A stretch of 64,000 bases of DNA, taken from NCBI RefSeq assembly GCF_001620055.1, contig NZ_LQGY01000040.1, positions 62,001 through 126,000 of the forward strand, given 5' to 3'. This stretch comes from Agromyces sp. NDB4Y10 (GTDB lineage: Bacteria; Actinomycetota; Actinomycetes; Actinomycetales; Microbacteriaceae). Shown here piece after piece: positions 1-64,000 of the stretch; positions within the stretch are counted from its first letter, which is position 1; each line of letters opens with the position of its first letter. The notes under the pieces are model-generated. The model was not told the origin of the DNA and made no database searches. It saw only the letters and a program-made list of their open reading frames with translations. The position numbers were made by a program, and so were the translations under genes.

Positions 1-145
1 CACGTGGGCGCTCCCGGGGGTGTGTCTGGGCCGGGGAGATGATCACCCGGCGCCGGAACGTCCATCATACGGCGGGCCGCATTCTCGCCCTGCCATGTGA
101 CGACCGGCCCCGGACCGCGCGCGTCGGCGGGAGTAGAGTGCGGCC

Positions 146-640
146 ATGGCGGAGGCGCTCGAGGGCTGGACCGACTTCAACGTCGCGATGGTCGGTGCGG
201 CCGCGGCGCTCGCGGGCCTGCTCATCGTCGCGATGTCGGTGAACATCAGCGCGATCATGTCGTCGCCCGAGCTCACCGCCCGCGCCGGGGCGTCGATCGC
301 AGGGCTGGCCCTCGCGATCGTCGCATCCGCCGTCGGCCTCATGCCCGGCGGCTCGACGGCGGTCTACGCAATCGCCGTCCTGGTGGCCGCCGTCGGGGCC
401 GGGGCCTTCCAGGTGGCGGCGATCCGTGCCATCCGTCGCGGCGGTCGCGACAGCGTCGGCGAGCGGATCGTGCGGGGCGCGATCGGCATGGTGGCGGTGG
501 CGGCGTTCGCCGTCGGAGCGGTGCTCGTGCTGGCGGGGCCGATCGATGCGGGACTCGTCGTGATCGGCTTCGGCGCCGTGATCGCCGTGATCGCGTCGAT
601 CCTCATGGCGTGGGTGGTGCTCGTGGAGGTCCTCCGCTGA
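146..640 (+). CDS. Small integral membrane protein of unknown function
   Basis: The 164-residue product is almost entirely hydrophobic Ala/Val/Ile/Gly sequence. About four transmembrane helices can be seen, near residues 15-37, 48-64, 70-88 and 110-160 (the last probably two helices). A short basic loop (RAIRRGGRD) near residue 93 probably faces the cytoplasm. No catalytic motif is recognisable. A -10-like TAGAGT at 134-139 lies six bases before the ATG and there is no Shine-Dalgarno sequence, so the transcript is probably leaderless, which supports this start. The gene stands alone, convergent with the SnoaL-like gene that follows. Function unknown; gene call based on codon pattern and hydrophobicity. 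Confidence 0.75.
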   Translation: MAEALEGWTDFNVAMVGAAAALAGLLIVAMSVNISAIMSSPELTARAGASIAGLALAIVASAVGLMPGGSTAVYAIAVLVAAVGAGAFQVAAIRAIRRGGRDSVGERIVRGAIGMVAVAAFAVGAVLVLAGPIDAGLVVIGFGAVIAVIASILMAWVVLVEVLR

Positions 641-676
641 CGTGCGTGGCGAGGGGCGGCTCGCGCCGCCGCCGGT

Positions 677-1030
677 TCAGCGGTCGCGCTCCATGTACCA
701 CTCGGTGAAGCGCGTCGCCCGACCGTCGGGCGCGAGCCGGATGACCCAGAGGTTGTCGTAGAGCTTCGAGTCCGGGTAGTCGGTGCGGCCTTGGACGATC
801 ACGAGATCGTCGGTCTCGGTGAGGACCTCCCAGTCGAACTCCCAGTCGTCGGGCTCGTCCTTGGAGTCGAGCCACCCGGCGATGATCGCCTCGCGACCCC
901 GCAGGGCATCGGGATCGTCGGGACTGAACTCGTACACCGCGTCATCCGTGAAGATCGCCGCGATGTCGTCGGGATCGTTGGTCTCCCACGCTCGGACGTA
1001 GCCTTCGACCCAGTCGCTGCCTGCGCTCAT
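677..1030 (-). CDS. SnoaL-like / nuclear transport factor 2-fold protein
   Basis: This 117-residue protein has the small alpha+beta barrel pattern of SnoaL-like polyketide-cyclase/ketosteroid-isomerase-like proteins: an N-terminal helix (VEGYVRAWETND), then DDIAAIFTDDAVYEF, LRGREAIIAGW and C-terminal strands ending in RFTEWYMERDR. I chose the inner ATG (MSAGSDW) because family members begin at this helix; a longer frame continues to 1066 but adds an atypical 12-residue extension. The substrate cannot be told from sequence. It lies just upstream of the dnaX-recR unit on the same strand side but is separately placed. Possible role as a small-molecule isomerase or hydrolase is inference only. 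Confidence 0.7.
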   Translation of the reverse strand: MSAGSDWVEGYVRAWETNDPDDIAAIFTDDAVYEFSPDDPDALRGREAIIAGWLDSKDEPDDWEFDWEVLTETDDLVIVQGRTDYPDSKLYDNLWVIRLAPDGRATRFTEWYMERDR

Positions 1031-1081
1031 GTGGTCCGTTCTATCGGCGCGGCATCCGGTCGTCAATGGGTGGCGCGGGCG

Positions 1082-1678
1082 TCAGCCGACGACGCGCCGA
1101 CCCTCGAACGCTCGGCCCAGGGTGACCTCGTCGGCGTACTCGAGGTCGCCGCCGACGGGCAGGCCCGAGGCGAGGCGCGTCACGCGGATCTCGAGGGTCG
1201 TGAGGAGCCGGCTGAGATACGTGGCCGTGGCCTCGCCCTCGAGGTTGGGGTCGGTGGCGATGATGACCTCGGTGACGGTGCCGTCGGCGAGGCGCTGCAT
1301 GAGCTGTCGGATGCGGAGCTCGTCGGGCCCGATGCCGTCGATCGGGCTGATCGCGCCGCCGAGCACGTGGTAGAGGCCGCGGAACTCGCGCGTGCGCTCG
1401 ATCGCCACGACGTCCTTCGCCTCCTCGACCACGCAGATGAGCGACGCATCACGGCGCGGGTCGCGGCAGATGGAGCACGTGGACTGCTCGGCCACGTTGC
1501 CGCAGATCTCGCAGAACTTCACCTTGTCGCGCACCTCGAGCAGGATCTCGGCGAGCCGCGACACGTCGAACTGCTCGGTCTGCACGATGTGGAACGCGAT
1601 GCGCTGCGCCGACTTCGGACCGATGCCCGGCAGCCGGCCGAGCTCGTCGATCAGCTCTTGGACGATGCCCTCGTACAC
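1082..1678 (-). CDS. recR: Recombination mediator protein RecR
   Basis: RecR (198 residues, normal length) works with RecO/RecF to load RecA at gaps in DNA. The order of domains is canonical: an N-terminal helix-hairpin-helix ([11 protein letters not shown], residues 16-26), a C4 zinc finger with Cys56, Cys59, Cys68 and Cys71, a Toprim domain ([25 protein letters not shown]) and a C-terminal Walker-B-like strand region. The GTG start at 1678 lies three bases after the dnaX stop, so the two genes form an operon, as in most Actinobacteria. There is no ybaB/ebfC gene between dnaX and recR, unlike the arrangement in many other bacteria. Confidence 0.97.
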
Positions 1679-1681
1679 GCG

Positions 1682-4051
1682 CTAGCTCCGCTCGCCGAAT
1701 CGAGCGGGCGGCGCCTCGACCTCTTCGAGGAAGGTCGCGCCGAGCAGGTCGCGCACCACCGCCTCGCCGTAGCGCTGGATGGGAGCGCCACCCGAGGACG
1801 CACGCGGCGGGGTCGCGGCGCGCGCCGGTCGGGCCGCCGGCGCGGACGGCTCGGGGGCCGGGGGCGGTGCTGCGTCGAACGGCGGCTCGTCGTCGGCCGG
1901 AGGCGCATCGGCGTCATCGGGCGGCGGGACGTCGTCGATCGGTGCGGCATCGACGCCGGGCCGTTCGGCGCCCGCGGTCGCCGAACGACGATCGGGCGTT
2001 GCGCCCTCGGCGGCGGCGGGGGTCGTCCACTCGGGAGCCGACCGGCGTGCCGGCGCCGCGTCGGCCGACGGGGCGCCGACGGTCGGATCGGAGGTCGGTA
2101 TCGCCACGGTCGCCCATGAGTCGACCGGTCCGGACGGCGCAGCCGCAGGAGCAGGAGCAGCAGCGGATGCGGCCGGGCCGCCGGTCGGGTCGGAGGACGC
2201 GGAGCCGGCCGCAGCCACCCGGTCGCTGCCCGCCGGACGCGACTCGGTCGCCGGTGCCGACGACGGCGACGCGGACGCAGGTGCACCACCGCGAGGCGCC
2301 GCGCCGCCCTCGGGACGGTCGGATGCCGATGGGGCCGGAGTGCGGTCGCCCATCACGCGCGGCACGAACTTGACCTGCACGCCGAGCACCTCGGCGATGG
2401 CGCCCCGCAGGAGCTCGGCCGGGCTCTGCAGGCCGGTGGCGCCGCGAAGCTCCTTCACGTCGTTCTGGCTCGGGAATCCGAGGACGAGCACGGCGTCGTC
2501 GGAGCGGTAGTCGATGACCTTCGCCGTCAGCGCGGCCATCCAGGCCGTGCGCTTGGTGCGTTCGAGCACGCCGAGGATCTCGGGCCACGCGTCGCGCACC
2601 TGCTCGAGCGTCACCGGCCCGACCGGGACCGCACGCGCAGCGGGCTCGACGGGCGCCGCGGGTTCGGCCGGGGGCACCGGGGTCGGCGGCACGCCCGGCG
2701 CCGACGCCTCCACCGGCGCGGATGCCACGGGCGCGGGCGCATCGGCCCGGGGCGAGCTCGCCTGCGGAGCACGCGCGCGCGCGGCCGGCGCGGCGGGCGT
2801 CGGCTCGGCCGGCGCGGCGGCGGGCGCCGGAGCCGGCGGCGCGACCGAGGCGCGCATCGGCGGCGCGGCGTCGCCCGCGGCATCCGTCACGCCGACCCGG
2901 CGTTCGAGCCGCTCGACCCGGGCGAGGGCGCCCCGCTCGGTCTCGTCGCTCGCGGGCACGAGCACGCGCGCGAGCATGAGCTCGAGGTGCAGGCGCGGCG
3001 AGGTGGCGCCCGTCATCTCGGTGAGGGTCTGGTTGACCAGGTCGGCGACCCGCGAGAGCTCGGCCGGACCGAACGCGGCCGCCTGCGCGGCCATGCGCGT
3101 GAGCTCGTCGGCCGGCACGCCGCGGAGCACCGCGGCCGCGGCCTCGGGACTCGTCGCCGCGACCACGATGAGGTCGCGCAGGCGCTCGAGCAGGTCTTCG
3201 ACGAATCGCCGGGGGTCCTGGCCCGTCTGCATGACCCGGTCGGCCGCCGCGAACGCGCCCGCCGCGTCGGCCGAGCCGATCGCGTCGACGACCTCGTCGA
3301 GCAGGGCGCCGTGCGTGTACCCGAGCAGCGCGACCGCGCGCTCGTACCCGACCGTCGACCCCTCGGACCCCGCGATGAGCTGGTCGAGCAGCGAGAGCGT
3401 ATCTCGCGGCGAGCCGCCGCCGGCCCGCACGACGAGCGAGAGCACGCCGGGCTCGACCGTGACGCCCTCGTCGTCGCAGAGCTGCTGCACGTAGTCGAGC
3501 ATCGGCGCCGGCGGCACCAGCCGGAACGGGTAGTGGTGGGTGCGCGAGCGGATGGTGCCGAGCACCTTGTCGGGCTCGGTCGTCGCGAAGATGAACTTGA
3601 CGTGCTCGGGCGGCTCTTCGACGAGCTTCAGCAGGGCGTTGAAGCCCTGCGGGGTCACCATGTGCGCCTCGTCGAGGATGAAGATCTTGTAGCGGTCGCG
3701 AGCGGGGGCGAACACGGCGCGCTCGCGCAGGTCGCGCGCGTCGTCGACGCCATTGTGGCTCGCCGCGTCGATCTCGACGACATCGAGCGAACCGCCGCCC
3801 GCACGTGAGAGCTCGACGCAGCTCGGGCACGTGCCGCAGGGCGTGTCGGTCGGCCCCTCGGCGCAGTTCAGGCAGCGCGCGAGGATGCGGGCCGAGGTCG
3901 TCTTGCCGCAGCCGCGTGGACCGCTGAACAGGTAGGCGTGGTTCACGCGGTCGGTGCGCAGCGCCGTCATGAGCGGCTCGGTGACCTGCGACTGGCCGAT
4001 CATCTCGGCGAAGGTCTCGGGCCGGTATCGGCGGTAGAGGGCGGTGACCAC
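1682..4051 (-). CDS. dnaX: DNA polymerase III subunit gamma/tau
   Basis: This is the clamp-loader ATPase and replisome organiser. The N-terminus MVTALYRRYRPETF is family-typical, followed by Walker A GPRGCGKTT (about residues 44-52), the zinc-module cysteines in CLNC and CGTCPSC, and Walker B LDEAHM. Domain III (residues about 180-360) precedes a long Pro/Ala-rich linker (about 385-480), a tau-type domain containing VTLEQVRDAWPEILGVL, and a second low-complexity region rich in Pro, Ala and Asp. At 789 residues it is a full tau-length protein, and no slippery A-run for programmed frameshifting is visible. GTG start. The gene is followed directly by recR. Confidence 0.96.
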   Translation of the reverse strand: MVTALYRRYRPETFAEMIGQSQVTEPLMTALRTDRVNHAYLFSGPRGCGKTTSARILARCLNCAEGPTDTPCGTCPSCVELSRAGGGSLDVVEIDAASHNGVDDARDLRERAVFAPARDRYKIFILDEAHMVTPQGFNALLKLVEEPPEHVKFIFATTEPDKVLGTIRSRTHHYPFRLVPPAPMLDYVQQLCDDEGVTVEPGVLSLVVRAGGGSPRDTLSLLDQLIAGSEGSTVGYERAVALLGYTHGALLDEVVDAIGSADAAGAFAAADRVMQTGQDPRRFVEDLLERLRDLIVVAATSPEAAAAVLRGVPADELTRMAAQAAAFGPAELSRVADLVNQTLTEMTGATSPRLHLELMLARVLVPASDETERGALARVERLERRVGVTDAAGDAAPPMRASVAPPAPAPAAAPAEPTPAAPAARARAPQASSPRADAPAPVASAPVEASAPGVPPTPVPPAEPAAPVEPAARAVPVGPVTLEQVRDAWPEILGVLERTKRTAWMAALTAKVIDYRSDDAVLVLGFPSQNDVKELRGATGLQSPAELLRGAIAEVLGVQVKFVPRVMGDRTPAPSASDRPEGGAAPRGGAPASASPSSAPATESRPAGSDRVAAAGSASSDPTGGPAASAAAPAPAAAPSGPVDSWATVAIPTSDPTVGAPSADAAPARRSAPEWTTPAAAEGATPDRRSATAGAERPGVDAAPIDDVPPPDDADAPPADDEPPFDAAPPPAPEPSAPAARPARAATPPRASSGGAPIQRYGEAVVRDLLGATFLEEVEAPPARFGERS

Positions 4052-4193
4052 GCGTCAATGCTAGTCGCGCCGTCCGACAGCGCGTCCGGCGTGGATCGGC
4101 GCCCGTGACGGCGGGCGGGCATAGGATCGGTGGACCGCATCGGCGCGGGCTCCGACATCCGCTCGACCGGTGCACGACGACGGAGGTGGTCAC

Positions 4194-4565
4194 GTGACGG
4201 GGATCCGCAGCGCGGAGCAACTCGAGCGCTTCCGGGAGCTGCTGCTCGCCGAACGCCGGGAGGCCGAGGAGCGTCTCGCCGAGCAGAGCGAGGGCATCAC
4301 GGCGGTGCGCGAGGCGAGATCCGACGGCTCCGTCGACGACGAGCACGATCCCGACGGCCCCACCATGAGCCAAGAGTGGTCGCAGCGCACCGCGGTGCTG
4401 CACGACGTCGAGCACGAGCTCGTCGACGTGAAGCGGGCGCTCGCGCGCATCGACGACGGCACCTACGGCGTCTGCGAGAAGTGCGGCCAGAAGATCTCGG
4501 TCGCCCGGCTCGAGGCGCGGCCCACGGCGACGCTCTGCATCGACTGCGCGCGCAAGGTCCGCTGA
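4194..4565 (+). CDS. DksA/TraR-family C4 zinc-finger protein
   Basis: The 123-residue product has an N-terminal coiled-coil-like helical part (EQLERFRELLLAERREAEERLAEQ) and a C-terminal four-cysteine zinc finger (YGVCEKCGQKI ... LCIDCARK), the signature of DksA/TraR proteins, which bind the RNA polymerase secondary channel. The GTG at 4194 is preferred over an upstream ATG (4170) because GGAGG at 4182-4186 lies seven bases before it. The acidic tip motif typical of true DksA (DxxDxA) is not obvious; DDEHDPDGP occurs in the middle. Family membership is firm, a regulatory role is inferred. Single gene, divergent from dnaX. Confidence 0.88.
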   Translation: MTGIRSAEQLERFRELLLAERREAEERLAEQSEGITAVREARSDGSVDDEHDPDGPTMSQEWSQRTAVLHDVEHELVDVKRALARIDDGTYGVCEKCGQKISVARLEARPTATLCIDCARKVR

Positions 4566-4593
4566 ACCGCGCCGCACCCCGCGGGGCGACCGG

Positions 4594-5958
4594 TCAGCGC
4601 ACCGCCTCGGCCGCCGACCGCGGGGCATCCGCTGCCGCCCCGGCCTCAGCCTCGTCGTCACGATCGACGACGGATGCCGCGCGCCCGGCACTCGACAGCC
4701 CGTCGAACGATCGCAGCAGCAGCGGGCTCGCCCCGAGCACCGCGTAGAGCACGGCCGCGCCCGCGAGCACGCCGCCCAGGCCGAACGCCTCCACCGTGAC
4801 GCCCGCGAGGAGCGCGCCCACCGGCATCGACGCCGCCACGCCCGCCGTGAGCGCGCCGAAGACCCGTGCGCGCATGCCGTCGGGCACCACCGAGTACAGC
4901 GCCGTCGCGATCATCGGGTTGATGGCGCCGGCCGCGAGGCCCGACGCCGTGAGCACCGGGAACAGCACCTCGACGGGTGCCCCGAGCGCCATCGCGGCAT
5001 AGGGCGGCGCGCCGGCGAGCACGAAGCAGATCGCGAACATCGTCCGTCCCGACGCGCGGTGGCCGATGATGCCGAACAGCGCCGAGCCGGTGAGGGCGCC
5101 CGCGGCGAAGCAGCCGACCATGAACCCGAGCACCGCCGGGTCGCCGAGCACCTGCGACGCGTACACGGGCTTCAGCACGGTCATCCCGGCCGCGTCGATC
5201 GCGTTGGTCAGCGTGACGAGCAGCACGACCCCGCGCGCGAGCGGGGTGCGCCAGACGAAGCGGATGCCGGCGATGAACGCCTGCACGCTCGAGCCCGCGG
5301 TCTCGGCCGCCTCGTCAGGCTCGAGGACTCGGTCGCCGCGGAGCGCCGCCGGCCGCGGCACGAGGAGCGCGACGAGCAGGGCGGACACGGCGAAGCCGGC
5401 GGCATCCGCCACCAGCGCGGTCATCGGCCCCGCGAGCGCGACGAGCGCCCCGGCCACGCCGGCCCCGACCATGGTCGCCGTGCGCTGCACCGCCGACTGG
5501 GCGCCGGCCGCACGGGCGAGCGGGATCCGGGCCAGGGCGGCGAGATCGGGCATGAGGACCGTCTTCGCCGTGTCGCCCGGGGCGTCGAGCAGCCCGCCGA
5601 GGAAGACGAGCGCGAGCAGCGCGCCGAACGAGAGCAGCCCCGCGGCATCCAGCAGCGGGATCGCGAGCACCGTCACGCCGCTCGCGATGTCGGCGGCGAT
5701 GCTCGATGCGCGGTACCCGAACCGGTCGACGAGCACGCCGCCGAGCGCGCCGCCGACCACGAGCGGCACGGTCGCGAAGATGCCCGCGACGCCCGCCGCG
5801 AGCGGGGAGCCGGTCTGCTGCAGCACGATGATCGGGATGGCGACGAGGGCGATCGCGTTGCCGGCGAGCGAGCACAGCTGCGCCGCGTAGAGCGCGAGCA
5901 GCGGGATGCGGCGACGAGGCGCCGTGGCCGGCCGCGCGGCATCCGCTCGGGAGGTCAC
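4594..5958 (-). CDS. MFS transporter (probable drug or metabolite exporter)
   Basis: The 454-residue protein shows about twelve transmembrane helices and the layout of major facilitator exporters: a basic N-terminus, a first helix (PLLALYAAQLCSLAG), and a cytoplasmic loop GGVLVDRFGYR between helices 2 and 3 that corresponds to the MFS A-motif. The GTG start at 5958 overlaps the stop of the upstream ArsR-like regulator (GTGA), so the pair is translationally coupled. This arrangement suggests that the regulator controls its own operon and the exporter in response to an exported compound. The C-terminus is Ala/Glu-rich and probably disordered. Substrate unknown. Confidence 0.88.
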   Translation of the reverse strand: MTSRADAARPATAPRRRIPLLALYAAQLCSLAGNAIALVAIPIIVLQQTGSPLAAGVAGIFATVPLVVGGALGGVLVDRFGYRASSIAADIASGVTVLAIPLLDAAGLLSFGALLALVFLGGLLDAPGDTAKTVLMPDLAALARIPLARAAGAQSAVQRTATMVGAGVAGALVALAGPMTALVADAAGFAVSALLVALLVPRPAALRGDRVLEPDEAAETAGSSVQAFIAGIRFVWRTPLARGVVLLVTLTNAIDAAGMTVLKPVYASQVLGDPAVLGFMVGCFAAGALTGSALFGIIGHRASGRTMFAICFVLAGAPPYAAMALGAPVEVLFPVLTASGLAAGAINPMIATALYSVVPDGMRARVFGALTAGVAASMPVGALLAGVTVEAFGLGGVLAGAAVLYAVLGASPLLLRSFDGLSSAGRAASVVDRDDEAEAGAAADAPRSAAEAVR

Positions 5959-6542
5959 GCGTCGGCCCTCGGGAAGACGTGGGTGATCCAGCGCACCGGA
6001 CGCGCTCCCTCGCGCGGCTCGCGACCGCGCGCCCACCAGCGCTCGCGCACCGCGGCGAGCTCGGCCCCGAGCTCCTGGAACTCCTCGAGCGTCAGGTGCG
6101 CGGCGCCGTCGCTCGAGTCGGAGGCGGCGACCCACTCGGGTTCGAGCGCGGCCTCAACGTCGAGCGCGCCCAGCAGTTCGCGATGGTAGGCCTCGAGCAC
6201 GGTGCGGCGCAGGGCGTCGGATGCCGCGCGGCGGTCGGGATCGTCGACGAACTCCGCCGACTGCCAGCTCGTCACCTCGTGGGCCGACCGCCACCACCGC
6301 TCGCGCCGGTCGCGCGCGAGCTCGGGCGCCTCCTCGACGAAGCCGTGCTTGGCGAGCGTGGACACGTGGTAGCTGATGGAACCCGCGGCCTCGCCCGTGC
6401 GCTCCGCGAGCATGCCGACCGTGGCCGGGCCGTCGATGCGCAGCAGGCCGAGCAGTCGCAGGCGGACGGGGTGCGCGAGCGCGCGCATGGGCCCCGCGTC
6501 GTGCAGTTGGATGCGGTTCGAGTCCGGGCGGCGGTCGTCCAT
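5955..6542 (-). CDS. ArsR-like winged-helix transcriptional regulator
   Basis: Residues 17-95 form an ArsR-type winged helix: MRALAHPVRLRLLGLL, then the recognition region GEAAGSISYHVSTLAKHG and a wing with RERWWRS. This subfamily (helix-turn-helix 20) is commonly paired with MFS exporters. The C-terminal 100 residues are helical and rich in Glu/Ala/Trp, probably for dimerisation or ligand sensing; no metal-binding Cys cluster is seen, so metal sensing is unlikely. Its stop overlaps the GTG of the MFS gene. A strong inverted repeat lies 16-36 bases upstream of the ATG, consistent with autoregulation. Confidence 0.88.
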   Translation of the reverse strand: MDDRRPDSNRIQLHDAGPMRALAHPVRLRLLGLLRIDGPATVGMLAERTGEAAGSISYHVSTLAKHGFVEEAPELARDRRERWWRSAHEVTSWQSAEFVDDPDRRAASDALRRTVLEAYHRELLGALDVEAALEPEWVAASDSSDGAAHLTLEEFQELGAELAAVRERWWARGREPREGARPVRWITHVFPRADA

Positions 6543-6558
6543 GCCGCGAGGCTACATC

Positions 6559-6578
6559 TACAAGAAGTCTTGTACAAG
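6559..6578 (-). promoter_or_regulatory. Probable operator of the ArsR-like regulator and MFS operon
   Basis: The site contains TACAAGA-AG-TCTTGTA (6559-6574, perfect 7-bp arms) overlapping CTTGTACAAG (6569-6578, also perfect), so the half-site TACAAG/CTTGTA occurs three times in 20 bp. It lies directly upstream of the regulator's start on the minus strand and is distinctly AT-richer than its surroundings. Binding by the adjacent regulator is inferred from position and symmetry. Confidence 0.65.
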
Positions 6579-6615
6579 TGTTGTTGTGAAATTGACCGCC
6601 CGCCGGCCGGCCGGG

Positions 6616-7806
6616 TCAGCGGCCGACGACCTCGACGGTCTGGCGGGCGATCTCGAGCTCCTCGTCGGTGGGTACCACGAGCACCTCGACCCGCGCGCCG
6701 TCCGGCGAGATGCGGCGCGCTCCCCCGCGAGCCGCATTGCGCTCCGCATCGACCTCGATGCCGAACCACTCGAGCCCCGCGAGCGCCCGCGCCCGCACCG
6801 GCGCGGCGTTCTCGCCCACGCCGGCCGTGAAGACGACCGCGTCCAGCCGCCCGAGCTGCGCGGCGTACGCCCCCACGTACGAGCGGATGCGGTGGCAGTA
6901 CACCTCGAGCGCGAGCTCGGCGCGCGCGTCGCCCGACTCGGCCGCCGCGACCAGGTCGCGCATGTCGCCGTGGCCGCCCAGCCCCAGGATGCCGCTGCGC
7001 TTGTTGAGCAGGTCGTCGACGCCGGCGACGTCGAGGCCGGCACGTCGCTGCAGGTGCAGGAGCACCGCCGGGTCGAGGTCGCCCGAGCGGGTGCCCATCA
7101 CGAGCCCTTCGAGCGGGGTCATCCCCATGCTCGTCTCGACCGAGCGACCGCCGTCGACCGCGCACGCCGACGCCCCGTTGCCGAGGTGCAGGACGATGAG
7201 CTTCAAGTCCTCGACCGGCCGCCCGAGGAAGGCCGCGGCCGCGCGCGAGACGTACTGGTGGGACGTGCCGTGGAACCCGTACCGCCGGACCCGGTGCCGC
7301 GCCGCGACCTCGGCGTCGATCGCGTACGTGTACGCCGCGGGCGGCATGGTCTGGTGGAACGCCGTGTCGAACACCGCGACATGCGGCACCGACGGGAAGG
7401 CACGCTCGGCGGCGACGATCCCCGCGAGGTTCGCCGGGTTGTGCAGCGGCGCGAGCACCGACAGCTCGTCGATGTTGATCTTCACGAGCTCGGTGATCAC
7501 CGTCGGCTCGAAGAACCGCGCGCCGCCCTGCACCACGCGGTGGCCGACGGCCACGGGGGGACGTTCCTCCAGCGACGGGCCGTGTTCGGCGAACGCCCGC
7601 AGCATCCACGCGAAGGCGGCGTCGTGGTCGGGCACGTCGAGCTCCTCGCGGAACGTCGCGCCCGAGGCATCCGTATGCCTGGCGGTGCCCGGGGGCCGCC
7701 CGATGCGCTCGACGAGGCCCGTCGCGAGCGCCTCGGCCGACTCGACGTCGACCAGCTGGTACTTCAGCGACGATGAGCCGGAGTTGACGACGAGGACGAT
7801 GCTCAT
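6616..7806 (-). CDS. ackA: Acetate kinase
   Basis: Acetate kinase converts acetyl phosphate and ADP to acetate and ATP. The 396-residue protein carries the family signatures: VLVVNSGSSSLKY at the N-terminus, AVGHRVVQGG, VFDTAFHQTMP (containing the catalytic Asp), GFHGTSHQYV, LHLGNGAS and GTRSGDLDP. It follows pta on the same strand with a 58-base gap, the usual pta-ackA order for overflow acetate metabolism and substrate-level ATP formation. Length and motifs are complete, with no sign of damage. Confidence 0.97.
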   Translation of the reverse strand: MSIVLVVNSGSSSLKYQLVDVESAEALATGLVERIGRPPGTARHTDASGATFREELDVPDHDAAFAWMLRAFAEHGPSLEERPPVAVGHRVVQGGARFFEPTVITELVKINIDELSVLAPLHNPANLAGIVAAERAFPSVPHVAVFDTAFHQTMPPAAYTYAIDAEVAARHRVRRYGFHGTSHQYVSRAAAAFLGRPVEDLKLIVLHLGNGASACAVDGGRSVETSMGMTPLEGLVMGTRSGDLDPAVLLHLQRRAGLDVAGVDDLLNKRSGILGLGGHGDMRDLVAAAESGDARAELALEVYCHRIRSYVGAYAAQLGRLDAVVFTAGVGENAAPVRARALAGLEWFGIEVDAERNAARGGARRISPDGARVEVLVVPTDEELEIARQTVEVVGR

Positions 7807-7864
7807 GCAGGGCTCCCGGGTCTCGGTACGCGCGCTCCGCGGGCTACTCGACCACCGGGGGCGC

Positions 7865-10030
7865 TCATGTCGCGGCCGCCTGGACCGCCGTGATCGCCAC
7901 CGTGTTCACGATGTCCTGCACGAGCGCGCCCCGCGACAGGTCGTTCACGGGCTTGCGCAGCCCCTGCAGCACCGGGCCGATCGCCACCGCGCCGGCCGAG
8001 CGCTGCACCGCCTTGTACGTGTTGTTGCCCGTGTTGAGGTCGGGGAACACGAACACGGTCGCCCGCCCCGCGACATCCGATTCGGGCATCTTCGTGCGCG
8101 CCACCGCCGCATCGGCCGCCGCGTCGTACTGGATCGGTCCCGCGACCGGCAGCTCGGGAGCGCGCTGCCGCACGAGCTCGGTCGCGAGCCGCACCTTGTC
8201 GACGTCCGCCCCCGACCCCGACTCGCCCGTCGAGTACGACAGCATCGCCACGCGCGGCTCGATGCCGAACTGGGCCGCCGTCTGCGCCGACGAGATCGCG
8301 ATGTCGGCGAGCTGCTCGGCCGTCGGATCGGGCACGATCGCGCAGTCGCCGTACACCAGCACGCGGTCGGCGAGCGCCATGAGGAACACGCTCGAGACGA
8401 CCTCGACGCCCGGCCGGGTCTTGATGAGCTCGAACGCCGGGCGGATCGTGTGCGCCGTCGTGTGCATCGCACCGGAGACCATGCCGTCGGCGAGGCCGAG
8501 CTCGACCATCATCGTGCCGAAGTAGGACACGTCCTGCACGGTGTCGCGCGCCTGCTCGAGCGTGACGCCCTTGTGCGCGCGCCGTCGCTGGTACTCGTCG
8601 GCGAACCGGTACACGAGCACGTGGTCGTGGTTCGACAGCACGGTCGCCTTCGAGATGTCGAGGCCCAGGCCGATCGCGCGCGAGCGGATCTCGATCTCCT
8701 CGCCGAGGATCGTGAGGTCGGCGACGTCGCGCGCGAGCAGCGTCGCCGCGGCGCGCAGCACGCGGTCGTCGTACCCCTCGGGCAGCACGATGTGCTTGCG
8801 CGCCTCGCGCGCCCGCGCGAGGAGGCCGTACTCGAACATGAGCGGCGTGACCACGTCGGTGCGGGCCACGTCGAGCCGGTCGAGCAGCTCGTGCCCGTCG
8901 ACGTGCTTCTCGAACAGGGCCAGCGCGGTGTCGCGCTTGCGCTGCGACTCGGCGGCGAGCCGGCCGCGCGTGTGGGTGATCGCGAGCGCGGTGTCGTAGG
9001 TCGTGAGCTCGGTGCGGATGATCGGCAGGTCGGACTTCAGGCCCTCGATCAGCCGCTGCACCGTCTCGGAGATCGGGAACCCGCCGTTCAGCACGATGCC
9101 CGAGATCGACGGGAACGTCGCCGACGCGTGCGCCGTCAGCACCCCGAGCAGCACCTCGCTGCGGTCGCCCGGGACGACCACGACCGAGCCCTCGATGAGC
9201 CGCGTCAGCACGTTCTCCATCGACATGGCCGCGATCACGGCGCCGAGCGCCTCGCGCTCGAGCAGCTCCGGGTCGCCCGCGTACAGCTCGCCGCGGAGCG
9301 CGTGCATGATGCTGCGCATCGACGGCGCGACGAGGAACGGGTCCTCGGGCACCGCCCACACGGCGACGGATGCCGCATCGACCGACGCACGACCGGCGGA
9401 TGCCGCGGCCTCCGCTGCCCGCCGCACCGCCGCGCGCAGCGCAGCCACCACATCATCGAGCCGGTCGGGGTCGGCGCGGTTCGCGACGATCCCCAGGACG
9501 GTCGCGTGCTCCCGCTCGAGCTCCTCGAGCGCCAGCTCGGTGAGCTGCGCGAGCTCCTCGGGGGTGCGCGAATCGGTGTAGCCCAGCCGCTCGCTCGCCC
9601 CTCGGCCCTGCGGCACCCGGCCGCCGACCGCGAGGAGCACCGGGGCGCCGAGGTTCGCGGCGATGCGCGCGTTGTAGGCCAGCTCGGTGGGGCTGCCGAC
9701 GTCGGTGTAATCGGAGCCGATCACGACCACGACGTCGCAGCGGGACTCGACGGCCTTGAAGCGGCGGACGATCGTGGCGAGCGCCGCCTCGGGGTCGGCG
9801 TGGACGTCCTCGTAGGTGACGCCGATGGCCTCGTCGTAGCCGAGCCCGATCACGCCGTCGTGCGCGAGGAGCAGCTCGAGCACGTAGTCGCGCTCCTGCG
9901 TGGACCGGGCGATCGGCCGGAACACGCCGACCCTCGTCGCCCGGCGGCTCAGCGTGTCGACCGTGCCGAGCGCGACCGTCGACTTGCCGGTGTTGCCCTC
10001 GGCGGAACAGATGTAGATGCTGTGCGCCAC
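7865..10030 (-). CDS. pta: Phosphate acetyltransferase
   Basis: This converts acetyl-CoA and phosphate to acetyl phosphate. It is the long (721-residue) two-part type: an N-terminal P-loop NTPase-like/DRTGG region starting SIYICSAEGNTGKST and a C-terminal PTA_PTB catalytic domain (GLADGMVSGAMHTTAHT, SYSTGESGSGADVDKVR). The GTG at 10030 was chosen because homologues begin a few residues before IYICSAEGNTGKS; an in-frame upstream ATG at 10075 would add an unlikely Ser/Pro/Arg stretch. No clear Shine-Dalgarno precedes either start. It forms an operon with ackA downstream. Confidence 0.95.
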   Translation of the reverse strand: MAHSIYICSAEGNTGKSTVALGTVDTLSRRATRVGVFRPIARSTQERDYVLELLLAHDGVIGLGYDEAIGVTYEDVHADPEAALATIVRRFKAVESRCDVVVVIGSDYTDVGSPTELAYNARIAANLGAPVLLAVGGRVPQGRGASERLGYTDSRTPEELAQLTELALEELEREHATVLGIVANRADPDRLDDVVAALRAAVRRAAEAAASAGRASVDAASVAVWAVPEDPFLVAPSMRSIMHALRGELYAGDPELLEREALGAVIAAMSMENVLTRLIEGSVVVVPGDRSEVLLGVLTAHASATFPSISGIVLNGGFPISETVQRLIEGLKSDLPIIRTELTTYDTALAITHTRGRLAAESQRKRDTALALFEKHVDGHELLDRLDVARTDVVTPLMFEYGLLARAREARKHIVLPEGYDDRVLRAAATLLARDVADLTILGEEIEIRSRAIGLGLDISKATVLSNHDHVLVYRFADEYQRRRAHKGVTLEQARDTVQDVSYFGTMMVELGLADGMVSGAMHTTAHTIRPAFELIKTRPGVEVVSSVFLMALADRVLVYGDCAIVPDPTAEQLADIAISSAQTAAQFGIEPRVAMLSYSTGESGSGADVDKVRLATELVRQRAPELPVAGPIQYDAAADAAVARTKMPESDVAGRATVFVFPDLNTGNNTYKAVQRSAGAVAIGPVLQGLRKPVNDLSRGALVQDIVNTVAITAVQAAAT

Positions 10031-10172
10031 GCGAGCCAGCCTATTGGGCGGCCGAGACGTCGAACTGGGAATCACGGGCGAGTCAGGTCGGGCGAGCGGA
10101 TGCCACGGGCCCGGGCCGGCACGGCCTCGCCCGACGCGGTTCGCGGTCGGCGCTGGCTCGGGTAGACTGTCT

Positions 10173-10265
10173 CAGGCTCCTCACGTGGCGCCATCCAGGC
10201 CAACTCCCCCAGGGCGGAAACGCAGCAAGGGCAACCGGGCTCTGGCGGGTGCGTGAGGAGTCCCA
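10173..10265 (+). ncRNA. ffs: Small signal recognition particle RNA (4.5S type)
   Basis: The sequence shows the conserved SRP helix-8 tip: CAGGCCAACTC and AGGGCGGAAACGCAGCAAGG, with the GGAA/GCAG internal-loop elements that bind Ffh. Outer arms GGCTCCTCACG (from 10175) and CGTGAGGAGTC (ending near 10262) close the hairpin. A -10 box TAGACT at 10163-10168 places the transcript start near 10175. The ends are estimated to within a few bases. It is followed directly by tRNA-Ser, probably in one transcript. In many Actinobacteria ffs lies next to dnaX; here it is about 6 kb away. Confidence 0.9.
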
Positions 10266-10350
10266 GGAGGATTCGCCTAGTGGCCTATGGCGCACGCTTG
10301 GAAAGCGTGTTGGGTGAAAGCCCTCGGGGGTTCGAATCCCCCATCCTCCG
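10266..10350 (+). tRNA. tRNA-Ser (anticodon GGA)
   Basis: A class II tRNA of 85 nt. The acceptor arms GGAGGAT (10266-10272) and ATCCTCC (10343-10349) pair perfectly, with G as discriminator base. The anticodon arm ACGCTTGGAAAGCGT gives anticodon GGA, which reads UCC and UCU. A long variable arm (around GTTGGGTGAAAGCCC) and the T arm GGGGGTTCGAATCCCCC are clear. The 3' CCA is not encoded. It starts just after the SRP RNA. Confidence 0.96.
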
Positions 10351-10354
10351 CTGA

Positions 10355-10395
10355 CGAAATGAGCGCCGTGCCCGAAGGGTGCGGCGCTCGTTTCG
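10355..10395 (+). terminator. Hairpin terminator after ffs-tRNA-Ser
   Basis: CGAAATGAGCGCCG (10355-10368) pairs with CGGCGCTCGTTTCG (10382-10395) over 14 bp with one G-U pair and a 13-nt loop. It lies five bases after the tRNA. No long U-tract follows, as is common for high-GC actinobacterial terminators. Confidence 0.75.
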
Positions 10396-10511
10396 CGTTC
10401 AGCGAGGCCGCGCGAACGTGCTCCCGGGACTCGATCGGAGGGCGCTCTCCGAGAGCGGTCCCCCTTAATGCCGATAGCGGCGCATGAGGGAACGTCGGAT
10501 CATTGGAAACG

Positions 10512-11129
10512 ATGACAACGGCACCGGTGAGCACGACGCGTGGGGACGCGGGGGACTCGTCCGCCGGTGCCGCGACGACCGCGGACCGGGGCCTCGGGGT
10601 GCTCATCCTGCGGCCCCGGCCCACGCTCGCCCGCAGCATCGGACTGCCCGTCCTCGCCATGGCCGTGCCGCTGTTCGTCACCGTCGTGTGGGTGCTGGGT
10701 CCGCTCGGCCCGGCCGCCCTCGCCGCCGCGATCGCCGGCGTGCTCGTGTTCGCCGGGTTCGCGGCGCTCGCGTGGCACCAGTACCGCCGCACACGCATCC
10801 AGGTGAGCCGACTCGGCCTGGTCGAGTGCGGCTTCTTCGGCCGGCTCCAGCGCGTCGCACGCGACGAGGTCGCCGGCGTGCTGCGGCTCGACACCTACCG
10901 CGGCGACACGCTCGAGACCGTGCACCAGCTCTTCGTGGTCGATCGCGCGGGCCGATGCCTGGTCCGCATGCGCGGCACGTTCTGGGACGACGACGCCATG
11001 GACGCCGTCGCCCCCGCGCTGGGCGTGGAGCAGGCGCTGCGCAACGAACCCGTCACCCTCGCCGAGCTGCGGGCCTCCGACCCGGGCCTCCTGTACTGGT
11101 TCGAGGGGCTCGGGCTGCATCGCCCCTGA
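10512..11129 (+). CDS. Membrane protein with PH-like cytoplasmic domain
   Basis: The 205-residue protein has a polar Thr/Ser-rich N-terminus, two adjacent transmembrane helices (about residues 40-60 and 66-85), and a soluble C-terminal part (from WHQYRRTRIQVSRLGLVE) patterned like a bacterial PH (bPH) domain: alternating strands, LVRMRGTFWDDDAMDAVA and a final helix. ATG 10512 is preferred to an in-frame TTG nine bases upstream because GGAA precedes it at suitable spacing. The gene is single, and its stop lies one base before that of the convergent gene on the other strand. Function unknown. Confidence 0.75.
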   Translation: MTTAPVSTTRGDAGDSSAGAATTADRGLGVLILRPRPTLARSIGLPVLAMAVPLFVTVVWVLGPLGPAALAAAIAGVLVFAGFAALAWHQYRRTRIQVSRLGLVECGFFGRLQRVARDEVAGVLRLDTYRGDTLETVHQLFVVDRAGRCLVRMRGTFWDDDAMDAVAPALGVEQALRNEPVTLAELRASDPGLLYWFEGLGLHRP

Positions 11130-11130
11130 C

Positions 11131-13401
11131 TCACGGAGCCGGCGGCGTCTCCTCGGTGACCGCGCCCTCGCGCTTCAGCTTCTCGGTCGGGGCGGGCGTC
11201 GTCGTCTCGGGCACCGCGTCGGCCGGCGGCGACTCGAGCTGCTTCGCGTTCGGGGCGAGCGCACGATCGAACACGTTCTTCAGCAGCTGCGACATCCGTG
11301 AATCGGAACCGAGCCCGAGCACGAACGTGAGCGAGCCGGCGCTGAACACGAACCCGCCGTTCGGCCGCTCCATGAACACCATGTGCGACTTGCGCGAGTG
11401 CTGGCCCTCGGCGATGGTCTGCGCCGCGGTCGCGTCGCCGCCCAGCCCGAGGCGGGCGTCGACCTCCCACCCGCTCGCGGGCCCGTTGAGGCCGCTCGAG
11501 CCGAACGTGTCGCCGACCTTGAGGCCGGTGCCCGCCCAGAGCGGATGATCGCGGGTGACCTTGAACGGCGCGTAGCTGCCCCAGAGGTTGCCGTCGTAGG
11601 CGACGCCGAAGATCTGCGACTCCGGGAGGCCGATGCGGCGGTACTCGTCGCGCGCGCCGTCGGCCCGGCGGAACGTGACGGTCTTGGCCGCGGAGTCGTA
11701 CGTGACCCGCTCGTAGATGCCGTTGCCGCCGAGGTACAGCAGGCGACCGCCCGTTCCGAGCCAGGCGATGAGGTTGGACCGCATGGTCTCGGTCCAGTAC
11801 TCCGGGTGCGTGGTCAGGACGAGTGCCTGGTAGCCGTTCAGCCAATCGGCGGACTCGTGCAGGTCCTGGTCCTCGTACATGTCGTACGAGATGCCGCGCT
11901 GCGTCATCCACCGCAGCAGCGTCACGTCGCTGTACCACAGGTGGTCCCGGATCCCCGGCGGGGTGAAGGGGACCTTCGCGTGCGGCGTGAGCATGGACAT
12001 CGTCCGCCGACTCGACCCGTTCCCGACGGTGTACTGGTTGTGGCCGCCCCAGTGGTTGTAGGAGCGATAGGTCAGCGTGGGCAGCAGGACCGCGATCGGC
12101 GCCGTCGGCTGCGTCGGGCGCACCGTGAACGGGATGTCGCGCGTGAGCCCCTCCGCGGCCTGCAGTCGCACCGAGTAGAGCCCCGAGGGCCAGTCCGCCG
12201 GCACGTCGAACGTGAGCGATACGGGCCAGTTGCAGCCGGCGGTGCGGTAGTTCGAGGGCAGGATGCGGATGCCGCCGTTCAGCGTCACCGGCTGCCGGAC
12301 GGTCTCCGGGGAGGCGCCCGCCGGAGCGACCCGGACGACCGAGGCCTGATACGTGGCGAAGCTCGTCGACACGGCCACCGAGGCCGTGCCGCCCTGCCGG
12401 ACGTCGAGCGTGGTCGCGTAACCCTGCAGCGCCGCCGTCGCCTCGACCGTGAAGCCGCTGCCGATCTGCTTGCCGCTGCCGGCGTACCAGGCGCCGCCCT
12501 GCGTTCCGGCGTTGGTCCACGTCGTGAGCCGGTACGCGAGCAGCTTGTCGTCGAGGTTCGGCACCTCGTCCTTGTCGAGCTGGACGCGGTAGAGCGCGCC
12601 GGATCCCGCGCAGATCGCGGTCTTCTGGGTCGTCTCGGCCCAGCCGTTGCCGATCGCCTTGCCGCTGCCCGTGGCCCACTTGGTGCCGTCGTAGCGGTAC
12701 CACTTGAGCGTTCCCGCCATCGCGTAGATCACGCCGCCGGAGTCGCCGACGAGGTCGCTCATCGCCTGCCATCCGTTGCCCACCTTGCCGCGGCTCGTCC
12801 AGGCACCGCTGCCGGTCGTGCCATCGGTGCGGTTGTAGCGGAAGTAGTGCAGGTCGCCGTTGCCCGCGACGCCCCAGATGACGCCGTCGTAGCCGCCGAA
12901 GAGCCGGGAGAACGAGGTGAAGCCGTAGCCGATGCGCGACCCGCTGTTCGCCGCCCACGACCCGGCGCCGGTGTTCCAGTCGCTGACCACGTACCGGTAC
13001 CAGATCAGGTCGCCGTTCGGCCGAAGCCCGAAGAGAGTGCCGTTCGAACCGGCGAGGACCGTCACGAAGCTCGCCCAGCCCGTGCCGATCTGACGCGCGA
13101 TGCCCGAGTTCGCCCACGACGAGCTCACCGTCGCCCAGCCCGCGTGCCGGTACCAGAGCAGCCGGCCGTCGGCCTGGATCGCGTAGATGACGCCGTTGCC
13201 GCCGCCGATCAGGCGGATGAACTTCTGGCGGGGATCGATGCCGTCGATGGCCGAAGCCGATGATGCGCCGATCCCGAGGGTCGTACCGCCGATCATGGGG
13301 GCGGCGACGCCGATCGCCGCGCCGGCCTGCAGTACGGTGCGCCGGGAGAGGGTGGGTCCGCCGTCGACCTCGGGTGGGGTCGCGGTCTCGTTCGGGTTCA
13401 T
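11131..13401 (-). CDS. Tat-exported protein with tachylectin-like repeats and N,N-dimethylformamidase beta-like domain
   Basis: This 756-residue protein starts with a twin-arginine signal (SRRTVLQAGAAIGVAAP, about residues 19-36). Residues 50-330 consist of repeats of about 45-50 residues with aromatic motifs such as LLWYRHAGW, LIWYRYVVSDW, LHYFRYNRTD and LKWYRYDGTKW, each followed by GSGxxIGxGW-like turns, a pattern of tachylectin-2-type five-bladed lectins. Residues about 400-700 match the large subunit-like domain of N,N-dimethylformamidase (RSYNHWGG, LTTHPEYWTE, GGRLLYLGGNGIYE). A sugar-binding, cell-surface role is inferred; hydrolase activity is unproven. GAGGAGG lies before the ATG. 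Its C-terminus is charged and disordered. Confidence 0.85.
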   Translation of the reverse strand: MNPNETATPPEVDGGPTLSRRTVLQAGAAIGVAAPMIGGTTLGIGASSASAIDGIDPRQKFIRLIGGGNGVIYAIQADGRLLWYRHAGWATVSSSWANSGIARQIGTGWASFVTVLAGSNGTLFGLRPNGDLIWYRYVVSDWNTGAGSWAANSGSRIGYGFTSFSRLFGGYDGVIWGVAGNGDLHYFRYNRTDGTTGSGAWTSRGKVGNGWQAMSDLVGDSGGVIYAMAGTLKWYRYDGTKWATGSGKAIGNGWAETTQKTAICAGSGALYRVQLDKDEVPNLDDKLLAYRLTTWTNAGTQGGAWYAGSGKQIGSGFTVEATAALQGYATTLDVRQGGTASVAVSTSFATYQASVVRVAPAGASPETVRQPVTLNGGIRILPSNYRTAGCNWPVSLTFDVPADWPSGLYSVRLQAAEGLTRDIPFTVRPTQPTAPIAVLLPTLTYRSYNHWGGHNQYTVGNGSSRRTMSMLTPHAKVPFTPPGIRDHLWYSDVTLLRWMTQRGISYDMYEDQDLHESADWLNGYQALVLTTHPEYWTETMRSNLIAWLGTGGRLLYLGGNGIYERVTYDSAAKTVTFRRADGARDEYRRIGLPESQIFGVAYDGNLWGSYAPFKVTRDHPLWAGTGLKVGDTFGSSGLNGPASGWEVDARLGLGGDATAAQTIAEGQHSRKSHMVFMERPNGGFVFSAGSLTFVLGLGSDSRMSQLLKNVFDRALAPNAKQLESPPADAVPETTTPAPTEKLKREGAVTEETPPAP

Positions 13402-13512
13402 GAGGCCTCCTCGTCGTTCGGGTACGACGTGAGGGCCACTCTGCCACCGGCGCCCCTGCGGCGAGAGCCCCGGTTCGGGGGACGTTTCCGCCGTCTCGTC
13501 GGGCCTTCTCGC

Positions 13513-14145
13513 TCAGCGCGCGGCGATGCCGAGCAGCGGCGCGTCGGGCCGGCTCGACGGCAGCTCGTGGAAGCCCAGCCGCTCGTAGAACGCCCGGGCG
13601 CCCGCGTTCGCCGGGTCGAGCCCGAGGTGCAGGGCGGGGACGCCCCGCTCGGCGAGCGCGGCACGGAACGTGTCGATCAGGCGCCGTCCGAGGCCCTGGC
13701 CCTGCAGGTGCGGCAGCAGGTCGATGTGCAGGTGCGCGGGGTACCGCGCGAGTTCGGCGATCCGCATCCGTTCGGGGTCGCCGCCGTCGGCGATGAGCTG
13801 CGCCTCGCGATACGCGGGCCGGTGCGAGGTGGGCGGCCCGGGCGACGGATGCCGCTCCCGGAAGCCCGGCGCCCACGCTCGCGCGTACCAGTCGATGAAG
13901 GCGGCGGTGTCGGCGACGCCGAGCACGTACCCGCCGACCCGCCCCGCGTCGTCGACCGCGACGAAGGCGAGGTCCGGGGCGAAGGCGACGTACGGCAGCG
14001 CGTAGACCTCGGGCATGAGCGCGTCGTCGGAGTAGACGCCCCTCGCGTCGCCGCCGGCCGCCGCCGTCCTGAGGCAGATCTCGGCGACGGCATCCCGGTC
14101 GTCGGAGCGGTACGGACGGATGCCGGGCACGGGCGGCCCGCTCAC
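13513..14145 (-). CDS. GNAT-family N-acetyltransferase
   Basis: The 210-residue protein has the GNAT fold: an N-terminal strand IRPYRSDDRDAVAEI, a central YVLGVADT strand, motif A in HIDLLPHLQGQGLGRRLID (the Q/RxxGxG/A acetyl-CoA pyrophosphate loop) and motif B in LGLDPANAGARAFYERLGF. A GTG start at 14145 overlaps the stop of the HerA-like gene (GTGA), so the two are translationally coupled. The middle region HPSPGPPTSHRPAYREAQL resembles the substrate loop of GNATs related to O-GlcNAcase-type and aminoglycoside acetyltransferases, but the substrate is unknown. Confidence 0.88.
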   Translation of the reverse strand: MSGPPVPGIRPYRSDDRDAVAEICLRTAAAGGDARGVYSDDALMPEVYALPYVAFAPDLAFVAVDDAGRVGGYVLGVADTAAFIDWYARAWAPGFRERHPSPGPPTSHRPAYREAQLIADGGDPERMRIAELARYPAHLHIDLLPHLQGQGLGRRLIDTFRAALAERGVPALHLGLDPANAGARAFYERLGFHELPSSRPDAPLLGIAAR

Positions 14146-15965
14146 CGCCGCTTGGCCATGCCGAAGATGCCGGTGAGCACCTGCGTGATGACCTTCTGCG
14201 TCGACTTCGACCCCAGCACCTGCTCGAGTGTGGAGCGCTGCGGCGAGCGCGAGCGCGACGTGCCGGAGGTCTTCTTGAGCAGCCGGTCGTACTCGGCCTG
14301 CGCCTTCTTCTGCGCCTTCTCCTCCTCGGCGCGGATCTTGGCCTGCATCTTCTCGTACTCGGCGGCGGCTTTGGCCTGCGCCTGGGCCGCCTCTTCCGCG
14401 TCGGCGGCGGCCGCGGCATCCGCCATGCGCTTGGTGAGGAGCTCGTGCGCCGACTCGCGGTCGATCGCAGTGCCGTACCGGGCCATGAGCGGGGATGCCG
14501 CGACGGCGCGCTCGACCGCGTCGTGCGGACTCGGCGACATGGAGGCCTGCGGTGCCCGGAGGCGGGTCCAGGCCACCGGGCTCGGCGCGCCCTTCTCGTT
14601 CATGACGGTGACGATCGCCTCGCCGGTGCCGAGGATCGTCAGCGTCTCCTCGAGGTCGTACCCGGACCTGGGGTACGTCGACACGGTCGCTCGGAGCGCC
14701 TTGGCGTCGTCGGGCGTGAAGGCGCGGAGCTGGTGCTGCACGCGCGAGCCGAGCTGGGCGAGCACGTCGGCGGGTACGTCCTTCGGGGTCTGGGTCACGA
14801 AGAAGACGCCCACGCCCTTGGAGCGGATGAGCCGGACGGTCTGGACGACCTGGGCGAGGAACTCCTTCGACGCGTCGCGGAACAGCAGGTGCGCCTCGTC
14901 GAAGAAGAACACGAGCTTGGGCTTGTCGAGGTCGCCGACCTCGGGCAGGGCCTGGAAGAGGTCGGCGAGCAGCCACATGAGGAACGTCGAGTAGAGGGCG
15001 GGCTTGTCGGCGACGCCCGGCACCTCGAGCATGCTGATGACGCCGCGTCCGTCGGGTGCCGTGCGGAGGAACTCGGCCGTGTCGATCTCGGGCTCGCCGA
15101 AGAAGACGTCGGCGCCCTGGTCGGCGAACGCGATGAGCTCGCGCAGGATGACGCCCACCGTCGCCTTCGACAGGCCGCCGAGTCCCTCGAGCTCGGCCTT
15201 GCCCTCGTCGCTCACGAGGTAGGCGAGCACGGCGCGCAGGTCGTCGAGGTCGAGGAGCGCGAGTCCGTTCTTGTTGGCGTAGTGGAAGACCAGCCCGAGG
15301 CTGGACTCCTGGGTCGCGTTCAGGCCGAGCACCTTGCTGAGCAGGAGCGGCCCGAATCCCGAGATGGTGGCGCGGATCGGCACGCCCGTGCCGACGCCGC
15401 CGAGCGAGAAGAACTCGGTCGGGAAGCTGGCGGCGGTCCAGTCCTGCCCGATGCCGGCGGTGCGCTTCAGCAGCTTCTCGTTGCCCTCGCCGGGGGTCGC
15501 GACGCCGGAGAGGTCGCCCTTGATGTCGGCGGCGAAGACGGCGACGCCGTTCGCCGAGAGCTGCTCGGCGAGCACCTGCAGGGTGCGGGTCTTGCCGGTT
15601 CCGGTCGCGCCGGCGACGAGCCCGTGGCGGTTCGTCATCGCCAGCGGGATGCGCACGGGCACGTCGGGCCGAGCCTCCCCGTTGACGAGCGCACCCATCT
15701 CGAGCGCGGGACCCTCGAAGGCGTAGCCGGCGCGGATGGCCTCGACGGCGGCGTCGTCGAGCGGGCCGGCCTCGGAGATCGCCGGGTCTCCCGGTGCGTC
15801 CGGCGCCGGCGGGGGCCCCTGCTGCGCTTCGAGAGCGGCCTTCGCGAGCCCGGCCGCCTCCTCCGCCCTGCGTATGGCTTCGGCAGCCTGTCGCTGCAGT
15901 TCCTCGGCCGCGCGGGCCGCCTCTTCCGCTGCCTGCTGCGCCTGCTGGACCGCGTCATCCGCCAT
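14142..15965 (-). CDS. HerA-like helicase-type ATPase (DUF853)
   Basis: The 607-residue protein belongs to the DUF853/HerA-like P-loop family. It opens with an Ala/Glu/Gln coiled coil (residues 1-45), then Walker A GATGTGKT (about residue 120), FAADIKGDLSG, Walker B KLVFFFDEAHLLF and a sensor region FFVTQTPKDVPADV. The C-terminus has a second charged coiled coil (EKAQKKAQAEYDRLLKK). Relatives occur widely in bacteria as probable DNA translocases, but no biochemical role is settled. It is coupled to the GNAT gene that follows; no nuclease partner such as NurA is adjacent. Confidence 0.92.
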   Translation of the reverse strand: MADDAVQQAQQAAEEAARAAEELQRQAAEAIRRAEEAAGLAKAALEAQQGPPPAPDAPGDPAISEAGPLDDAAVEAIRAGYAFEGPALEMGALVNGEARPDVPVRIPLAMTNRHGLVAGATGTGKTRTLQVLAEQLSANGVAVFAADIKGDLSGVATPGEGNEKLLKRTAGIGQDWTAASFPTEFFSLGGVGTGVPIRATISGFGPLLLSKVLGLNATQESSLGLVFHYANKNGLALLDLDDLRAVLAYLVSDEGKAELEGLGGLSKATVGVILRELIAFADQGADVFFGEPEIDTAEFLRTAPDGRGVISMLEVPGVADKPALYSTFLMWLLADLFQALPEVGDLDKPKLVFFFDEAHLLFRDASKEFLAQVVQTVRLIRSKGVGVFFVTQTPKDVPADVLAQLGSRVQHQLRAFTPDDAKALRATVSTYPRSGYDLEETLTILGTGEAIVTVMNEKGAPSPVAWTRLRAPQASMSPSPHDAVERAVAASPLMARYGTAIDRESAHELLTKRMADAAAAADAEEAAQAQAKAAAEYEKMQAKIRAEEEKAQKKAQAEYDRLLKKTSGTSRSRSPQRSTLEQVLGSKSTQKVITQVLTGIFGMAKRR

Positions 15966-16020
15966 GTCCGGATCCTAGCCCGACCGAATGCAACACGACC
16001 GGAACGCGATTGTTACGTGT

Positions 16021-16043
16021 ATTACATCTAGCGCACATGTAAT
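16021..16043 (+). promoter_or_regulatory. Inverted repeat upstream of the cyanophycinase genes
   Basis: ATTACAT (16021-16027) and ATGTAAT (16037-16043) form perfect 7-bp arms around a 9-nt spacer, flanked by GTTACGTG (from 16012) and GTAACGTG (from 16051). This AT-rich island lies 45-67 bases before the first cyanophycinase start, in an otherwise GC-rich gap. It is a candidate operator; a nitrogen regulator would make sense but the match to known GlnR or AmtR boxes is not convincing. Confidence 0.45.
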
Positions 16044-16087
16044 GCAGGTTGTAACGTGACGGGCACTCAATGACGAGAGGAGTGCGA

Positions 16088-17368
16088 ATGCGCACACCAC
16101 GGGCCGCGGCGATCATCGCCGTCGCGAGCACCATCCTGATCTCCCTCCTGGGCACCGCCGCCCCCGCGCACGCGGCGGGAAGCTCCGGCAACCTCATCCT
16201 CATCGGCGGCGCGCTGAACGAGAACGCGCAGATCCTGCAGCGGATCGTCGCCGATGCCGACCCCGACGGCAGCGGCCCCGCACGGGCGCGGATCGCGATC
16301 GTCACCGCCGCCTCCGCCCCCGCCGCGAACGCCACCGAGGCGGCCGACCCGAACGCCAGCAACGCCGCTGCGAACGGGCTCTACTACGCCGACCTCTTCC
16401 AGCGGTTCGGCGCCGACACGTACCGGGTGCCGATCGACGTCGCCACGAACTACAGCGGCGACCCCTACGTGCCGTCGAACGCGTTCAGCACCGCCGTCGC
16501 CGACCAGGTCCGCGCCTCCACGGGCGTGTTCCTCTCCGGCGGCGACCAGTCCCGCTACGTCGCCACGCTCATGCAGTGCGCGCCCGCGAGCGGCAACGCG
16601 TACACCAGCTGCAGCGATACGCCGGTCCTCGGCGCCATCCGGTCGGTGCTGAACGGCGGCGGCGTGATCGCCGGCTCGAGCGCCGGACTCACCATCCAGA
16701 ACGGCGCCGCCATGGTCACCGGCGGCGAGTCGTACGAGGCTTGGCGGTACGGCGCGTACGCCGGCACGGGCGTCGGGTCGAAGGACCTCACGTACTCCCC
16801 CTTCGGCGGCTTCGGGTTCTTCACCGAGGGACTGCTCGACAGCCACTTCGGAACGTGGGGCCGCCAGGCGCGCATGATCGCGCTCGCCGACCACGTGGGC
16901 CGCGACCTCGTCGTCGGCGTCGACGAGACCACCGCGCTCGTCTACGACCGGGCCACCCGCCAGGGCGCGGTGATCGGCGCGAACGGCGTCTCGGTGCTCG
17001 ACCTGTACGGCGCCGACATCGTGGGCAGTCGCGCCGAGGGCGTGCGCTGGCACTACCTCGTCAACGGCGACCGCATCGACTTCGGGACCCTCGCCGTCAC
17101 CGCCGGCGCGACGAAGCGCACGGGTGCCGGCACGGGTTCCGGTCCGGCCGTGAAGCGCGACATCTGGGACTCGCCATCCGGTTCCGGGGGCACCTCGTCG
17201 ATGGTGAACCAGGCCAAGGCGCTCGTGAAGAGCTCCGCATCGGTCGCGCAGGGCACGACCTGGGAGCGCCGGCCCACCTACCGCACCTACCTCGACCGCG
17301 TGAGCGGCACCCGCTGGTGGTCGACCGGCGGGTTCGAGGGACTGGAGGTGTCCTTCATCCCCGAGTAG
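16088..17368 (+). CDS. Secreted cyanophycinase-like S51 peptidase, copy 1
   Basis: The 426-residue protein begins with a Sec signal peptide (MRTPRAAAIIAVAST..., cleavage after AHA). The mature part matches cyanophycinase (peptidase S51), a serine hydrolase that cuts beta-Asp-Arg dipeptides: GNLILIGGALNEN, RIAIVTAAS, VFLSGGDQSRY, the nucleophile region AGSSAGLTI, and DSHFGTWGRQARM with the conserved His. ATG 16088 is chosen over 16070 because GAGAGGAG lies just before it. A second copy follows 44 bases downstream. No cyanophycin synthetase is present in this window, so use of environmental cyanophycin or related peptides is inferred. Confidence 0.88.
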   Translation: MRTPRAAAIIAVASTILISLLGTAAPAHAAGSSGNLILIGGALNENAQILQRIVADADPDGSGPARARIAIVTAASAPAANATEAADPNASNAAANGLYYADLFQRFGADTYRVPIDVATNYSGDPYVPSNAFSTAVADQVRASTGVFLSGGDQSRYVATLMQCAPASGNAYTSCSDTPVLGAIRSVLNGGGVIAGSSAGLTIQNGAAMVTGGESYEAWRYGAYAGTGVGSKDLTYSPFGGFGFFTEGLLDSHFGTWGRQARMIALADHVGRDLVVGVDETTALVYDRATRQGAVIGANGVSVLDLYGADIVGSRAEGVRWHYLVNGDRIDFGTLAVTAGATKRTGAGTGSGPAVKRDIWDSPSGSGGTSSMVNQAKALVKSSASVAQGTTWERRPTYRTYLDRVSGTRWWSTGGFEGLEVSFIPE

Positions 17369-17412
17369 ACGCACCGCACCCCGCAGACCCGCATCCCGAT
17401 CGAGAGGAACCC

Positions 17413-18714
17413 ATGACCCCCCGCACCACCGCCGCCGCGACCATCGCGGCCACCGTCGCCGTCGCCTGCCTCGTCGGCGCGAGCCCCGCCGTCGCCGCGC
17501 CGAAGCACGGCACGACGTCGGCGCCCGCCGGCAGCCTCGTGCTCATCGGCGGCAACCTGAAGGAGAACGCGACGATCCTCCAGCGCATCGTCGACCTCGC
17601 CGATCCCGACGGCGACGGGCCCGCGAAGGCGCGCATCGCGATCGTCACGGCCGCGTCATCCGCTGCGAAGACCGCCGCGGAGGCCGCCGACGACACGCTC
17701 AACAACGCGTCGGCGAACGGCCTGTACTACTCGGCGCTGTTCGAGCGGTTCGGCGCCGAGACGTACGCCGTGCCGATCGACACGGCCGTGAACTTCGCGG
17801 GTGATCGGTACAAGCCGTCGAACGCGAACGACCCGAAGGTCGCCCGCGAGGTCGCGAAGGCGACCGGGGTGTTCTTCGGCGGTGGCGACCAGATGCGATA
17901 CGTCCGCACCCTGTTCGACTGCAAGAACGCTGCGAGCGAGGCGTTCACGTCGTGCACCGACACCAAGGTCATGAGCGCCGTCCGCGGCGTGCTCGACCGG
18001 GGCGGCGTGGTCTCCGGCGTGAGCGCGGGCACCACGATCCAGCAGGGCGCCGACATGGTCACCGGCGGCGAGCCGTACCAGGCGTGGCGCGACGGCACCA
18101 CGCCGGGCTACCTCGACGACGCGTCGGCGCTCGCGCACCTGCCCTACGGCGGGTTCGGGTTCTTCCCCGAGGGCCAGCTCGACAGCCACTTCGGTACGTG
18201 GGGCCGCCAGGCGCGCATGATCAAGCTCGCCGACCAGACCGGCCACGACCTCGTCGTCGGCGTCGACGAGACCACCGCGCTCGTCTACGACCGCGCCACG
18301 CGACAGGGCGAGGTCATCGGCCGCAACGGCGTGTCGCTGCTCGACACCTCCGAGACGGTCATCGAGGGCGCGGTCGGCACCGGCACGCGGTGGTCGTACC
18401 TCGTCGCCGGCGACCGGGTCGATTTCGGCACGGGGGCGATCACGCCGGCCTCCGAGCGGCGCACGGGGGCGGGCACGGATGCCGCGCCGGCGCCGGTCGC
18501 GGACGTGTGGGACTCGATCGACAACCCCGACGCGGGCGTGTACTCGCTCGTCGACCTCGGCGTGGCGCTGGTCGCCTCCGTCGCCGACCGTGCCGAGGGC
18601 ACGACCTTCGAGACCGACCCGCAGTACCGGACGGTGCTCGAGCGCACCGACGGCACCTCGTGGTGGGACGGCGGCTTCGAGGGGCTGGCGATCACCATCT
18701 CCCCCGCCGACTGA
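17413..18714 (+). CDS. Secreted cyanophycinase-like S51 peptidase, copy 2
   Basis: This 433-residue paralogue of the preceding gene has its own signal peptide (hydrophobic to about residue 29, ending AVAAP) and the same catalytic landmarks: GSLVLIGGNLKEN, VFFGGGDQMRY, SGVSAGTTI around the nucleophilic Ser, and DSHFGTWGRQARM. GAGAGGA is positioned before the ATG. The two proteins are collinear along their whole length, so the pair arose by tandem duplication. They probably have different substrate preference or expression. A strong terminator hairpin follows. Confidence 0.88.
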   Translation: MTPRTTAAATIAATVAVACLVGASPAVAAPKHGTTSAPAGSLVLIGGNLKENATILQRIVDLADPDGDGPAKARIAIVTAASSAAKTAAEAADDTLNNASANGLYYSALFERFGAETYAVPIDTAVNFAGDRYKPSNANDPKVAREVAKATGVFFGGGDQMRYVRTLFDCKNAASEAFTSCTDTKVMSAVRGVLDRGGVVSGVSAGTTIQQGADMVTGGEPYQAWRDGTTPGYLDDASALAHLPYGGFGFFPEGQLDSHFGTWGRQARMIKLADQTGHDLVVGVDETTALVYDRATRQGEVIGRNGVSLLDTSETVIEGAVGTGTRWSYLVAGDRVDFGTGAITPASERRTGAGTDAAPAPVADVWDSIDNPDAGVYSLVDLGVALVASVADRAEGTTFETDPQYRTVLERTDGTSWWDGGFEGLAITISPAD

Positions 18715-18742
18715 GCGGAGGACGCGCGGACCTCGCGCAACG

Positions 18743-18777
18743 GCGACGGCCGGGCCCCGATCGGGCCCGGCCGTCGT
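18743..18777. terminator. Bidirectional terminator between convergent genes
   Basis: GACGGCCGGGCCC (18745-18757) pairs perfectly with GGGCCCGGCCGTC (18763-18775) around a CGATC loop, and the stem can extend by one or two pairs. It lies between the cyanophycinase gene (plus) and the E2 gene (minus), so it can serve both. Confidence 0.8.
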
Positions 18778-18802
18778 CGTCGCCGCCCGGTGGCGCCCGG
18801 CG

Positions 18803-20156
18803 TCAGGCGAGGATGGTGAGCGGATGCTCGATCCGCGCCTGGAACGCCGCGAGCCAGCGCGCGGCGACCGCGCCGTCGAGCACGCGATGGTCGGCGGAGA
18901 GGGTCACGCTCATGACCGTGCCCACCTCGAGGACGCCGTCGACCACGACGGGGGCCCGCCGGGCGGCGCCGACCGCGAGGATCCCGGCGTGCGGCGGGTT
19001 GATGATCGCCGTGAACTCGCGCGTGCCGTACATGCCGAGGTTCGACACCGAGAAGCTGCCGCCCTCGATCTCGTGCTGGCGCAGGCCCCCGCTGCGGGCC
19101 CGTTCGGCGACGTCCGCGATGCGCCGGCCGAGCTCCGAGACGCTGAGCGCCTCGACGCCGCGGACGACCGGCGTCACGAGCCCGTCGTCGAGGGCGACCG
19201 CGATCGCGATGTCGGCCGCCCGGTGCTGGAGCACGCCGTCGTCGCTCCACGTGCGGTTCGCCTCGGGCACGTCGGCGAGCGCGCCCGCGACGGCCTTCAC
19301 GACGAGGTCGTTGACCGACACCTTCACGGTGCCGGCCGCGTTGAGCTCGCGACGCAGCTCGAGCAGCCGGTCGACGCGGCACTCCGCGGTGAGGTAGAAG
19401 TGCGGCACCTGCGTCTTCGACTCCACGAGCCGTCGCGCGATGGTGCGCCGCATCCGGGTGTGCGGGATCAGCTCGGCGTCGGCGCCGGGCGCCGTCGCAG
19501 GGGCGGGCGGTGCCGGCGGCGTCGAGGCGGCGGATGCCGCGGGCGCCGCCTCCTGCGCGGGCGCCGCCTCGGCTCCCGGAGCCGCTGACTCGGCCGGCGC
19601 CGTGCCCTTCGCCGCGATGAGCGGCTCGACGTCGCGCCGGACGATGCGCCCCTCGGGTCCCGACCCGGTCACGCCGGCGAGGTCGATGCCGTGCTCGCGG
19701 ACCAGGCGCCGCACGAGCGGGCTCATGAACCGACGACCCGCGTCGGGCGCCGGCCCGGTCTCGCCGCCGCCGTCGGGCGATGCGACGTCCTCCTGCGAGG
19801 CGGTCGACTCGTCGAACGCCGGCTCGGCGTCGGCGACCGGTGCCGCGGACTCGGGGTCGGCGGGTGCGTCGCCGGCGGGCCGGTGCGGGCGCGGCATCCG
19901 TCGACGTCGTCGCCTCGCCGGGCTCGCCGACGACCGCGATCGGCGCGCCCACGTCGACCAGGTCGCCCTCGGCGACGAGCAGTTCGAGCACCGTGCCCGA
20001 CACCTCGGCCGCGTACTCGACGACCGCCTTGTCGGTCTCGATCTCGGCGAGCGGCTGGCCGACGGCGACCTCGTCGCCGACCGCCACCGACCACGACTGG
20101 ATCGCGGCCTCCGTCGTGTTCGCGAGCACCTCGGGCATGCGGACCGTGGTGGCCAT
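18803..20156 (-). pseudogene. Dihydrolipoamide acyltransferase (E2) of a 2-oxoacid dehydrogenase, interrupted by a frameshift
   Basis: The N-terminal part in one frame (from ATG 20156) is a lipoyl domain (TVRMPEVLANTTEAAIQSW, lipoyl-lysine motif IETDKAVVE). The rest, in another frame from about 19897, has the peripheral-subunit-binding domain (MSPLVRRLVREHGID, GSGPEGRIVRRDV) and the catalytic acyltransferase domain to 18803 (HTRMRRTIARRLVESK, end region LSADHRVLDGA). The span is 1354 bases, one more than a multiple of three. The shift lies within the linker around 19870-19900, near CGGCCCGCCGG; removing one base restores a 450-residue E2. This is either a sequencing error or a true inactivation. 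The ATG shares a base with the E1 stop (TGATG). No E3 gene is in the window. Confidence 0.8.
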
Positions 20157-22342
20157 CACGCACCTCCCGCGTTCGCGCGGACCGTCTCGAGGGCCGCGAC
20201 GACCTCCTCGGTGCGGGCGATCGCCGCGCGCTCGAGCACGCGCGAGATCGAGGGCGACGTCTCGGAGCCGGTCACCCGCTGCACGGGTTGGTCGAGCCAA
20301 TCGAACAGCCGCCGCTGGATCTCGTCGGCGAGCCAGCCGCCGTACGACGTGCCGCGCGCGCCCTGCTCGACGATGAGCACGGCGTTCGTCTTCTTCACGC
20401 TCGCCTCGATGGTCGCCCAGTCGATCGACGCGCGGTCGAGCCAGCGCAGGTCGATCAGCTCGGCGTCGACGCCGGTCTGCTCGATGGCCTCGAGGCTGTG
20501 CCGCACCATCGAGAGGTAGCTGATGACGGTGACCTCGCTGCCCTCGCGACGGATGGCGGCGGTGCCGGGCGGGATCACGTAGTCCAGGTCGCCGGCGATG
20601 ACCGTGTCCTTCTCGTTGTACAGGTCGACGTGCTCGATGACGAGCACCGGATCCTGCAGCGCGAGCGCCGCGTTCATGAGCCCGACGTAGTCCTCGGCGG
20701 TCGACGGGGCGACGATGCGCCATCCGGGGCTGGTGGCGAAGACGCCCGCCGGGTCCATGAGGTGCTGGGAACCGTAGCCGGAGCCCATGGCGACCTTGGT
20801 GCGCAGGACGAGCGGCACCGGGTTGTCGCCGCCGAACATGTGCCGGGCCTTCCCGATCTGGTTGAAGACCTGGTCGGCGGCCACCCACATGAAGTCCGGG
20901 TACATGAACTCCACGACCGGGCGGAAGCGCCCGTCGAGCGCGAGCCCGCCGCCGAGACCGGCGAACGCGTTCTCGCTGATGGGAGTGCCGAGCACCCGGT
21001 CGGGGTAGGCCGTCGACAGCCCCTTCGTGGCGCCGTTCGTGCCGCCCTTCAGGCGGTGCACGTCCTCGCCGAGCACGATGATGCGCTCGTCCTCGCCCAT
21101 GCGCCGTTCCATGACCCCGGCGACCGCGTCGACGAACTTCATGCCCTCGCGCTCGCGGTCGTCATCCGTGGGCTCGAGCGCGCGCAGCGACTCCAGCTCG
21201 GTGCCGTCGCCGCGCACGCCGACGTCGACGAATGCGGGATCGGGCCAGAGCTCGGGGCGGATGCGTCGCCGCCCCTGGTGCTCGGGGTCGGCCTCGAGCA
21301 GCTCGCCCGTCGCGGCATCCATCGCGGCGACCGCCTGCGCGCGGACCGACTCGACCTGCTCGCGGCTGAGCCGCCCCAGCTGCACCAGTTCGGACGCCAC
21401 GCGCTCGAGCGGGTCGCGTGCGCGCCACTCCTCCTCCTCCTGCTTGGTGCGGTAGCCGAACGCGCTGCCGGGGTACGGGCCGTTCTGGTGGAAGTAGCGG
21501 TAGACCTCGGCCTCGACGATGACCGGTCCGCCGCCGGAGCGCATGACCTCGGCGGCCTCCTGCATGGCGAGGTGCACGGCGAGCGGGTCCATGCCGTCGA
21601 CCCGCCACGACGGGATGCCGAAGCCCTGGCCACGGACCGAGAGCCGGGTGTCGGCGACGGCCTCCTCGATGCGCGTCGAGACGGCGTAGAGGTTGTTCTC
21701 GATGAAGAAGCAGACGGGCAGCTTCCAGGCTGCGGCGAGGTTCATCGACTCCAGCACCGAGCCGATCTGCGCGGCGCCGTCGCCGAAGTAGTTGATGGTG
21801 AGGTCGGTCGTGCCGGCGTGCTTCTGCGCCCACGCGTTGCCGGTGGCCATCGGGGCGCCGCCGCCGACGATCGCGTTGGTGCCGAGCGCGCCGGCCTCGA
21901 ACCACTGCAGGTGCATCGAGCCGCCCCGACCCCGGCAGTAGCCCTGCGCGAGGCCGAGGATCTCGGCGAGGGTGCGTTGCAGCACCTCCTGCACCTCGGG
22001 CGTGACGAGCTCGCCGAGGTCGAGCCGGCCGCCCGACACGTGCGTGATGGCCTTCGCCAGGAACTGGTGGTGGCCGCGGTGCGATCCGTTCACGGCATCC
22101 GTCGACCGGAGCCCGACGATCGAGCCGACCGCGCCGCCCTCCTGGCCGATCGACGAGTGCGCCGGACCGTGCACGAGACCGTCGGCGGCGAGGTCGAGCA
22201 CGCGCTCCTCGAATGCGCGGATGAGGTGGAGCTGGCCGAGCATCGTCTCCAGCAGGGCCGGATCGGCGGCCTTCCAGTCGGCTGCGGTGGTCGTGAGCTC
22301 GACCCACTCGGGGGTGGGCTCGAGGCGTCGTCGTCTCGGCAT
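20156..22342 (-). CDS. 2-oxoacid dehydrogenase E1, fused alpha and beta subunits
   Basis: The 728-residue protein joins both E1 subunits of a branched-chain/acetoin-type 2-oxoacid dehydrogenase. The alpha half (residues 1-360) has the thiamine-diphosphate motif GDGAAQIGSV ... ENN and the RGGSMH and SSIGQEGG regions. The beta half (from about residue 380, KFVDAVAGVMERRM) has IIVLGEDVHRLKGG, GTPISENAFAGLGGGLA and EFMYPDFM. The ATG 22342 is preceded by GGAGG; an in-frame upstream extension to 22516 crosses the promoter and is rejected. The likely product with E2 is an acyl-CoA from a 2-oxo acid; the exact substrate is not determinable. Divergent from the VOC-gntR unit. Confidence 0.9.
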   Translation of the reverse strand: MPRRRRLEPTPEWVELTTTAADWKAADPALLETMLGQLHLIRAFEERVLDLAADGLVHGPAHSSIGQEGGAVGSIVGLRSTDAVNGSHRGHHQFLAKAITHVSGGRLDLGELVTPEVQEVLQRTLAEILGLAQGYCRGRGGSMHLQWFEAGALGTNAIVGGGAPMATGNAWAQKHAGTTDLTINYFGDGAAQIGSVLESMNLAAAWKLPVCFFIENNLYAVSTRIEEAVADTRLSVRGQGFGIPSWRVDGMDPLAVHLAMQEAAEVMRSGGGPVIVEAEVYRYFHQNGPYPGSAFGYRTKQEEEEWRARDPLERVASELVQLGRLSREQVESVRAQAVAAMDAATGELLEADPEHQGRRRIRPELWPDPAFVDVGVRGDGTELESLRALEPTDDDREREGMKFVDAVAGVMERRMGEDERIIVLGEDVHRLKGGTNGATKGLSTAYPDRVLGTPISENAFAGLGGGLALDGRFRPVVEFMYPDFMWVAADQVFNQIGKARHMFGGDNPVPLVLRTKVAMGSGYGSQHLMDPAGVFATSPGWRIVAPSTAEDYVGLMNAALALQDPVLVIEHVDLYNEKDTVIAGDLDYVIPPGTAAIRREGSEVTVISYLSMVRHSLEAIEQTGVDAELIDLRWLDRASIDWATIEASVKKTNAVLIVEQGARGTSYGGWLADEIQRRLFDWLDQPVQRVTGSETSPSISRVLERAAIARTEEVVAALETVRANAGGA

Positions 22343-22398
22343 GGCGGTGGTCCTCCGTCGGCGGCCCGGCGCGCGTCGGTGCGGCGGGCGATGCGGCC

Positions 22399-22427
22399 AT
22401 CGTACGACAGGATTGGATCCAATCCAA
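22399..22427 (-). promoter_or_regulatory. E1-E2 promoter with perfect GntR-type operator
   Basis: On the minus strand TTGGAT (22427-22422), a 17-bp spacer and TACGAT (22404-22399) form a convincing promoter for the E1 gene. The perfect 16-bp palindrome GGATTGGATCCAATCC (22410-22425) covers the -35 and part of the spacer, an ideal position for repression. The FadR-type GntR protein encoded about 600 bases away is the obvious candidate. Confidence 0.75.
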
Positions 22428-22470
22428 GGGCCGCTGGCCGTTCGGTCTCGGAGAATCGCATCATCCGAGT

Positions 22471-22487
22471 TACGATTGCATCCAGTC
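22471..22487 (+). promoter_or_regulatory. VOC-gntR promoter with second, degenerate operator
   Basis: A -10 box TACGAT (22471-22476) overlaps GATTGCATCCAGTC (22474-22487), which matches the core of the nearby perfect palindrome (GATTGGATCCAATC) at 12 of 14 positions. The site lies 23 bases before the VOC start, so one regulator probably controls both divergent units. Confidence 0.65.
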
Positions 22488-22509
22488 ACCGACGACGGGA
22501 GGATGCGAC

Positions 22510-23034
22510 ATGGCACTGCCGGGCCTCAGGGGAACCGAGCACATCGGCTTCACGGTGCCCGACCTCGACGAGGCGCACCGCTTCTTCGTCGACGTGATCG
22601 GGTGCGAGTACGTCTACACGCTCGGCCCGTTCCAGCGCGATGACGACTGGATGGCGGAGCACCTCAACGTGCACCCGCGATCCGTCATGCGCGAACTGCG
22701 GTTCTTCCGCTGCAAGCACGGACCCAACTTCGAGATCTTCCAGTGGGAACCCGCCGACGGCCAGTCGGACCAGCCGCGCAACAGCGACCTCGGCGGCCAC
22801 CACCTCGCGTTCTACGTCGACGACCTCGACGCCGCCGTCGCCTACCTGCACGAACAGGGCGTCCGCGTGCTCGGCGAACCCACCGCGAGCCGCAACGCGA
22901 GCGAGGGACAGCGCTGGGTCTACTTCCTCAGCCCATGGGGCATGCAACTCGAACTCGTCAGCTTCCCGAACGGCAAGGCCTACGAGGCGGATGCCGCGGT
23001 GAAGCTGTGGGACCCCCGGGACCCCGCCGCATGA
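22510..23034 (+). CDS. VOC-superfamily (glyoxalase/dioxygenase fold) protein
   Basis: The 174-residue protein has the paired beta-alpha-beta-beta-beta modules of the vicinal oxygen chelate fold: GTEHIGFTVPDLDEAHRFF at the start of the first module, GGHHLAFYVDDLDAAVAYL in the second, and LELVS with the usual C-terminal metal-binding Glu. Candidate metal ligands are His10, the HH pair and this Glu. GGGAGG precedes the ATG. It overlaps gntR by ATGA, so they are co-translated, and it lies opposite the E1-E2 genes, which suggests a role in the same catabolic route. Chemistry (isomerase, lyase or dioxygenase) is undetermined. Confidence 0.85.
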   Translation: MALPGLRGTEHIGFTVPDLDEAHRFFVDVIGCEYVYTLGPFQRDDDWMAEHLNVHPRSVMRELRFFRCKHGPNFEIFQWEPADGQSDQPRNSDLGGHHLAFYVDDLDAAVAYLHEQGVRVLGEPTASRNASEGQRWVYFLSPWGMQLELVSFPNGKAYEADAAVKLWDPRDPAA

Positions 23035-23711
23035 GCGCGACGGACGTGACGGCGCCGGTGGCCCGCGACGGCAACGCGAGCTCGAGGGTGGCTGCGGGAA
23101 TCCGCGACGCGATCGCGCACGGCGAGTACCCGCCGGGCTCGCGCCTGCGCCAGGAGGAGATCGCCGAGCGGTTCGGAGCCAGCCGGGTGCCGGTGCGCGA
23201 GGCGCTGCGCGCCCTCGAAGCCGAGGGACTCGTCACCCTCGTCGCGAACGCGGGCGCGTGGGTGTCGCGACTCACGCTCGCGGAATGCGAGGAGGTCTAC
23301 CAGACGCGCGAGCGACTGGAACCGCTGCTGCTCCGCCACTCGGCCCCGCACCTGCTGCCCGAGGACCTCGACCGGCTCGAGGCGCTCGCCACCGCGATGG
23401 CCGCGACCGACGACGTCGGCGAGTTCCTGCGCCTCGACCGCGAGTTCCACATGCTGAGCTATTCGCGCGCCGACACCCTCATGCTCGGCGACCTCGTCGA
23501 GCGCCTCTGGAACACCACCCAGCCGTACCGTCGCGCCTATACGATGCTCGCCGACGCCGACACCCGCCGCATCATGCACGACGAGCACCACCTCATGGTC
23601 GTCGCGCTCCGCGAGGGCGACGTCGAGGGCGCCGAGCGAACGATCGAGGGCCACATCAGGCGCACGCGGCGACTGCTGTCGCGGCATCCGGAGGTGTTCT
23701 CGGCGGAGTGA
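23031..23711 (+). CDS. GntR-family transcriptional regulator, FadR/FCD type
   Basis: The 226-residue protein has a GntR winged helix (residues 18-80: RDAIAHGEYPPGSRLRQEEIAERFG, SRVPVREALRALEAEGLV) and a C-terminal FCD ligand domain with the metal-binding pattern (LDREFHMLS, DEHHLMVVAL, HIRRTRRLL). FCD regulators usually sense organic acids. Its ATG overlaps the VOC stop. Two palindromic sites of the TTGGATCCAA type in the intergenic region 22399-22487 are its probable operators, giving control of E1-E2 and of its own operon. Confidence 0.9.
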   Translation: MSATDVTAPVARDGNASSRVAAGIRDAIAHGEYPPGSRLRQEEIAERFGASRVPVREALRALEAEGLVTLVANAGAWVSRLTLAECEEVYQTRERLEPLLLRHSAPHLLPEDLDRLEALATAMAATDDVGEFLRLDREFHMLSYSRADTLMLGDLVERLWNTTQPYRRAYTMLADADTRRIMHDEHHLMVVALREGDVEGAERTIEGHIRRTRRLLSRHPEVFSAE

Positions 23712-23742
23712 GCGCACCCCGGCCCGCCGCTACCGCGCGGGC

Positions 23743-24492
23743 TCAGACCTCGGCGGCCTCCGGCCCCGACTGCGCGGTGCGCATGGACTTCATCGCGTGC
23801 AGGACGTCGACCGCCGACGCGATCGGCCGAGCCTCCGAGGGCTGCTCGTGGCCGAGGTCGGCGAGCGACTGGTACGACATGTCGCGTCGGCCGATCACGA
23901 ACCAGATGCCGCGGGCCGGCTGGTCGGACTGGTTGACGTAGAGGTGTGGACGGCCGGAGTCGAAGCAGAAGGAATCCCCCGGCTCCAGGTCGTACGTGTC
24001 GAAGTCGATGCGGAGCGTGAGGCGCCCCTCGAGGAGCACCCCGTACTCCAAGCCGGCGTGGCGCATCATCTTGCCCTCCATGGAGCTGGAGGCGGATGGC
24101 TCGTACGTGACGATCAGCGGGTCGGCGACGGTGCTCTCGCCGACCGCCAGGCGCTCCCAGGTGACGCCGTTCTCCATCTCGATGACGGGGTTGTCCTCGC
24201 GACGCTGCACGACCCCGTCGCTGAGGCGCGACCCTGCGGGCCCCCCGTCCGAAGTCGCGTTGGCGGTCCCGAGGGGCGGCACGCCGGCCCGGCTCGTACC
24301 CATGAGCCCGTCGAGCGAGATGCCGAGGTAGTTCACGAGCGCGTACAGCGTGCTGACGGACGGCTGCGTCTTGCCCGTCTCGACCTGCGAGAGGAGGCTG
24401 GCCGACACCCCGACGGCCGACGCGACGTTGCGAAGGCTCAGCTTCCGCGATTCCCGCACGCGGCGGAGCTCCGAACCCACATCGAGCTGCAT
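23743..24492 (-). CDS. XRE-family regulator with C-terminal cupin domain
   Basis: The 249-residue protein has an XRE helix-turn-helix (residues 5-62: LRRVRESRKLSLRNVASAVGVSASLLSQVETGKTQPS) and a C-terminal cupin sensor (LEYGVLLEGRLTLRI, YDLEPGDSFCFDSGRPH). Such proteins bind a small ligand in the cupin and control catabolic genes. A central Gly/Ser-rich linker joins the domains. It lies at the left end of the large catabolic cluster and is divergent from a dehydrogenase gene. A repeat of the GTTCA-N7-TGAAC type lies 35 bases before its start and recurs through the cluster, so it is the most likely regulator of the regulon. Confidence 0.88.
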   Translation of the reverse strand: MQLDVGSELRRVRESRKLSLRNVASAVGVSASLLSQVETGKTQPSVSTLYALVNYLGISLDGLMGTSRAGVPPLGTANATSDGGPAGSRLSDGVVQRREDNPVIEMENGVTWERLAVGESTVADPLIVTYEPSASSSMEGKMMRHAGLEYGVLLEGRLTLRIDFDTYDLEPGDSFCFDSGRPHLYVNQSDQPARGIWFVIGRRDMSYQSLADLGHEQPSEARPIASAVDVLHAMKSMRTAQSGPEAAEV

Positions 24493-24526
24493 GGCCGACC
24501 CTCCGCCTGTGAATCGCGGCGCTGCG

Positions 24527-24565
24527 TTTCAGCGCCGCTGAACATGTTCTGGTGGGCCCATGATA
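24527..24565 (-). promoter_or_regulatory. Promoter and operator of the XRE-cupin regulator
   Basis: The minus-strand -10 box TATCAT (24565-24560) is followed by TTTCAGCGCCGCTGAAC (24527-24543), a copy of the cluster-wide inverted repeat TTCA-N7-TGAA, just downstream of the predicted transcript start. A short perfect palindrome GAACATGTTC (24540-24549) overlaps it. Autoregulation is inferred. Confidence 0.55.
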
Positions 24566-24600
24566 GCTGCACTTCGCAGGAATCCGATGCGCGCAGGCGA

Positions 24601-24631
24601 TTGCGTGTCCTCGTGTTCATCGTTACTGTAC
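24601..24631 (+). promoter_or_regulatory. Promoter and operator of the dehydrogenase-Dabb unit
   Basis: TTGCGT (24601-24606), a 17-bp spacer and TACTGT (24624-24629) form the promoter. GTTCATCGTTACTGTAC (24615-24631) covers the -10 and matches the cluster repeat GTTCA-N7-TGAAC with one mismatch. The position is suitable for repression by the divergent XRE-cupin protein. Confidence 0.6.
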
Positions 24632-24672
24632 AGATGGGATGCGGCCGAGCATCCCGTGACGGGGAGGTCGCC

Positions 24673-25569
24673 ATGGGTTCGGACGCAGGGTTCCTCGGCC
24701 TCGGGGCCATGGGGCGCGGGATGGTGGAGCGTCTCGCCGATGAGGGCGTCGGCGTGATCGCGTGGAATCGGAGCCCGGGACCGGCGACCGAGCTGGCCGA
24801 GCGCCTCGGCACGACGGCGGCCGACTCGCCCGCCGCGGTCTTCGGCGCGGCATCCGTGGTGCACTCGATGCTCGCCGACGACGAGGCCGTGCTCACCGTC
24901 TTCGACGACGAGCTGCTCGCCACCGTGCCCCCCGGTCGTGTCCACGTGAACCATGCCACCATCAGCCCGTCCGCCGCGGCCGAGCTCGCCGAGCGGCATG
25001 CGCGGCACGGCGTCGGATACGTCCAGGCGCCCGTGCTCGGACGCTCGACGATCGCATCGACCGGCGCGCTGCTCGTCGTCGTGTCGGGCGAGCCGTCGGC
25101 CGCCGAGGCGGCGATGCCGACGCTGGAGCGGCTCGGCCAGCGGGTCTGGAACCTCGGCGCCGACCCGCGCATGGCGAGCATCGTGAAGATCGCGGTGAAC
25201 TACTCGATCGTGAACGCGCTCCAGTCCATCGCGGAGTCCGTGGTCCTCGTCGAGTCCGCGGGCATCGATGGCGAGCAGTTCACGGAGATCCTCACCCACA
25301 CGGCGTTCAGCGGCTCCGTGCACCGCGGCTACGGCCCGCTCATCGCCGGCCGCCGCTACGAGCCGGTCGGCTTCTCGATGGCGCTCGGGCTGAAGGACCT
25401 CTCGCTGGCCGAGGACGCCGCTGACGCGCTCGGCGCCGCGCTGCCGATCGCGCCGGTGCTCAGGGAACTGTTCGAGGCGGCCCTCGCGGACCCCGAGCTG
25501 CGCGACCTGGACTGGTCGGCTGTCGCCGAGGTCACCCGTCGCCGCTCCGATCGCAGGGGGTCCGCATGA
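24673..25569 (+). CDS. NAD(P)-dependent beta-hydroxyacid dehydrogenase (HIBADH-like)
   Basis: The 298-residue protein begins with a Rossmann signature FLGLGAMGRGMVERL and has the domain order of 3-hydroxyisobutyrate/tartronate semialdehyde-type dehydrogenases: substrate-binding region APVLGRSTIASTGALLVVVSG and catalytic-lysine region SIVKIAVNYSIVNAL, followed by the all-helical C-terminal domain. The usual DAPVSGG is changed to QAPVLGR, so the substrate may differ from known members. GGGGAGG lies before the ATG at 24673. It overlaps the Dabb gene by ATGA. First gene of the catabolic cluster on the plus strand. Confidence 0.88.
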   Translation: MGSDAGFLGLGAMGRGMVERLADEGVGVIAWNRSPGPATELAERLGTTAADSPAAVFGAASVVHSMLADDEAVLTVFDDELLATVPPGRVHVNHATISPSAAAELAERHARHGVGYVQAPVLGRSTIASTGALLVVVSGEPSAAEAAMPTLERLGQRVWNLGADPRMASIVKIAVNYSIVNALQSIAESVVLVESAGIDGEQFTEILTHTAFSGSVHRGYGPLIAGRRYEPVGFSMALGLKDLSLAEDAADALGAALPIAPVLRELFEAALADPELRDLDWSAVAEVTRRRSDRRGSA

Positions 25570-25868
25570 TCCGCCACATCGTCCTGTTCAAGTTCGCCGA
25601 CCGGTCGCCACGCGCCGCGGCGGAGCAGGTCGAGACGCTCCGCAGCGCGCTCCAGCCGCTCGCGGCATCCGTGCCGGGCGTGCTCGGGCTTCGCGTGTCG
25701 GCCGACACGACCTCGATCGCCACGCACTGGGACGCCGCGCTCGAGACCGAGCACGCGTCGTGGGAGGACCTCGCCGCCTACCAGGCCCACCCCGAGCACC
25801 GGCGCGCCGTCGAGGCGATCGATGCGGTCGTGGCCGAGCGGGCGGTCGTCGACTACGAGGTGACCTGA
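25566..25868 (+). CDS. Dabb (stress-responsive A/B barrel) domain protein
   Basis: This 100-residue protein is a single Dabb domain: MIRHIVLFKFAD at the N-terminus, a central SVPGVLGLRVSAD and WEDLAAYQAHPEHRRAVEAI near the end. Dabb proteins are small dimeric ferredoxin-like barrels found in stress proteins and as cyclases or accessory enzymes in catabolic clusters. Its ATG overlaps the stop of the dehydrogenase, so they are co-translated. The 3' end overlaps the convergent ketopantoate-reductase-like gene by 16 bases. Enzymatic role here is unknown. Confidence 0.87.
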   Translation: MIRHIVLFKFADRSPRAAAEQVETLRSALQPLAASVPGVLGLRVSADTTSIATHWDAALETEHASWEDLAAYQAHPEHRRAVEAIDAVVAERAVVDYEVT

Positions 25869-26923
25869 GCGGCGACGTCCGACTCGGCCGACGCCGCCGC
25901 CTCGACGAGCCGTGCGGCGTTCTCGGGCGAGGGCGACAGCTCGCCGGCCTCCACCCGCTCGGCGAGCTGCAGGATCGCCTCGTTGACCGGCGCCCGCCCG
26001 CCGATCTCGGCGCGCTTGGCGACGATGTAGCCGCTGAACGCGTCGAGTTCGGCCCGCCGTCCCTTGTCCCAGTCCTGCAGGACGGCGACGCGCGTGTCGG
26101 GCAGGGAGAAGCGCTCGAGGACGACATCGAGCAGGTCGAGCGCGTACCGGTCGGAATCCGGGATCTGCTCCGCCGTCTTGCCGAGCACGGGCAGCATGCG
26201 GATCCCGAGGTCACGGGCCAGGGCGTAGGCCTCGCGTGAGGCCGCATCCATGACCGGACGCACGCCCTCGAGCCCCACAGCGGTGAGCAGCGGGACGCCG
26301 AGGATGGCCGACGGCAGCATCTCCGGGATGTTGGCGATGAGCTTCATCCACTTCGACGCGCGGATGTCGTCGCTGACCTCGGTCACGCCGGCGTGGGCGA
26401 GGGCGGCAGCGACCTGCTCCAGCCGCTCGGTGCGGCGGCCGTCCATGGAGCCGACCGTGAACCACGTACCGGACGGCGGGACCTGCCGCACGACGACACC
26501 CGGCTCGAACATGTTCGCCGCGATGCCGAGGACCGCGCCGATCGAGCGCTCCGCACCGAGGATCTCGGCGACGGCGTCGATCGTCATGCCGTTCTGCAGC
26601 CCGACCATGACCGAGTCGTCGCGCATCACGGGCTTCATCAGCTCGCACACCCAGCGCGTGTCGTACGTCTTCACCGAAGTGAAGACGAGGTCGAAGGTCG
26701 TGCGCAGCTCGGCCACCTGGCAGAGGTGGTACGCCTCCACCGGGGTCACCTGGGTCTCGTCGGGCAGGTGCACGGTCAGCCCGTCGGCGCGCATCGCCTC
26801 GACGTGGGCCGGCCACTGCTCGATGAAGGTCACGTCCAGCCCGGCGCGGATCAGGTCCGCGCCGATCGACGCCCCGTTCGCGCCGGTGCCGACGACGGCG
26901 ATGCGGAGTCGGGTCAGGTCCAT
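25853..26923 (-). CDS. Ketopantoate reductase-like (ApbA/PanE family) dehydrogenase, paralogue 1
   Basis: The 356-residue protein has the PanE Rossmann start RIAVVGTGANGASIGADLI, the loop VGLQNGMT and the C-terminal helical domain with the catalytic-lysine region SKWMKLIANIPEMLPSAIL. It is the most diverged of three consecutive paralogues: where the others read LNAAELVPSAIL it reads ANIPEMLPSAIL. GAGGAGGA precedes the ATG. It is longer than pantothenate-pathway PanE (about 300 residues), and triplication within a catabolic operon argues for a 2-oxo or 3-oxo acid reductase/hydroxyacid dehydrogenase in degradation rather than pantothenate synthesis. It is the last gene of the ABC-transporter operon. 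Confidence 0.87.
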   Translation of the reverse strand: MDLTRLRIAVVGTGANGASIGADLIRAGLDVTFIEQWPAHVEAMRADGLTVHLPDETQVTPVEAYHLCQVAELRTTFDLVFTSVKTYDTRWVCELMKPVMRDDSVMVGLQNGMTIDAVAEILGAERSIGAVLGIAANMFEPGVVVRQVPPSGTWFTVGSMDGRRTERLEQVAAALAHAGVTEVSDDIRASKWMKLIANIPEMLPSAILGVPLLTAVGLEGVRPVMDAASREAYALARDLGIRMLPVLGKTAEQIPDSDRYALDLLDVVLERFSLPDTRVAVLQDWDKGRRAELDAFSGYIVAKRAEIGGRAPVNEAILQLAERVEAGELSPSPENAARLVEAAASAESDVAAQVTS

Positions 26924-26970
26924 CGGGGTCCTCCTCGTTTTGCATGGTTCGGGTCGTCGAGGCGACGCCA

Positions 26971-28056
26971 TCAGGCGGATGCCGCCGGTCGCCGCAGCTC
27001 GGCGATGCGAGCCTCGAGCACAGGCTGCAGGTGCGTTCCGGGCACGCGGCGCCCGGCCTCGATGTCCTGGGCGAGCTCGACCACCGCCCGGTTCACGGGG
27101 GCCGGCTCGCCGAAGCGGGCGAGCGCCTCGACGACCGCCCCGTTGATCTCGTGGACCTCCGCGCGACGCCCCTTCGACCAGTCCTGCAGCACCGTCGAGC
27201 GGGAGTGCGGCAGGACGTAACCGGCCAAGAGCTCGTCGAGGACGGTCGCCACGAAGGTCTCCGGCGACGACGCCGCCTCGCCCGTCATGCCGAAGATCGG
27301 CCGGATCGTGAGGCCCATGAGCTGCGCGGCGCGGATCGCCTCGTCGCCGGCGTCGAGCATCACCTCGCGCATGCCCTCCCGGCGCGCGCAGTCGGCGATC
27401 GACAGGTCGAGGATGGCGGACGGCACGAGCTCCGCCGCGTTGAGGACGAGCTTCATCCACTTGGCGGAGGCGATGTCGTCGGTGACCTCGACGACGCCCG
27501 CGTGCCCGAGGATCGCGGCCACGGTCCCGAGGTGGTGGGCGCTCGCGGGGTCTGGCGCACCCACGGCGAACCACGAGCGGTCGTGCCCGGAGTGCCGCAG
27601 GACGGTGCCCGGCTCCTCCATCGCGGCGGTGATCTCGATGACCGCGCCGACGGCGCGGTGCGGCCCCATGATGTCGACGATGTCGCCCGCGGTCATGCCG
27701 TTCTGCACGCCGACCACGACGCCGTCGTCGGCGACGTACGGCTTGATCAGCTCACACGCCCACCGCGTGTCGTACGCCTTGACGAGCAGCAGCACGACGT
27801 CGAAACGGGTGCGCAGCTCGGCGGCCTGGCACAGGTGCAGGACCGGGACCTCAGTGACCTCGACGTCCGTCGGCAGTTCGACGCGGACGCCCCGTTCGCG
27901 GATCGCCTCGACGTTCGCCGGCCACTGGTCGACGAAGGTCACGTCGAGACCGGCCCGTGCGAGGTCGGCGCCGATGCCCGAGCCGTTGGCGCCGGTACCG
28001 AGCACCGCGATGCGCAGCCCGGCGAGGGGCGCGGCAGCCGTCGCATCGCCGGTCAT
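26971..28056 (-). CDS. Ketopantoate reductase-like (ApbA/PanE family) dehydrogenase, paralogue 2
   Basis: This 361-residue protein is collinear with its neighbours: RIAVLGTGANGSGIGADLA at the N-terminus, VVGVQNGMTAGDIVDIMG, and SAKWMKLVLNAAELVPSAIL containing the probable catalytic Lys and Asn. The start is 12 residues longer than in paralogue 3. Its ATG overlaps the stop of paralogue 3 (ATGA), giving tight coupling. The reaction is probably an NAD(P)-linked oxidation or reduction of a hydroxy/oxo compound; whether the three act as a heteromer or on successive intermediates cannot be told. Confidence 0.87.
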   Translation of the reverse strand: MTGDATAAAPLAGLRIAVLGTGANGSGIGADLARAGLDVTFVDQWPANVEAIRERGVRVELPTDVEVTEVPVLHLCQAAELRTRFDVVLLLVKAYDTRWACELIKPYVADDGVVVGVQNGMTAGDIVDIMGPHRAVGAVIEITAAMEEPGTVLRHSGHDRSWFAVGAPDPASAHHLGTVAAILGHAGVVEVTDDIASAKWMKLVLNAAELVPSAILDLSIADCARREGMREVMLDAGDEAIRAAQLMGLTIRPIFGMTGEAASSPETFVATVLDELLAGYVLPHSRSTVLQDWSKGRRAEVHEINGAVVEALARFGEPAPVNRAVVELAQDIEAGRRVPGTHLQPVLEARIAELRRPAASA

Positions 28057-29090
28057 GCGACCACCGCCGACTCGAGCAGTTCGGCCAGGTTGTGCATCCC
28101 GGGGGTCCGGCGCCCGGCCTCGATGTCGCGGGCGAGGGCGACCACCCGGTCGTTGCACGGCGCGGCGACGCCGGTGCGCTCCGCCTCGCGGACGACGTGG
28201 CCGTTCAGCTCCTCGACCTCGGCGCGCCGGCCCTTGCGCCAGTCCTGCAGGACCGTCGTGAGCGTGCTCGGCAGCGTGTACACGTCGAGCACGATCTCGA
28301 GCAGCCGGTCGGCGTAGCCGTCCGGGCCCGCGAGGTCCGCGTCGGTCATGCCGAAGATCGGCATGAGGCGGCCCCCGGCGGCCAGCGACGTCCGCACCGC
28401 CTCCCGACCGGTTCGAACCATGAAGTCCCGCATGCCCGGTACGCGCACTGCCTCGTCGAGCGGAAGGTCGAGGATCGCCGACGGCACGAGCTCGGCCGCG
28501 TTCACGACGAGCTTCATCCACTTCGACGAGCGGATGTCGGCCGACACCTCCGCCCGACCAGCTGCTCGCAGCACGGCGACGACCTCCTCCGCGCGAGCGT
28601 CGGCCCCCGGATGGATGCCGCCGACGGCGAACCAGGTCTCCTCGCGCGTGTTCTGCCGCTCGACCACGCCCGGCACGAACAGGTTCGCGGCGATCTCGAT
28701 GACCGCACCCAGCGTCCGATGCGCGCCGACGATCTCCGCGACGTCGTCGACCGTCATGCCGTTCTGCAGGCCCACCACGAGGCCCTCCTCGGCCAGCAGC
28801 GGCCGGATCAGCTCGCACGCCCACCGGGTGTCGTACGCCTTGACGACGAGGAACACCAGGTCGAACGGTTCCCGCAGCTCGGCGACCTCGCAGAGATGGT
28901 GCACCCGCACGGGCGTGAGCTCCACGCCATCCGGCATCTCGACACGGATGCCGCGTTCGCGCATCGCCGCGACGTGTGCGGGCCACTGCTCGATGAAGGT
29001 CACGTCGTGGCCCGCACGGACGAGGTCCGCTCCCACGCCGGCGCCGTTCGCCCCCGCGCCGAGCACGGCGATGCGCGGTGCGCCCGCCAC
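28053..29090 (-). CDS. Ketopantoate reductase-like (ApbA/PanE family) dehydrogenase, paralogue 3
   Basis: The 345-residue protein starts at a GTG four bases after the stop of the ABC-transporter gene. It has RIAVLGAGANGAGVGADLV, TFIEQWPAHVAAMRERG (nearly identical to paralogue 1 at this place), VVGLQNGMTVDDVAEIVG, and SSKWMKLVVNAAELVPSAIL. The repeated C-terminal motif VLQDWxKGRRAEV is shared by all three and seems special to this subgroup. Position directly behind the importer genes implies that the imported compound or an early product is its substrate. Confidence 0.87.
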   Translation of the reverse strand: MAGAPRIAVLGAGANGAGVGADLVRAGHDVTFIEQWPAHVAAMRERGIRVEMPDGVELTPVRVHHLCEVAELREPFDLVFLVVKAYDTRWACELIRPLLAEEGLVVGLQNGMTVDDVAEIVGAHRTLGAVIEIAANLFVPGVVERQNTREETWFAVGGIHPGADARAEEVVAVLRAAGRAEVSADIRSSKWMKLVVNAAELVPSAILDLPLDEAVRVPGMRDFMVRTGREAVRTSLAAGGRLMPIFGMTDADLAGPDGYADRLLEIVLDVYTLPSTLTTVLQDWRKGRRAEVEELNGHVVREAERTGVAAPCNDRVVALARDIEAGRRTPGMHNLAELLESAVVA

Positions 29091-29094
29091 CCGG

Positions 29095-31629
29095 TCAGAC
29101 CTTCCGCGCGGCGCGCCGACGACGCTTCGACCGGGCGACCGCGTAGAGGATCGCGGCTGCGAGGATCAGGATGCCCTGCAGGATGTACTGCCACATCTGG
29201 TCGAGCCGGAGGAACACGGTCGCGTTGAGCACCTGGACGAGCAGCATCGCGCCGAAGAGCGTGCCGACGAAGGTGCCTCGTCCGCCGAGGAGGCTCGTGC
29301 CGCCGAGCACCACCGCGGTGATGCTGGAGAGCGTGTACGCGACGCCCTGCGCGGGGTCGCCCACGCCGATCTGCGTCATGAGCATGATCGCGCCGAAGAA
29401 GGTGAGCACGGAGGTCGCGACGTAGGCGAGCACGACGGTGCGGTTGATCTCGACGCCGACGCGGCGCGCGGACTCCTCGTCGGACCCCGCCGCGCGGAGC
29501 CGCCACCCCCACGGCGTGCGGCGGAGCGCGTACTCGAGCGCGACGACGACGAGGACGAGGACGATGAACGCGACCGGGATCGGTCCGATCTTCGTCGTGA
29601 TCGCCCGCGAGATGTCGGCGTTGATGTAGCCGCCCGCGGTCGGGCGGAGGATGAAGCTCATGCCCTGGAGGGCGATGTAGACCGTCAGGGTCGCCGCGAT
29701 CGCGGTGAACTTCACGTACCTGATCAGGGTGCCGTTCACGAGGCCGACCACGATCGAGGTTCCGAGCATGGCCGCGAAGCCGAGCAGGATCGAGGCGGTC
29801 GACGACTCGTTGAGGATGAAGAACGAGCCGATGACGACGAGGAACCCCACGAGCGGCCCGACCGACAGGTCGATGCCGCCGGTCAGCAGGGCGATGGTCT
29901 GGCCCATGGCGATGAACCCGAGCGCCGAGACGAGCAGGAGCATGGCGGAGATGTTGAACGCGCCGAGGTACCGGTCGTTCTGGGCGAAGATGAACGCCCC
30001 GAGCAGCACCATGACCGCGACGAGCAGCACCGCCGGGGCGTAGTCGCCCTGCACGAAGCGGCGGATCTTCGCCCGCCGGACGGCGGTCCGCTCGTCGACG
30101 TCCGCGTCCGTGATGTCCTCGACGCCCACGGTGGACGTGGTCGAGCTCACCGCGGCGTGGATCATCCGCTCCTCGGTGAGGTCGTCGCCGCGGAGCACGT
30201 CGACCACGTGGCCGCGCGACATCACGATCACGGTGTCGCACAGCCCCTCGAGTTCCTTGGCGTCCGAGGAGGCGACGATGACGGGGATGCCGGACGCGGA
30301 CACCTCCCGGAGGATCTGGTAGATCTCGGCGCGGGCGCCGACGTCGACGCCCTGCGTCGGCTCGTCGGCGAGCACGAGCTCCGGCTCGGAGAGGAGCGCC
30401 CGCCCCACCATGACCTTCTGCTGGTTGCCACCCGAGAGCGACGAGACCGGGGCGTCGAGCGAGGCCGCCTTCACGGAGAGCGAGCCCAGGGTGTCGCCGA
30501 CCATGCCGAGCTCGCGCTTGCGGTTGAGCAGCCGCCCGGTGCGGAACCGCTCGAGCGCGGAGATCGCCGCGTTCTCCCGGACGGTGAGCCGCATCATCAG
30601 GCCCTCGCTCAGGCGGTCGGCCGGCAGGTACGCGGCCTCGCCGAGGAGTCGCTTGGAGGTGACCTGCGTGCCGTTGATCGACACGGACCCCTCGAAGTGG
30701 GAGAGCCCGGCGAGGGCGCGGAGCAGGTCGCTCTGGCCGTTGCCGACGACGCCCGCGATCCCGATGATCTCGCCGCGGCGGGCCGTCAGCGAGACGTCCT
30801 TGAAGCCGGGACCCGTGAGCCCCTCGATGATGAAGTTGGGGGCCTCGTCGGGCCCGTCGTGCTTGGGCGGGAACGTGGAGTCGAGCTGGCGGCCCACGAT
30901 GAGCGCCAGGAGCTCCCGGTCGCTGATCTCGTCGACGACCGCTGTCGCCCGAAGTCGACCGTCGCGCAGCACCGTGACGCGGTCGGCCAGCTCGCGGACC
31001 TCGGCCAGGCGGTGGGTGATGTACACGACCGAGGTGCCGCCCGCGACGAACTCGCGCACGAGACGGAACAGCATGCGCACGGCGTCCTCGCCGAGCGGCG
31101 CCGTCGGCTCGTCGAGCACGAGGAGCGCCGGCTTCACCGCGATCGCCTTGGCGATCTCGAGCAGGTGCTTCTGCGCGACCGAGAGGGTCTCGACGCGATC
31201 CGACAGGTGGGCGCGGAGGTTCACCCGCGCGAGGAGCGAGCGGGCGAACTCCTCGCGCGACGGCGCCTCGGCGAAGACCGCCGGCGGCAGGGCGACGAGC
31301 AGGTTCTCGTACACCGTCATGTCCGGCAGCACGGCGGGGTGCTGGTGGACGAAGGCGATGCCGAGGCGCGTCGCGTCGCGCGGGTCGATGCCGTCGATGG
31401 GCTCGCCCCGGAACACCATCGAGCCGGCGTCCGGACGGATGGTGCCCGTCGCGACGTTCATCAGCGTGGACTTGCCGGCGCCGTTCTCACCGAGCAGCGC
31501 GTGCACCTCTCCGGGGCGCACCTCGAGCGACACGTCGGTCAGCGCGGCGACGCCGCCGAAGCTCTTCGAGATGCCGGACATGACGAGGGTGGCGACGGTG
31601 GCGGGTGCTTCGGCGGCTTGGATGTTCAC
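29095..31629 (-). CDS. Ribose-type ABC importer: ATP-binding protein fused to permease
   Basis: The 844-residue protein combines RbsA and RbsC. NBD1 (residues about 15-250) has Walker A GENGAGKST and DEPTAPL with an altered signature LSVAQKH. NBD2 (about 260-500) has a degenerate Walker A (VVGNGQSD), signature LSGGNQQKV and DEPTQGVDV. A linker (about 500-530) leads to a BPD_transp_2 permease domain (about 535-835) with GLTGGIDLSVG-like ALLTGGIDLSVGP and VVLGGTSLLGGRGT. In most systems these are separate genes. GTG start at 31629; an upstream in-frame extension is rejected. It works with the separate permease and binding protein upstream in the operon. Confidence 0.93.
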   Translation of the reverse strand: MNIQAAEAPATVATLVMSGISKSFGGVAALTDVSLEVRPGEVHALLGENGAGKSTLMNVATGTIRPDAGSMVFRGEPIDGIDPRDATRLGIAFVHQHPAVLPDMTVYENLLVALPPAVFAEAPSREEFARSLLARVNLRAHLSDRVETLSVAQKHLLEIAKAIAVKPALLVLDEPTAPLGEDAVRMLFRLVREFVAGGTSVVYITHRLAEVRELADRVTVLRDGRLRATAVVDEISDRELLALIVGRQLDSTFPPKHDGPDEAPNFIIEGLTGPGFKDVSLTARRGEIIGIAGVVGNGQSDLLRALAGLSHFEGSVSINGTQVTSKRLLGEAAYLPADRLSEGLMMRLTVRENAAISALERFRTGRLLNRKRELGMVGDTLGSLSVKAASLDAPVSSLSGGNQQKVMVGRALLSEPELVLADEPTQGVDVGARAEIYQILREVSASGIPVIVASSDAKELEGLCDTVIVMSRGHVVDVLRGDDLTEERMIHAAVSSTTSTVGVEDITDADVDERTAVRRAKIRRFVQGDYAPAVLLVAVMVLLGAFIFAQNDRYLGAFNISAMLLLVSALGFIAMGQTIALLTGGIDLSVGPLVGFLVVIGSFFILNESSTASILLGFAAMLGTSIVVGLVNGTLIRYVKFTAIAATLTVYIALQGMSFILRPTAGGYINADISRAITTKIGPIPVAFIVLVLVVVALEYALRRTPWGWRLRAAGSDEESARRVGVEINRTVVLAYVATSVLTFFGAIMLMTQIGVGDPAQGVAYTLSSITAVVLGGTSLLGGRGTFVGTLFGAMLLVQVLNATVFLRLDQMWQYILQGILILAAAILYAVARSKRRRRAARKV

Positions 31630-31675
31630 GTGAGGATCCTCACTCCGGGCTCGGGGGTCTGGTCGGTGGTTCGGG

Positions 31676-31714
31676 GGTCTCCCGGTCCGCTGCGGGCGCG
31701 CGGACCGGGAGACC
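31676..31714 (-). promoter_or_regulatory. Intercistronic hairpin after the binding-protein gene
   Basis: GGTCTCCCGGTCCG (31676-31689) pairs perfectly over 14 bp with CGGACCGGGAGACC (31701-31714), with an 11-nt loop, in the 100-base gap between the binding-protein gene and the fused ATPase-permease gene. Such hairpins commonly act as partial terminators or mRNA stabilisers that keep binding protein in excess; that role is inferred here. Confidence 0.7.
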
Positions 31715-31729
31715 GTGGGGCGGGCTGCG

Positions 31730-32839
31730 CTACTCGAGCAGCGCGGCCTGCTCGTCGGCGTCCATCTCGGCCGACAGGTAGATGTCGCCCGGGAGGTCGT
31801 CACGGCACTGGACCTCGCTGGGATCGCCGTCGACCGAGTCCTCGAACTGCGGTGCCTCGAAGAGCGTGTCCTCGGGGATCTCGCCGCCCGTGGCCCGGGC
31901 CACGGCGTGCTGCACGGCGAGCCGCACGTTGTCGTTGCCGGTCGCGACCGTGGTGAGCTTGAAGTCGGGGTTGTCCGGCGACTTCTCCTGCCAGAAGCAG
32001 GCGAGCACGTTGCCGTCCGACGTGGCGAGCGCCGGGATCGACCGGCCGCTCTTCTCGAACTCGGGCAGTGCGCCGACCAGCGACGGACCGAAGTCGGAGA
32101 CGATCACGTCGATCTGGTCGTACTTCGCGATCGCCGCGGTGAGGACCTGCTGCGTGAGCGCCGGGTCCCAGTTCGTGACCTCGTACGGCTGCTCGCCGAT
32201 GAACTCGTACTTCGGGTCCGTGAGCACCGACTCGAAGCCCTCGCGCTCGTCGAGGCCCTGGCTGTTGCCGGCCGGACCGCTCAGGAACAGGATCTTCGCC
32301 CCGTCGGGGAAGTTCTCCTGGATCCACTCGCCCCACGCGACGCCGTCGGCGACGAAGTCCGCACCGACCCAGACGTCGTAGTCCACGCCGGCCTCGCCGC
32401 CCGGGTCGACCCGGTACGGCACGGTGACCACGCCGGCCTCGTACGCGCTCCGAAGCGCGGGCAGCATCGCCTCGCCGGCATCCGGGAAGACCACGATGGC
32501 GTCGGCGCCCGACGCGACCATGCCCTGGATGTCGGAGATCGCCTTCTGCGTGTCGCCCTGACCGTCGGCGTACAGGTACTCGACGACGCTCGGGCACTTC
32601 TCGACCTCGTCCTGGCCGGCCGCGGTCGTGACCAGGCGCCAGCTGTTCCCGCCGAAGCCGTCGAGCAGGCCGACCACGGCCTCCTCGGGGCCGCACCAGG
32701 CCGGTGCGCCCTCGACCGAGCCGCCGTCGCCGCCGCCGCCGCCCTCGCCGCCGCCGCCGTCGCCCGAGGAACAGCCCACGAGGGCCAGTGCCGAGACGCC
32801 AGCGACGGCGATCGCCGTGGTGATTCTGCGACGAATCAT
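31730..32839 (-). CDS. Sugar-type ABC transporter substrate-binding lipoprotein
   Basis: The 369-residue lipoprotein has a signal ending in the lipobox LVGC (Cys about residue 21), a Gly/Asp-rich tether (GGGGEGGGGGDGG) and a type I periplasmic-binding fold of the ribose/LacI type: TQKAISDIQGMVASGADAIVVFP, ILFLSGPAGNSQGLDEREGF and VIVSDFGPSLVGALPEFEKSG. Start ATG 32839 is preceded by GGAGGA. Ligand-contact residues are not typical enough to name the sugar. It should deliver an unknown sugar-like or polyol-like molecule to the two permease domains of this operon. Confidence 0.9.
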   Translation of the reverse strand: MIRRRITTAIAVAGVSALALVGCSSGDGGGGEGGGGGDGGSVEGAPAWCGPEEAVVGLLDGFGGNSWRLVTTAAGQDEVEKCPSVVEYLYADGQGDTQKAISDIQGMVASGADAIVVFPDAGEAMLPALRSAYEAGVVTVPYRVDPGGEAGVDYDVWVGADFVADGVAWGEWIQENFPDGAKILFLSGPAGNSQGLDEREGFESVLTDPKYEFIGEQPYEVTNWDPALTQQVLTAAIAKYDQIDVIVSDFGPSLVGALPEFEKSGRSIPALATSDGNVLACFWQEKSPDNPDFKLTTVATGNDNVRLAVQHAVARATGGEIPEDTLFEAPQFEDSVDGDPSEVQCRDDLPGDIYLSAEMDADEQAALLE

Positions 32840-32914
32840 CTTGTCCTCCATCTCCGCGCGACCGCTATGTCGCACGTCTCTCTTGGTGCACCTCGCTCCG
32901 AAGGAGCGGGGGTC

Positions 32915-33928
32915 TCATGGTGTGGCTGTCGCGGCATCCGATCTCGCGACGAGCCGGCGGCGGAGTGCCGCCCAGTCGACGGTGTAGATGGCCACGCCGA
33001 TGGCCAGGGCCGCGGCCTGGACCAGAGTGCGCACGGCGAAGGGCACGCCGAGGGCGAGCACGAACTGGTCGAGCTGGCTGAGGAACAGGGCCGCGACGAC
33101 GGTCGCGACCGGGTAGCCGCGACCGCCCAGCAGGGACGTGCCGCCGAGGACCACGACCGCGACCGACGTCAGCAGGTAGGTGTTGCCCTGGAAGGCGGTC
33201 GGCTGGTTGGTGATTCCGGCGAGCATGATGCCCGCGGTCGCGAAGAGCAGCTGCGCCCACACGTAGGCCGCGCCTCGGTGCGTCCGGTACCGCAGTCCGG
33301 TCGCCCTCGCCGCCGCCGGGCTCGCGCCGACGGCCTCGAACCGGCGTCCCGCCACCGTCCGCTTCACGAGGATCGTGACCAGCAGGAGCACGACGAGCGC
33401 GATGAGCAGCGCGTTCGGGATGCCCATCGTCCTGCCGCCCGCGATCGAGCTGAGCAGACGGGTCGTGGTGCGCGGGATGCCGCCCGAGATGCCGAGCACC
33501 GCACCGAACAGGAGCGCGTTCGTGCCGAGCGTGGCGATGATGGGGTTGAGTCCGAGCCGGCCGACCATGAAGCCGTTCAGGACACCGGCGCCGATCGCCC
33601 AGGCGTACACGGCGAGGATCGCGGGAACGAGCATGGCGTCGTTCTGGTTCGGGATGTGGGTCGAGAGCACGACGGCGAGGGACACGGCGCCCGGCACCGA
33701 GAGGTCGATCCCGCCCTGCTGGACGACGAGCATCTGTCCCAGGCCGACGATGGCGAGCACGGAGGCGAACGGCAGCATCCCGAGCACGGCCCCTTGCGAC
33801 ACGCTGCTCGGCGCGATCGCGAAGCCGAGGATCACCAGAACGACGGTGGAGACCGCCATCGTCACGAGGCCCTTGGAGACACTGAACCGGGCGCTCGTGA
33901 GACGTCGTGATGTCGAGTCGTCGGTCAT
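32915..33928 (-). CDS. Ribose-type ABC transporter permease
   Basis: The 337-residue membrane protein is a BPD_transp_2 (RbsC-like) permease with 8-10 helices and the family motifs GQMLVVQQGGIDLSVPG and VAVVVLGGTSLLGGRGYP. It is the first gene of the importer operon, with CCCC-rich GGGGAGAG before the ATG on its own strand. Since a second permease domain is fused to the ATPase downstream, the channel is probably a heterodimer. The loop with VGRLGLNPIIATLGTNALLFG is typical of the family. Confidence 0.9.
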   Translation of the reverse strand: MTDDSTSRRLTSARFSVSKGLVTMAVSTVVLVILGFAIAPSSVSQGAVLGMLPFASVLAIVGLGQMLVVQQGGIDLSVPGAVSLAVVLSTHIPNQNDAMLVPAILAVYAWAIGAGVLNGFMVGRLGLNPIIATLGTNALLFGAVLGISGGIPRTTTRLLSSIAGGRTMGIPNALLIALVVLLLVTILVKRTVAGRRFEAVGASPAAARATGLRYRTHRGAAYVWAQLLFATAGIMLAGITNQPTAFQGNTYLLTSVAVVVLGGTSLLGGRGYPVATVVAALFLSQLDQFVLALGVPFAVRTLVQAAALAIGVAIYTVDWAALRRRLVARSDAATATP

Positions 33929-33972
33929 GCTCTCCCCTTCGAATGCGATGCCGATGTCCGGCTCAGCCGAAC

Positions 33973-34025
33973 AAAGTGTTGAGCCACACTTTATGGATTT
34001 CGTCTCGTGTTCACAAGCGTTGTAG
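33973..34025 (-). promoter_or_regulatory. Promoter of the importer/ketopantoate-reductase-like operon with two inverted repeats
   Basis: Minus-strand TTGTGA (34016-34011), a 17-bp spacer and TAAAGT (33993-33988) make a good promoter 60 bases upstream of the permease start. AAAGTGT-TGAGCC-ACACTTT (33973-33992), perfect 7-bp arms, sits on the -10 and start site. GTTCACAAGCGTTGTAG (34009-34025) covers the -35 and resembles the cluster repeat GTTCA-N7-TGAAC with mismatches in the right arm. The remainder of the 339-base gap, 34026-34221, shows nothing recognisable. Confidence 0.6.
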
Positions 34026-34221
34026 GTAACGATTCCGCGCCACGCCGCGATTCCGCCGAGATCGCGCGGCGCCCCGACACGTCCCGTCGACCGGGGGCAT
34101 GCCGCGGAGAGGCCGTTCGGTCAGGGCCAAAAGTCCCGGAAACACGCCGAAGTCACGGGGCTTGCCCGAGGCGGGCTGCCCCACGGGGCCACTCGCCATC
34201 GCCTCGGGCGCTGCCGTGCGC

Positions 34222-34242
34222 TAATGTTTACCCCAACTGAAC
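34222..34242 (+). promoter_or_regulatory. Promoter and operator of the PRISE-type SDR gene
   Basis: A -10 box TAATGT (34222-34227) overlaps GTTTACCCCAACTGAAC (34226-34242), which matches the cluster repeat GTTCA-N7-TGAAC at nine of ten arm positions. TGAAC is followed six bases later by GTTCG, as in the bicupin operator region. The ATG lies 25 bases downstream with GAGAGAGG between. Confidence 0.6.
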
Positions 34243-34267
34243 AACGCCGTTCGAGAGAGGTTCATTG

Positions 34268-35347
34268 ATGAACACGGAGCAGCAGCGCCGGGCGCTCGTC
34301 GTCGGTGCCACCGGCATCGCGGGCCAGACGGTGTCCCGTCAACTGGTCGACGCAGGCTGGGAGGTGCACGGGCTCGCCCGGCGCGCACGACGCCTGCCGG
34401 AGGGCGTGACGCCGATCCAGGCCGACCTGCTGGACGCCGACGCCACGCGAGCGGCGCTCGCCGGCCTCCGTCCGGAGATCGTGATCGTCACCGCCTGGAT
34501 CCGCAAGGACACCGAGGCCGAGAACATCGAGGTCAACACCCGGACGCTGCGGAACCTGTTCGCGGCGCTCGAGCCCGACGGCGGCGTGCGGCACGTCGCG
34601 CTGCTCACCGGGCTCAAGCACTACCTCGGGCCGTTCGAGGACTACGCCACGGGGGTCAAGGCCGAGACGCCGTTCCACGAGTCGGAGCCGCGCCTGCCGA
34701 GTCCCAACTTCTACTACGCGCAGGAGGACGAGCTCTTCGACGCGGCCGGGCGCATGGGCTTCACCTGGAGCGTGCACCGATCCCACACCATCTTCGGCTT
34801 CGCCGTCGACAACGCCATGAACATGGTCCTGACGCTCTCGGTCTACGCGACCATCTGCAGGGAGCTCGGCCGGCCGTTCGTCTTCCCCGGGTCGGTGGCA
34901 CAGTGGAACTTCGTGACCGACGTGACCGACGCCGACCTGCTCGGCGAGCAGCTCATCTGGGCGTCCACGAATCCCGAGGGCGAGAACGAGGCGTTCAACA
35001 TCGCCAACGGCGACCAGTTCCGCTGGCGCTGGCTGTGGCCGCAGATCGCCGACCACTTCGGCGTGGACTGGGAGGGCCCGGGCGAGACGCCGCGCACGCT
35101 CGTCGAATCGATGACCGACCTCGCGCCCGACGTCTGGCGCCGGATCGCCGAGCGCGAGGGCCTGGTCGAACCGGATGTCGCGAAGCTCGCCTCGTGGTGG
35201 CACAGCGACAGCGACCTCGGCCGGGAGGTCGAGTGCATCACCGACATGACCAAGAGCCGCGAGGCGGGCTTCCTCGGCTTCCGATCGACGCCGAAGAGCT
35301 TCTTCGACAAGGTCGAGCGCTATCGCGAGGCCGGCCTGATCCCCTGA
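34268..35347 (+). CDS. SDR oxidoreductase of the PRISE (progesterone 5-beta-reductase/iridoid synthase-like) type
   Basis: The 359-residue extended SDR starts with an NAD(P)-binding motif ALVVGATGIAGQTVSRQL. The catalytic region reads SPNFYYAQEDELF, the NFYY-x-xED pattern of PRISE enzymes, which use Tyr with an altered active site to reduce enone double bonds. VHRSHTIFGFA and FNIANGDQFRWRWLWPQIA also match. ATG 34268 follows GAGAGAGG. It is transcribed alone, opposite the importer operon, and carries the cluster operator. Reduction of an alpha,beta-unsaturated carbonyl intermediate is a reasonable inference, not shown. Confidence 0.85.
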   Translation: MNTEQQRRALVVGATGIAGQTVSRQLVDAGWEVHGLARRARRLPEGVTPIQADLLDADATRAALAGLRPEIVIVTAWIRKDTEAENIEVNTRTLRNLFAALEPDGGVRHVALLTGLKHYLGPFEDYATGVKAETPFHESEPRLPSPNFYYAQEDELFDAAGRMGFTWSVHRSHTIFGFAVDNAMNMVLTLSVYATICRELGRPFVFPGSVAQWNFVTDVTDADLLGEQLIWASTNPEGENEAFNIANGDQFRWRWLWPQIADHFGVDWEGPGETPRTLVESMTDLAPDVWRRIAEREGLVEPDVAKLASWWHSDSDLGREVECITDMTKSREAGFLGFRSTPKSFFDKVERYREAGLIP

Positions 35348-35360
35348 CCGGGTGGGCGCG

Positions 35361-35397
35361 CGAAGGGGGCGGGACCCGTCGGTCCCGCCCCGCTTCG
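35361..35397. terminator. Bidirectional terminator between convergent SDR and alcohol dehydrogenase genes
   Basis: CGAAGGGGGCGGGACC (35361-35376) pairs with GGTCCCGCCCCGCTTCG (35381-35397) with a single bulge and a CGTC loop. It lies in the 69-base gap between two convergent genes. Confidence 0.8.
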
Positions 35398-35416
35398 TCC
35401 GCTCGGGCGTGCGCGG

Positions 35417-36391
35417 CTAGGCCGTGGCCGTGAACTCGATGTGCGCCTTGATGTTCTCCGCGGGCCGCTGGGCGGCTTCGAGCGCTGCGGTCGCCTCGTC
35501 CACGCTGAAGCGGCGCGTCACGAGCGACGAGAGGTCGATGCCCGCCTGCGCCATGAAGCGCAGCGTCTCGGGCCACACGCCGGGCGATCCGATGGACCCG
35601 GTGATCGTGAGCTCCTTGGACTGGATCAGGCCGAGCTTCGCCGGGGCCTCCCGCCCCACGTCGATGCCGATGTAGCCGATGCGCCCCTTGAACGCGGCGA
35701 TCTCGAGCGCCCGCGCCATCACCTCCGGGCGGCCGCTCGCCTCGATCACCACGTCGGCGCCGCGGCCATCGGTCTCGGCGGCGAGCACGTCGTCGAGCTC
35801 GGCGGGGTCGACCGCGCGGTGCGCTCCCAGCGCGAGTGCCTGGTCGCGTCGTGAGGGGCTCGGCTCGGCGACGATCGTCCTGGCGCCGAGCGCCGCCGCG
35901 GCGGCCGTCACGCACAGTCCGATGGGGCCGGCGCCGAGGACCACGAGGGTGTCGCTGGCGTTGACGTTGCCGACGCGCATGAGCGCGTAGTACGCCACGC
36001 TGAACGGTTCCACGAGCGCGCCGTTCGTCCACGAGACGCCGTCGGGCAGCCGGTGCAGCCAGCTCTCCTTGGCGACGAAGAACTCCGCCGCGGCCCCGCT
36101 GATCGAGAAGCCGAAGTGGTCGTCGCCGATGACGCATTCGCCGACGACCCGGTCGCCCTTCGCGAGTCCGCTCACCTTCGACCCGGTCGCGACCACCTCG
36201 CCCGACCACTCGTGCCCGGGGATGATGGGGTACTCGAACGGGATGATGTACCGGCCCTCGAGCAGCTCGATGTCGGAGTGGCAGACGCCCACCGACCGGG
36301 CCGCGACGAGCACCTCGTCGTCGGCGATCTCGGGGATCGGCAGCTCCTCGACCGACGGCGTGCCGACGGCGGTGTACTGCAGTGCCTTCAT
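35417..36391 (-). CDS. MDR-family alcohol dehydrogenase without structural zinc site
   Basis: The 324-residue medium-chain dehydrogenase has catalytic-zinc residues Cys37 (VGVCHSD) and His60-Glu61 (PGHEW), and a Rossmann motif LVVLGAGPIGLCV. The usual four-cysteine structural-zinc loop is absent; only one Cys remains after GDRVVGE. The protein is also short for the family (about 340-370). GAAGGAG precedes the ATG at 36391. It is the last gene of the five-gene minus-strand operon starting at 40819. Substrate unknown; probably oxidises an alcohol or polyol intermediate. Confidence 0.87.
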   Translation of the reverse strand: MKALQYTAVGTPSVEELPIPEIADDEVLVAARSVGVCHSDIELLEGRYIIPFEYPIIPGHEWSGEVVATGSKVSGLAKGDRVVGECVIGDDHFGFSISGAAAEFFVAKESWLHRLPDGVSWTNGALVEPFSVAYYALMRVGNVNASDTLVVLGAGPIGLCVTAAAAALGARTIVAEPSPSRRDQALALGAHRAVDPAELDDVLAAETDGRGADVVIEASGRPEVMARALEIAAFKGRIGYIGIDVGREAPAKLGLIQSKELTITGSIGSPGVWPETLRFMAQAGIDLSSLVTRRFSVDEATAALEAAQRPAENIKAHIEFTATA

Positions 36392-36408
36392 GTTCGGATC
36401 TCCTTCGT

Positions 36409-37467
36409 TCACTCGGCCCGGACCAGCACCTTGACCTGGTCGCCGGTCGGCGAGAGCAGCGTCTCGAAGCCCTGCTCGACGATGTCGGCCATGTCGATCC
36501 GGGCGCTCACCACCTTCTCCACGTCCATGCGCCCGCGGCCGATCAGGTCGATGATGCGCGGCCAGTCGGTGACCGGGTAGCACCAGGTGCCCCGCAGGGT
36601 GATGTCGCGTTCGGACAGCACCATCGGGTCGATGGCCGCCGGCCGCGTGTGCAGGCCGGTCTGGGAGACGTTCCCCGATGCGCGCACGGCCGCGAGCGCC
36701 GTCTGCAGCGCGATCTCGTTGCCCGAGCACTCGATCACCGCGTCCACGCCGATGCCGCCCGTGCGGTCCTTGAGCTCGGCCGCGACATCCGTCGACCGGG
36801 GATCGAACAGCTCGCCCACGTCGAGCGATCGTGCGAGCTCCTGGCGCTTCGGGTTGACCTCGGAGAGGTACACGGTCGCCCCGAGCGACGCGGCGTACAG
36901 CGACGCGAGCGCGCCGATGGGGCCGAGACCGGTGACCAGGACGGTGTCACCGGGGCGCACGTTCGCACGGTCGACGCCGTACGCGGCCACCGCGGTCGGT
37001 TCCACGAGCGCGCCCTGGATGTCGCTCATCGAGTCGGGCAGCTTCGCGACCTTCGACTCCGGCACCACGCACTGCTCGGCGATCCCGCCCCAGGCGTCGC
37101 TGAGGCCGACGCACGCCATCGACGTGCACAGGTGGTTGAGTCCGCGACGGCAGAAGTAGCACGCACCGCAGAACAGCAGCGGCATGACCGAGACCCGATC
37201 GCCCACGCGCACCGAGGTCACCTCGGCGCCCACCTCGAGCACCTCGCCGGAGAACTCGTGCCCGAGGATCTGCGGCGCCGTCGAGCCGTTCAGCGGATGC
37301 GGCGACGTGGGGATGACGATCGGCCCGACCGCGTACTCGTGCAGGTCGGTGCCGCAGATGCCGCACCAGAACGGCTTCAGCCGCACCTCGTGCGGACCGA
37401 CGGCGTCCGGTTCGGCGACGTCCTCGACGCGGATGTCCTTGGCGTCGTGGAAGACGGCTGCTCTCAT
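36409..37467 (-). CDS. Zinc-dependent alcohol dehydrogenase (2,3-butanediol dehydrogenase-like)
   Basis: The 352-residue enzyme keeps both zinc sites: CGICGTDLHEY with the catalytic Cys, LGHEFSG, and a structural loop CGACYFCRRGLNHLC. The Rossmann motif is VLVTGLGPIGALA, and EPTAVAAYGVDRA is typical of butanediol/sorbitol-type dehydrogenases. It lies 17 bases upstream of the next dehydrogenase in the operon and 61 bases after the third, so three related but distinct dehydrogenases are made together. They may act on successive hydroxyl groups of one substrate. Confidence 0.9.
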   Translation of the reverse strand: MRAAVFHDAKDIRVEDVAEPDAVGPHEVRLKPFWCGICGTDLHEYAVGPIVIPTSPHPLNGSTAPQILGHEFSGEVLEVGAEVTSVRVGDRVSVMPLLFCGACYFCRRGLNHLCTSMACVGLSDAWGGIAEQCVVPESKVAKLPDSMSDIQGALVEPTAVAAYGVDRANVRPGDTVLVTGLGPIGALASLYAASLGATVYLSEVNPKRQELARSLDVGELFDPRSTDVAAELKDRTGGIGVDAVIECSGNEIALQTALAAVRASGNVSQTGLHTRPAAIDPMVLSERDITLRGTWCYPVTDWPRIIDLIGRGRMDVEKVVSARIDMADIVEQGFETLLSPTGDQVKVLVRAE

Positions 37468-37528
37468 GGCGCTCGGCCACCTTTCTCTGTTCGGGTTCGC
37501 ACGCCGGGCACCGACCCGGCGGCGCTGG

Positions 37529-38611
37529 TCAGGAGGATCGGGTCGGGTCGAACAGGACCTTGCCGCGGATCTCTCCGCGGGCGAGCCGCTCGATCTGGTG
37601 CGGCGCCTCGGGCAACGGGAACACGGCCTCGACGAGTTCGTCGCCGAGGTCGGTGGAGGCGAGGATCTCGAGCGCGGGCGCGAGATCCTCGTCGCAGACG
37701 TGCGCGACCGTCGTGACGATGGTCACCTCGTTCATGACCAGGCGGTGCACGTCGAGATCCTGGTGCGCCGACGGCAGGCCGACGCCGAGGATCGTGCCGC
37801 CCTGGCGGACCAGGTCGAGCGCCATCGACAGTTGACCCGGAGCGCCGGTCGCCTCGATGACGACATCCGCCCCGCCCGGCCCGACCACCGATCGCAGTGT
37901 CGCGACGAGGTCGTCGTCGACCGGCACGGTCCGGGTGGCACCGAGCCGCTGCGCGCGTTCGAGCCGCTCGCCGGCGAAGTCGACGACCGTGATGTCCGCG
38001 TCGACGAGCGAGACGAGCCCCGCGAGGATGAAGGTTCCGATCGCGCCGGCACCGAACAGGATCACGCGGTCGCCGTCACGGGCGCCGGCGCGGCGGGCGG
38101 CGTGCAGGCCGACGGCGAGCGGCTGCGCGACCCCGGCGTCGTCGAGCGAGCAGCCCTCCGGGATCGGCACGAGGGTCGACGTCTCGACCGCCACGTACTC
38201 CGCGAGTCCCCCGTCGGCGTTGAGGCCGTGGGTGACATAGCGGGCGCAGAGGTTGGTCCGTCCCTCCCGGCAACGGTCGCACTCGCCGCACGAGACACCG
38301 GCGCCGGATGCCACGTGGGTGCCCACGCCGAGCCCGTCCACGGGCCCGCCGGGCAGGTCGACGATCTCGCCGACGAACTCGTGCCCGATGACCAGCGGAC
38401 CGGTGTGGCCGCTGTTGGGATGCACGCGGTCGATCGGGAAGATGATCGGGCCGGACTTCCACTCGGTGGCATCCGTCCCGCAGATGCCGCTGCGGAGCAC
38501 CCTGACGAGCGCCTGGCCCTCGGTGGCGATCGGGATCGGCCGCCGCTCGACGCGGACGTCGCCGCGGCCGTGGTACACGACGGCGTCCATGGTGCCGATC
38601 GGCGTGGTCAT
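37529..38611 (-). CDS. Zinc-dependent alcohol dehydrogenase, threonine/sorbitol dehydrogenase type
   Basis: The 360-residue protein shows the catalytic zinc ligands in SGICGTDATEW and IGHEFVGE, a structural zinc loop CGECDRCREGRTNLC, and the nucleotide-binding motif VILFGAGAIGTFI. ATG 38611 was chosen because GAGGAG lies before it and it is 11 bases after the M24 stop. QPLAVGLHAARRAG matches the family's helix near the active site. Second of three alcohol dehydrogenases in the operon; substrate unknown. Confidence 0.9.
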   Translation of the reverse strand: MTTPIGTMDAVVYHGRGDVRVERRPIPIATEGQALVRVLRSGICGTDATEWKSGPIIFPIDRVHPNSGHTGPLVIGHEFVGEIVDLPGGPVDGLGVGTHVASGAGVSCGECDRCREGRTNLCARYVTHGLNADGGLAEYVAVETSTLVPIPEGCSLDDAGVAQPLAVGLHAARRAGARDGDRVILFGAGAIGTFILAGLVSLVDADITVVDFAGERLERAQRLGATRTVPVDDDLVATLRSVVGPGGADVVIEATGAPGQLSMALDLVRQGGTILGVGLPSAHQDLDVHRLVMNEVTIVTTVAHVCDEDLAPALEILASTDLGDELVEAVFPLPEAPHQIERLARGEIRGKVLFDPTRSS

Positions 38612-38622
38612 CTCGCCGCTCC

Positions 38623-40005
38623 TCACGCCCCGGGCCGTCCCCACTCGGTGTTGAGGTGCGACTGCGAGTCACGCGTCAGGTCGAGCGGGCCGCCGACCGC
38701 GTAGTACCGCTGGCCGGCGACCAGCAGCTCCTCGGCGGGGAACTTCGTGATGACCTCGCAGCCGTCCGCGGTGACGACGACCTCCTCCTCGATGCGCGCG
38801 GCCCCCCAGCCGTCGGCCGACGGCCAGTACGTCTCGAGCGCGAACACCATGCCCTCCTCGATCACCTCCGGGTGGTCGAACGAGACCAGACGCGAGAAGA
38901 TCGGCTTCTCCCAGATCGAGAGGCCGACGCCGTGCCCGTACTGCAGCGCGAAGGCGGCCTCCTCGTCCGGGAACCCGAACTCCTCGGCCTTCGGCCACAC
39001 CGACACGATGTCGGCGGTCGTCGCCCCCGGCCGCACGAGCGCGATGGCCCGGTCCATGTACTCCCGCGCGCGTGTGTACGCGTCCTTCTGGGCGGAGCTC
39101 GCGGAGCCGACCGCGAACGTGCGGTAGTAGCAGGTGCGGTAGCCGTTGAAGCTGTGCAGGATGTCGAAGAACGCCGGGTCGCCGGGCCGGATGAGGCGGT
39201 CGGAGAACACGTGCGGGTGCGGCGAGCAGCGCTCGCCCGAGATGGCGTTGACGCCCTCGACGTACTCGGACCCGAGGTCGTACAGGGTCTTCGCCACCAG
39301 GCCGACCGCCTCGTTCTCGCGGACGCCCGGCCGGAGGAAGCGGTACAGGTCCTCGTAGGCGGCATCCACCATGGAGGCGGCCTGCGTGAGCAGCCGGATC
39401 TCGTCGCCGGTCTTGATCCGGCGGGCCTCCATGAACACCTGCTGGCCGTCGACGACCTCGATGCCCTCCTTCTGCAGGGCGAAGAGGATCGGCAGCTCGA
39501 TGACGTCCACCCCGAGCGGCTGGTCGGCCAGGCCGAACTTCTCGAGCTCGCGCTTGATCTTCCTTGCGACGCCCTCGGCGATCTCGGCGTCCGGCGGGAA
39601 CGCCCCGCGGAGCGTGGAGATCCCCGCGCGAGCGCCGCTCTCGAGACGGGGGCGCTTGGCGCCCTCGTGCGGCGCGTTCGGGTCCGCGTCCATCTCGGCG
39701 GTCGTCACGTCGAGCCACGGGTTGTACAGCTTGTGGTGCTTCGCGGCCGATCCGAAGTCCCACGAGATGGGGTCGGTGTTGCGCGTCAGGAGGCTGAACC
39801 GGATCAGCTTGTCCATCGCCCAGGTGCCGATGTGGGTGGCCGTCATGTACCGGATGTTCGAGAAGTCGAAGGCGAGCAGCGCGCCGAGGTCGGACCGCTC
39901 GAGTTCGGCCTTCAGACGTGCCAGCCGGTCGTCGCGCAACCGGTCCATGTCGACCCGCGCCTCCCAGTCGACCGCGTTGGTTCCCGTGGTGCCCGTGCTC
40001 TTCAT
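38623..40005 (-). CDS. M24-family (creatinase/aminopeptidase P fold) protein with altered metal site
   Basis: The 460-residue protein has an N-terminal creatinase-type domain and a C-terminal pita-bread domain. Of the five usual metal ligands, the first Asp (PAFFDILHS), the His (YGHGVGLSIWEKP) and both Glu (FALETYW, ARIEEEVVV) are present, but the second Asp, eleven residues after the first, is Cys (GYRTCYYRTF in place of GYxSDxTRT). The second active-site His of peptidases (GLxxHE) is Trp. So ordinary dinuclear-metal peptidase action is unlikely. M24 relatives include non-peptidases such as creatinase and DMSP lyase DddP; an unusual hydrolase or lyase is inferred. Second gene of its operon. 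Confidence 0.85.
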   Translation of the reverse strand: MKSTGTTGTNAVDWEARVDMDRLRDDRLARLKAELERSDLGALLAFDFSNIRYMTATHIGTWAMDKLIRFSLLTRNTDPISWDFGSAAKHHKLYNPWLDVTTAEMDADPNAPHEGAKRPRLESGARAGISTLRGAFPPDAEIAEGVARKIKRELEKFGLADQPLGVDVIELPILFALQKEGIEVVDGQQVFMEARRIKTGDEIRLLTQAASMVDAAYEDLYRFLRPGVRENEAVGLVAKTLYDLGSEYVEGVNAISGERCSPHPHVFSDRLIRPGDPAFFDILHSFNGYRTCYYRTFAVGSASSAQKDAYTRAREYMDRAIALVRPGATTADIVSVWPKAEEFGFPDEEAAFALQYGHGVGLSIWEKPIFSRLVSFDHPEVIEEGMVFALETYWPSADGWGAARIEEEVVVTADGCEVITKFPAEELLVAGQRYYAVGGPLDLTRDSQSHLNTEWGRPGA

Positions 40006-40039
40006 GTTGATCGCTCTCTCGGTGTAGGGCCGGTCCTCG

Positions 40040-40819
40040 TCAGACGAGGATCATGCCGCCTTCGATGGGGATGATCTGGCCCGTGATGTAGTCGGAATCG
40101 GCCGCCGCGAGGAACACGCCGGTCGGCACGATGTCGACCGGGTCGGCGGGGCGGCCGAGCAGGATGCTGCTCGACATCGAGTCGAAGCCGTTCTGGCCCT
40201 CGCCGATCTCCTCGAGTTCCTTGTCGAGCTTGGTCCAGAGCGGCGTCGCCACGACGCCCGGAGCGAATCCGTTCACGGTGATGCCGTGCTCGGCGAGCGC
40301 GCGTGCGCCCGCCTGCGTCAGCGAGATGACGGCGGCCTTCGCGGCGCTGTACGGGGCGAAGCTCGAGAAGCCCTGTCGCCCCGCGATCGAGGCGGTGTTC
40401 ACGACCTTCCCCCCGCCGCCCTGGGCGATGAACTGCCTGGCGGCCTCCTGCGTGCCGATGAGGACGCCGAGCGCGTTCACGCGCATGACGAGTTCGAAGT
40501 TCGCCTCGGTCACGTCGAGGAACTTCATGGGCGAGTTCATTCCGGCGTTGTTGAAGTAGGCGTCGAGCCGACCGAAGCGCTCGACGGCGCGCTCGATGCC
40601 GGCGCGGACCGCCGACCGGTCGGCGACGTCGACGCGCACGGCGAGCGCGCTCCCGCCCGAGTCCTCGATGCGGCCGGCGAGCTGCTCGGCAGCCGCGAGG
40701 TCGAGGTCGGCGATGACGACGTTCGCCCCTTCGTCGGCGAACCCACCGGCGAGCGCCGCACCGATACCCGATGCCCCGCCGGTGACGACGATCGTGCGAC
40801 CCTCCAGTCGACCCGTCAT
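40040..40819 (-). CDS. Classical SDR oxidoreductase
   Basis: The 259-residue protein is a classical short-chain dehydrogenase: cofactor motif VTGGASGIGAAL, Asp at the end of the second strand (IADLDL, so NAD is probable), FNNAG, catalytic Ser in NTASIAGRQG and YSAAK with the Tyr and Lys, and a C-terminal GQIIPIEGGMI. ATG 40819 has GAAGGAG before it. It is the first gene of the operon SDR, M24 protein and three alcohol dehydrogenases. A copy of the cluster operator overlaps its promoter. Likely oxidises a secondary alcohol of the substrate or an early intermediate. Confidence 0.92.
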   Translation of the reverse strand: MTGRLEGRTIVVTGGASGIGAALAGGFADEGANVVIADLDLAAAEQLAGRIEDSGGSALAVRVDVADRSAVRAGIERAVERFGRLDAYFNNAGMNSPMKFLDVTEANFELVMRVNALGVLIGTQEAARQFIAQGGGGKVVNTASIAGRQGFSSFAPYSAAKAAVISLTQAGARALAEHGITVNGFAPGVVATPLWTKLDKELEEIGEGQNGFDSMSSSILLGRPADPVDIVPTGVFLAAADSDYITGQIIPIEGGMILV

Positions 40820-40876
40820 GTGGATGCTCCTTCGCTTCCGAGTCCCGGTCCGCCGGGAGCGGCCTCCGTGCCGCCT

Positions 40877-40893
40877 GTTCACTATAACTGAAC
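40877..40893 (-). promoter_or_regulatory. Operator and promoter of the SDR-M24-dehydrogenase operon
   Basis: GTTCACTATAACTGAAC is the perfect form of the cluster repeat (GTTCA-N7-TGAAC). The minus-strand -10 box TATAGT (40886-40881) lies inside it, so a bound protein would block RNA polymerase. In the 309-base gap to the VOC gene, 40894-41060 shows nothing else recognisable. Confidence 0.7.
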
Positions 40894-41063
40894 TTACTGC
40901 CGACCGATCGGTGAATCAAGTGAACGGCTCGTCCACATTCGGACGCTCGCCTCGACCACCCATCGCGCCGGGCTGGCGCCGCTCGGGCGCGAAATTCCGG
41001 AGGATGCAGGCTGGCTGATGGCCCCCTCGGCCCTTGCCAAGGGCGGCATCCGTGGTGTTGAGT

Positions 41064-41093
41064 CTGAATGGAAACCGTTCAGTGCTACCGAGC
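41064..41093 (+). promoter_or_regulatory. Weak copies of the cluster repeat before the VOC gene
   Basis: CTGAA (41064-41068) and TTCAG (41078-41082) form an inverted repeat, and GTTCAGTGCTACCGAGC (41077-41093) keeps the left arm and the inner TAC of the cluster repeat but only part of the right arm. The site is 36 bases before the VOC start. Functional status uncertain. Confidence 0.35.
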
Positions 41094-41128
41094 GCTGGCT
41101 GCGAACGGAGCGACACGAAGGAGTGGAG

Positions 41129-41578
41129 ATGACGTTCACCATCGACGGCGTGCATCACGTCGGAATCACGGTCCGCGACATGCGGCGATCGTTCGACTGG
41201 TACTCGCGGATGTTCGGGTTCGAGCCGGGACCCGTCAACCACGGTGCCGGGCCGGAGCTCGAGCGGGGCGTCCAGGTCGAGGGCGCCGAGCTGTCGTTCG
41301 CGATGATCCGCGTGGGCAACGTCAACATCGAGTTCCTCGAGTACCACCAGCCCGAGGGGAAGGACTGGGACCGGGCGAACGGCGACGTGGGTTCGGCCCA
41401 TATCTGCTTCGTGGTCGACGACATGCAGCGCGCCTACGACGAGCTCATCGAGCGCGGCGCCGTCTTCAACGGGCCGCCGACCACGATCACCGACGGCGAC
41501 CTGGCCGGGTCGCAGTGGGCGTACCTCCGCGACCCCGACGGGATCCAGCTCGAGATCTGGCAGTACCCCAAGGAGTGA
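41129..41578 (+). CDS. VOC-superfamily (glyoxalase/epimerase-like) protein
   Basis: The 149-residue protein is one VOC unit: VHHVGITVRDMRRSFDWYSRMFGF in the first module, GSAHICFVVDDMQRAYDEL in the second, and a C-terminal DPDGIQLEIWQYP with the metal-binding Glu. The likely metal ligands are His in VHHV, His in AHIC and this Glu. ATG 41129 is chosen over an upstream in-frame ATG because GAAGGAG lies just before it and homologues start here. Single gene inside the catabolic cluster; possible epimerase, isomerase or ring-cleavage step. Confidence 0.85.
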   Translation: MTFTIDGVHHVGITVRDMRRSFDWYSRMFGFEPGPVNHGAGPELERGVQVEGAELSFAMIRVGNVNIEFLEYHQPEGKDWDRANGDVGSAHICFVVDDMQRAYDELIERGAVFNGPPTTITDGDLAGSQWAYLRDPDGIQLEIWQYPKE

Positions 41579-41581
41579 CGA

Positions 41582-41628
41582 GGCCCGGCTCCCGGGCGCG
41601 GGGGAACCGGCGCGCCCGGGAGCCGGCC
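41582..41628. terminator. Bidirectional terminator between VOC and amidohydrolase genes
   Basis: GGCTCCCGGGCGCG (41587-41600) pairs perfectly with CGCGCCCGGGAGCC (41611-41624) around a 10-nt loop, and flanking GGCC/GGCC extends the stem with one bulge. It fills the gap between convergent genes. Confidence 0.8.
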
Positions 41629-41630
41629 GG

Positions 41631-43076
41631 TCAGTCGTCTTCCTTGTACTGGTACGGGTTGGCGATCGGCTCGTCCTCGGGGATCTGCGGGTGCATCCAC
41701 TCGTCCCACGCCTGCTCGCCGAGGCTGCTGCGCACGTACTCGACGGATGCCGCGACCTTGTCGCGTACGGGCGCGAGCGGCAGGTCGATCCGCCTGCCGT
41801 CGTACTTCACCACCCTGCCGTTGACGACGACGGTGTGCACGTCGGCGGTGCCCGCCTGGAACACGACGTGGGCGTACGGGTTCAGGATCGGCGTCATCGC
41901 GGGCGACTCGTCGTTCTTGATGAGGACGACGTCGGCCTTCTTGCCCACGGTGAGCGATCCCAGCTTGTCGGTCATGCCGAGCGTGGTCGCCCCGCCCATC
42001 GTGGCCTGCCAGACCACGTCCTCGGCGCGGAGCCGGTTGACGTTGACCGTCTCGCCCTTCGACTGCATCTCGAGGTGGTCGCGCGAGCGGAACGCGCTGA
42101 GGGTCGCGCGCATCGCCGAGAAGAAGTCCGCGCTCCACCACACGCTCGTGTCCATCGAGAGCGACGTCGGGATCCCGTACTTGCGGACCGCCCACGTCGA
42201 CGGGTAGCCCTGGCCCGCGCTCTGCTCGCTCTCGGTGGCCACCGAGACGGTGCCGCCGGTGGCCGCGATCTTCTGGTAGCTCTCGGGGCCGAGCGATGCC
42301 GCGTGCACGTAGGTGACCTTGTCGGTCATCCACCCGCCGTCGTACATGTGGGAGATGCTCTGGTCGGTCGTGGCGCCCCACACGCCCGCGTGCGTCGTGA
42401 CCCGGAGGTCGAGGTCGCGGGCCGCCTGGAAGGCGGCCTGCTCGGGGAAGTCCTCGCTGGCCGGGACGTCGAACGCCAGTTGCAGGCCCAGCATGTCGTC
42501 GGGCGCGTTGAAGTTGTCGGTGACGAACTTCCGGAACTCGGGACTGTTCGCCCATTCCCATGGCGCCCCGAGGTAGTTGCCGTAGGCGAGCACGAACCGG
42601 CCGGGGATCTCGCGGAACGCCTGCAGTGCCGCCTCGCCGTATTCGGGCGTGCGGAGCGCGTGCGACCAGTCGAGGGTCGTCGTCACGCCCTGGTCGATCG
42701 ACTCGAGCGCGCTCAGGAGGTTCCCCGCGTAGATGTCCTCGGGCCGGAACACCTCGCCCCACGTCAGGTAGTAGAAGACGAAGTACTGGCTGAGGCCCCA
42801 GTCGCCGCCGTACCCGCGGAGCGCGGTCTGCCACATGTGACGGTGCGTGTCGATCATGCCCGGCATGACGATGCCGCCCGTCGCGTCGATCTCGAGGGTG
42901 CCCTCGGGCACCTCGAGCCGGGGTCCGACGCCGGCGATGGTCTCACCGTCGATGAGCACGTCGGCGTTCTCGAGCACGCCCTGGGAGTCGACGGTGATCA
43001 CCGTCGCGTTGCGGAAGACGACGGGACGACCGGAGGCGAACTCCTCCGGGCGTGGCCGTGCTGCGGCGTCGGTCAT
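41631..43076 (-). CDS. Amidohydrolase-superfamily deaminase/hydrolase
   Basis: The 481-residue protein is of the TrzN/AtzA/guanine-deaminase-like metal-dependent hydrolase type. Metal-site elements in order are DTHRHMWQ (HxH), VTTHAGVWG, YVHAASLG and LSMDTSVWW (Asp). The N- and C-terminal strands form the small beta-sandwich (FRNATVITVDSQGV; GSLTVGKKADVVLI). The extra acidic C-terminus (PQIPEDEPIANPYQYKEDD) is unusual. Last gene of the bicupin-SDR-amidohydrolase operon. It probably hydrolyses or deaminates a cyclic or amide-bearing intermediate; the compound is unknown. Confidence 0.88.
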   Translation of the reverse strand: MTDAAARPRPEEFASGRPVVFRNATVITVDSQGVLENADVLIDGETIAGVGPRLEVPEGTLEIDATGGIVMPGMIDTHRHMWQTALRGYGGDWGLSQYFVFYYLTWGEVFRPEDIYAGNLLSALESIDQGVTTTLDWSHALRTPEYGEAALQAFREIPGRFVLAYGNYLGAPWEWANSPEFRKFVTDNFNAPDDMLGLQLAFDVPASEDFPEQAAFQAARDLDLRVTTHAGVWGATTDQSISHMYDGGWMTDKVTYVHAASLGPESYQKIAATGGTVSVATESEQSAGQGYPSTWAVRKYGIPTSLSMDTSVWWSADFFSAMRATLSAFRSRDHLEMQSKGETVNVNRLRAEDVVWQATMGGATTLGMTDKLGSLTVGKKADVVLIKNDESPAMTPILNPYAHVVFQAGTADVHTVVVNGRVVKYDGRRIDLPLAPVRDKVAASVEYVRSSLGEQAWDEWMHPQIPEDEPIANPYQYKEDD

Positions 43077-43116
43077 TGGTTCCTCCTCGTTGAGTGTTCC
43101 GGCCTGGCCCGGCCGG

Positions 43117-43824
43117 TCAGGTGATGCGCCAGCCGCGGTCGACGCACAGGTTGATGCCCGAGACCCCGCGGTTCTCGAGCAGGAACATCGTGGCGCCCAC
43201 GATGTCGGCCATGGTGGCGAGGGCGCCGCCCGGCGTGCGCGACTCGTACCCGGCGAGCACGCCCTCGGGTTTGCCCGCCCAGAAGGGGCTGTCGCCCACG
43301 ATCCCCGGGTGCAGTCCGTTCACCCGCATGGGCGCGAGCTCGAGCGCGAGGCTGTGCACCAGGCCCTCGACGCCGCCGTTGATCGTCGACACGGTGGTCG
43401 AGCCCGGGTACGGCGCGTCCTTGGCCCGCCCGCCGAACAGGACGATGCCCGTGTCGTTCGATTCCTCGAGGCGTCCGAGCAGCGTGTGCACCGTCTCGGT
43501 GTAGCCGACGAGCTTGAGGGTGACGAGCCGCTTGGCGCGGGCGATGTCGTAGTCGCGGACGGTGTTGGCGTCCCGCTCGATCGCGGCGAGCACCAGGCCG
43601 TGCACGGCACCGATGCCGGCCAGGCTCGCCGCGATGGTCTCGGGCTCGGAGATGTCGACGGCGACGCCGGTGGCTCCTTCACCGACGGATGCGGCGACCT
43701 CGCGGGTGCGCTCGGGGTCCCGCCCGGTCAGGACCACCCGGTCACCCCGACGCACCACCTCCTTCGCGACCTCGAGGCCGATGCCGGACGTGCCCCCGAC
43801 GACCACCACGGTGCGTTCGCTCAC
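43117..43824 (-). CDS. SDR-fold protein with degenerate catalytic motif
   Basis: The 235-residue protein has a good cofactor motif (VVVVGGTSGIGLEVAKEV) and the SDR C-terminus, but the catalytic YxxxK is replaced: where classical SDRs read YSASKAALEGL this has VSTINGGVEGL, so Tyr becomes Val and Lys becomes Asn. The NNAG motif is also altered (VLAAIERDA). It may be a non-catalytic or mechanistically different SDR. GTG at 43824 overlaps the bicupin stop (GTGA) and follows GGAGGAG. Middle gene of the operon. Confidence 0.83.
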   Translation of the reverse strand: MSERTVVVVGGTSGIGLEVAKEVVRRGDRVVLTGRDPERTREVAASVGEGATGVAVDISEPETIAASLAGIGAVHGLVLAAIERDANTVRDYDIARAKRLVTLKLVGYTETVHTLLGRLEESNDTGIVLFGGRAKDAPYPGSTTVSTINGGVEGLVHSLALELAPMRVNGLHPGIVGDSPFWAGKPEGVLAGYESRTPGGALATMADIVGATMFLLENRGVSGINLCVDRGWRIT

Positions 43825-44717
43825 GACTCCTCCTCCAGTCGCTCGGCGAGGTAGTCCCAGTCGCGCACGAACCGGTAGGCATGCCGTGCCGGCATCTGGG
43901 GCGACTGCGTCTCGAGCCAGCGCACCGGCGCACCGGTGGCCTCGAACGAGTGGATGCACCCCACGCCGGCCCAGGCGATGTCGCCCGGGCGGAGCCGGAC
44001 GGTCTCGCCGTCGAAGCTCGCGTCCACCTCGCCCTCGAGGATCAGGTAGGCCTCTTCCAGCGGATGGTCGTGCGGCCCCGCTCGCCCGTCCGGCTCGTAC
44101 TGCACCATGAACATGGTCGACAGGGTGGAGCCGAGGTCGGAGTCGACCATCATCTTGAGCGAGATGCCGCTGTAGACGAGCAGCGCCGTGCGCATGCTCG
44201 CCGACTGGGCGAGGAGCTCCTGAGACTGCCTGCCCGGGTCCATCTGCTCGGTCGTGATCGCGCCGAACGAACGCGTCCGCGGGTCGCGCGGGTCGACCGG
44301 GATCGGCTCCCGGGCCGGAAGTGCGGGGACGCGGTAGGTGTCGGAACCGTAGCGCTTCCGGGGCGGCGGCGCGAAGATGTCGGCCCAGACGGCCTCCGCA
44401 TCGCCGGAGGCGTGCCACTCGTGCGGCACGCCGACGGGGATGACGCCGTAGTCGCCCGCGACCAGCCGGACGGTGGCCTCCGGCGTCGCGAGGATCACCT
44501 CGCCCTCGAGCACGTGGAACGACTCCTCGAAGGAGTGGACGTGCGCGGGCACCGACCCGCCCGGGGCGAGACGGGAGATGCCGAAGTCGGTGTGCGCCGA
44601 CCCGTCGTCGTACCCGACCGCGCACCAGCGGGTGAGGCCCTCCGACCCGGGCGCGAGTCCCTCGGGGACCTCGTACTCTGCGGAGTCGGATCGACGGACG
44701 AGATGGCGAACGGTCAT
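43821..44717 (-). CDS. Bicupin protein
   Basis: The 298-residue protein contains two cupin domains. The first (about residues 45-115) has PAHVHSFEESFHVLEGE with a His/His/Glu metal set and PVGVPHEWHA; the second (about 200-280) has GPHDHPLEEAYLILEGE and VGCIHSFEA. The domain arrangement resembles (S)-ureidoglycine aminohydrolase and related bicupins, but identity is not clear. GGAGG precedes the ATG. It is the first gene of the operon with the degenerate SDR and the amidohydrolase and has a cluster operator 28 bases upstream. Isomerase, hydrolase or dioxygenase activity is possible. Confidence 0.85.
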   Translation of the reverse strand: MTVRHLVRRSDSAEYEVPEGLAPGSEGLTRWCAVGYDDGSAHTDFGISRLAPGGSVPAHVHSFEESFHVLEGEVILATPEATVRLVAGDYGVIPVGVPHEWHASGDAEAVWADIFAPPPRKRYGSDTYRVPALPAREPIPVDPRDPRTRSFGAITTEQMDPGRQSQELLAQSASMRTALLVYSGISLKMMVDSDLGSTLSTMFMVQYEPDGRAGPHDHPLEEAYLILEGEVDASFDGETVRLRPGDIAWAGVGCIHSFEATGAPVRWLETQSPQMPARHAYRFVRDWDYLAERLEEES

Positions 44718-44732
44718 GTGTGCCTCCGGCTG

Positions 44733-44761
44733 CTGAACATCTACGTTCAGTTACGGTGAAC
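44733..44761 (-). promoter_or_regulatory. Operator of the bicupin operon
   Basis: GTTCAGTTACGGTGAAC (44745-44761) is a perfect-arm copy of GTTCA-N7-TGAAC. It overlaps a second inverted repeat, CTGAAC-ATCTAC-GTTCAG (44733-44750), so three half-sites alternate. The position 16-44 bases upstream of the bicupin start fits repression. The rest of the gap up to 44881 shows nothing else. Confidence 0.65.
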
Positions 44762-44881
44762 ATTCCATCCGGATGCATAGAGCTTGTCAAGGGCCCTTGG
44801 GCACTTCACAGCCGCGTGCCGCACCGATCTCCACGGACGGCACCGATCCGCCGGTTCACTCGTGGCGGATGGCGACCAGCC

Positions 44882-45241
44882 TCACTGCACGATCGGCAGC
44901 CCCGTGGCATCCGCCGCCTGCTGCATGGACCCGGCGTCGGTGACGTCGAGCCCGGCCTCCTCCATCAGCTGCGTCGCCTGGGCCGACCGGTTGCCGGACT
45001 TGCAGTACACGACGTACTCATCGTCGGCGTCGAGCGCGGGGATCTCGGCGGCGAGCTCGCCGGAGGTGAGGTCGAGGTTCACTGCACCGTCGAGGTGGCC
45101 GGCGGCGTACTCCCCGGCGGTGCGCACGTCGATGACGACGGTGTCGGAGGTGAGCTCGATCGGGTCGGCGGAGGCGCACCCGGTCAGGGCCAGCGCCGTG
45201 GCGCCGACGAGGGCGACGAGGGTGGAGCGGAGTCGTGACAT
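44882..45241 (-). CDS. Rhodanese-domain lipoprotein
   Basis: The 119-residue protein has a lipoprotein signal (lipobox LTGC, Cys about residue 22) and one rhodanese domain: VVIDVRTAGEYAAGHLDGAVNLDL and the active-site loop YCKSGNRSAQA with the sulfur-carrying Cys. It should act outside the membrane as a sulfurtransferase. The -10 TATTAT (45254-45249) lies seven bases before the ATG and there is no Shine-Dalgarno, so the mRNA is probably leaderless. It is divergent from thioredoxin and a DUF2892 protein and shares a CsoR/CstR-like operator with them, which points to sulfide/persulfide handling. Confidence 0.9.
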   Translation of the reverse strand: MSRLRSTLVALVGATALALTGCASADPIELTSDTVVIDVRTAGEYAAGHLDGAVNLDLTSGELAAEIPALDADDEYVVYCKSGNRSAQATQLMEEAGLDVTDAGSMQQAADATGLPIVQ

Positions 45242-45248
45242 GCGGACG

Positions 45249-45279
45249 ATAATACCCCAGGGGTATCGTCTGCTAGAAT
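45249..45279. promoter_or_regulatory. CsoR/CstR-like operator between two divergent leaderless promoters
   Basis: ATACCCCAGGGGTAT (45252-45266) is a perfect palindrome around a central A, of the ATACCC/GGGTAT type bound by CsoR-family copper or persulfide sensors. On the minus side TATTAT (45254-45249) is the -10 of the rhodanese gene; on the plus side TAGAAT (45274-45279) is the -10 of the thioredoxin gene, six bases before its ATG. No csoR/cstR gene lies in the window, so the regulator would act from elsewhere. Confidence 0.75.
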
Positions 45280-45285
45280 CGAGGC

Positions 45286-45666
45286 ATGGCTTCCGTGAAC
45301 ATCACCCACGACACCATCGAGTCCACGATCAAGGACAACGACATCGTGCTCCTCGACTTCTGGGCCGAATGGTGCGGCCCCTGCCGCATGTTCGGCCCCA
45401 TCTTCGAGCGCGCCTCGGAGCAGCACACCGACGTCGTCTTCGGCAAGGTCGACACCGAGGCCGAGCAGGCCCTCGCCGCCGGATTCCGCATCACCTCCAT
45501 CCCGACGCTCGTCGTCTTCCGCGAGGGCATCATCGTCTTCGCGCAGCCCGGCGCCCTGAACGGTGCGCAGCTCGAGCAGGTGATCGAGGCGACCAAGTCC
45601 CTCGACATGGAGGACGTGCGCCGGCAGATCGCCGAGCAGCAGGCCGCCCAGGCCCAGCAGGCGTGA
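45286..45666 (+). CDS. Thioredoxin-family protein
   Basis: The 126-residue protein has the full thioredoxin fold with the WCGPC redox motif (FWAEWCGPCRM, about residues 26-36), the cis-Pro segment TSIPTLVVF and a C-terminal extension rich in Gln/Ala (AEQQAAQAQQA) beyond the normal 105-110 residues. The -10 box TAGAAT ends six bases before the ATG, suggesting leaderless translation. It overlaps the DUF2892 gene by GTGA. The shared operator with the rhodanese lipoprotein suggests a role in persulfide reduction rather than general thiol reduction. Confidence 0.93.
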   Translation: MASVNITHDTIESTIKDNDIVLLDFWAEWCGPCRMFGPIFERASEQHTDVVFGKVDTEAEQALAAGFRITSIPTLVVFREGIIVFAQPGALNGAQLEQVIEATKSLDMEDVRRQIAEQQAAQAQQA

Positions 45667-45941
45667 GCCTGCCGGGTCGTTCGGCGGGCGCGCGTTCCTG
45701 CGCCGTGGGCCGCGGCGAACGCGGCATCCGCGCCGTCATCGCCGTGTTCCTCGCGGCCTTCGCGCTGAACAACCTCGACAACCCCTGGTGCGCGATCCCG
45801 GCGGGCGTGTGCTCGGGCTTCCTCATGATCGGCGCCGTCACCGGATGGTGCCCCACCGACCTCTTCGCCCGTGCACCCGCGGCGACCGAACCGAACCTGC
45901 TCGGCTACCCCGAGGCGCGTCAGCCGCAGCTCCTCCCCTGA
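45663..45941 (+). CDS. DUF2892 (YgaP-type) inner-membrane protein
   Basis: This 92-residue protein has a basic N-terminus and two hydrophobic helices (about residues 22-40 and 42-60) ending in VTGWCPTDLFA; the GWCP motif matches the membrane part of YgaP-family proteins, where it is often fused to or encoded beside a rhodanese domain. The GTG start overlaps the thioredoxin stop. A role in moving or processing sulfur species (thiosulfate, thiocyanate or persulfide) at the membrane is suggested by the rhodanese neighbour and shared control. Confidence 0.85.
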   Translation: MSLPGRSAGARSCAVGRGERGIRAVIAVFLAAFALNNLDNPWCAIPAGVCSGFLMIGAVTGWCPTDLFARAPAATEPNLLGYPEARQPQLLP

Positions 45942-45961
45942 TCCGCGCGTACGCTGGGCGC

Positions 45962-46831
45962 ATGACGGATGCCGCCACGATCGGACCGGTGACGGCGCCG
46001 AACGTGCACGTCATGTCGTTCAACATCCGACGACGCATCCCGTCCGCCCGCCGCGGCGGCCCCGACCGCTGGTCCGCGCGCCGACCGCTCGTGAAGCGCC
46101 TGCTCGCGGCGGAGCAACCGACCATCGTGGGCGTGCAGGAGGCCCTCGCCGACCAGGTGCACGTCATCGCCGAGGGCCTCGGCCCCGCGTACCGATGGGT
46201 GGGAATGGGCCGCGACCCCTCCGGGCGCGGCGAGCGCTGCCCGATCTTCTACGACGCCGACCGCCTCGACCTCACCGCGTGGCGTCAGCGCGCGCTCTCC
46301 GCGACGCCCGATCTGCTCGGGTCGCGCACGCGATCGTGGGGCAACGTGACGCGACGCATCCTGGTCTCCGCCGCGTTCGCCGACCGGGCGACGGGCGCGC
46401 GCATCGTCGCGTTCAACACGCACCTCGACCACCTCTCGTGGCGGTCGAGGCTGCACTCGGCGCGCCTCATCCTCGAACTCGCCGCGGCCTCGCACGCCGC
46501 CGACCCGGACGCGGCGATCGTCGTGACGGGCGACTTCAACGCCAACGAGCGCTCCGCGGTGTACCGCGCGCTCACCGCCGACGGGATGCTCCGCGACACG
46601 TGGGAGGCGGCCGCCGAGCAGCTCACCCCGCAGTGGGGCACCTATCACGGCTATCGTCGACTGCGCCGGGGCGGCCCGCGCATCGACTACGTCTTCGCCG
46701 GGCCCAGCGTCGAGGTCGAGAGCGTGGCCATCAACGCCGCGCGCTTCGACGGGCGCGCGGCATCCGACCACGAACCGGTGCAGACGGTCATCCGACCGCC
46801 GGCACCCGACCACCAGCACGAGGAGGCCTGA
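45962..46831 (+). CDS. Endonuclease/exonuclease/phosphatase-family protein
   Basis: The 289-residue protein has the EEP (DNase I-like) motif series: VMSFNIRRR, VGVQEAL with the metal-binding Glu, FNTHLDH, VVTGDFNAN and the final SDHEPVQT with the catalytic His. No signal peptide or membrane segment is seen, so it is cytoplasmic. Substrate may be a nucleic acid, phospholipid or sugar phosphate. A -10 TACGCT (45950-45955) six bases before the ATG suggests leaderless expression independent of the thioredoxin unit. The stop overlaps the ATG of the next gene (TGATG). Confidence 0.9.
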   Translation: MTDAATIGPVTAPNVHVMSFNIRRRIPSARRGGPDRWSARRPLVKRLLAAEQPTIVGVQEALADQVHVIAEGLGPAYRWVGMGRDPSGRGERCPIFYDADRLDLTAWRQRALSATPDLLGSRTRSWGNVTRRILVSAAFADRATGARIVAFNTHLDHLSWRSRLHSARLILELAAASHAADPDAAIVVTGDFNANERSAVYRALTADGMLRDTWEAAAEQLTPQWGTYHGYRRLRRGGPRIDYVFAGPSVEVESVAINAARFDGRAASDHEPVQTVIRPPAPDHQHEEA

Positions 46832-47487
46832 TGCGGGAGCTCTGGGAGGGCATTCGCCGTCGCGCGCACGGACCCGGCGAGGTGACCGCCGACCTCATCC
46901 GACTCGTGGGGGCGATCTGCATCCCGATCGCCGCGATCGGGTGGGGGCCGCTCGGCGGCGTCAGCCTGGCGTTCGCGACGGGCGGCATGGTCATCCCGCG
47001 GGCGCTCCGCGTACGACCCGCCCTCGACATCGCGTTCGGCATCGTCACCCTCATCGCGGTGTGGAGCAGCGTCACCGACCTCTACGTGACGGTGAAGTGG
47101 TGGGACCTCCCGGTGCACGCCGTGCTCAACGGGCTCGTCGCCGCGATCGGCTACCTCACGCTCGTGCACTTCCGCATCGTGGCGGATGCCGCGACGCTGC
47201 CGCGTCCGAGGCTCTCGACGGCGGTCGTCACCACCGCGCTCGGCTTCACGTTCGGCGTGTTCTGGGAGATGTTCGAGTGGTTCGGCAAGAACTTCATCGA
47301 CGACGCGATCTACGTCGGGTACACCGACTCGATCGGCGACCTGCTGTGGGGCGGCATCGGCTCGCTCGTCGCGGGGCTCGCGATGCCGTGGCTCGCGGCC
47401 CGTCCGGGCGAGCGCGCGACGGATGCCGCGGCGGAGCCCGGCGCCGGGGCCGGCTCCCGCTCCGGGCGCGACCTCAATCGCGGCTGA
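46831..47487 (+). CDS. Multi-pass membrane protein of unknown function
   Basis: The 218-residue protein has about five transmembrane helices (near residues 22-42, 45-60, 66-85, 95-115 and 128-150), a conserved-looking FWEMFEWFGKNF followed by DDAIYVGYTDSIGDLLWGG, and a disordered Ala/Gly/Arg C-terminus. The E/W/D pattern in a membrane context resembles DUF2238-type proteins, but I cannot assign a function. It is coupled to the EEP-family gene by a one-base stop-start overlap, so they probably work together. Its 3' end overlaps the convergent racemase gene by 14 bases. Confidence 0.8.
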   Translation: MRELWEGIRRRAHGPGEVTADLIRLVGAICIPIAAIGWGPLGGVSLAFATGGMVIPRALRVRPALDIAFGIVTLIAVWSSVTDLYVTVKWWDLPVHAVLNGLVAAIGYLTLVHFRIVADAATLPRPRLSTAVVTTALGFTFGVFWEMFEWFGKNFIDDAIYVGYTDSIGDLLWGGIGSLVAGLAMPWLAARPGERATDAAAEPGAGAGSRSGRDLNRG

Positions 47488-48766
47488 CCGTCACCGGCGG
47501 CCGCGCCGCCCAGTCGCGCACGAGCTCCTCGCGCACGTCCACGCCCGTGCCCGCGGCATCCGGGACCCGCAGCCGGCCGCGGTGCTCGCCGTCGCCGAGC
47601 ACGAACGGCTCGGTGAGGTCCTCGGCGAAGTACCGGCCCGATGCCGATGTGTCGCCGGGGAGCACGAACCCGGGCAGCGCGGCGAGCGCGACGTTCGCCG
47701 CTCGTCCGACGCCGGTCTCGAGCATGCCGCCGCACCACACCGGCACCTCGCGCGCCAGGCACGCGTCGTGCACGCGGAGCGCCTCGAGGTAGCCGCCCAT
47801 GCGGCCGGGCTTGATGTTCACGATGCTCGTCGCGCCGCGCTCGATCGCGTCGACGGCGGTGGTCGCGTCGAGGATCGACTCGTCGAGGCAGACGGGCGTC
47901 GCGCTCGCCTGGGCGAGGCGCACGTGCGTGGCGAGGTCCTCCTCGGCGAACGGCTGCTCGACGAGCAGCAGCTCGAACGGGTCGAGGCTCGCGAGCAGCG
48001 GGATGTCGTCGGCGGTGTACGCCGTGTTCGCGTCGACCTGCAGCATCGCGTCCCGGCCGATGAGTTCGCGCACCGCCGCGACCGGCACGAGGTCCCAGCC
48101 CGGCTTGATCTTCAGCTTGATGCGCCGGTAGCCCTCCTCGAGGTAGCCGGTCACCTCGTCGAGCAGTTCCTCGATCGTCGGGGCGATGCCCACCGAGACG
48201 CCGCAGTCGACCCACTCGCGCACGGCGCCGAAGCACTCCCCCATCGATCGCCCCTGCGCGCGCAGCTCGGCGTCGAGCACGGCCGCCTCGAGCGCGCCCT
48301 TGGCCATGCGGTGGCCTGCGACGAACGCGAGGGCGGGGGCGACGGATGCCGCGAGCGGCACGCTCGCGATCGCCGCCGCCGCGCGCCCCGCCGTGGCATC
48401 CGCTGCCGGGTCGTCGACGTGCTGCTCGCGGTCGTCGACCCAGATGCCCGCCGAGTGCGCCGGATCCTCGATGAGCACGCCGGACACGCGCCCGTCGTCG
48501 ACGACGCGGGGTCGCGGCGCGCGAAGCAGCGCCGGCGCCAGGTACCGCTCGATGACGGATGCCGCCCCGTCGACGTACTCGGCCGAGTAGAACGGGTCGC
48601 GGCCGGCCACGCACTCGCCCCAGCCGTCGCCGCGGTCGGTTCGCACGCGCACGAGGAGCACCTCGCGGGCCGTCTCGCGGCCGAACGAGGTCTCGAACGG
48701 GCGCACGAGCGGCACCTCGAGCCGGTGCAGCTCGATCGCCTCGATGGTGGGCGTGGACTCGTTCAT
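47474..48766 (-). CDS. N-acylamino-acid racemase / o-succinylbenzoate synthase-type enolase
   Basis: The 430-residue enolase-superfamily protein carries the OSBS/NSAR active-site series: KLKIK (catalytic Lys pair), LQVDAN, LVEQPFAEED, CLDES and VNIKPGRMGG (second catalytic Lys). It is commonly annotated menC. There is no menaquinone gene nearby, whereas a GNAT enzyme and a saccharopine-dehydrogenase-like protein lie upstream on the same strand, which favours N-succinylamino-acid racemase. About 60 extra, mostly Ala/Asp-rich residues (around 90-150) interrupt the N-terminal capping domain; related proteins are about 370 residues. Activity is not provable from sequence. Confidence 0.88.
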   Translation of the reverse strand: MNESTPTIEAIELHRLEVPLVRPFETSFGRETAREVLLVRVRTDRGDGWGECVAGRDPFYSAEYVDGAASVIERYLAPALLRAPRPRVVDDGRVSGVLIEDPAHSAGIWVDDREQHVDDPAADATAGRAAAAIASVPLAASVAPALAFVAGHRMAKGALEAAVLDAELRAQGRSMGECFGAVREWVDCGVSVGIAPTIEELLDEVTGYLEEGYRRIKLKIKPGWDLVPVAAVRELIGRDAMLQVDANTAYTADDIPLLASLDPFELLLVEQPFAEEDLATHVRLAQASATPVCLDESILDATTAVDAIERGATSIVNIKPGRMGGYLEALRVHDACLAREVPVWCGGMLETGVGRAANVALAALPGFVLPGDTSASGRYFAEDLTEPFVLGDGEHRGRLRVPDAAGTGVDVREELVRDWAARPPVTVSRD

Positions 48767-48828
48767 CGTGGCTCCCCGGGCGTCGTCGGCACTCCCAGTC
48801 TGGCGCAGGCCGGCACGGACCACGGGGT

Positions 48829-48890
48829 GGAACCAGGTTCTCGCCGTCGAACCGGGATGGGATGCGGTTCCGGGGCCGGGACCTGGTTCC
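48829..48890. repeat. Clustered GAACC/GGTTC repeats before the racemase gene
   Basis: The palindrome GAACC-A-GGTTC (48830-48840), GAACC (48849-48853), GGTTC (48866-48870) and GGTTC (48885-48889) alternate in a 62-base stretch, and the outer arms GGAACCAGGT and ACCTGGTTCC are exact inverted repeats. It lies in the 136-base gap between the GNAT and racemase genes. It could be an operator array or a weak hairpin; function unknown. Confidence 0.5.
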
Positions 48891-48902
48891 GGTCGGAGGC
48901 GG

Positions 48903-49724
48903 TCACGCGGCCCGGTCGGGATCGTCGACGGTGAAGACGTAGTCGCCGGCGCCGTCGAGCTCGGGACGCAGGCGTCCGTCGGCGAGCGCGGCGAACGCCT
49001 CGCGCGACGCGTCGCGCAGCGCCGCGGCCGCCCGCGGGTCGGCCGCGCGCACCGCCTCGAAGTCGGCGACGAGCGGCAGGCCGCCCTCGCGGCGCCAGTC
49101 CGGCTGCGGCATCCGCTCGAGCGCGCGCTCGACCCTCGGCGACGTCAGCCGCCAGCGCACCTCGAACCGGTCGCTGCGGTCGCCGCCGGAGATCGCGTCG
49201 CGCAGTTCGCCGTAGAAGTCGGGGTGGTACGCGATCACCTCGGCGCCGAGCCGCACCAGGTTCATGCGCGCGTTGCGGCGGATGAGCGGGTCGTAGGTCC
49301 ATCGCACCTCGTCGATGCCGTGCTCGAGGCAGAGGGCGCGTTGACGCAGCTTCAGCGCGACGCCGACCCCGCGCCCCCGCGCCCGCGGGTCGACGGCGTT
49401 CATGTGCGAGTGCACGTGGAGGCCGTCCGCCCAGCCGAGGAACCCGAGGGCCGCCCCGATCGGCGGGTCGCCGGGTGCCGCGAGCTCGGCCGCGGCATCC
49501 GCTCGCCCGGGTTCGGGCACCGCCACGAGGACCGTGTTGCCGGCGTGCGCGATCGCCGTGAGCGATGCGAGGTCGACCGTGCGACCCTCGCCCCAGGTCG
49601 CGTCGAACCGGGCGAGGGCGCCGGCCAGCTCGTCGGGCTGCGCCTCGCGGGTGCGGATGCCGCCGCGCCGGTCGGCCTCGTCGGCGAGCGCGTGCGCACG
49701 GGCGAGGGTCGCGGCATCCGTCAT
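48903..49724 (-). CDS. GNAT-family N-acyltransferase
   Basis: The 273-residue protein has a GNAT core: IGAALGFLGW, VHSHMNAVDPRARGRGVGVALKLRQRAL (motif A with the acyl-CoA loop RGRGVG) and NARMNLVRLGAEVIAYHPDFYG (motif B). It belongs to a larger GNAT type with a C-terminal extension (ERALERMPQPDWRREGG...), the kind found beside N-acylamino-acid racemases, where it N-succinylates amino acids. Its position between the saccharopine-dehydrogenase-like gene and the racemase supports that reading. The N-terminal segment is helical and Ala-rich. Substrate inferred only from context. Confidence 0.87.
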   Translation of the reverse strand: MTDAATLARAHALADEADRRGGIRTREAQPDELAGALARFDATWGEGRTVDLASLTAIAHAGNTVLVAVPEPGRADAAAELAAPGDPPIGAALGFLGWADGLHVHSHMNAVDPRARGRGVGVALKLRQRALCLEHGIDEVRWTYDPLIRRNARMNLVRLGAEVIAYHPDFYGELRDAISGGDRSDRFEVRWRLTSPRVERALERMPQPDWRREGGLPLVADFEAVRAADPRAAAALRDASREAFAALADGRLRPELDGAGDYVFTVDDPDRAA

Positions 49725-49799
49725 GGCATCGGACCCTATCGCGCGGTCGCAGACGCCGCCCGCCCCGGTGGAGTCCCACGGCGCGGCGTCGCCGGCGGC

Positions 49800-51077
49800 T
49801 CAGCGGGCGAGCCGGTCCTCCATGCCCCACGGCTGGCCGTACCCGCCGTCGGCCTCCGCGCGCGCCATGAGCTCGAGGAACGGCTGCGCGTCGAACGCCT
49901 CGGGGCCGAGCACGCCGACGCCCTGCCAGGCACCGGTCGCGAGCAGCTCGAGCGCGATCACGGGGTTCAGCGCGGTCTGCCAGACGACGCACTGCGCCTC
50001 GTACTCGCGCATCGTCCACTCGTTGTCGCTCACGTGGTACAGGTACACCTCGCGGGGCGCGCCATCCGTACCCGTGCCGGTGACCCACAGCCCGGCGCAC
50101 GTCTTGCCGGTCATGCGCGGGCCGATCGACGCCGGATCGGGCAGTGCGGCGGCGACCACGTCACGCGGCGCGACCTCGACCGGGCCGTTCGCGCTCCGCA
50201 CGCGGATCGGCGTCGTCGAGTCGAGCCCCAGCAGGTGCAGCGTCTTCAGCACGCCGATGAACTCGTCGCCGAGGCCGTACTTGAACGTCACGCGCTTGGC
50301 GTCGACCCAGCGCGGCATGAGGAGCACCTCCTCGTGCTCGACGTTCACGCACTCGACCGGGCCGATGCCCTCGGGGAACTCGAACACCTCGGGCTCGCTG
50401 AACGGCGGGGTCGTGTACCAGCCGCGGTCCTTCTCCCACACGACCGGCGGGTTCAGGCACTCCTCGATCGTCGTCCAGATCGAGAACGAGGGGGCGAAGA
50501 TCTCGTTACCGGCGTCGTCGCGAACGACGAGGTTGGCGCCGTCGCGCGTGCCGAGCTCGTCGATCTCACTGAAGAGGTGGTCGGCGGCGTACCGGGCGAA
50601 CACGTCGGAGAGCCCGGGCTCGACGCCCATGCCGACGAGCGCGAGCCGGCCGGCCGTCTCCCAGTCGTCGGCCTGCGCGAACTGGTCGTCGCCGAGCTTC
50701 ACGCCGGTCTCGGCGTACGGGTCGGTGGGGTGCGGCTCCGACAGGCTCATGGCCATGTCGAGGTAGTCGGCACCCGCGGCGAGCGCGCCGCGGAAGATCG
50801 ACGGCACGAACTTCGGCTCGACGGCGTTCATCACGTGGGTCGCGCGGTGCTCGCGGGCGACGGATGCCACGACCTCCGGGTCGCTCGCGTCGACCTGCGC
50901 CGTGGCGAACCGGGCCGCCACGGCGTCGCCGTGCTTCGCGGCGATCCAGTCGACGGTGCGGCGGGCACGGAACTCGTCGTAGTCGCTCACGACGATCAGC
51001 TCGAAGAAGTCGCGGCGGGCGGCGATCTTGGCGATGGCGTCGCCCACGCCCCCCGCGCCGATGAGGAGGATTCGCAT
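49800..51077 (-). CDS. Saccharopine dehydrogenase-family protein
   Basis: The 425-residue protein begins with a Rossmann motif MRILLIGAGGVGDAIAKIA and has the family's substrate region (LGTRDGANLVVRDDAGNEIF, WTTIEECLNPPVVWEKDRGW, PRWVDAKRVTFKYGLG). It is close in layout to lysine/carboxynorspermidine-type saccharopine-dehydrogenase-like proteins, with intact length. A promoter TGGACA-N17-TACCGT ends seven bases before the ATG, so translation is probably leaderless. It heads the operon with the GNAT and racemase genes, suggesting conversion of a basic or N-acylated amino acid. Confidence 0.88.
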   Translation of the reverse strand: MRILLIGAGGVGDAIAKIAARRDFFELIVVSDYDEFRARRTVDWIAAKHGDAVAARFATAQVDASDPEVVASVAREHRATHVMNAVEPKFVPSIFRGALAAGADYLDMAMSLSEPHPTDPYAETGVKLGDDQFAQADDWETAGRLALVGMGVEPGLSDVFARYAADHLFSEIDELGTRDGANLVVRDDAGNEIFAPSFSIWTTIEECLNPPVVWEKDRGWYTTPPFSEPEVFEFPEGIGPVECVNVEHEEVLLMPRWVDAKRVTFKYGLGDEFIGVLKTLHLLGLDSTTPIRVRSANGPVEVAPRDVVAAALPDPASIGPRMTGKTCAGLWVTGTGTDGAPREVYLYHVSDNEWTMREYEAQCVVWQTALNPVIALELLATGAWQGVGVLGPEAFDAQPFLELMARAEADGGYGQPWGMEDRLAR

Positions 51078-51084
51078 GGTCGGT

Positions 51085-51122
51085 ACGGTAGCCGGATCCG
51101 CCACAATTGTCCAGATGGACAA
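51085..51122 (-). promoter_or_regulatory. Promoter and operator of the saccharopine dehydrogenase-like operon
   Basis: On the minus strand TGGACA (51113-51108), 17 bp and TACCGT (51090-51085) form the promoter. TTGTCCA-GA-TGGACAA (51107-51122, perfect 7-bp arms) covers the -35. On the other side TAGACT (51160-51165) is the probable -10 of xdhA, so this operator could influence both divergent units. Confidence 0.65.
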
Positions 51123-51183
51123 CGGGCCGTGGAGCGGCGAGCGGGCCCACCGCCCGGCGTAGACTCGCGGCAAGGGGGTGCGG

Positions 51184-52611
51184 ATGCAGCACATCGTCGT
51201 GACCGTCAACGGAGTCGAGCTCGCGGACGGGGAGGTGGCCGCCCACACGACGACGCTCGACTGGCTCCGCGCGAGGGGACTCACCGGCGCCAAGGAGGGC
51301 TGCGCCGAGGGCGAGTGCGGGGCCTGCTCGGTCCTCGTCGCCGCCCCCGACGACGACGGCGGCACCGCGTGGACGGCGGTGAACGCGTGCCTGCTTCCCG
51401 TCGCGGCGCTCGACGGGCAGGAGGTCGTGACGGCCGAGGGCCTCGGTACGCCCGACGCGCCGCATCCGGTCCAGGCGGCGCTCGCGGCCGACGGCGCCTC
51501 CCAGTGCGGGTACTGCACCCCCGGCTTCGCGTGCAGCATGGCCGCGCAGTTCTACCGCCCGGGGCGCGCCGACCACGCCCACCACGCCCCGAACGGCTTC
51601 GACCTGCACGCCCTCTCCGGGAACCTGTGCCGCTGCACCGGATACCGCCCGATCCGCGACGCGGCCTTCGCACTCGGGCAGCCGGACGCCGACGATCCGA
51701 TCGCCGCTCGCCGCGCGAGCCCGCCGCCCGCTCCGCGCCCCACTCGCGTCGAACACGACGGCGAGCGGTTCGTCCGCCCGGCCGATCTCACCGAGACGCT
51801 CGGACTTCTGCGCGACGAGCCCGATGCGACCGTCGTCGCCGGCTCCACCGACTGGGGCGTCGAGGTCAACCTGCGCGGCCGGCGCACGCCGCTCACCGTC
51901 GCGATCGAGCACCTGCCGGAGCTGCGCGAGGTGCACGTCGACGAGTCCGCGATCGAGATCGGCGCCGCGCTGAGCCTCGCCGAGGTCCAGCGCCGGCTGG
52001 GCGGACGGGTGCCGCTGCTCGAGGCGCTGTTCCCGCAGTTCGCGTCCCCGCTCATCCGCAATCGGGCGACGCTCGGCGGCAACCTCGGCACCGCCTCCCC
52101 CATCGGCGACGCGGCGCCCGCGCTGCTCGCGCTCGAGGCGCGGCTGCGGCTCGCGTCGGCCGACGGCGAGCGCGAGGTCGACCTCGCCGAGTACTTCACG
52201 GGCTACCGGCAGACGGTGCGCCGGCCCGACGAGCTCATCCGTTCCGTCCGCATCCCGCTGCCGCTCGCGGACCTCGCCGCGTTCCACAAGGTGGCCAAGC
52301 GCCGCTACGACGACATCTCGAGCGTCGCGGTCGGCTTCGCGATCGACGTGGGCGATGACGGCACGGTGGTCGCCGCGCGCATCGGACTGGGCGGCGTCGC
52401 GGCGACGCCCATCCGCGCCCGGGCGACCGAGGCGGCCCTGACCGGACGGCCGTGGGACCTCGACACCGTCCGCGACGCGGCATCCGTCATGGGTGGCGAG
52501 GGCACGCCGATGTCCGACCACCGTGCGAGCGCCGAGTACCGCGCGCTCATGCTGAACCGGGCGCTGCTCAAGCTGTACCGCAGCACGGCACGTGAGGAGG
52601 TGCGGGCATGA
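51184..52611 (+). CDS. xdhA: Xanthine dehydrogenase-type small subunit (2Fe-2S and FAD domains)
   Basis: The 475-residue protein fuses the iron-sulfur and FAD parts of a molybdenum hydroxylase. Cysteine motifs GCAEGECGACSV, QCGYCTPGF and GNLCRCTGYRP bind two 2Fe-2S clusters (residues 1-160). The FAD domain (from about 190) has VVAGSTDWGVEVN and RATLGGNLGTASPIGD. ATG 51184 follows AAGGGGG; a GTG two codons earlier is possible. It passes electrons from the molybdenum subunit to NAD. It overlaps xdhB by ATGA. Purine oxidation is the usual role, but related hydroxylases act on other aromatic heterocycles. Confidence 0.93.
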   Translation: MQHIVVTVNGVELADGEVAAHTTTLDWLRARGLTGAKEGCAEGECGACSVLVAAPDDDGGTAWTAVNACLLPVAALDGQEVVTAEGLGTPDAPHPVQAALAADGASQCGYCTPGFACSMAAQFYRPGRADHAHHAPNGFDLHALSGNLCRCTGYRPIRDAAFALGQPDADDPIAARRASPPPAPRPTRVEHDGERFVRPADLTETLGLLRDEPDATVVAGSTDWGVEVNLRGRRTPLTVAIEHLPELREVHVDESAIEIGAALSLAEVQRRLGGRVPLLEALFPQFASPLIRNRATLGGNLGTASPIGDAAPALLALEARLRLASADGEREVDLAEYFTGYRQTVRRPDELIRSVRIPLPLADLAAFHKVAKRRYDDISSVAVGFAIDVGDDGTVVAARIGLGGVAATPIRARATEAALTGRPWDLDTVRDAASVMGGEGTPMSDHRASAEYRALMLNRALLKLYRSTAREEVRA

Positions 52612-55007
52612 GCGAGCTCGCCGCACGCCCCGCCGGCGCCGTCGTCGGTCAGCGGATGACGCACGAGAGCGCCGTGCAGCACGCGACCGGCGTCGCGACC
52701 TACACCGACGACCTCGCCGCCCGCCGCGCGGGGGTGCTCACCGCCTGGCCTGTGCAGTCCGAGCACGCGCACGCCCGGATCCGGCTCGACGTGGCGCCCG
52801 CACTCGAGGTGCCCGGCGTCGTGCACGTGCTGACGGCCGACGACGTACCGGGCGTGAACGACGCGGGGACCAAGCACGACGAGCCGCTCTTCCCCGACGA
52901 GGCCCGGTACCACGGGCACGCGCTCGCGTGGGTGCTCGGCGAGTCGGCCGAGGCCGCCCGGCGCGGCGCCGCCGCGGTCCGCGTCGAGTACGAGCCGCTG
53001 CCGTCGATCGTCACGATCGGCGAGGCGATCGAGGCCGGGTCGTTCCAGGGCTTCGCGCCGACCGTGCAGCGCGGCGACGCGGCATCCGCCCTCGCGACCG
53101 CGCCGCACGTCTTCGAGGGCGAGAGCGTCGTCGGCGGGCAGGAGCACTTCTACCTCGAGACCCACGCGTCGCTCGCGCACGTCGACTCCGAGGGGCAGGT
53201 GTTCCTCGACTCGAGCTCGCAGCACCCGTCGGAGACGCAGGAGATCGTCGCGCACGTGCTCGGGGTGCCCTCGCACCGCGTCACCGTGCAGGTGCTGCGC
53301 CTCGGCGGCGGGTTCGGCGGCAAGGAGATGCAGCCGCACGGGCTCGCTGCGGTCGCCGCGCTGGGCGCCGTGCGCACCGGCCGACCCGTCCGGTTGCGGC
53401 TCACACGCACGCAGGACCTCACGATGACCGGGAAGCGCCACCCGTATCACGCGACCTGGCGCGCGGGCTTCGACGACGACGGTCGCCTCCTCGCGCTCGA
53501 GGCGACCCTCACGGCCGACGGCGGCTGGTGCCTCGACCTCTCCGAGCCCGTGCTCGGCCGGGCGCTCTGCCACGTCGACAACGCCTACTGGATCCCGGAT
53601 GTCGCGGTGCACGGCCGCATCGCGAAGACGAACAAGACCTCGCAGACCGCGTTCCGCGGGTTCGGCGGACCACAGGGCATGTTCGTGATCGAGGACATCC
53701 TCGGCCGGGTCGCGCCGCAGCTGGGCCTCGACGCCGCGACGATCCGCGAGCGCAACCTGTACCGGCCCGGCCAGACGACGCCGTACGGCCAGGAGGTGCG
53801 CCACGCGGAGCGGCTGCACGAGATCTGGCAGCGGCTCCGCACCGAGAGCGCCTTCGACGAGCGCCGCGCCGAGATCGCCCGGTTCAACGCCGGCAGCGCC
53901 GACGTGAAGCGCGGCCTCGCGATGACCCCGGTCAAGTTCGGCATCTCGTTCACGTTCACCGCCTACAACCAGGCCGGCGCGCTCGTGCACGTCTACAAGG
54001 ACGGCTCGGTGCTCGTGAACCACGGCGGCACCGAGCTCGGGCAGGGCCTCCACACGAAGATGCTGCAGGTGGCCGCGACCGCGCTCGGGGTGCCGTTCGC
54101 GGCCGTCCGGCTCGCGCCGACGCGGACCGACAAGGTGCCGAACACCTCGGCGACGGCCGCCTCGTCCGGCGCCGACCTCAACGGCGGTGCGGTCAAGCAC
54201 GCGTGCGACCAGATCCGCGACCGCCTCGCGGAGGTCGCGGCGGCGCACCTCGGCGGCGACGCCGGCGACATCCGCTTCGCCGACGGGGTCGTCGTGTCCT
54301 CCGCCACCGAGCGGGCGATGGCGTTCGCCGAGCTCGTCGAGACGGCGTACCACGAGCGCGTGCAGCTCTTCGCGGCGGGCTTCTACCGCACCGAGGGCCT
54401 CGGCTGGGACCCGGCGACCATGCAGGGCACGCCGTTCAAGTACTTCGCGTACGGCGCCGCCGCGGCCGAGGTCGAGGTCGACGGGTTCACGGGCGCCACG
54501 CGCCTGCGCCGCGTCGACATCGTGCACGACGTGGGCGACTCGCTCTCGCCGCTCGTCGACCTCGGCCAGGTCGAGGGCGCCTTCATGCAGGGGGCCGGAT
54601 GGCTCATGCTCGAGGAGCTCCGCTGGGACGAGACCGACGGCCCCGGCCGTGGGCGCCTGCTCACGCAGTCGGCGAGCACGTACAAGCTGCCGAGCTTCTC
54701 GGAACTGCCGGACGAGCTCAACGTGCACTTCCTCGAGCGGGCGCGTGAGGACGGCGCGGTGTACGGGTCGAAGGCCGTCGGCGAACCGCCGTTCATGCTC
54801 GCGTTCAGCGTCCGCGAGGCGATCCGCGACGCGGTGGCCGCGTTCGGCCCGACCGGCCGCAGCGTCGAACTCGCCTCGCCCGCGACGCCCGAGGCGACCT
54901 TCTGGGCGATCGAGGGGGCGCGCGCGGCGGGCGCCCCGGGCACCCCGGCCGACGAACCGACGTCCGAGACGACGGATGCCGCGGCATCCGTCACCGCGGG
55001 GACCTGA
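52608..55007 (+). CDS. xdhB: Xanthine dehydrogenase molybdopterin-binding subunit
   Basis: The 799-residue protein is the large molybdenum-cofactor subunit. Landmarks are VVGGQEHFYLET, GGGFGGKEMQPH, FRGFGGPQGMFVIE with the active-site Arg, GGTELGQGLHTKMLQ, and the catalytic-Glu loop GSKAVGEPPFMLAFSV near the C-terminus, which all match the XdhB family. Length is normal; the last 30 residues are disordered Thr/Ala/Glu. It is co-translated with xdhA and followed by xdhC 11 bases later. Molybdenum-cofactor biosynthesis genes are not in the window. Confidence 0.94.
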   Translation: MSELAARPAGAVVGQRMTHESAVQHATGVATYTDDLAARRAGVLTAWPVQSEHAHARIRLDVAPALEVPGVVHVLTADDVPGVNDAGTKHDEPLFPDEARYHGHALAWVLGESAEAARRGAAAVRVEYEPLPSIVTIGEAIEAGSFQGFAPTVQRGDAASALATAPHVFEGESVVGGQEHFYLETHASLAHVDSEGQVFLDSSSQHPSETQEIVAHVLGVPSHRVTVQVLRLGGGFGGKEMQPHGLAAVAALGAVRTGRPVRLRLTRTQDLTMTGKRHPYHATWRAGFDDDGRLLALEATLTADGGWCLDLSEPVLGRALCHVDNAYWIPDVAVHGRIAKTNKTSQTAFRGFGGPQGMFVIEDILGRVAPQLGLDAATIRERNLYRPGQTTPYGQEVRHAERLHEIWQRLRTESAFDERRAEIARFNAGSADVKRGLAMTPVKFGISFTFTAYNQAGALVHVYKDGSVLVNHGGTELGQGLHTKMLQVAATALGVPFAAVRLAPTRTDKVPNTSATAASSGADLNGGAVKHACDQIRDRLAEVAAAHLGGDAGDIRFADGVVVSSATERAMAFAELVETAYHERVQLFAAGFYRTEGLGWDPATMQGTPFKYFAYGAAAAEVEVDGFTGATRLRRVDIVHDVGDSLSPLVDLGQVEGAFMQGAGWLMLEELRWDETDGPGRGRLLTQSASTYKLPSFSELPDELNVHFLERAREDGAVYGSKAVGEPPFMLAFSVREAIRDAVAAFGPTGRSVELASPATPEATFWAIEGARAAGAPGTPADEPTSETTDAAASVTAGT

Positions 55008-55018
55008 CCGGAGCGACC

Positions 55019-55885
55019 ATGGACTGGCTCGACGCACTGCAGCGGCTGCGGGAGACCCGCACGCCCGCGGTGCTCATCACGCTCGCGACCGTGCGCGGAC
55101 ACGCGCCCCGCAACGGCGGCGCGAAGATGGTGGTCGCCTCCAGCGACGCGTTCGGCAGCGTGGGCGGCGGCAACCTCGAGGAGACCGCCGTCCGGCGCGC
55201 CCGCGAGATGCTCGACGCCGGCGCGGTGGAGCCCGAGCTGCTGACGCTCACGCTGAGCGACCGGGCCGTCGTCGACTACGGCGTGCAGTGCTGCGGGGGC
55301 GAGGTGACCCTGCTGCTCGAACCGGTGCCGGTGGTGCCGGTCGTCGCGATCTTCGGCCTCGGCCACGTGGGGCTGGAGCTCGCGCGGGTGCTCGCGCGGC
55401 ATCCGCTGCGACTCGACCTGGTCGACTCGCGCGCCGAGATGCTCTCGCCCGACCGGATCGGCGTGCCGGGTCGGACCGGACCCTTCGCCGACGCCGTCGC
55501 CGACCTGCGGCGGCACCACCTGCCGGTGCCCGAGTCGGCGCTCGCCGACCTGCCCGGCGGCGCGCACGTGCTCGTCATGACGCACGACCACGCGGAGGAT
55601 CTCGCGATCTGCGACATGGCGCTGCGCACGCCCGGGCTCGGCTCGATCGGGCTCATCGGCTCGCGATCGAAGTGGGCGCGGTTCCGGACGCGACTGCGCG
55701 AGGCGGGACACGACGACGCCGCGCTCGAGCGCATCACGACGCCCATCGGCATCGACGGCATCCGCTCGAAGGAACCCGCGGCGATCGCGGTGAGCGTCGC
55801 CGCACGGGTGCTGCAGCTCGTCGAGGGGGCGGCGGTCAGGACGCGGGCGTCGACGCCGTCGCGCGAGGGCGCGCGGGCGGAGTGA
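55019..55885 (+). CDS. xdhC: Xanthine dehydrogenase accessory protein XdhC
   Basis: The 288-residue protein has the XdhC/CoxI N-terminal domain (TPAVLITLATVRGHAPRNGGAKM, VGGGNLEETAVRRA, QCCGGEVTLLLEP) and a C-terminal Rossmann domain (VVAIFGLGHVGLELARVL, VMTHDHAEDLAICDMAL, SIGLIGSRSKWARFR). XdhC binds molybdenum cofactor and aids its sulfuration and insertion into XdhB. Its place right after xdhB confirms a complete xdhABC operon. The 3' end overlaps the convergent PAP2 gene by 50 bases, longer than other overlaps in this window. Confidence 0.93.
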   Translation: MDWLDALQRLRETRTPAVLITLATVRGHAPRNGGAKMVVASSDAFGSVGGGNLEETAVRRAREMLDAGAVEPELLTLTLSDRAVVDYGVQCCGGEVTLLLEPVPVVPVVAIFGLGHVGLELARVLARHPLRLDLVDSRAEMLSPDRIGVPGRTGPFADAVADLRRHHLPVPESALADLPGGAHVLVMTHDHAEDLAICDMALRTPGLGSIGLIGSRSKWARFRTRLREAGHDDAALERITTPIGIDGIRSKEPAAIAVSVAARVLQLVEGAAVRTRASTPSREGARAE

Positions 55886-56720
55886 CGTGCGCCTCGGCGC
55901 GCAGCCGGTTGCGTTCGGCGATCCTCGCCGCCCGGTCGAGCCGTTCGCGCTCGAGGCGACGGGCGAACAGGGTCCAGACCAGCAGCGCCACGCCCGCGCC
56001 GATGAGCGCACCGCCGACCGTGTCGGTGAACCAGTGCACCCCGAGGTAGGTGCGGCTGATGGCCATGAGGATCGTGTAGAGCGCGCCGACGATCCACACC
56101 CAGAGCTTCGGCACGATGATGCCGATCGCGACGGCGATCGTCGCCGCGTTCGCCACATGCCCCGACGGGAATGAGCCGAAGTCGGATGCCACGAGCATGT
56201 CCTCCGGACGTGCCCGGCCGAAGAGGTTCTTCAGGAGCTGCACCACGCCCGCGCTCGCGACCGACGCGACGATGAAGAACAGCGCACCCCACGGCCGCCG
56301 GGCGATGAGGAGGATCACCGCCGTGACGATCGGCACGACGAACACGCCCACGATGCCGCCGCCGAGCGCATCCATGCCGAACGCGAAGATATTCGCGATC
56401 CCGCCGCGCAGGGCGAAGATGTCCTCCGCCCACTCCTCGTCGATCTCGAACAGCGAGTCGGCGCGGAGCGCGAGGATCAGGCCGAGCAGCGCCGCGATGA
56501 CCACGGAGGCGATGCCGACCGCGAGCGGGGCGAAGCGGCCCACGTACTCGGTGCGCGCCTCGCGAGCGCGGGGGTTCAGTTCGTCGGCGCGCGCCGCCGC
56601 CCGCCCCTCGGTGACCGCCGCGCCCTGGGCGCGCCAGCCGGGCCGCCGGTGGGGGTTCGGGGCGTCACCCGGGTCGGGCGAATCGGTCGGGTGCTCCGCG
56701 GTGCGGTCCGGTGCGCTCAT
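55836..56720 (-). CDS. PAP2-family membrane phosphatase
   Basis: The 294-residue protein has six transmembrane helices and the three PAP2 signature parts: KNLFGRARPED, SFPSGHVANA and SRTYLGVHWFTDTVGG, with the catalytic His residues in PSGH and GVHWFTD. A disordered charged N-terminus of about 60 residues precedes helix 1. Probable substrates are lipid phosphates such as undecaprenyl pyrophosphate or phosphatidic acid, inferred from the family. The C-terminus is basic (RRLERERLDRAARIAERNR). Single gene. Confidence 0.92.
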   Translation of the reverse strand: MSAPDRTAEHPTDSPDPGDAPNPHRRPGWRAQGAAVTEGRAAARADELNPRAREARTEYVGRFAPLAVGIASVVIAALLGLILALRADSLFEIDEEWAEDIFALRGGIANIFAFGMDALGGGIVGVFVVPIVTAVILLIARRPWGALFFIVASVASAGVVQLLKNLFGRARPEDMLVASDFGSFPSGHVANAATIAVAIGIIVPKLWVWIVGALYTILMAISRTYLGVHWFTDTVGGALIGAGVALLVWTLFARRLERERLDRAARIAERNRLRAEAHVTPPARPRATASTPAS

Positions 56721-56822
56721 CCTCCAACGCTAGTCGGCGACCCGGGTACGACCTGAGAACGGATGCCGCGTGCCACGTCGCCGGGCCGAGGGGCCCGCGG
56801 CATCCGTCGCCGTGGCCGTCGG

Positions 56823-57296
56823 TCAGAGCTCGCGCACGTAGAACAGCATGCGGTAGTCGGTGCCCGGCTCGATGTTCGCGAAGCCGTGCCGCTCGTAGAA
56901 CCGGCGGGTGTCGACATCGACCTCGTCGACGTTGATGTGCATCTCGATCGCGCCGCGGCCGCGCACGTCGGCGAGCGCGCGGGTGAGCAGCCGGGTGCCG
57001 ATGCCGCGGTCGCGCAGCTGGGGCCGCACGTAGAGCTCCTCGAGCTGGGCGAGCGGTCCGTCGCCGTACGGCGTGGGACGCAGCGTCAGGTACGCGAACC
57101 CGACCGGCTCCGGGTCCTCGGCGAGGAGGACCATCACGTCGTCGCGCTCGAGGAGCGTCGCGAAGCGCGCCGCGAACGCCTCGGCCGACGGCGTCGGCGA
57201 TTCGAACTCGGTGTTGAAGTCGAACAGCAGGCCGCCGACGACCGCCGCGTCCGCCGCCGTCGCCGCCCGGACCTCGCATCGTGCCGATGAACCCAC
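56823..57296 (-). CDS. GNAT-family N-acetyltransferase
   Basis: The 157-residue protein is a compact GNAT: VRAATAADAAVVGGLLFDF at the start, VGFAYLTLRPTPYG in the middle strand, LEELYVRPQLRDRGIGTRLLTRAL as motif A (RDRGIG) and VDTRRFYERHGFANIEPGTDYRM as motif B. A GTG start at 57296 is used. There is no clear operon partner, with the Bcr-type transporter ending 46 bases upstream on the same strand. The substrate is unknown. Confidence 0.88.
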   Translation of the reverse strand: MGSSARCEVRAATAADAAVVGGLLFDFNTEFESPTPSAEAFAARFATLLERDDVMVLLAEDPEPVGFAYLTLRPTPYGDGPLAQLEELYVRPQLRDRGIGTRLLTRALADVRGRGAIEMHINVDEVDVDTRRFYERHGFANIEPGTDYRMLFYVREL

Positions 57297-57342
57297 TGCG
57301 CCGCCCCGCTCCCCTCGGCAGCGAGCGTAGCGCGCTCCCGCG

Positions 57343-58620
57343 TCAGTCGGACAGGGCGGGGACCGTCGACGGCCGCACGAGCAGCCACACCGACGCGACC
57401 GCGATCACCGCGGCGCCGGCCATCACGACGGCCATCGGCACGGCGGTGCCCACGCCCATCAGGCCCGCGAGCGGCGAGAGCGCGCCGGCGAGGCCGAAGT
57501 TCAGCGCACCCAGCAGCGACGCGGCCGTGCCGGCCTCGGCGCCGTGGTTGGCGAGGGCGAGCACCTGCACGGCGGGGAAGGTGAACCCGCACGCGGCGAT
57601 GTAGATCCAGAGCGGGACGGCCGTGCCCCAGAAGCCCGCGCCGGAGCTGTCGAGCACGATGATCGCGGCCGCCATCGCCAGGTGGATGACCGTCGTGCCG
57701 GCGATGATGTACTGCGGCGGGATCGGCCCGCGGATGAGCCGCGACGACACCTGCACGCCGATGACGACGCCGATCGAGTTCACGGCGAAGAGGATGCCGT
57801 ACTCCTGCGGTGAGAAGTCGTACACCTGCTGGAACAGGAACGACGAGGTCGAGAGGTACGCGAACAGGCCGGTGAACGTCATGCCACCGACGAGCGCCGC
57901 ACCCAGGTAGACCCGGTCGCGGAACAGCGCGCGGTACCGCTCGCGCATCGACGAGTGCCCGGCGACGTGCCGACGCGACTCGGGCAGCGTCTCGACGATG
58001 AGGAACATCACGGCGAGCACGACGACGAGGCCGTAGGCGCCGAGCACCCAGAACAGGCCGCGCCAGTCCATGACCTGCATGAGCTGCGAGCCGACGACCG
58101 GTGCGACGACGGGCGCGAGGCCGACCACGAGCGCGAGCCGCGACAGCATGCGCACGAGCGGCTTGCCGCCGAAGAGGTCGCGCACCATGGCCATCGCGAC
58201 CACGCCGCCCGCTGCGGCGCCGAAGCCCTGCAGCAGGCGGAACGCGGTGAGCCAGGCGATGTCCGGCGCGAGGGCGGCGGCGACGGATGCCGCGATGTGC
58301 ACGATCGTCGAGAGGATGAGCGGCAGGCGGCGACCGACCTTGTCGCTCCACGGGCCGACGACGAGCTGGCCGAGGCCGAAGCCGATCATCGTGCCGGTGA
58401 GGGTCACCTGGATGGCGGCGGCGTTGACGCCGAGCTCGGCCTCGAGCGCGGGGAACGCGGGCAGGTACAGGTCGATGGTGAACGGCCCGAGCGCGGTGAG
58501 CGCGCCGAGCACGATCACGTAGACGAGCCGCTGGCGGCGGCTCAGGAGGTCGCCGGGGTGGCGGCCGGGGCTCGCGGCATGGTCGTCGGGGCGGACGATG
58601 GGGATGGAAGCGGTGGACAT
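57343..58620 (-). CDS. Bcr/CflA-type multidrug efflux MFS transporter
   Basis: The 425-residue protein has twelve transmembrane helices. It starts LVYVIVLGALTALGPFTIDLYLPAFP, the hallmark of the Bcr/CflA subfamily, with the loop-2 motif GPWSDKVGRRLPL. Expected activity is proton-driven export of drugs (bicyclomycin, chloramphenicol) or metabolites. Its 5' leader of about 155 bases contains a strong hairpin and an operator-like palindrome at the predicted transcript start, so expression may be conditional. Substrate not determinable from sequence. Confidence 0.9.
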   Translation of the reverse strand: MSTASIPIVRPDDHAASPGRHPGDLLSRRQRLVYVIVLGALTALGPFTIDLYLPAFPALEAELGVNAAAIQVTLTGTMIGFGLGQLVVGPWSDKVGRRLPLILSTIVHIAASVAAALAPDIAWLTAFRLLQGFGAAAGGVVAMAMVRDLFGGKPLVRMLSRLALVVGLAPVVAPVVGSQLMQVMDWRGLFWVLGAYGLVVVLAVMFLIVETLPESRRHVAGHSSMRERYRALFRDRVYLGAALVGGMTFTGLFAYLSTSSFLFQQVYDFSPQEYGILFAVNSIGVVIGVQVSSRLIRGPIPPQYIIAGTTVIHLAMAAAIIVLDSSGAGFWGTAVPLWIYIAACGFTFPAVQVLALANHGAEAGTAASLLGALNFGLAGALSPLAGLMGVGTAVPMAVVMAGAAVIAVASVWLLVRPSTVPALSD

Positions 58621-58707
58621 AGGCGGTTCCCGTGCGTGCTGGATGGCGGTCGTGCGGTGCGGTCGGGTGGGCTGCGCGGCGCGCGCCGTCGGGCGCCAGC
58701 GAACGGA

Positions 58708-58729
58708 AACGGCGCCCGCGGGCGCCGTT
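58708..58729 (-). promoter_or_regulatory. Hairpin in the leader of the Bcr/CflA-type gene
   Basis: A perfect 22-base palindrome reads AACGGCGCCCG followed directly by CGGGCGCCGTT, so a stem of about nine pairs with a four-base loop can form in the leader RNA, about 90 bases upstream of the start codon. It could be an attenuator or stabilising element; no leader peptide with an ATG was found. Confidence 0.5.
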
Positions 58730-58760
58730 CTCGGGAATCGCGGCCGGCTCGAAGCCCGGC

Positions 58761-58788
58761 TCGAATCGATTCGACTCGGAACAGTCTA
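58761..58788 (-). promoter_or_regulatory. Promoter and operator-like palindrome of the Bcr/CflA-type gene
   Basis: The minus-strand -10 box TAGACT (58788-58783) places the start near 58776. The perfect 14-bp palindrome TCGAATCGATTCGA (58761-58774) immediately follows, a position suited to repression. The rest of the gap (58621-58848) shows only the leader hairpin. Confidence 0.5.
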
Positions 58789-58848
58789 ACCGCGCCCCCG
58801 GGGTTTCGCGCAAGCGGGAACTTTTCCGCCCGCCGCTCGTAACGGGTC

Positions 58849-60054
58849 CTAGTCGACCGTCGCCGGGTGGGCGGCGGCGAGCGGGTCGGCGAGGAGCGAC
58901 GCGAACGCCGCCTCCGCCGCGCCGATCATGAGCCGGTCCTCGCCGAGGGCCGCGACGACGAGGTCGACGTCCTCGGCGGCGGCCGGCATCGCCTGGGCCG
59001 CGACCGCGGCACGGAGCGCCTCCGGTTCCTGGTCGGCGAGCGTTGCGAGGAACCCGCCGAGGATGACCAGCGACGGGTTCAGCACGTTGACCGCGTTCGC
59101 GAGCGCCGTGGCGAGGATGCGACGCTGCCGGTCGAGCTCGTCGGTGATGGCCGCCCCGCGCTCGCCGTCGGCCGCGAGCGCGTCGCGGATCGCCGCGGCG
59201 AGCGTCGGCTCGTCGGCACTGCGCAGCCCGACGGCTTCGAGCAGGCGCGTCCGGCTCACCTCGTCCTCGAGCACGCCGCCCTCGGCACGACGGTCGACGG
59301 ATGCCGCGATGCCGGGCCGGTTCTGCCCGAACTCCCCCGCGTACCCGCTCGTGCCACCCACGGGCCGGCCGTGCACGATGAGCCCGCCGCCGATGCCGCT
59401 CGCGCCGCCGTTGAGGTACACGAGGTCGTCGACGCCGCGCCCGGCGCCGAACAGGTGCTCGGCGATCGCGCCGAGGCTCGCGTCGTTGCCGACCGCGGCC
59501 GGCAGTCCCGTGGCCTCCTCGACGAAGGCGCGCACCGGCGCGTCCCGCCATTCGAGGTGCGGCGCGAACCGGACGAGCCCGTCGGCGGCGCGCACGAGAC
59601 CGGGCACGGCGAGGCCCACGCCGGCGAACCGCGCGTCGGGCAGCTCGCGGCTGCGCCATCCGTCGATCGCGTCGGCCGTGAGGCGCGCCACCTCCTCGGG
59701 CGAGACGAGCCCGTCGACGTCGATGCGGCGGCGGGCGGCGATGCGGCCGCCGAGGCCCACGGCCGCGAGCGTGACCGCGTCGACCTCGGGATTCACGGCG
59801 ACGGCGACGAGCGCCGGGTGCGGGGCGACGACGGGCGACGGCCGACCCACCCGGTTCGTGGGGTCGGGTGCGCGCTCCTCGACGAGGCCGAAGTCGACGA
59901 GCTCGCCGGCGAGGGCGGCGATCGTCGACCGGTTGAGTCCGGTCAGCGCGGTGAGGCGCGCGCGGGAGAGCGGCCCCTCGAGGTGCACGAGGCCGAGCAC
60001 GCGCGCGAGATTGCGGCGATGCACGCCGTCGAAACTTCCGTTCCGGTCTGACAC
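58849..60054 (-). CDS. ROK-family transcriptional regulator
   Basis: The protein (about 401 residues) has an N-terminal winged helix (RRNLARVLGLVHLEGPLSRARLTALTGLNRSTIAALAGELVDFGLV) and a ROK sugar-kinase-like domain (VGLAVPGLV, VGNDASLGAIAEHL, GGGLIVHGR). The zinc-binding CxCGxxGC motif and the GExGH histidine of ROK kinases are missing (GEFGQNRPG), so it is a regulator rather than a kinase. A TAGAGT -10 box at 60067-60062 favours the GTG at 60054 as a leaderless start; a GTG at 60063 is the alternative. Divergent from the sugar ABC operon, which it probably represses. Confidence 0.88.
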   Translation of the reverse strand: MSDRNGSFDGVHRRNLARVLGLVHLEGPLSRARLTALTGLNRSTIAALAGELVDFGLVEERAPDPTNRVGRPSPVVAPHPALVAVAVNPEVDAVTLAAVGLGGRIAARRRIDVDGLVSPEEVARLTADAIDGWRSRELPDARFAGVGLAVPGLVRAADGLVRFAPHLEWRDAPVRAFVEEATGLPAAVGNDASLGAIAEHLFGAGRGVDDLVYLNGGASGIGGGLIVHGRPVGGTSGYAGEFGQNRPGIAASVDRRAEGGVLEDEVSRTRLLEAVGLRSADEPTLAAAIRDALAADGERGAAITDELDRQRRILATALANAVNVLNPSLVILGGFLATLADQEPEALRAAVAAQAMPAAAEDVDLVVAALGEDRLMIGAAEAAFASLLADPLAAAHPATVD

Positions 60055-60114
60055 GGCATCCACTCTAGGGACGCGACCGTCGCTGGGGCAGAGGACGCGC
60101 GATATTTGTTGCGC

Positions 60115-60187
60115 TTGACCCCAAATGGTCGCCAGCGTATATTCGAGACGTCCAGATCACTTTCGACGTTGTGGTCGAAACTTTCGA
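60115..60187 (+). promoter_or_regulatory. Sugar-operon promoter with downstream operators
   Basis: TTGACC (60115-60120), a 17-bp spacer and TATATT (60138-60143) form a strong promoter. Just downstream, TTTCGAC-GTTGTG-GTCGAAA (60161-60180, perfect 7-bp arms) overlaps TCGAAA-C-TTTCGA (60175-60187, perfect). These alternate half-sites lie between the start and the ribosome-binding site, suited to repression by the divergent ROK regulator. Confidence 0.75.
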
Positions 60188-60198
60188 GAGGTTCAATG

Positions 60199-61503
60199 AT
60201 GAACAGACGCAGCACCATGAGGCTCGTCACGCTCACCGCCGCGACGGGTCTCGCACTCGCCTCGCTCACCGCCTGCAGCAGCGGTGACGGCGGCGGCGGC
60301 GAGGGCGGCGGTGACGGCGAGGTCACCATCACCTGGTGGCACAATGGCACCACCGGCCCGCTCCCCCAGGTGTGGGAGGAGGTCGCGCAGGAGTTCGAGG
60401 CCGACCACCCGGGCGTCAACGTCGAGCAGACGGGCTACCAGAACGAGGAGCTGCAGCGCACGCTCATCCCGAACGCGCTGGCCGCCGGCGACCCGCCGGA
60501 CCTCTTCCAGGTCTGGCCGGGCGGCGAGCTGCGCGACCAGGTCGAGAACGGCTACCTGATGCCGCTCGACGACGAGATCCCGGACACCATCGAGAGCGTC
60601 GGCGCCGCCGTGAACCCCTGGCAGGTCGACGGCGAGACCTACGCCATCCCGTTCACCTTCGGCATCGAGGGCTTCTGGTACAACACCGACCTGTTCGAGC
60701 AGGCGGGCATCGACGCGCCGCCGGAGACGTTCGACGAGCTCCTCGACGTCGTCGAGCAGCTGAAGGACGCCGGCATCACCCCCATCGCGGTGGGCGCCGG
60801 CGACAAGTGGCCGGCCGCGCACTGGTGGTACCAGTTCGCGCTCAAGTCCTGCTCGCCCGAGGCGCTCGAGGCCGCCGAGGCCGAGAGCGACTTCAGCGAC
60901 GACTGCTGGGTCGAGGCCGGTGAGCAGCTCGAGGAGTTCCTCGCCATCGAGCCGTTCCAGGAGGGCTTCCTCGGCACCCCCGCCCAGCAGGGCGCGGGCA
61001 GCTCCGCGGGCCTCATCGCCAACGGCCAGGCCGCGATGGAGCTCATGGGCCACTGGAACGCCGGCGTCATCGGCGGCCTCACCGCCGACCAGCAGGTGCC
61101 CGAGTTCCTCGGCTGGTTCCCGTTCCCGGGCATCGAGGGCGCCGCGGGCGACCCGACCGCCGCACTCGGCGGCGGTGACGGCTACGGCTGCTCGTCGGAG
61201 GCCCCGCCGGAGTGCGCCGAGCTGCTCGAGTACATCATGAGCGAAGAGGTCCAGGCGAAGTTCGCCGCGAGCGGCTCCGGCATCCCGACCGTGCCGGCCG
61301 CGACCGAGTCGCTCGAGGACGAGAACCTCAAGGCCGTCGCCGACGGCCTCGCGGAGGCCTCCTTCGTCCAGCTCTGGTTCGACACCGCCTTCGGCACGAC
61401 CGTCGGCAACGCCATGAACGAGGGCATCACGAACCTCTTCGGCGGCTCCGGCTCGCCCGAGGACATCGTGACCAAGATGCAGGACGCCGCGGCGACGCAG
61501 TAG
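60199..61503 (+). CDS. Carbohydrate ABC transporter substrate-binding lipoprotein
   Basis: The 434-residue lipoprotein has a lipobox LTAC (Cys near residue 26), a Gly-rich tether and a family-1 solute-binding fold: VTITWWHNGTTGP, FEADHPGVNVE, IPFTFGIEGFWYNTDLFEQAG, a substrate-contact region DKWPAAHWWYQFAL and AAMELMGHWNAGV. Aromatic-rich regions fit binding of an oligosaccharide or glycoside. Of two adjacent ATG codons the second (60199) is spaced better from GAGAGG. It heads the operon with two permeases and a GH3 glycosidase. No ATPase (MsiK-like) gene is in the operon, so a shared one must be used. Confidence 0.93.
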   Translation: MNRRSTMRLVTLTAATGLALASLTACSSGDGGGGEGGGDGEVTITWWHNGTTGPLPQVWEEVAQEFEADHPGVNVEQTGYQNEELQRTLIPNALAAGDPPDLFQVWPGGELRDQVENGYLMPLDDEIPDTIESVGAAVNPWQVDGETYAIPFTFGIEGFWYNTDLFEQAGIDAPPETFDELLDVVEQLKDAGITPIAVGAGDKWPAAHWWYQFALKSCSPEALEAAEAESDFSDDCWVEAGEQLEEFLAIEPFQEGFLGTPAQQGAGSSAGLIANGQAAMELMGHWNAGVIGGLTADQQVPEFLGWFPFPGIEGAAGDPTAALGGGDGYGCSSEAPPECAELLEYIMSEEVQAKFAASGSGIPTVPAATESLEDENLKAVADGLAEASFVQLWFDTAFGTTVGNAMNEGITNLFGGSGSPEDIVTKMQDAAATQ

Positions 61504-61507
61504 CACC

Positions 61508-62506
61508 ATGACCACCGTCCTGAACCCGGCCGGGCCCGCGACTTCCGCGGGCCCGGCCCCCGCCCCGGGCCGTTCGCACCGGCGCTCCGGATCCGTGCGC
61601 CAGCGCATCGAGATCGCCGTGCTGATGACCCCGGCACTCGTCCTCTTCCTCGGCTTCGTGATCCTGCCGGTCGTCCTTGCCGCGGTCTACAGCCTCTACA
61701 ACCTGCCTCCGGCGTTCCGCTGGGAGCACCTGGCCGACCCCGAGCGCTTCGTCGGCCTCGCCAACTACGAGCGCGCCTTCGGCACCCCCGAGTTCGTCCG
61801 CGCCATCGGCAACAACTTCTTCATCCTGATCGCGTCGCTGCTCGTGCAGGGCCCGCTCGCGATCGGCATCGCACTGCTGCTGAACCGCCCCATGCGGGGC
61901 CGGTCGGTGCTGCGACTCCTGATCTTCGTCCCGTACGTGCTCGCCGAGGTCATCGCGGGCCTGTCGTGGAAGCTGCTGCTGCAGCCGCAGGGCGGCGTGA
62001 ACGCCGCGCTCGAGGCGATCGGCCTCGGCGAGTGGCGGCAGAACTGGCTCGCCGACCCCGACATCGCGCTGTGGACGCTCTTCTTCATCCTGACCTGGAA
62101 GTACCTCGGCTTCGCGATCATCCTGATGCTCGCCGGCCTGCAGGGCGTGCCCGAGGAACTCGCCGAGGCCGCCGCGATCGACGGCGCCAGCTGGTGGCAG
62201 ATCCAGCGGCACATCACCATCCCGCTGCTCGGCCCGACCATCCGCATCTGGGCGTTCCTGTCGATGATCGGCGCGCTGCAGCTATTCGACATGGTGTGGG
62301 TCACGGTCGCACCGACCGTGCGCAGCATGTCCACCGAGACCATGGCGACCTACATGGTGCAGCAGGGTCAGTTCGCCGGCCAGCCGGGCTACGGCAGCGC
62401 CATCGCCGTCATCCTCTTCTTCATCTCGCTGATCGTGGCGCTCGTGTACCAGCGCTTCGCCCTCCGCCGCGACCTCGCCGGCGCCATCACCCGAGGAGTG
62501 CGCTGA
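61508..62506 (+). CDS. Carbohydrate ABC transporter permease (MalF/UgpA type)
   Basis: The 332-residue membrane protein has a basic, disordered N-terminus of about 35 residues and six transmembrane helices. The EAA loop reads EELAEAAAIDGASWWQIQRHITIPLLGP, which docks with the ATPase. It starts four bases after the binding-protein stop. It forms the channel with the following permease. Length and loop are typical of the MalF-like family without the large periplasmic domain. Confidence 0.93.
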   Translation: MTTVLNPAGPATSAGPAPAPGRSHRRSGSVRQRIEIAVLMTPALVLFLGFVILPVVLAAVYSLYNLPPAFRWEHLADPERFVGLANYERAFGTPEFVRAIGNNFFILIASLLVQGPLAIGIALLLNRPMRGRSVLRLLIFVPYVLAEVIAGLSWKLLLQPQGGVNAALEAIGLGEWRQNWLADPDIALWTLFFILTWKYLGFAIILMLAGLQGVPEELAEAAAIDGASWWQIQRHITIPLLGPTIRIWAFLSMIGALQLFDMVWVTVAPTVRSMSTETMATYMVQQGQFAGQPGYGSAIAVILFFISLIVALVYQRFALRRDLAGAITRGVR

Positions 62507-62507
62507 C

Positions 62508-63410
62508 ATGACCGCCACCACCGCCATCACCACGGGCCGGCCGCCCGGCGACCTGCCCGAGCGCCGCCCCGCCGGGCGACGGTTCGACCTCGGACAGCCC
62601 TTCGTCTACCTCGTCGCCCTCGTGGTGGCCGCGGTCGCGATCGGCCCCGTCGTCTACGTCTTCCTCGGCGGATTCCGCACGACCGCCGACCTGAACGCCG
62701 ACCCCGCGGGCCTGCCCGACCCGTGGACCCTGCAGAACTGGGCGACCGTCCTCGGGGCGCCGCGCTTCTGGGGCAACGTGTTCGCGAGCATCGTGCTCGC
62801 CGGCGGCACGACGCTCGGCGTCGTGATCGCGGGCATCATGGCCGCGTTCGTGATCGCCCGATACGATTTCCGCGGCCGTCAGGGCCTCTACACGCTGTTC
62901 ACCGCGGGGCTCATGTTCCCGCTGACCGTCGCCGCGCTGCCGCTCACGCTGCTGCTGCGGACGCTCGGCCTGCACGGCACGTACCTGGGCGTGATCATCC
63001 CGTCGATCGCCTTCGCGCTGCCGACCACGATCATCATCCTCGTGCCGTTCCTGCGGGCGATCCCCGACGAGCTCGAGGAGGCCGCGCAGATCGACGGCGC
63101 GTCGCGCCTCGGCTTCTTCTGGCGCATCCTGCTGCCGCTGTCGATGCCGGGCCTCGTGACCGTGGGCGTGCTCGCGTTCGTGGGCAGCTGGAACGGCTAC
63201 CTTCTCCCGCTGCTCGTGATCAGCACCGGCACGCTGCCCCAGGACCTGTGGCCGCTGCCGCTCGGGGTGACCCAGTTCTCGACGCAGTACTCGCAGGACA
63301 CGGCCGCCGTGCTCGCCTACACGTCGCTGGCCATGATCCCGGCGCTCGTGTTCTTCCTCGCCGCCGAGCGACGCATCGTCGGCGGCCTCCAGGGGGCGGT
63401 GAAGGGATGA
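62508..63410 (+). CDS. Carbohydrate ABC transporter permease (MalG/UgpE type)
   Basis: The 300-residue protein has six transmembrane helices and the EAA loop IPDELEEAAQIDGASRLGFFWRILLPL. The C-terminal PALVFFLAAERRIVGGLQGAVKG is characteristic of MalG-type partners. GAGGAG precedes its ATG and the stop overlaps the GH3 start (ATGA), which places transport and glycoside cleavage in one translational unit. Confidence 0.93.
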   Translation: MTATTAITTGRPPGDLPERRPAGRRFDLGQPFVYLVALVVAAVAIGPVVYVFLGGFRTTADLNADPAGLPDPWTLQNWATVLGAPRFWGNVFASIVLAGGTTLGVVIAGIMAAFVIARYDFRGRQGLYTLFTAGLMFPLTVAALPLTLLLRTLGLHGTYLGVIIPSIAFALPTTIIILVPFLRAIPDELEEAAQIDGASRLGFFWRILLPLSMPGLVTVGVLAFVGSWNGYLLPLLVISTGTLPQDLWPLPLGVTQFSTQYSQDTAAVLAYTSLAMIPALVFFLAAERRIVGGLQGAVKG

Positions 63411-64000
63411 CGCAGCACGACGTGACCGCGACGACCGCGACGACGGATGCCGCGTGGCGCGACGCCGCCCGCCCGGTCGACGAGCGGGTGCAGGCCCTCA
63501 TCGCCGAGATGACCCTCGACGAGAAGCTCGCCCAGCTCTACGGCGTGTGGGTGGGCGCCTCCGACGACGGCCACGCCGACGTCGCCCCGCACCAGCACGA
63601 CCTGAACGACGACGTCGACCTCGACGCGCTGCTGCCGTCGGGGCTCGGCCAGATCACCCGTCCGTTCGGCACGGCCCCGGTCGACGCCGCGGTGGGCGCG
63701 CTCTCGCTCGTGCGCATGCAGGAGCGGATCGTGGCGGCCAACCGCTTCGGCATCCCTGCGATCGCGCACGACGAGTGCCTCGCCGGGTTCGCCGCGTGGG
63801 GCGCGACCGCCTACCCGGTGCCGCTGTCGTGGGGTGCGACGTTCGACCCGGCCCTCGTCGAGCGGATGGCGGGGCGCATCGGCGCCGACATGCGCTCGGT
63901 GGGCGTGCACCAGGGCCTCGCGCCCGTGCTCGACGTCGTGCGCGACGCGCGTTGGGGCCGTGTCGAGGAGACCATCGGAGAGGACCCGTACCTCGTCGCG
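63407..64000 (+). CDS. Glycoside hydrolase family 3 protein, 3' end outside the window
   Basis: The first 198 residues are visible. They show the GH3 N-terminal barrel: RVQALIAEMTLDEKLAQLYG, IPAIAHDECLAGF, VPLSWGATFDPALVERM and the family signature DARWGRVEETIGEDPYL. The nucleophilic Asp comes later and lies outside the window. No signal peptide is seen, so it should act in the cytoplasm on an imported beta-glycoside such as a beta-glucoside or xylo-oligosaccharide. The ATG overlaps the permease stop, so it is the fourth gene of the ROK-controlled operon. Confidence 0.92.
   Translation, partial: MTQHDVTATTATTDAAWRDAARPVDERVQALIAEMTLDEKLAQLYGVWVGASDDGHADVAPHQHDLNDDVDLDALLPSGLGQITRPFGTAPVDAAVGALSLVRMQERIVAANRFGIPAIAHDECLAGFAAWGATAYPVPLSWGATFDPALVERMAGRIGADMRSVGVHQGLAPVLDVVRDARWGRVEETIGEDPYLVA

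Follow-up and report, generated by a model that had tools for sequence, protein, structure and literature searches.

Which regulator controls the catabolic cluster of about 21 kb that lies on contig C40 of this 3.34-Mb genome, and through which DNA sites does it act? Within the window, that is the whole analysed stretch of 64,000 nucleotides, gene models divide the segment from 23.7 to 44.8 kb into seven transcription units, with a second regulator gene as neighbour:

23031-23711, GntR-FCD regulator, neighbour of the cluster
23743-24492, minus strand, XRE-cupin regulator of 249 aa (Pfam HTH_3 and Cupin_2)
24673-25868, plus strand, unit of an HIBDH-like dehydrogenase (24673-25569) and a Dabb protein (25566-25868)
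25853-33928, minus strand, six-gene transporter/PanE unit: permease, substrate-binding protein, fused ATPase-permease and three PanE-like reductases
34268-35347, plus strand, PRISE-type reductase (progesterone 5-beta-reductase/iridoid synthase-like)
35417-40819, minus strand, unit of an SDR, an M24-family enzyme and three zinc-type alcohol dehydrogenases
41129-41578, plus strand, VOC (glyoxalase-like) protein
41631-44717, minus strand, unit of a double-cupin protein, an SDR and an amidohydrolase

The initial annotation had proposed that an inverted repeat, GTTCA-N7-TGAAC, stands before every divergent transcription unit of the cluster, including the XRE-cupin gene itself, and that one repressor, most likely the XRE-cupin protein, controls all of them. 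All seven sites that it quoted were found where it had placed them. The five main ones are all intergenic, with 26-58 bp between the site and a gene start, and are given here with two earlier-noted weak copies and two weak candidates (G057, G050 and G014 are relatives):

24527-24543, predicted operator site 1, TTTCAGCGCCGCTGAAC, 35 bp upstream of the regulator start, conserved in G057
24615-24631, predicted operator site 2, GTTCATCGTTACTGTAC, 42 bp upstream of the HIBDH-like start, covering the -10 box of TTGCGT-17-TACTGT
33978-33994, minus strand, weak candidate operator for the transporter genes, ATAAAGTGTGGCTCAAC, covering the -10 box of TTGTGA-17-TAAAGT
34009-34025, earlier-noted weak copy on the transporter side, only its TTGTGAAC half conserved, containing the -35 box of the transporter unit
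34226-34242, predicted operator site 3, GTTTACCCCAACTGAAC, 26 bp upstream of the PRISE start, with conserved counterparts in G057 and G050
40877-40893, predicted operator site 4, GTTCACTATAACTGAAC (exact), 58 bp upstream of the SDR start and sharing bases with the end of the -10 box of TTGATT-17-TAAGTT
41057-41073, weak candidate operator for VOC, GTTGAGTCTGAATGGAA; the block around it is conserved in part in three genomes
41077-41093, earlier-noted weak copy on the VOC side, GTTCAGTGCTACCGAGC, only its left half recurring in G057
44745-44761, predicted operator site 5, GTTCAGTTACGGTGAAC (exact), 28 bp upstream of the cupin start and immediately behind TTGACA-17-TGGAAT, an arrangement identical in G057 and G014

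By itself, the count in the window is weak evidence. At up to two mismatches 12 matches were present against 7.95 expected, and 9 of 100 shuffles reached 12, a closeness to expectation that would suit a reading of the sites as chance matches. At up to one mismatch exactly five matches were found in the window, all within the cluster and intergenic, and the genome-wide scan gave 22 matches compared with 3 for the reversed control pattern; that five of these 22 fall inside 20.2 kb has a binomial P of about 2e-7, kinship ignored. When scored with a matrix made from relatives' sites only, the five sites were the top five of the window (18.3-26.6, against a maximum of 14.9 over 40 shuffled windows) and headed the 22 genome matches, the fifth being tied at 18.3 with C55:164415, which is located inside a gene model. 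Among the 17 matches elsewhere in the genome, seven lie inside gene models and eight at 3-170 bp before a modelled gene start. As matches outside the cluster thus also precede genes, position alone makes no distinction, and the cluster is set apart by the density, score and conservation of its sites.

The motif itself was re-derived in an unbiased manner. Regulator neighbourhoods of relatives, up to 40 kb each, were fetched, and all 5-mer inverted repeats with spacers of 0-14 (15,360 dyads) were scanned in 127 promoter-bearing intergenic regions not more than 10 kb from the regulator, drawn from 17 clusters (this one and 16 relatives, with G097 left out of the comparison). GTTCA-N7-TGAAC ranked first, with 24 occurrences against 0.33 expected, and TTGGA-N0-TCCAA second, with 21 against 0.17. 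The former was again first (11 against 0.67 expected) in 95 'far' regions, a set which includes the outer sites of long clusters and all 19 regions of G068, with real-looking sites, the G068 regions being counted as far because the gene models there missed the regulator. An unnormalised dyad count over 300-bp upstreams did not single it out (7 of 18, GC-rich dyads reaching up to 9 of 18 and shuffle maxima 6-8).

Judged from the aligned sites, the motif is wider than the repeat first described. As 37 hand-picked sites of the fetched clusters omitted four intergenic ones, a full recount was made, giving 41 intergenic and 5 coding core-picked sites; a pyrimidine stands at position 7 in 39 and a purine at position 11 in 38 of the 41, and both together in 36, compared with 3 of the 5 coding sites and 8 of the 17 genome matches outside the cluster. 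Both positions are constrained although the spacer was not used in the search. Because the third half-site base varies (GTT, GTA, GTG; TGAAC, TTAAC) in the named set of loci treated below, the motif is written as about GTDCAGY-N3-RCTKAAC, of which the best sites here represent the GTTCA-N7-TGAAC form. An exact match at C39:10883, 169 bp before a gene, is taken as chance since it lacks the pyrimidine and purine at these positions and scores 11.9.

In alignments with G057 and G050 the sites stand out as conserved islands: 50 of 50 core bases are identical between G057 and this genome, as against 479 of 876 for the rest of the intergenic sequence. Promoter pairs were composed from the alignment and then checked across genomes. 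The HIBDH promoter, TTGCRT-17-TACTGT, was present in two genomes (TTGCGT here, TTGCAT in G057), and those of the transporter (TTGTGA-17-TAAAGT), SDR (TTGATT-17-TAWGTT) and cupin (TTGACA-17-TGGAAT) units were conserved in three. At these four conserved promoters the sites overlap or directly follow the -10 box, and their offset from it varies between promoters. Three -10 overlaps had been claimed initially: the one with TACTGT held up best, TATAGT gave way to the conserved TTGATT-17-TAAGTT, which fits the SDR operon better, and for TAATGT at 34222 no -35 box was seen in the alignment by eye. A -35 box does explain the copy at 34009, as would be expected if the sites were fixed core-promoter elements, but the unbiased rank, the conservation, the symmetric constraint on the spacer and the varying -10 offset leave it exceedingly improbable that the sites are either such elements or chance matches. 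An RNA hairpin with 5-bp arms was also considered.

A strong site occurs at five of the seven transcription units, the RbsC2 operon and the VOC gene having weak candidates only; every unit is preceded by a copy solely when the weak ones are counted in. Neither of the two earlier-noted weak copies held up as a conserved operator. That at 34009 (score 6.4, one half conserved) is doubtful because it overlaps the conserved -35 box, and is probably not an operator; in that at 41077 (score 11.2) the right half has no counterpart in G057. The segment at 33978-33994 appears to be the better candidate for the transporter unit and is probably its weak operator, scoring 8.9 here, 11.1 in G057 and G050, and 17.0 at a similar distance in G101 (the matrix used for relatives' loci such as G101 and G036 includes some of the sites scored). 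For the VOC gene, 41057-41073 is a possible operator.

For a held-out test, a matrix made from the five sites of this genome only, and thus excluding relatives, was applied to upstream regions in the relatives, with the threshold set so that 99% of shuffled upstreams fall below it and with each gene labelled after its best match among the proteins of this cluster, at identities as low as 30%. The autoregulatory position of site 1 was kept, as 14 of 18 XRE upstreams passed. So did those of M24 (10/13), AmidoH-like (10/10), Cupin (3/3), Dabb (1/1), ADH3 (1/1), PanE1-like (8/9), PanE2 (3/3), PanE3 (1/1), SDR1 (4/6), SDR2 (4/6), PRISE (3/5), RbsC2 (3/4) and VOC (2/4), with lower yields for HIBDH (3/7), ADH2 (1/4) and SBP (1/6); no upstream passed for ADH1 (0/2), RbsAC (0/7) and GntR (0/2). 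At the neighbouring E1/VOC divergent promoter only 1 of 14 passed for E1 and 1 of 14 for VOC-22510, and among other genes 17 of 242, ten of these 17 via a divergent promoter shared with a cluster gene. The counts are not independent, because divergent genes share sites. In a named set of 80 loci (79 usable, L151 being without an upstream; 9 of the 80 loci belong to genomes already in the 199-genome search described below), scored likewise with a matrix from this genome alone, 42 of 79 regulator upstreams passed, as compared with 6 of 79 downstreams and 8 of 380 random stretches. The 37 upstreams that remained below threshold count against the reading, and 14 of these loci were inspected: a same-strand gene model, at any distance, stood directly before the regulator in 12, and a site scoring at least 14 was present somewhere in the locus in nine and absent in five.

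The dyad rank, the identity in G057 and the passing of 14 of 18 XRE upstreams against 1 of 14 at the neighbouring promoter together lend strong support to a single operator that would be read by the XRE-cupin protein. Since the motif fronts most operons and recurs in relatives that bear the regulator, it is very probably the regulator's site, and we are confident, from these comparisons of sequence, in the reading of the inverted repeat as the operator through which the protein encoded at 23743-24492 would repress its own gene and the operons of the cluster. The operator class appears to be common to most units, so that the proposed common control is supported, apart from the two of seven with weak candidates.

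The distribution of the regulator is largely in line with this assignment. Of 199 genomes searched, 18, among them the present one, had the XRE-cupin regulator (E up to 1e-45), and 21 the M24 gene, including all 18 that carry the regulator. The fetched 20 kb of G137 held many of the enzymes, no XRE-cupin homologue and no site (best score 7.8), which agrees with the XRE-cupin protein as reader, and those of G085 a regulator that has diverged (38%), with a single, weaker site upstream of M24 (13.8). Against the assignment, the 20-kb locus of G105 contained no XRE-cupin homologue, yet a site of 16.2 about 110 bp before M24; this site lacks the purine at position 11 and is perhaps due to chance. 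In G036, a site (16.8) precedes M24 on a contig other than that of the regulator, which favours the assignment, and none was found before the regulator itself (-5.6), which does not. Exact matches numbered 12 in 18 genomes without the regulator versus 18 in 18 genomes with it; nine of the latter 18 are, by coordinates, no more than about 21 kb from the regulator, and one of these nine is in a gene model.

The other regulator that might read the GTTCA palindrome is the GntR-FCD protein (23031-23711), whose gene accompanies the cluster in many relatives. Beside this gene a second palindrome, TTGGATCCAA, was observed; the TTGGA-N0-TCCAA type, second in the dyad scan, occurs in this genome within the E1/VOC-GntR promoter, as GGATTGGATCCAATCC (22410-22425). 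With a distinct palindrome in that promoter, GTTCA sites nearly absent from it and, in G036, sites near the regulator though GntR lies on another contig, the GntR-FCD protein was rejected as reader of the GTTCA sites and has very little likelihood in its favour.

The preferred reader, the XRE-cupin protein, has an N-terminal Cro/CI-type helix-turn-helix (HTH_3, 6.2e-14) and a C-terminal cupin domain (Cupin_2, 3.3e-15), both above the Pfam cut-off, and the cupin residues H145, E149 and H183 are invariant across 17 aligned regulator sequences. Its best NCBIfam match was PuuR, but at 74.4 bits it stays far below the equivalog cut-off of 211; the architecture is identical to that of Escherichia coli PuuR, whereas no polyamine genes were recognised in this cluster. 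ClgR, whose operator is of the GTTCGC type, was likewise rejected (24.5 bits versus an equivalog cut-off of 170).

For binding, dimerisation, repression and inducer we infer the following course from what was observed, namely the sites, where they lie, how they are conserved and that they accompany the regulator gene. A dimer of the helix-turn-helix domain would bind the 17-bp palindrome, which at the promoters that could be placed covers the -10 box or follows it closely, and would so block transcription of the operons and of the regulator's own gene. The repressor would be released once a small molecule bound its cupin domain; this ligand is probably a pathway substrate or intermediate that enters through the RbsABC-type transporter. 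As the direction of control is itself deduced, the protein might instead bind these sites as an activator, or change sign with its ligand. We regard this as improbable, since a protein bound over or after the -10 box blocks polymerase and the characterised Pseudomonas relatives are described as inhibitors in PMC7901475.

The initial statement that no operator of this form was described for the family proved too strong, as the same text presents Pseudomonas XRE-cupin proteins (ErfA, PsdR, PauR and others) as local specialised repressors with published palindromic sites that are said to differ among themselves (PMC7901475). Common to those repressors and the case here, as far as that text describes them, are a helix-turn-helix with a cupin domain, palindromes, a site at the own gene (24527 here, and the passing regulator upstreams in relatives and named set) and local metabolic targets. 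They have mostly one or two targets, with up to 12 sites for PauR (PMC7901475), whereas here five strong sites lie in one cluster, in a phylum other than that of Pseudomonas; the comparison covers architecture, targets and the arrangement of sites. In all features testable here the case agrees with the described XRE-cupin repressors. By a similar method, palindromes upstream of XRE genes have been predicted and grouped into 223 motif clusters (PMC12565409); its main text contains neither GTTCA nor TGAAC, and the present motif may be among the clusters tabulated in its supplement. The motifs of BioQ (TGAAC-N3-GTTCA) and RolR (TGAAC-N4-GTTCA) have the opposite half-site order and TetR-type readers. 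A literature search covering the main articles found no description of GTTCA-N7-TGAAC. The mechanism would be a known, ordinary local genetic switch, of which this operator and regulator are a new and well-supported example.

Whether the regulon extends across the lineage, in Actinomycetota and mostly Microbacteriaceae, with a fixed GTDCAGY-N3-RCTKAAC, reshuffled enzyme genes and trans targets that include at least M24 in G036, we consider evenly balanced. If so, it would mark a catabolic pathway so far undescribed, which includes an enone reductase of the PRISE type and an M24 enzyme of high conservation and is nested with a second regulon, that of GntR-FCD, for a 2-oxoacid dehydrogenase step. 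A predicted operator is now available for this regulator subfamily in tens of Actinomycetota genomes, and through it genes can be listed that, scattered or not, probably belong to a single undescribed catabolic pathway. Comparison with solved structures placed the M24 enzyme and the amidohydrolase in broad families, without naming a pathway substrate, and the PRISE protein with plant 5-beta-reductases and iridoid synthases. Outside the cluster, the match at C55:131032 scores 18.0 and lies 102 bp before an MFS transporter gene, a possible further target.

The catabolic cluster and its flank carry the following features:

20156-22342, 2-oxoacid dehydrogenase E1 gene
22410-22425, perfect palindrome GGATTGGATCCAATCC, flanked on one side by the E1 gene and on the other by the VOC and GntR-FCD genes
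29095-31629, ABC transporter fusion, a single chain with two ATPase domains and one permease domain
34268-35347, bacterial PRISE reductase
38623-40005, M24-family enzyme

The M24-family enzyme gene was present in all 18 genomes carrying the XRE-cupin regulator, and its product, 78-97% identical between genera, fell far under the DddP cut-off upon profile comparison. Among solved structures, the PRISE reductase had its best matches (3e-78) in enzymes of plants, namely progesterone 5-beta-reductases and iridoid synthases.

In the dyad scan, TTGGA-TCCAA was the second strongest dyad in the relatives, with 21 occurrences seen versus 0.17 expected; the palindrome near the GntR-FCD gene is probably the operator of GntR.

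Sites of the 17-bp type putatively bound by the XRE-cupin protein were also detected elsewhere. In genome G105, one (L111:8721-8737, score 16.2) lies upstream of the M24 gene, and no XRE-cupin homologue was found within the 20 kb fetched at this locus. Outside the cluster in the present genome, a match on another contig (C55:131032; L197:2033-2049, score 18.0) stands 102 bp upstream of an MFS transporter gene, which may be an additional target.
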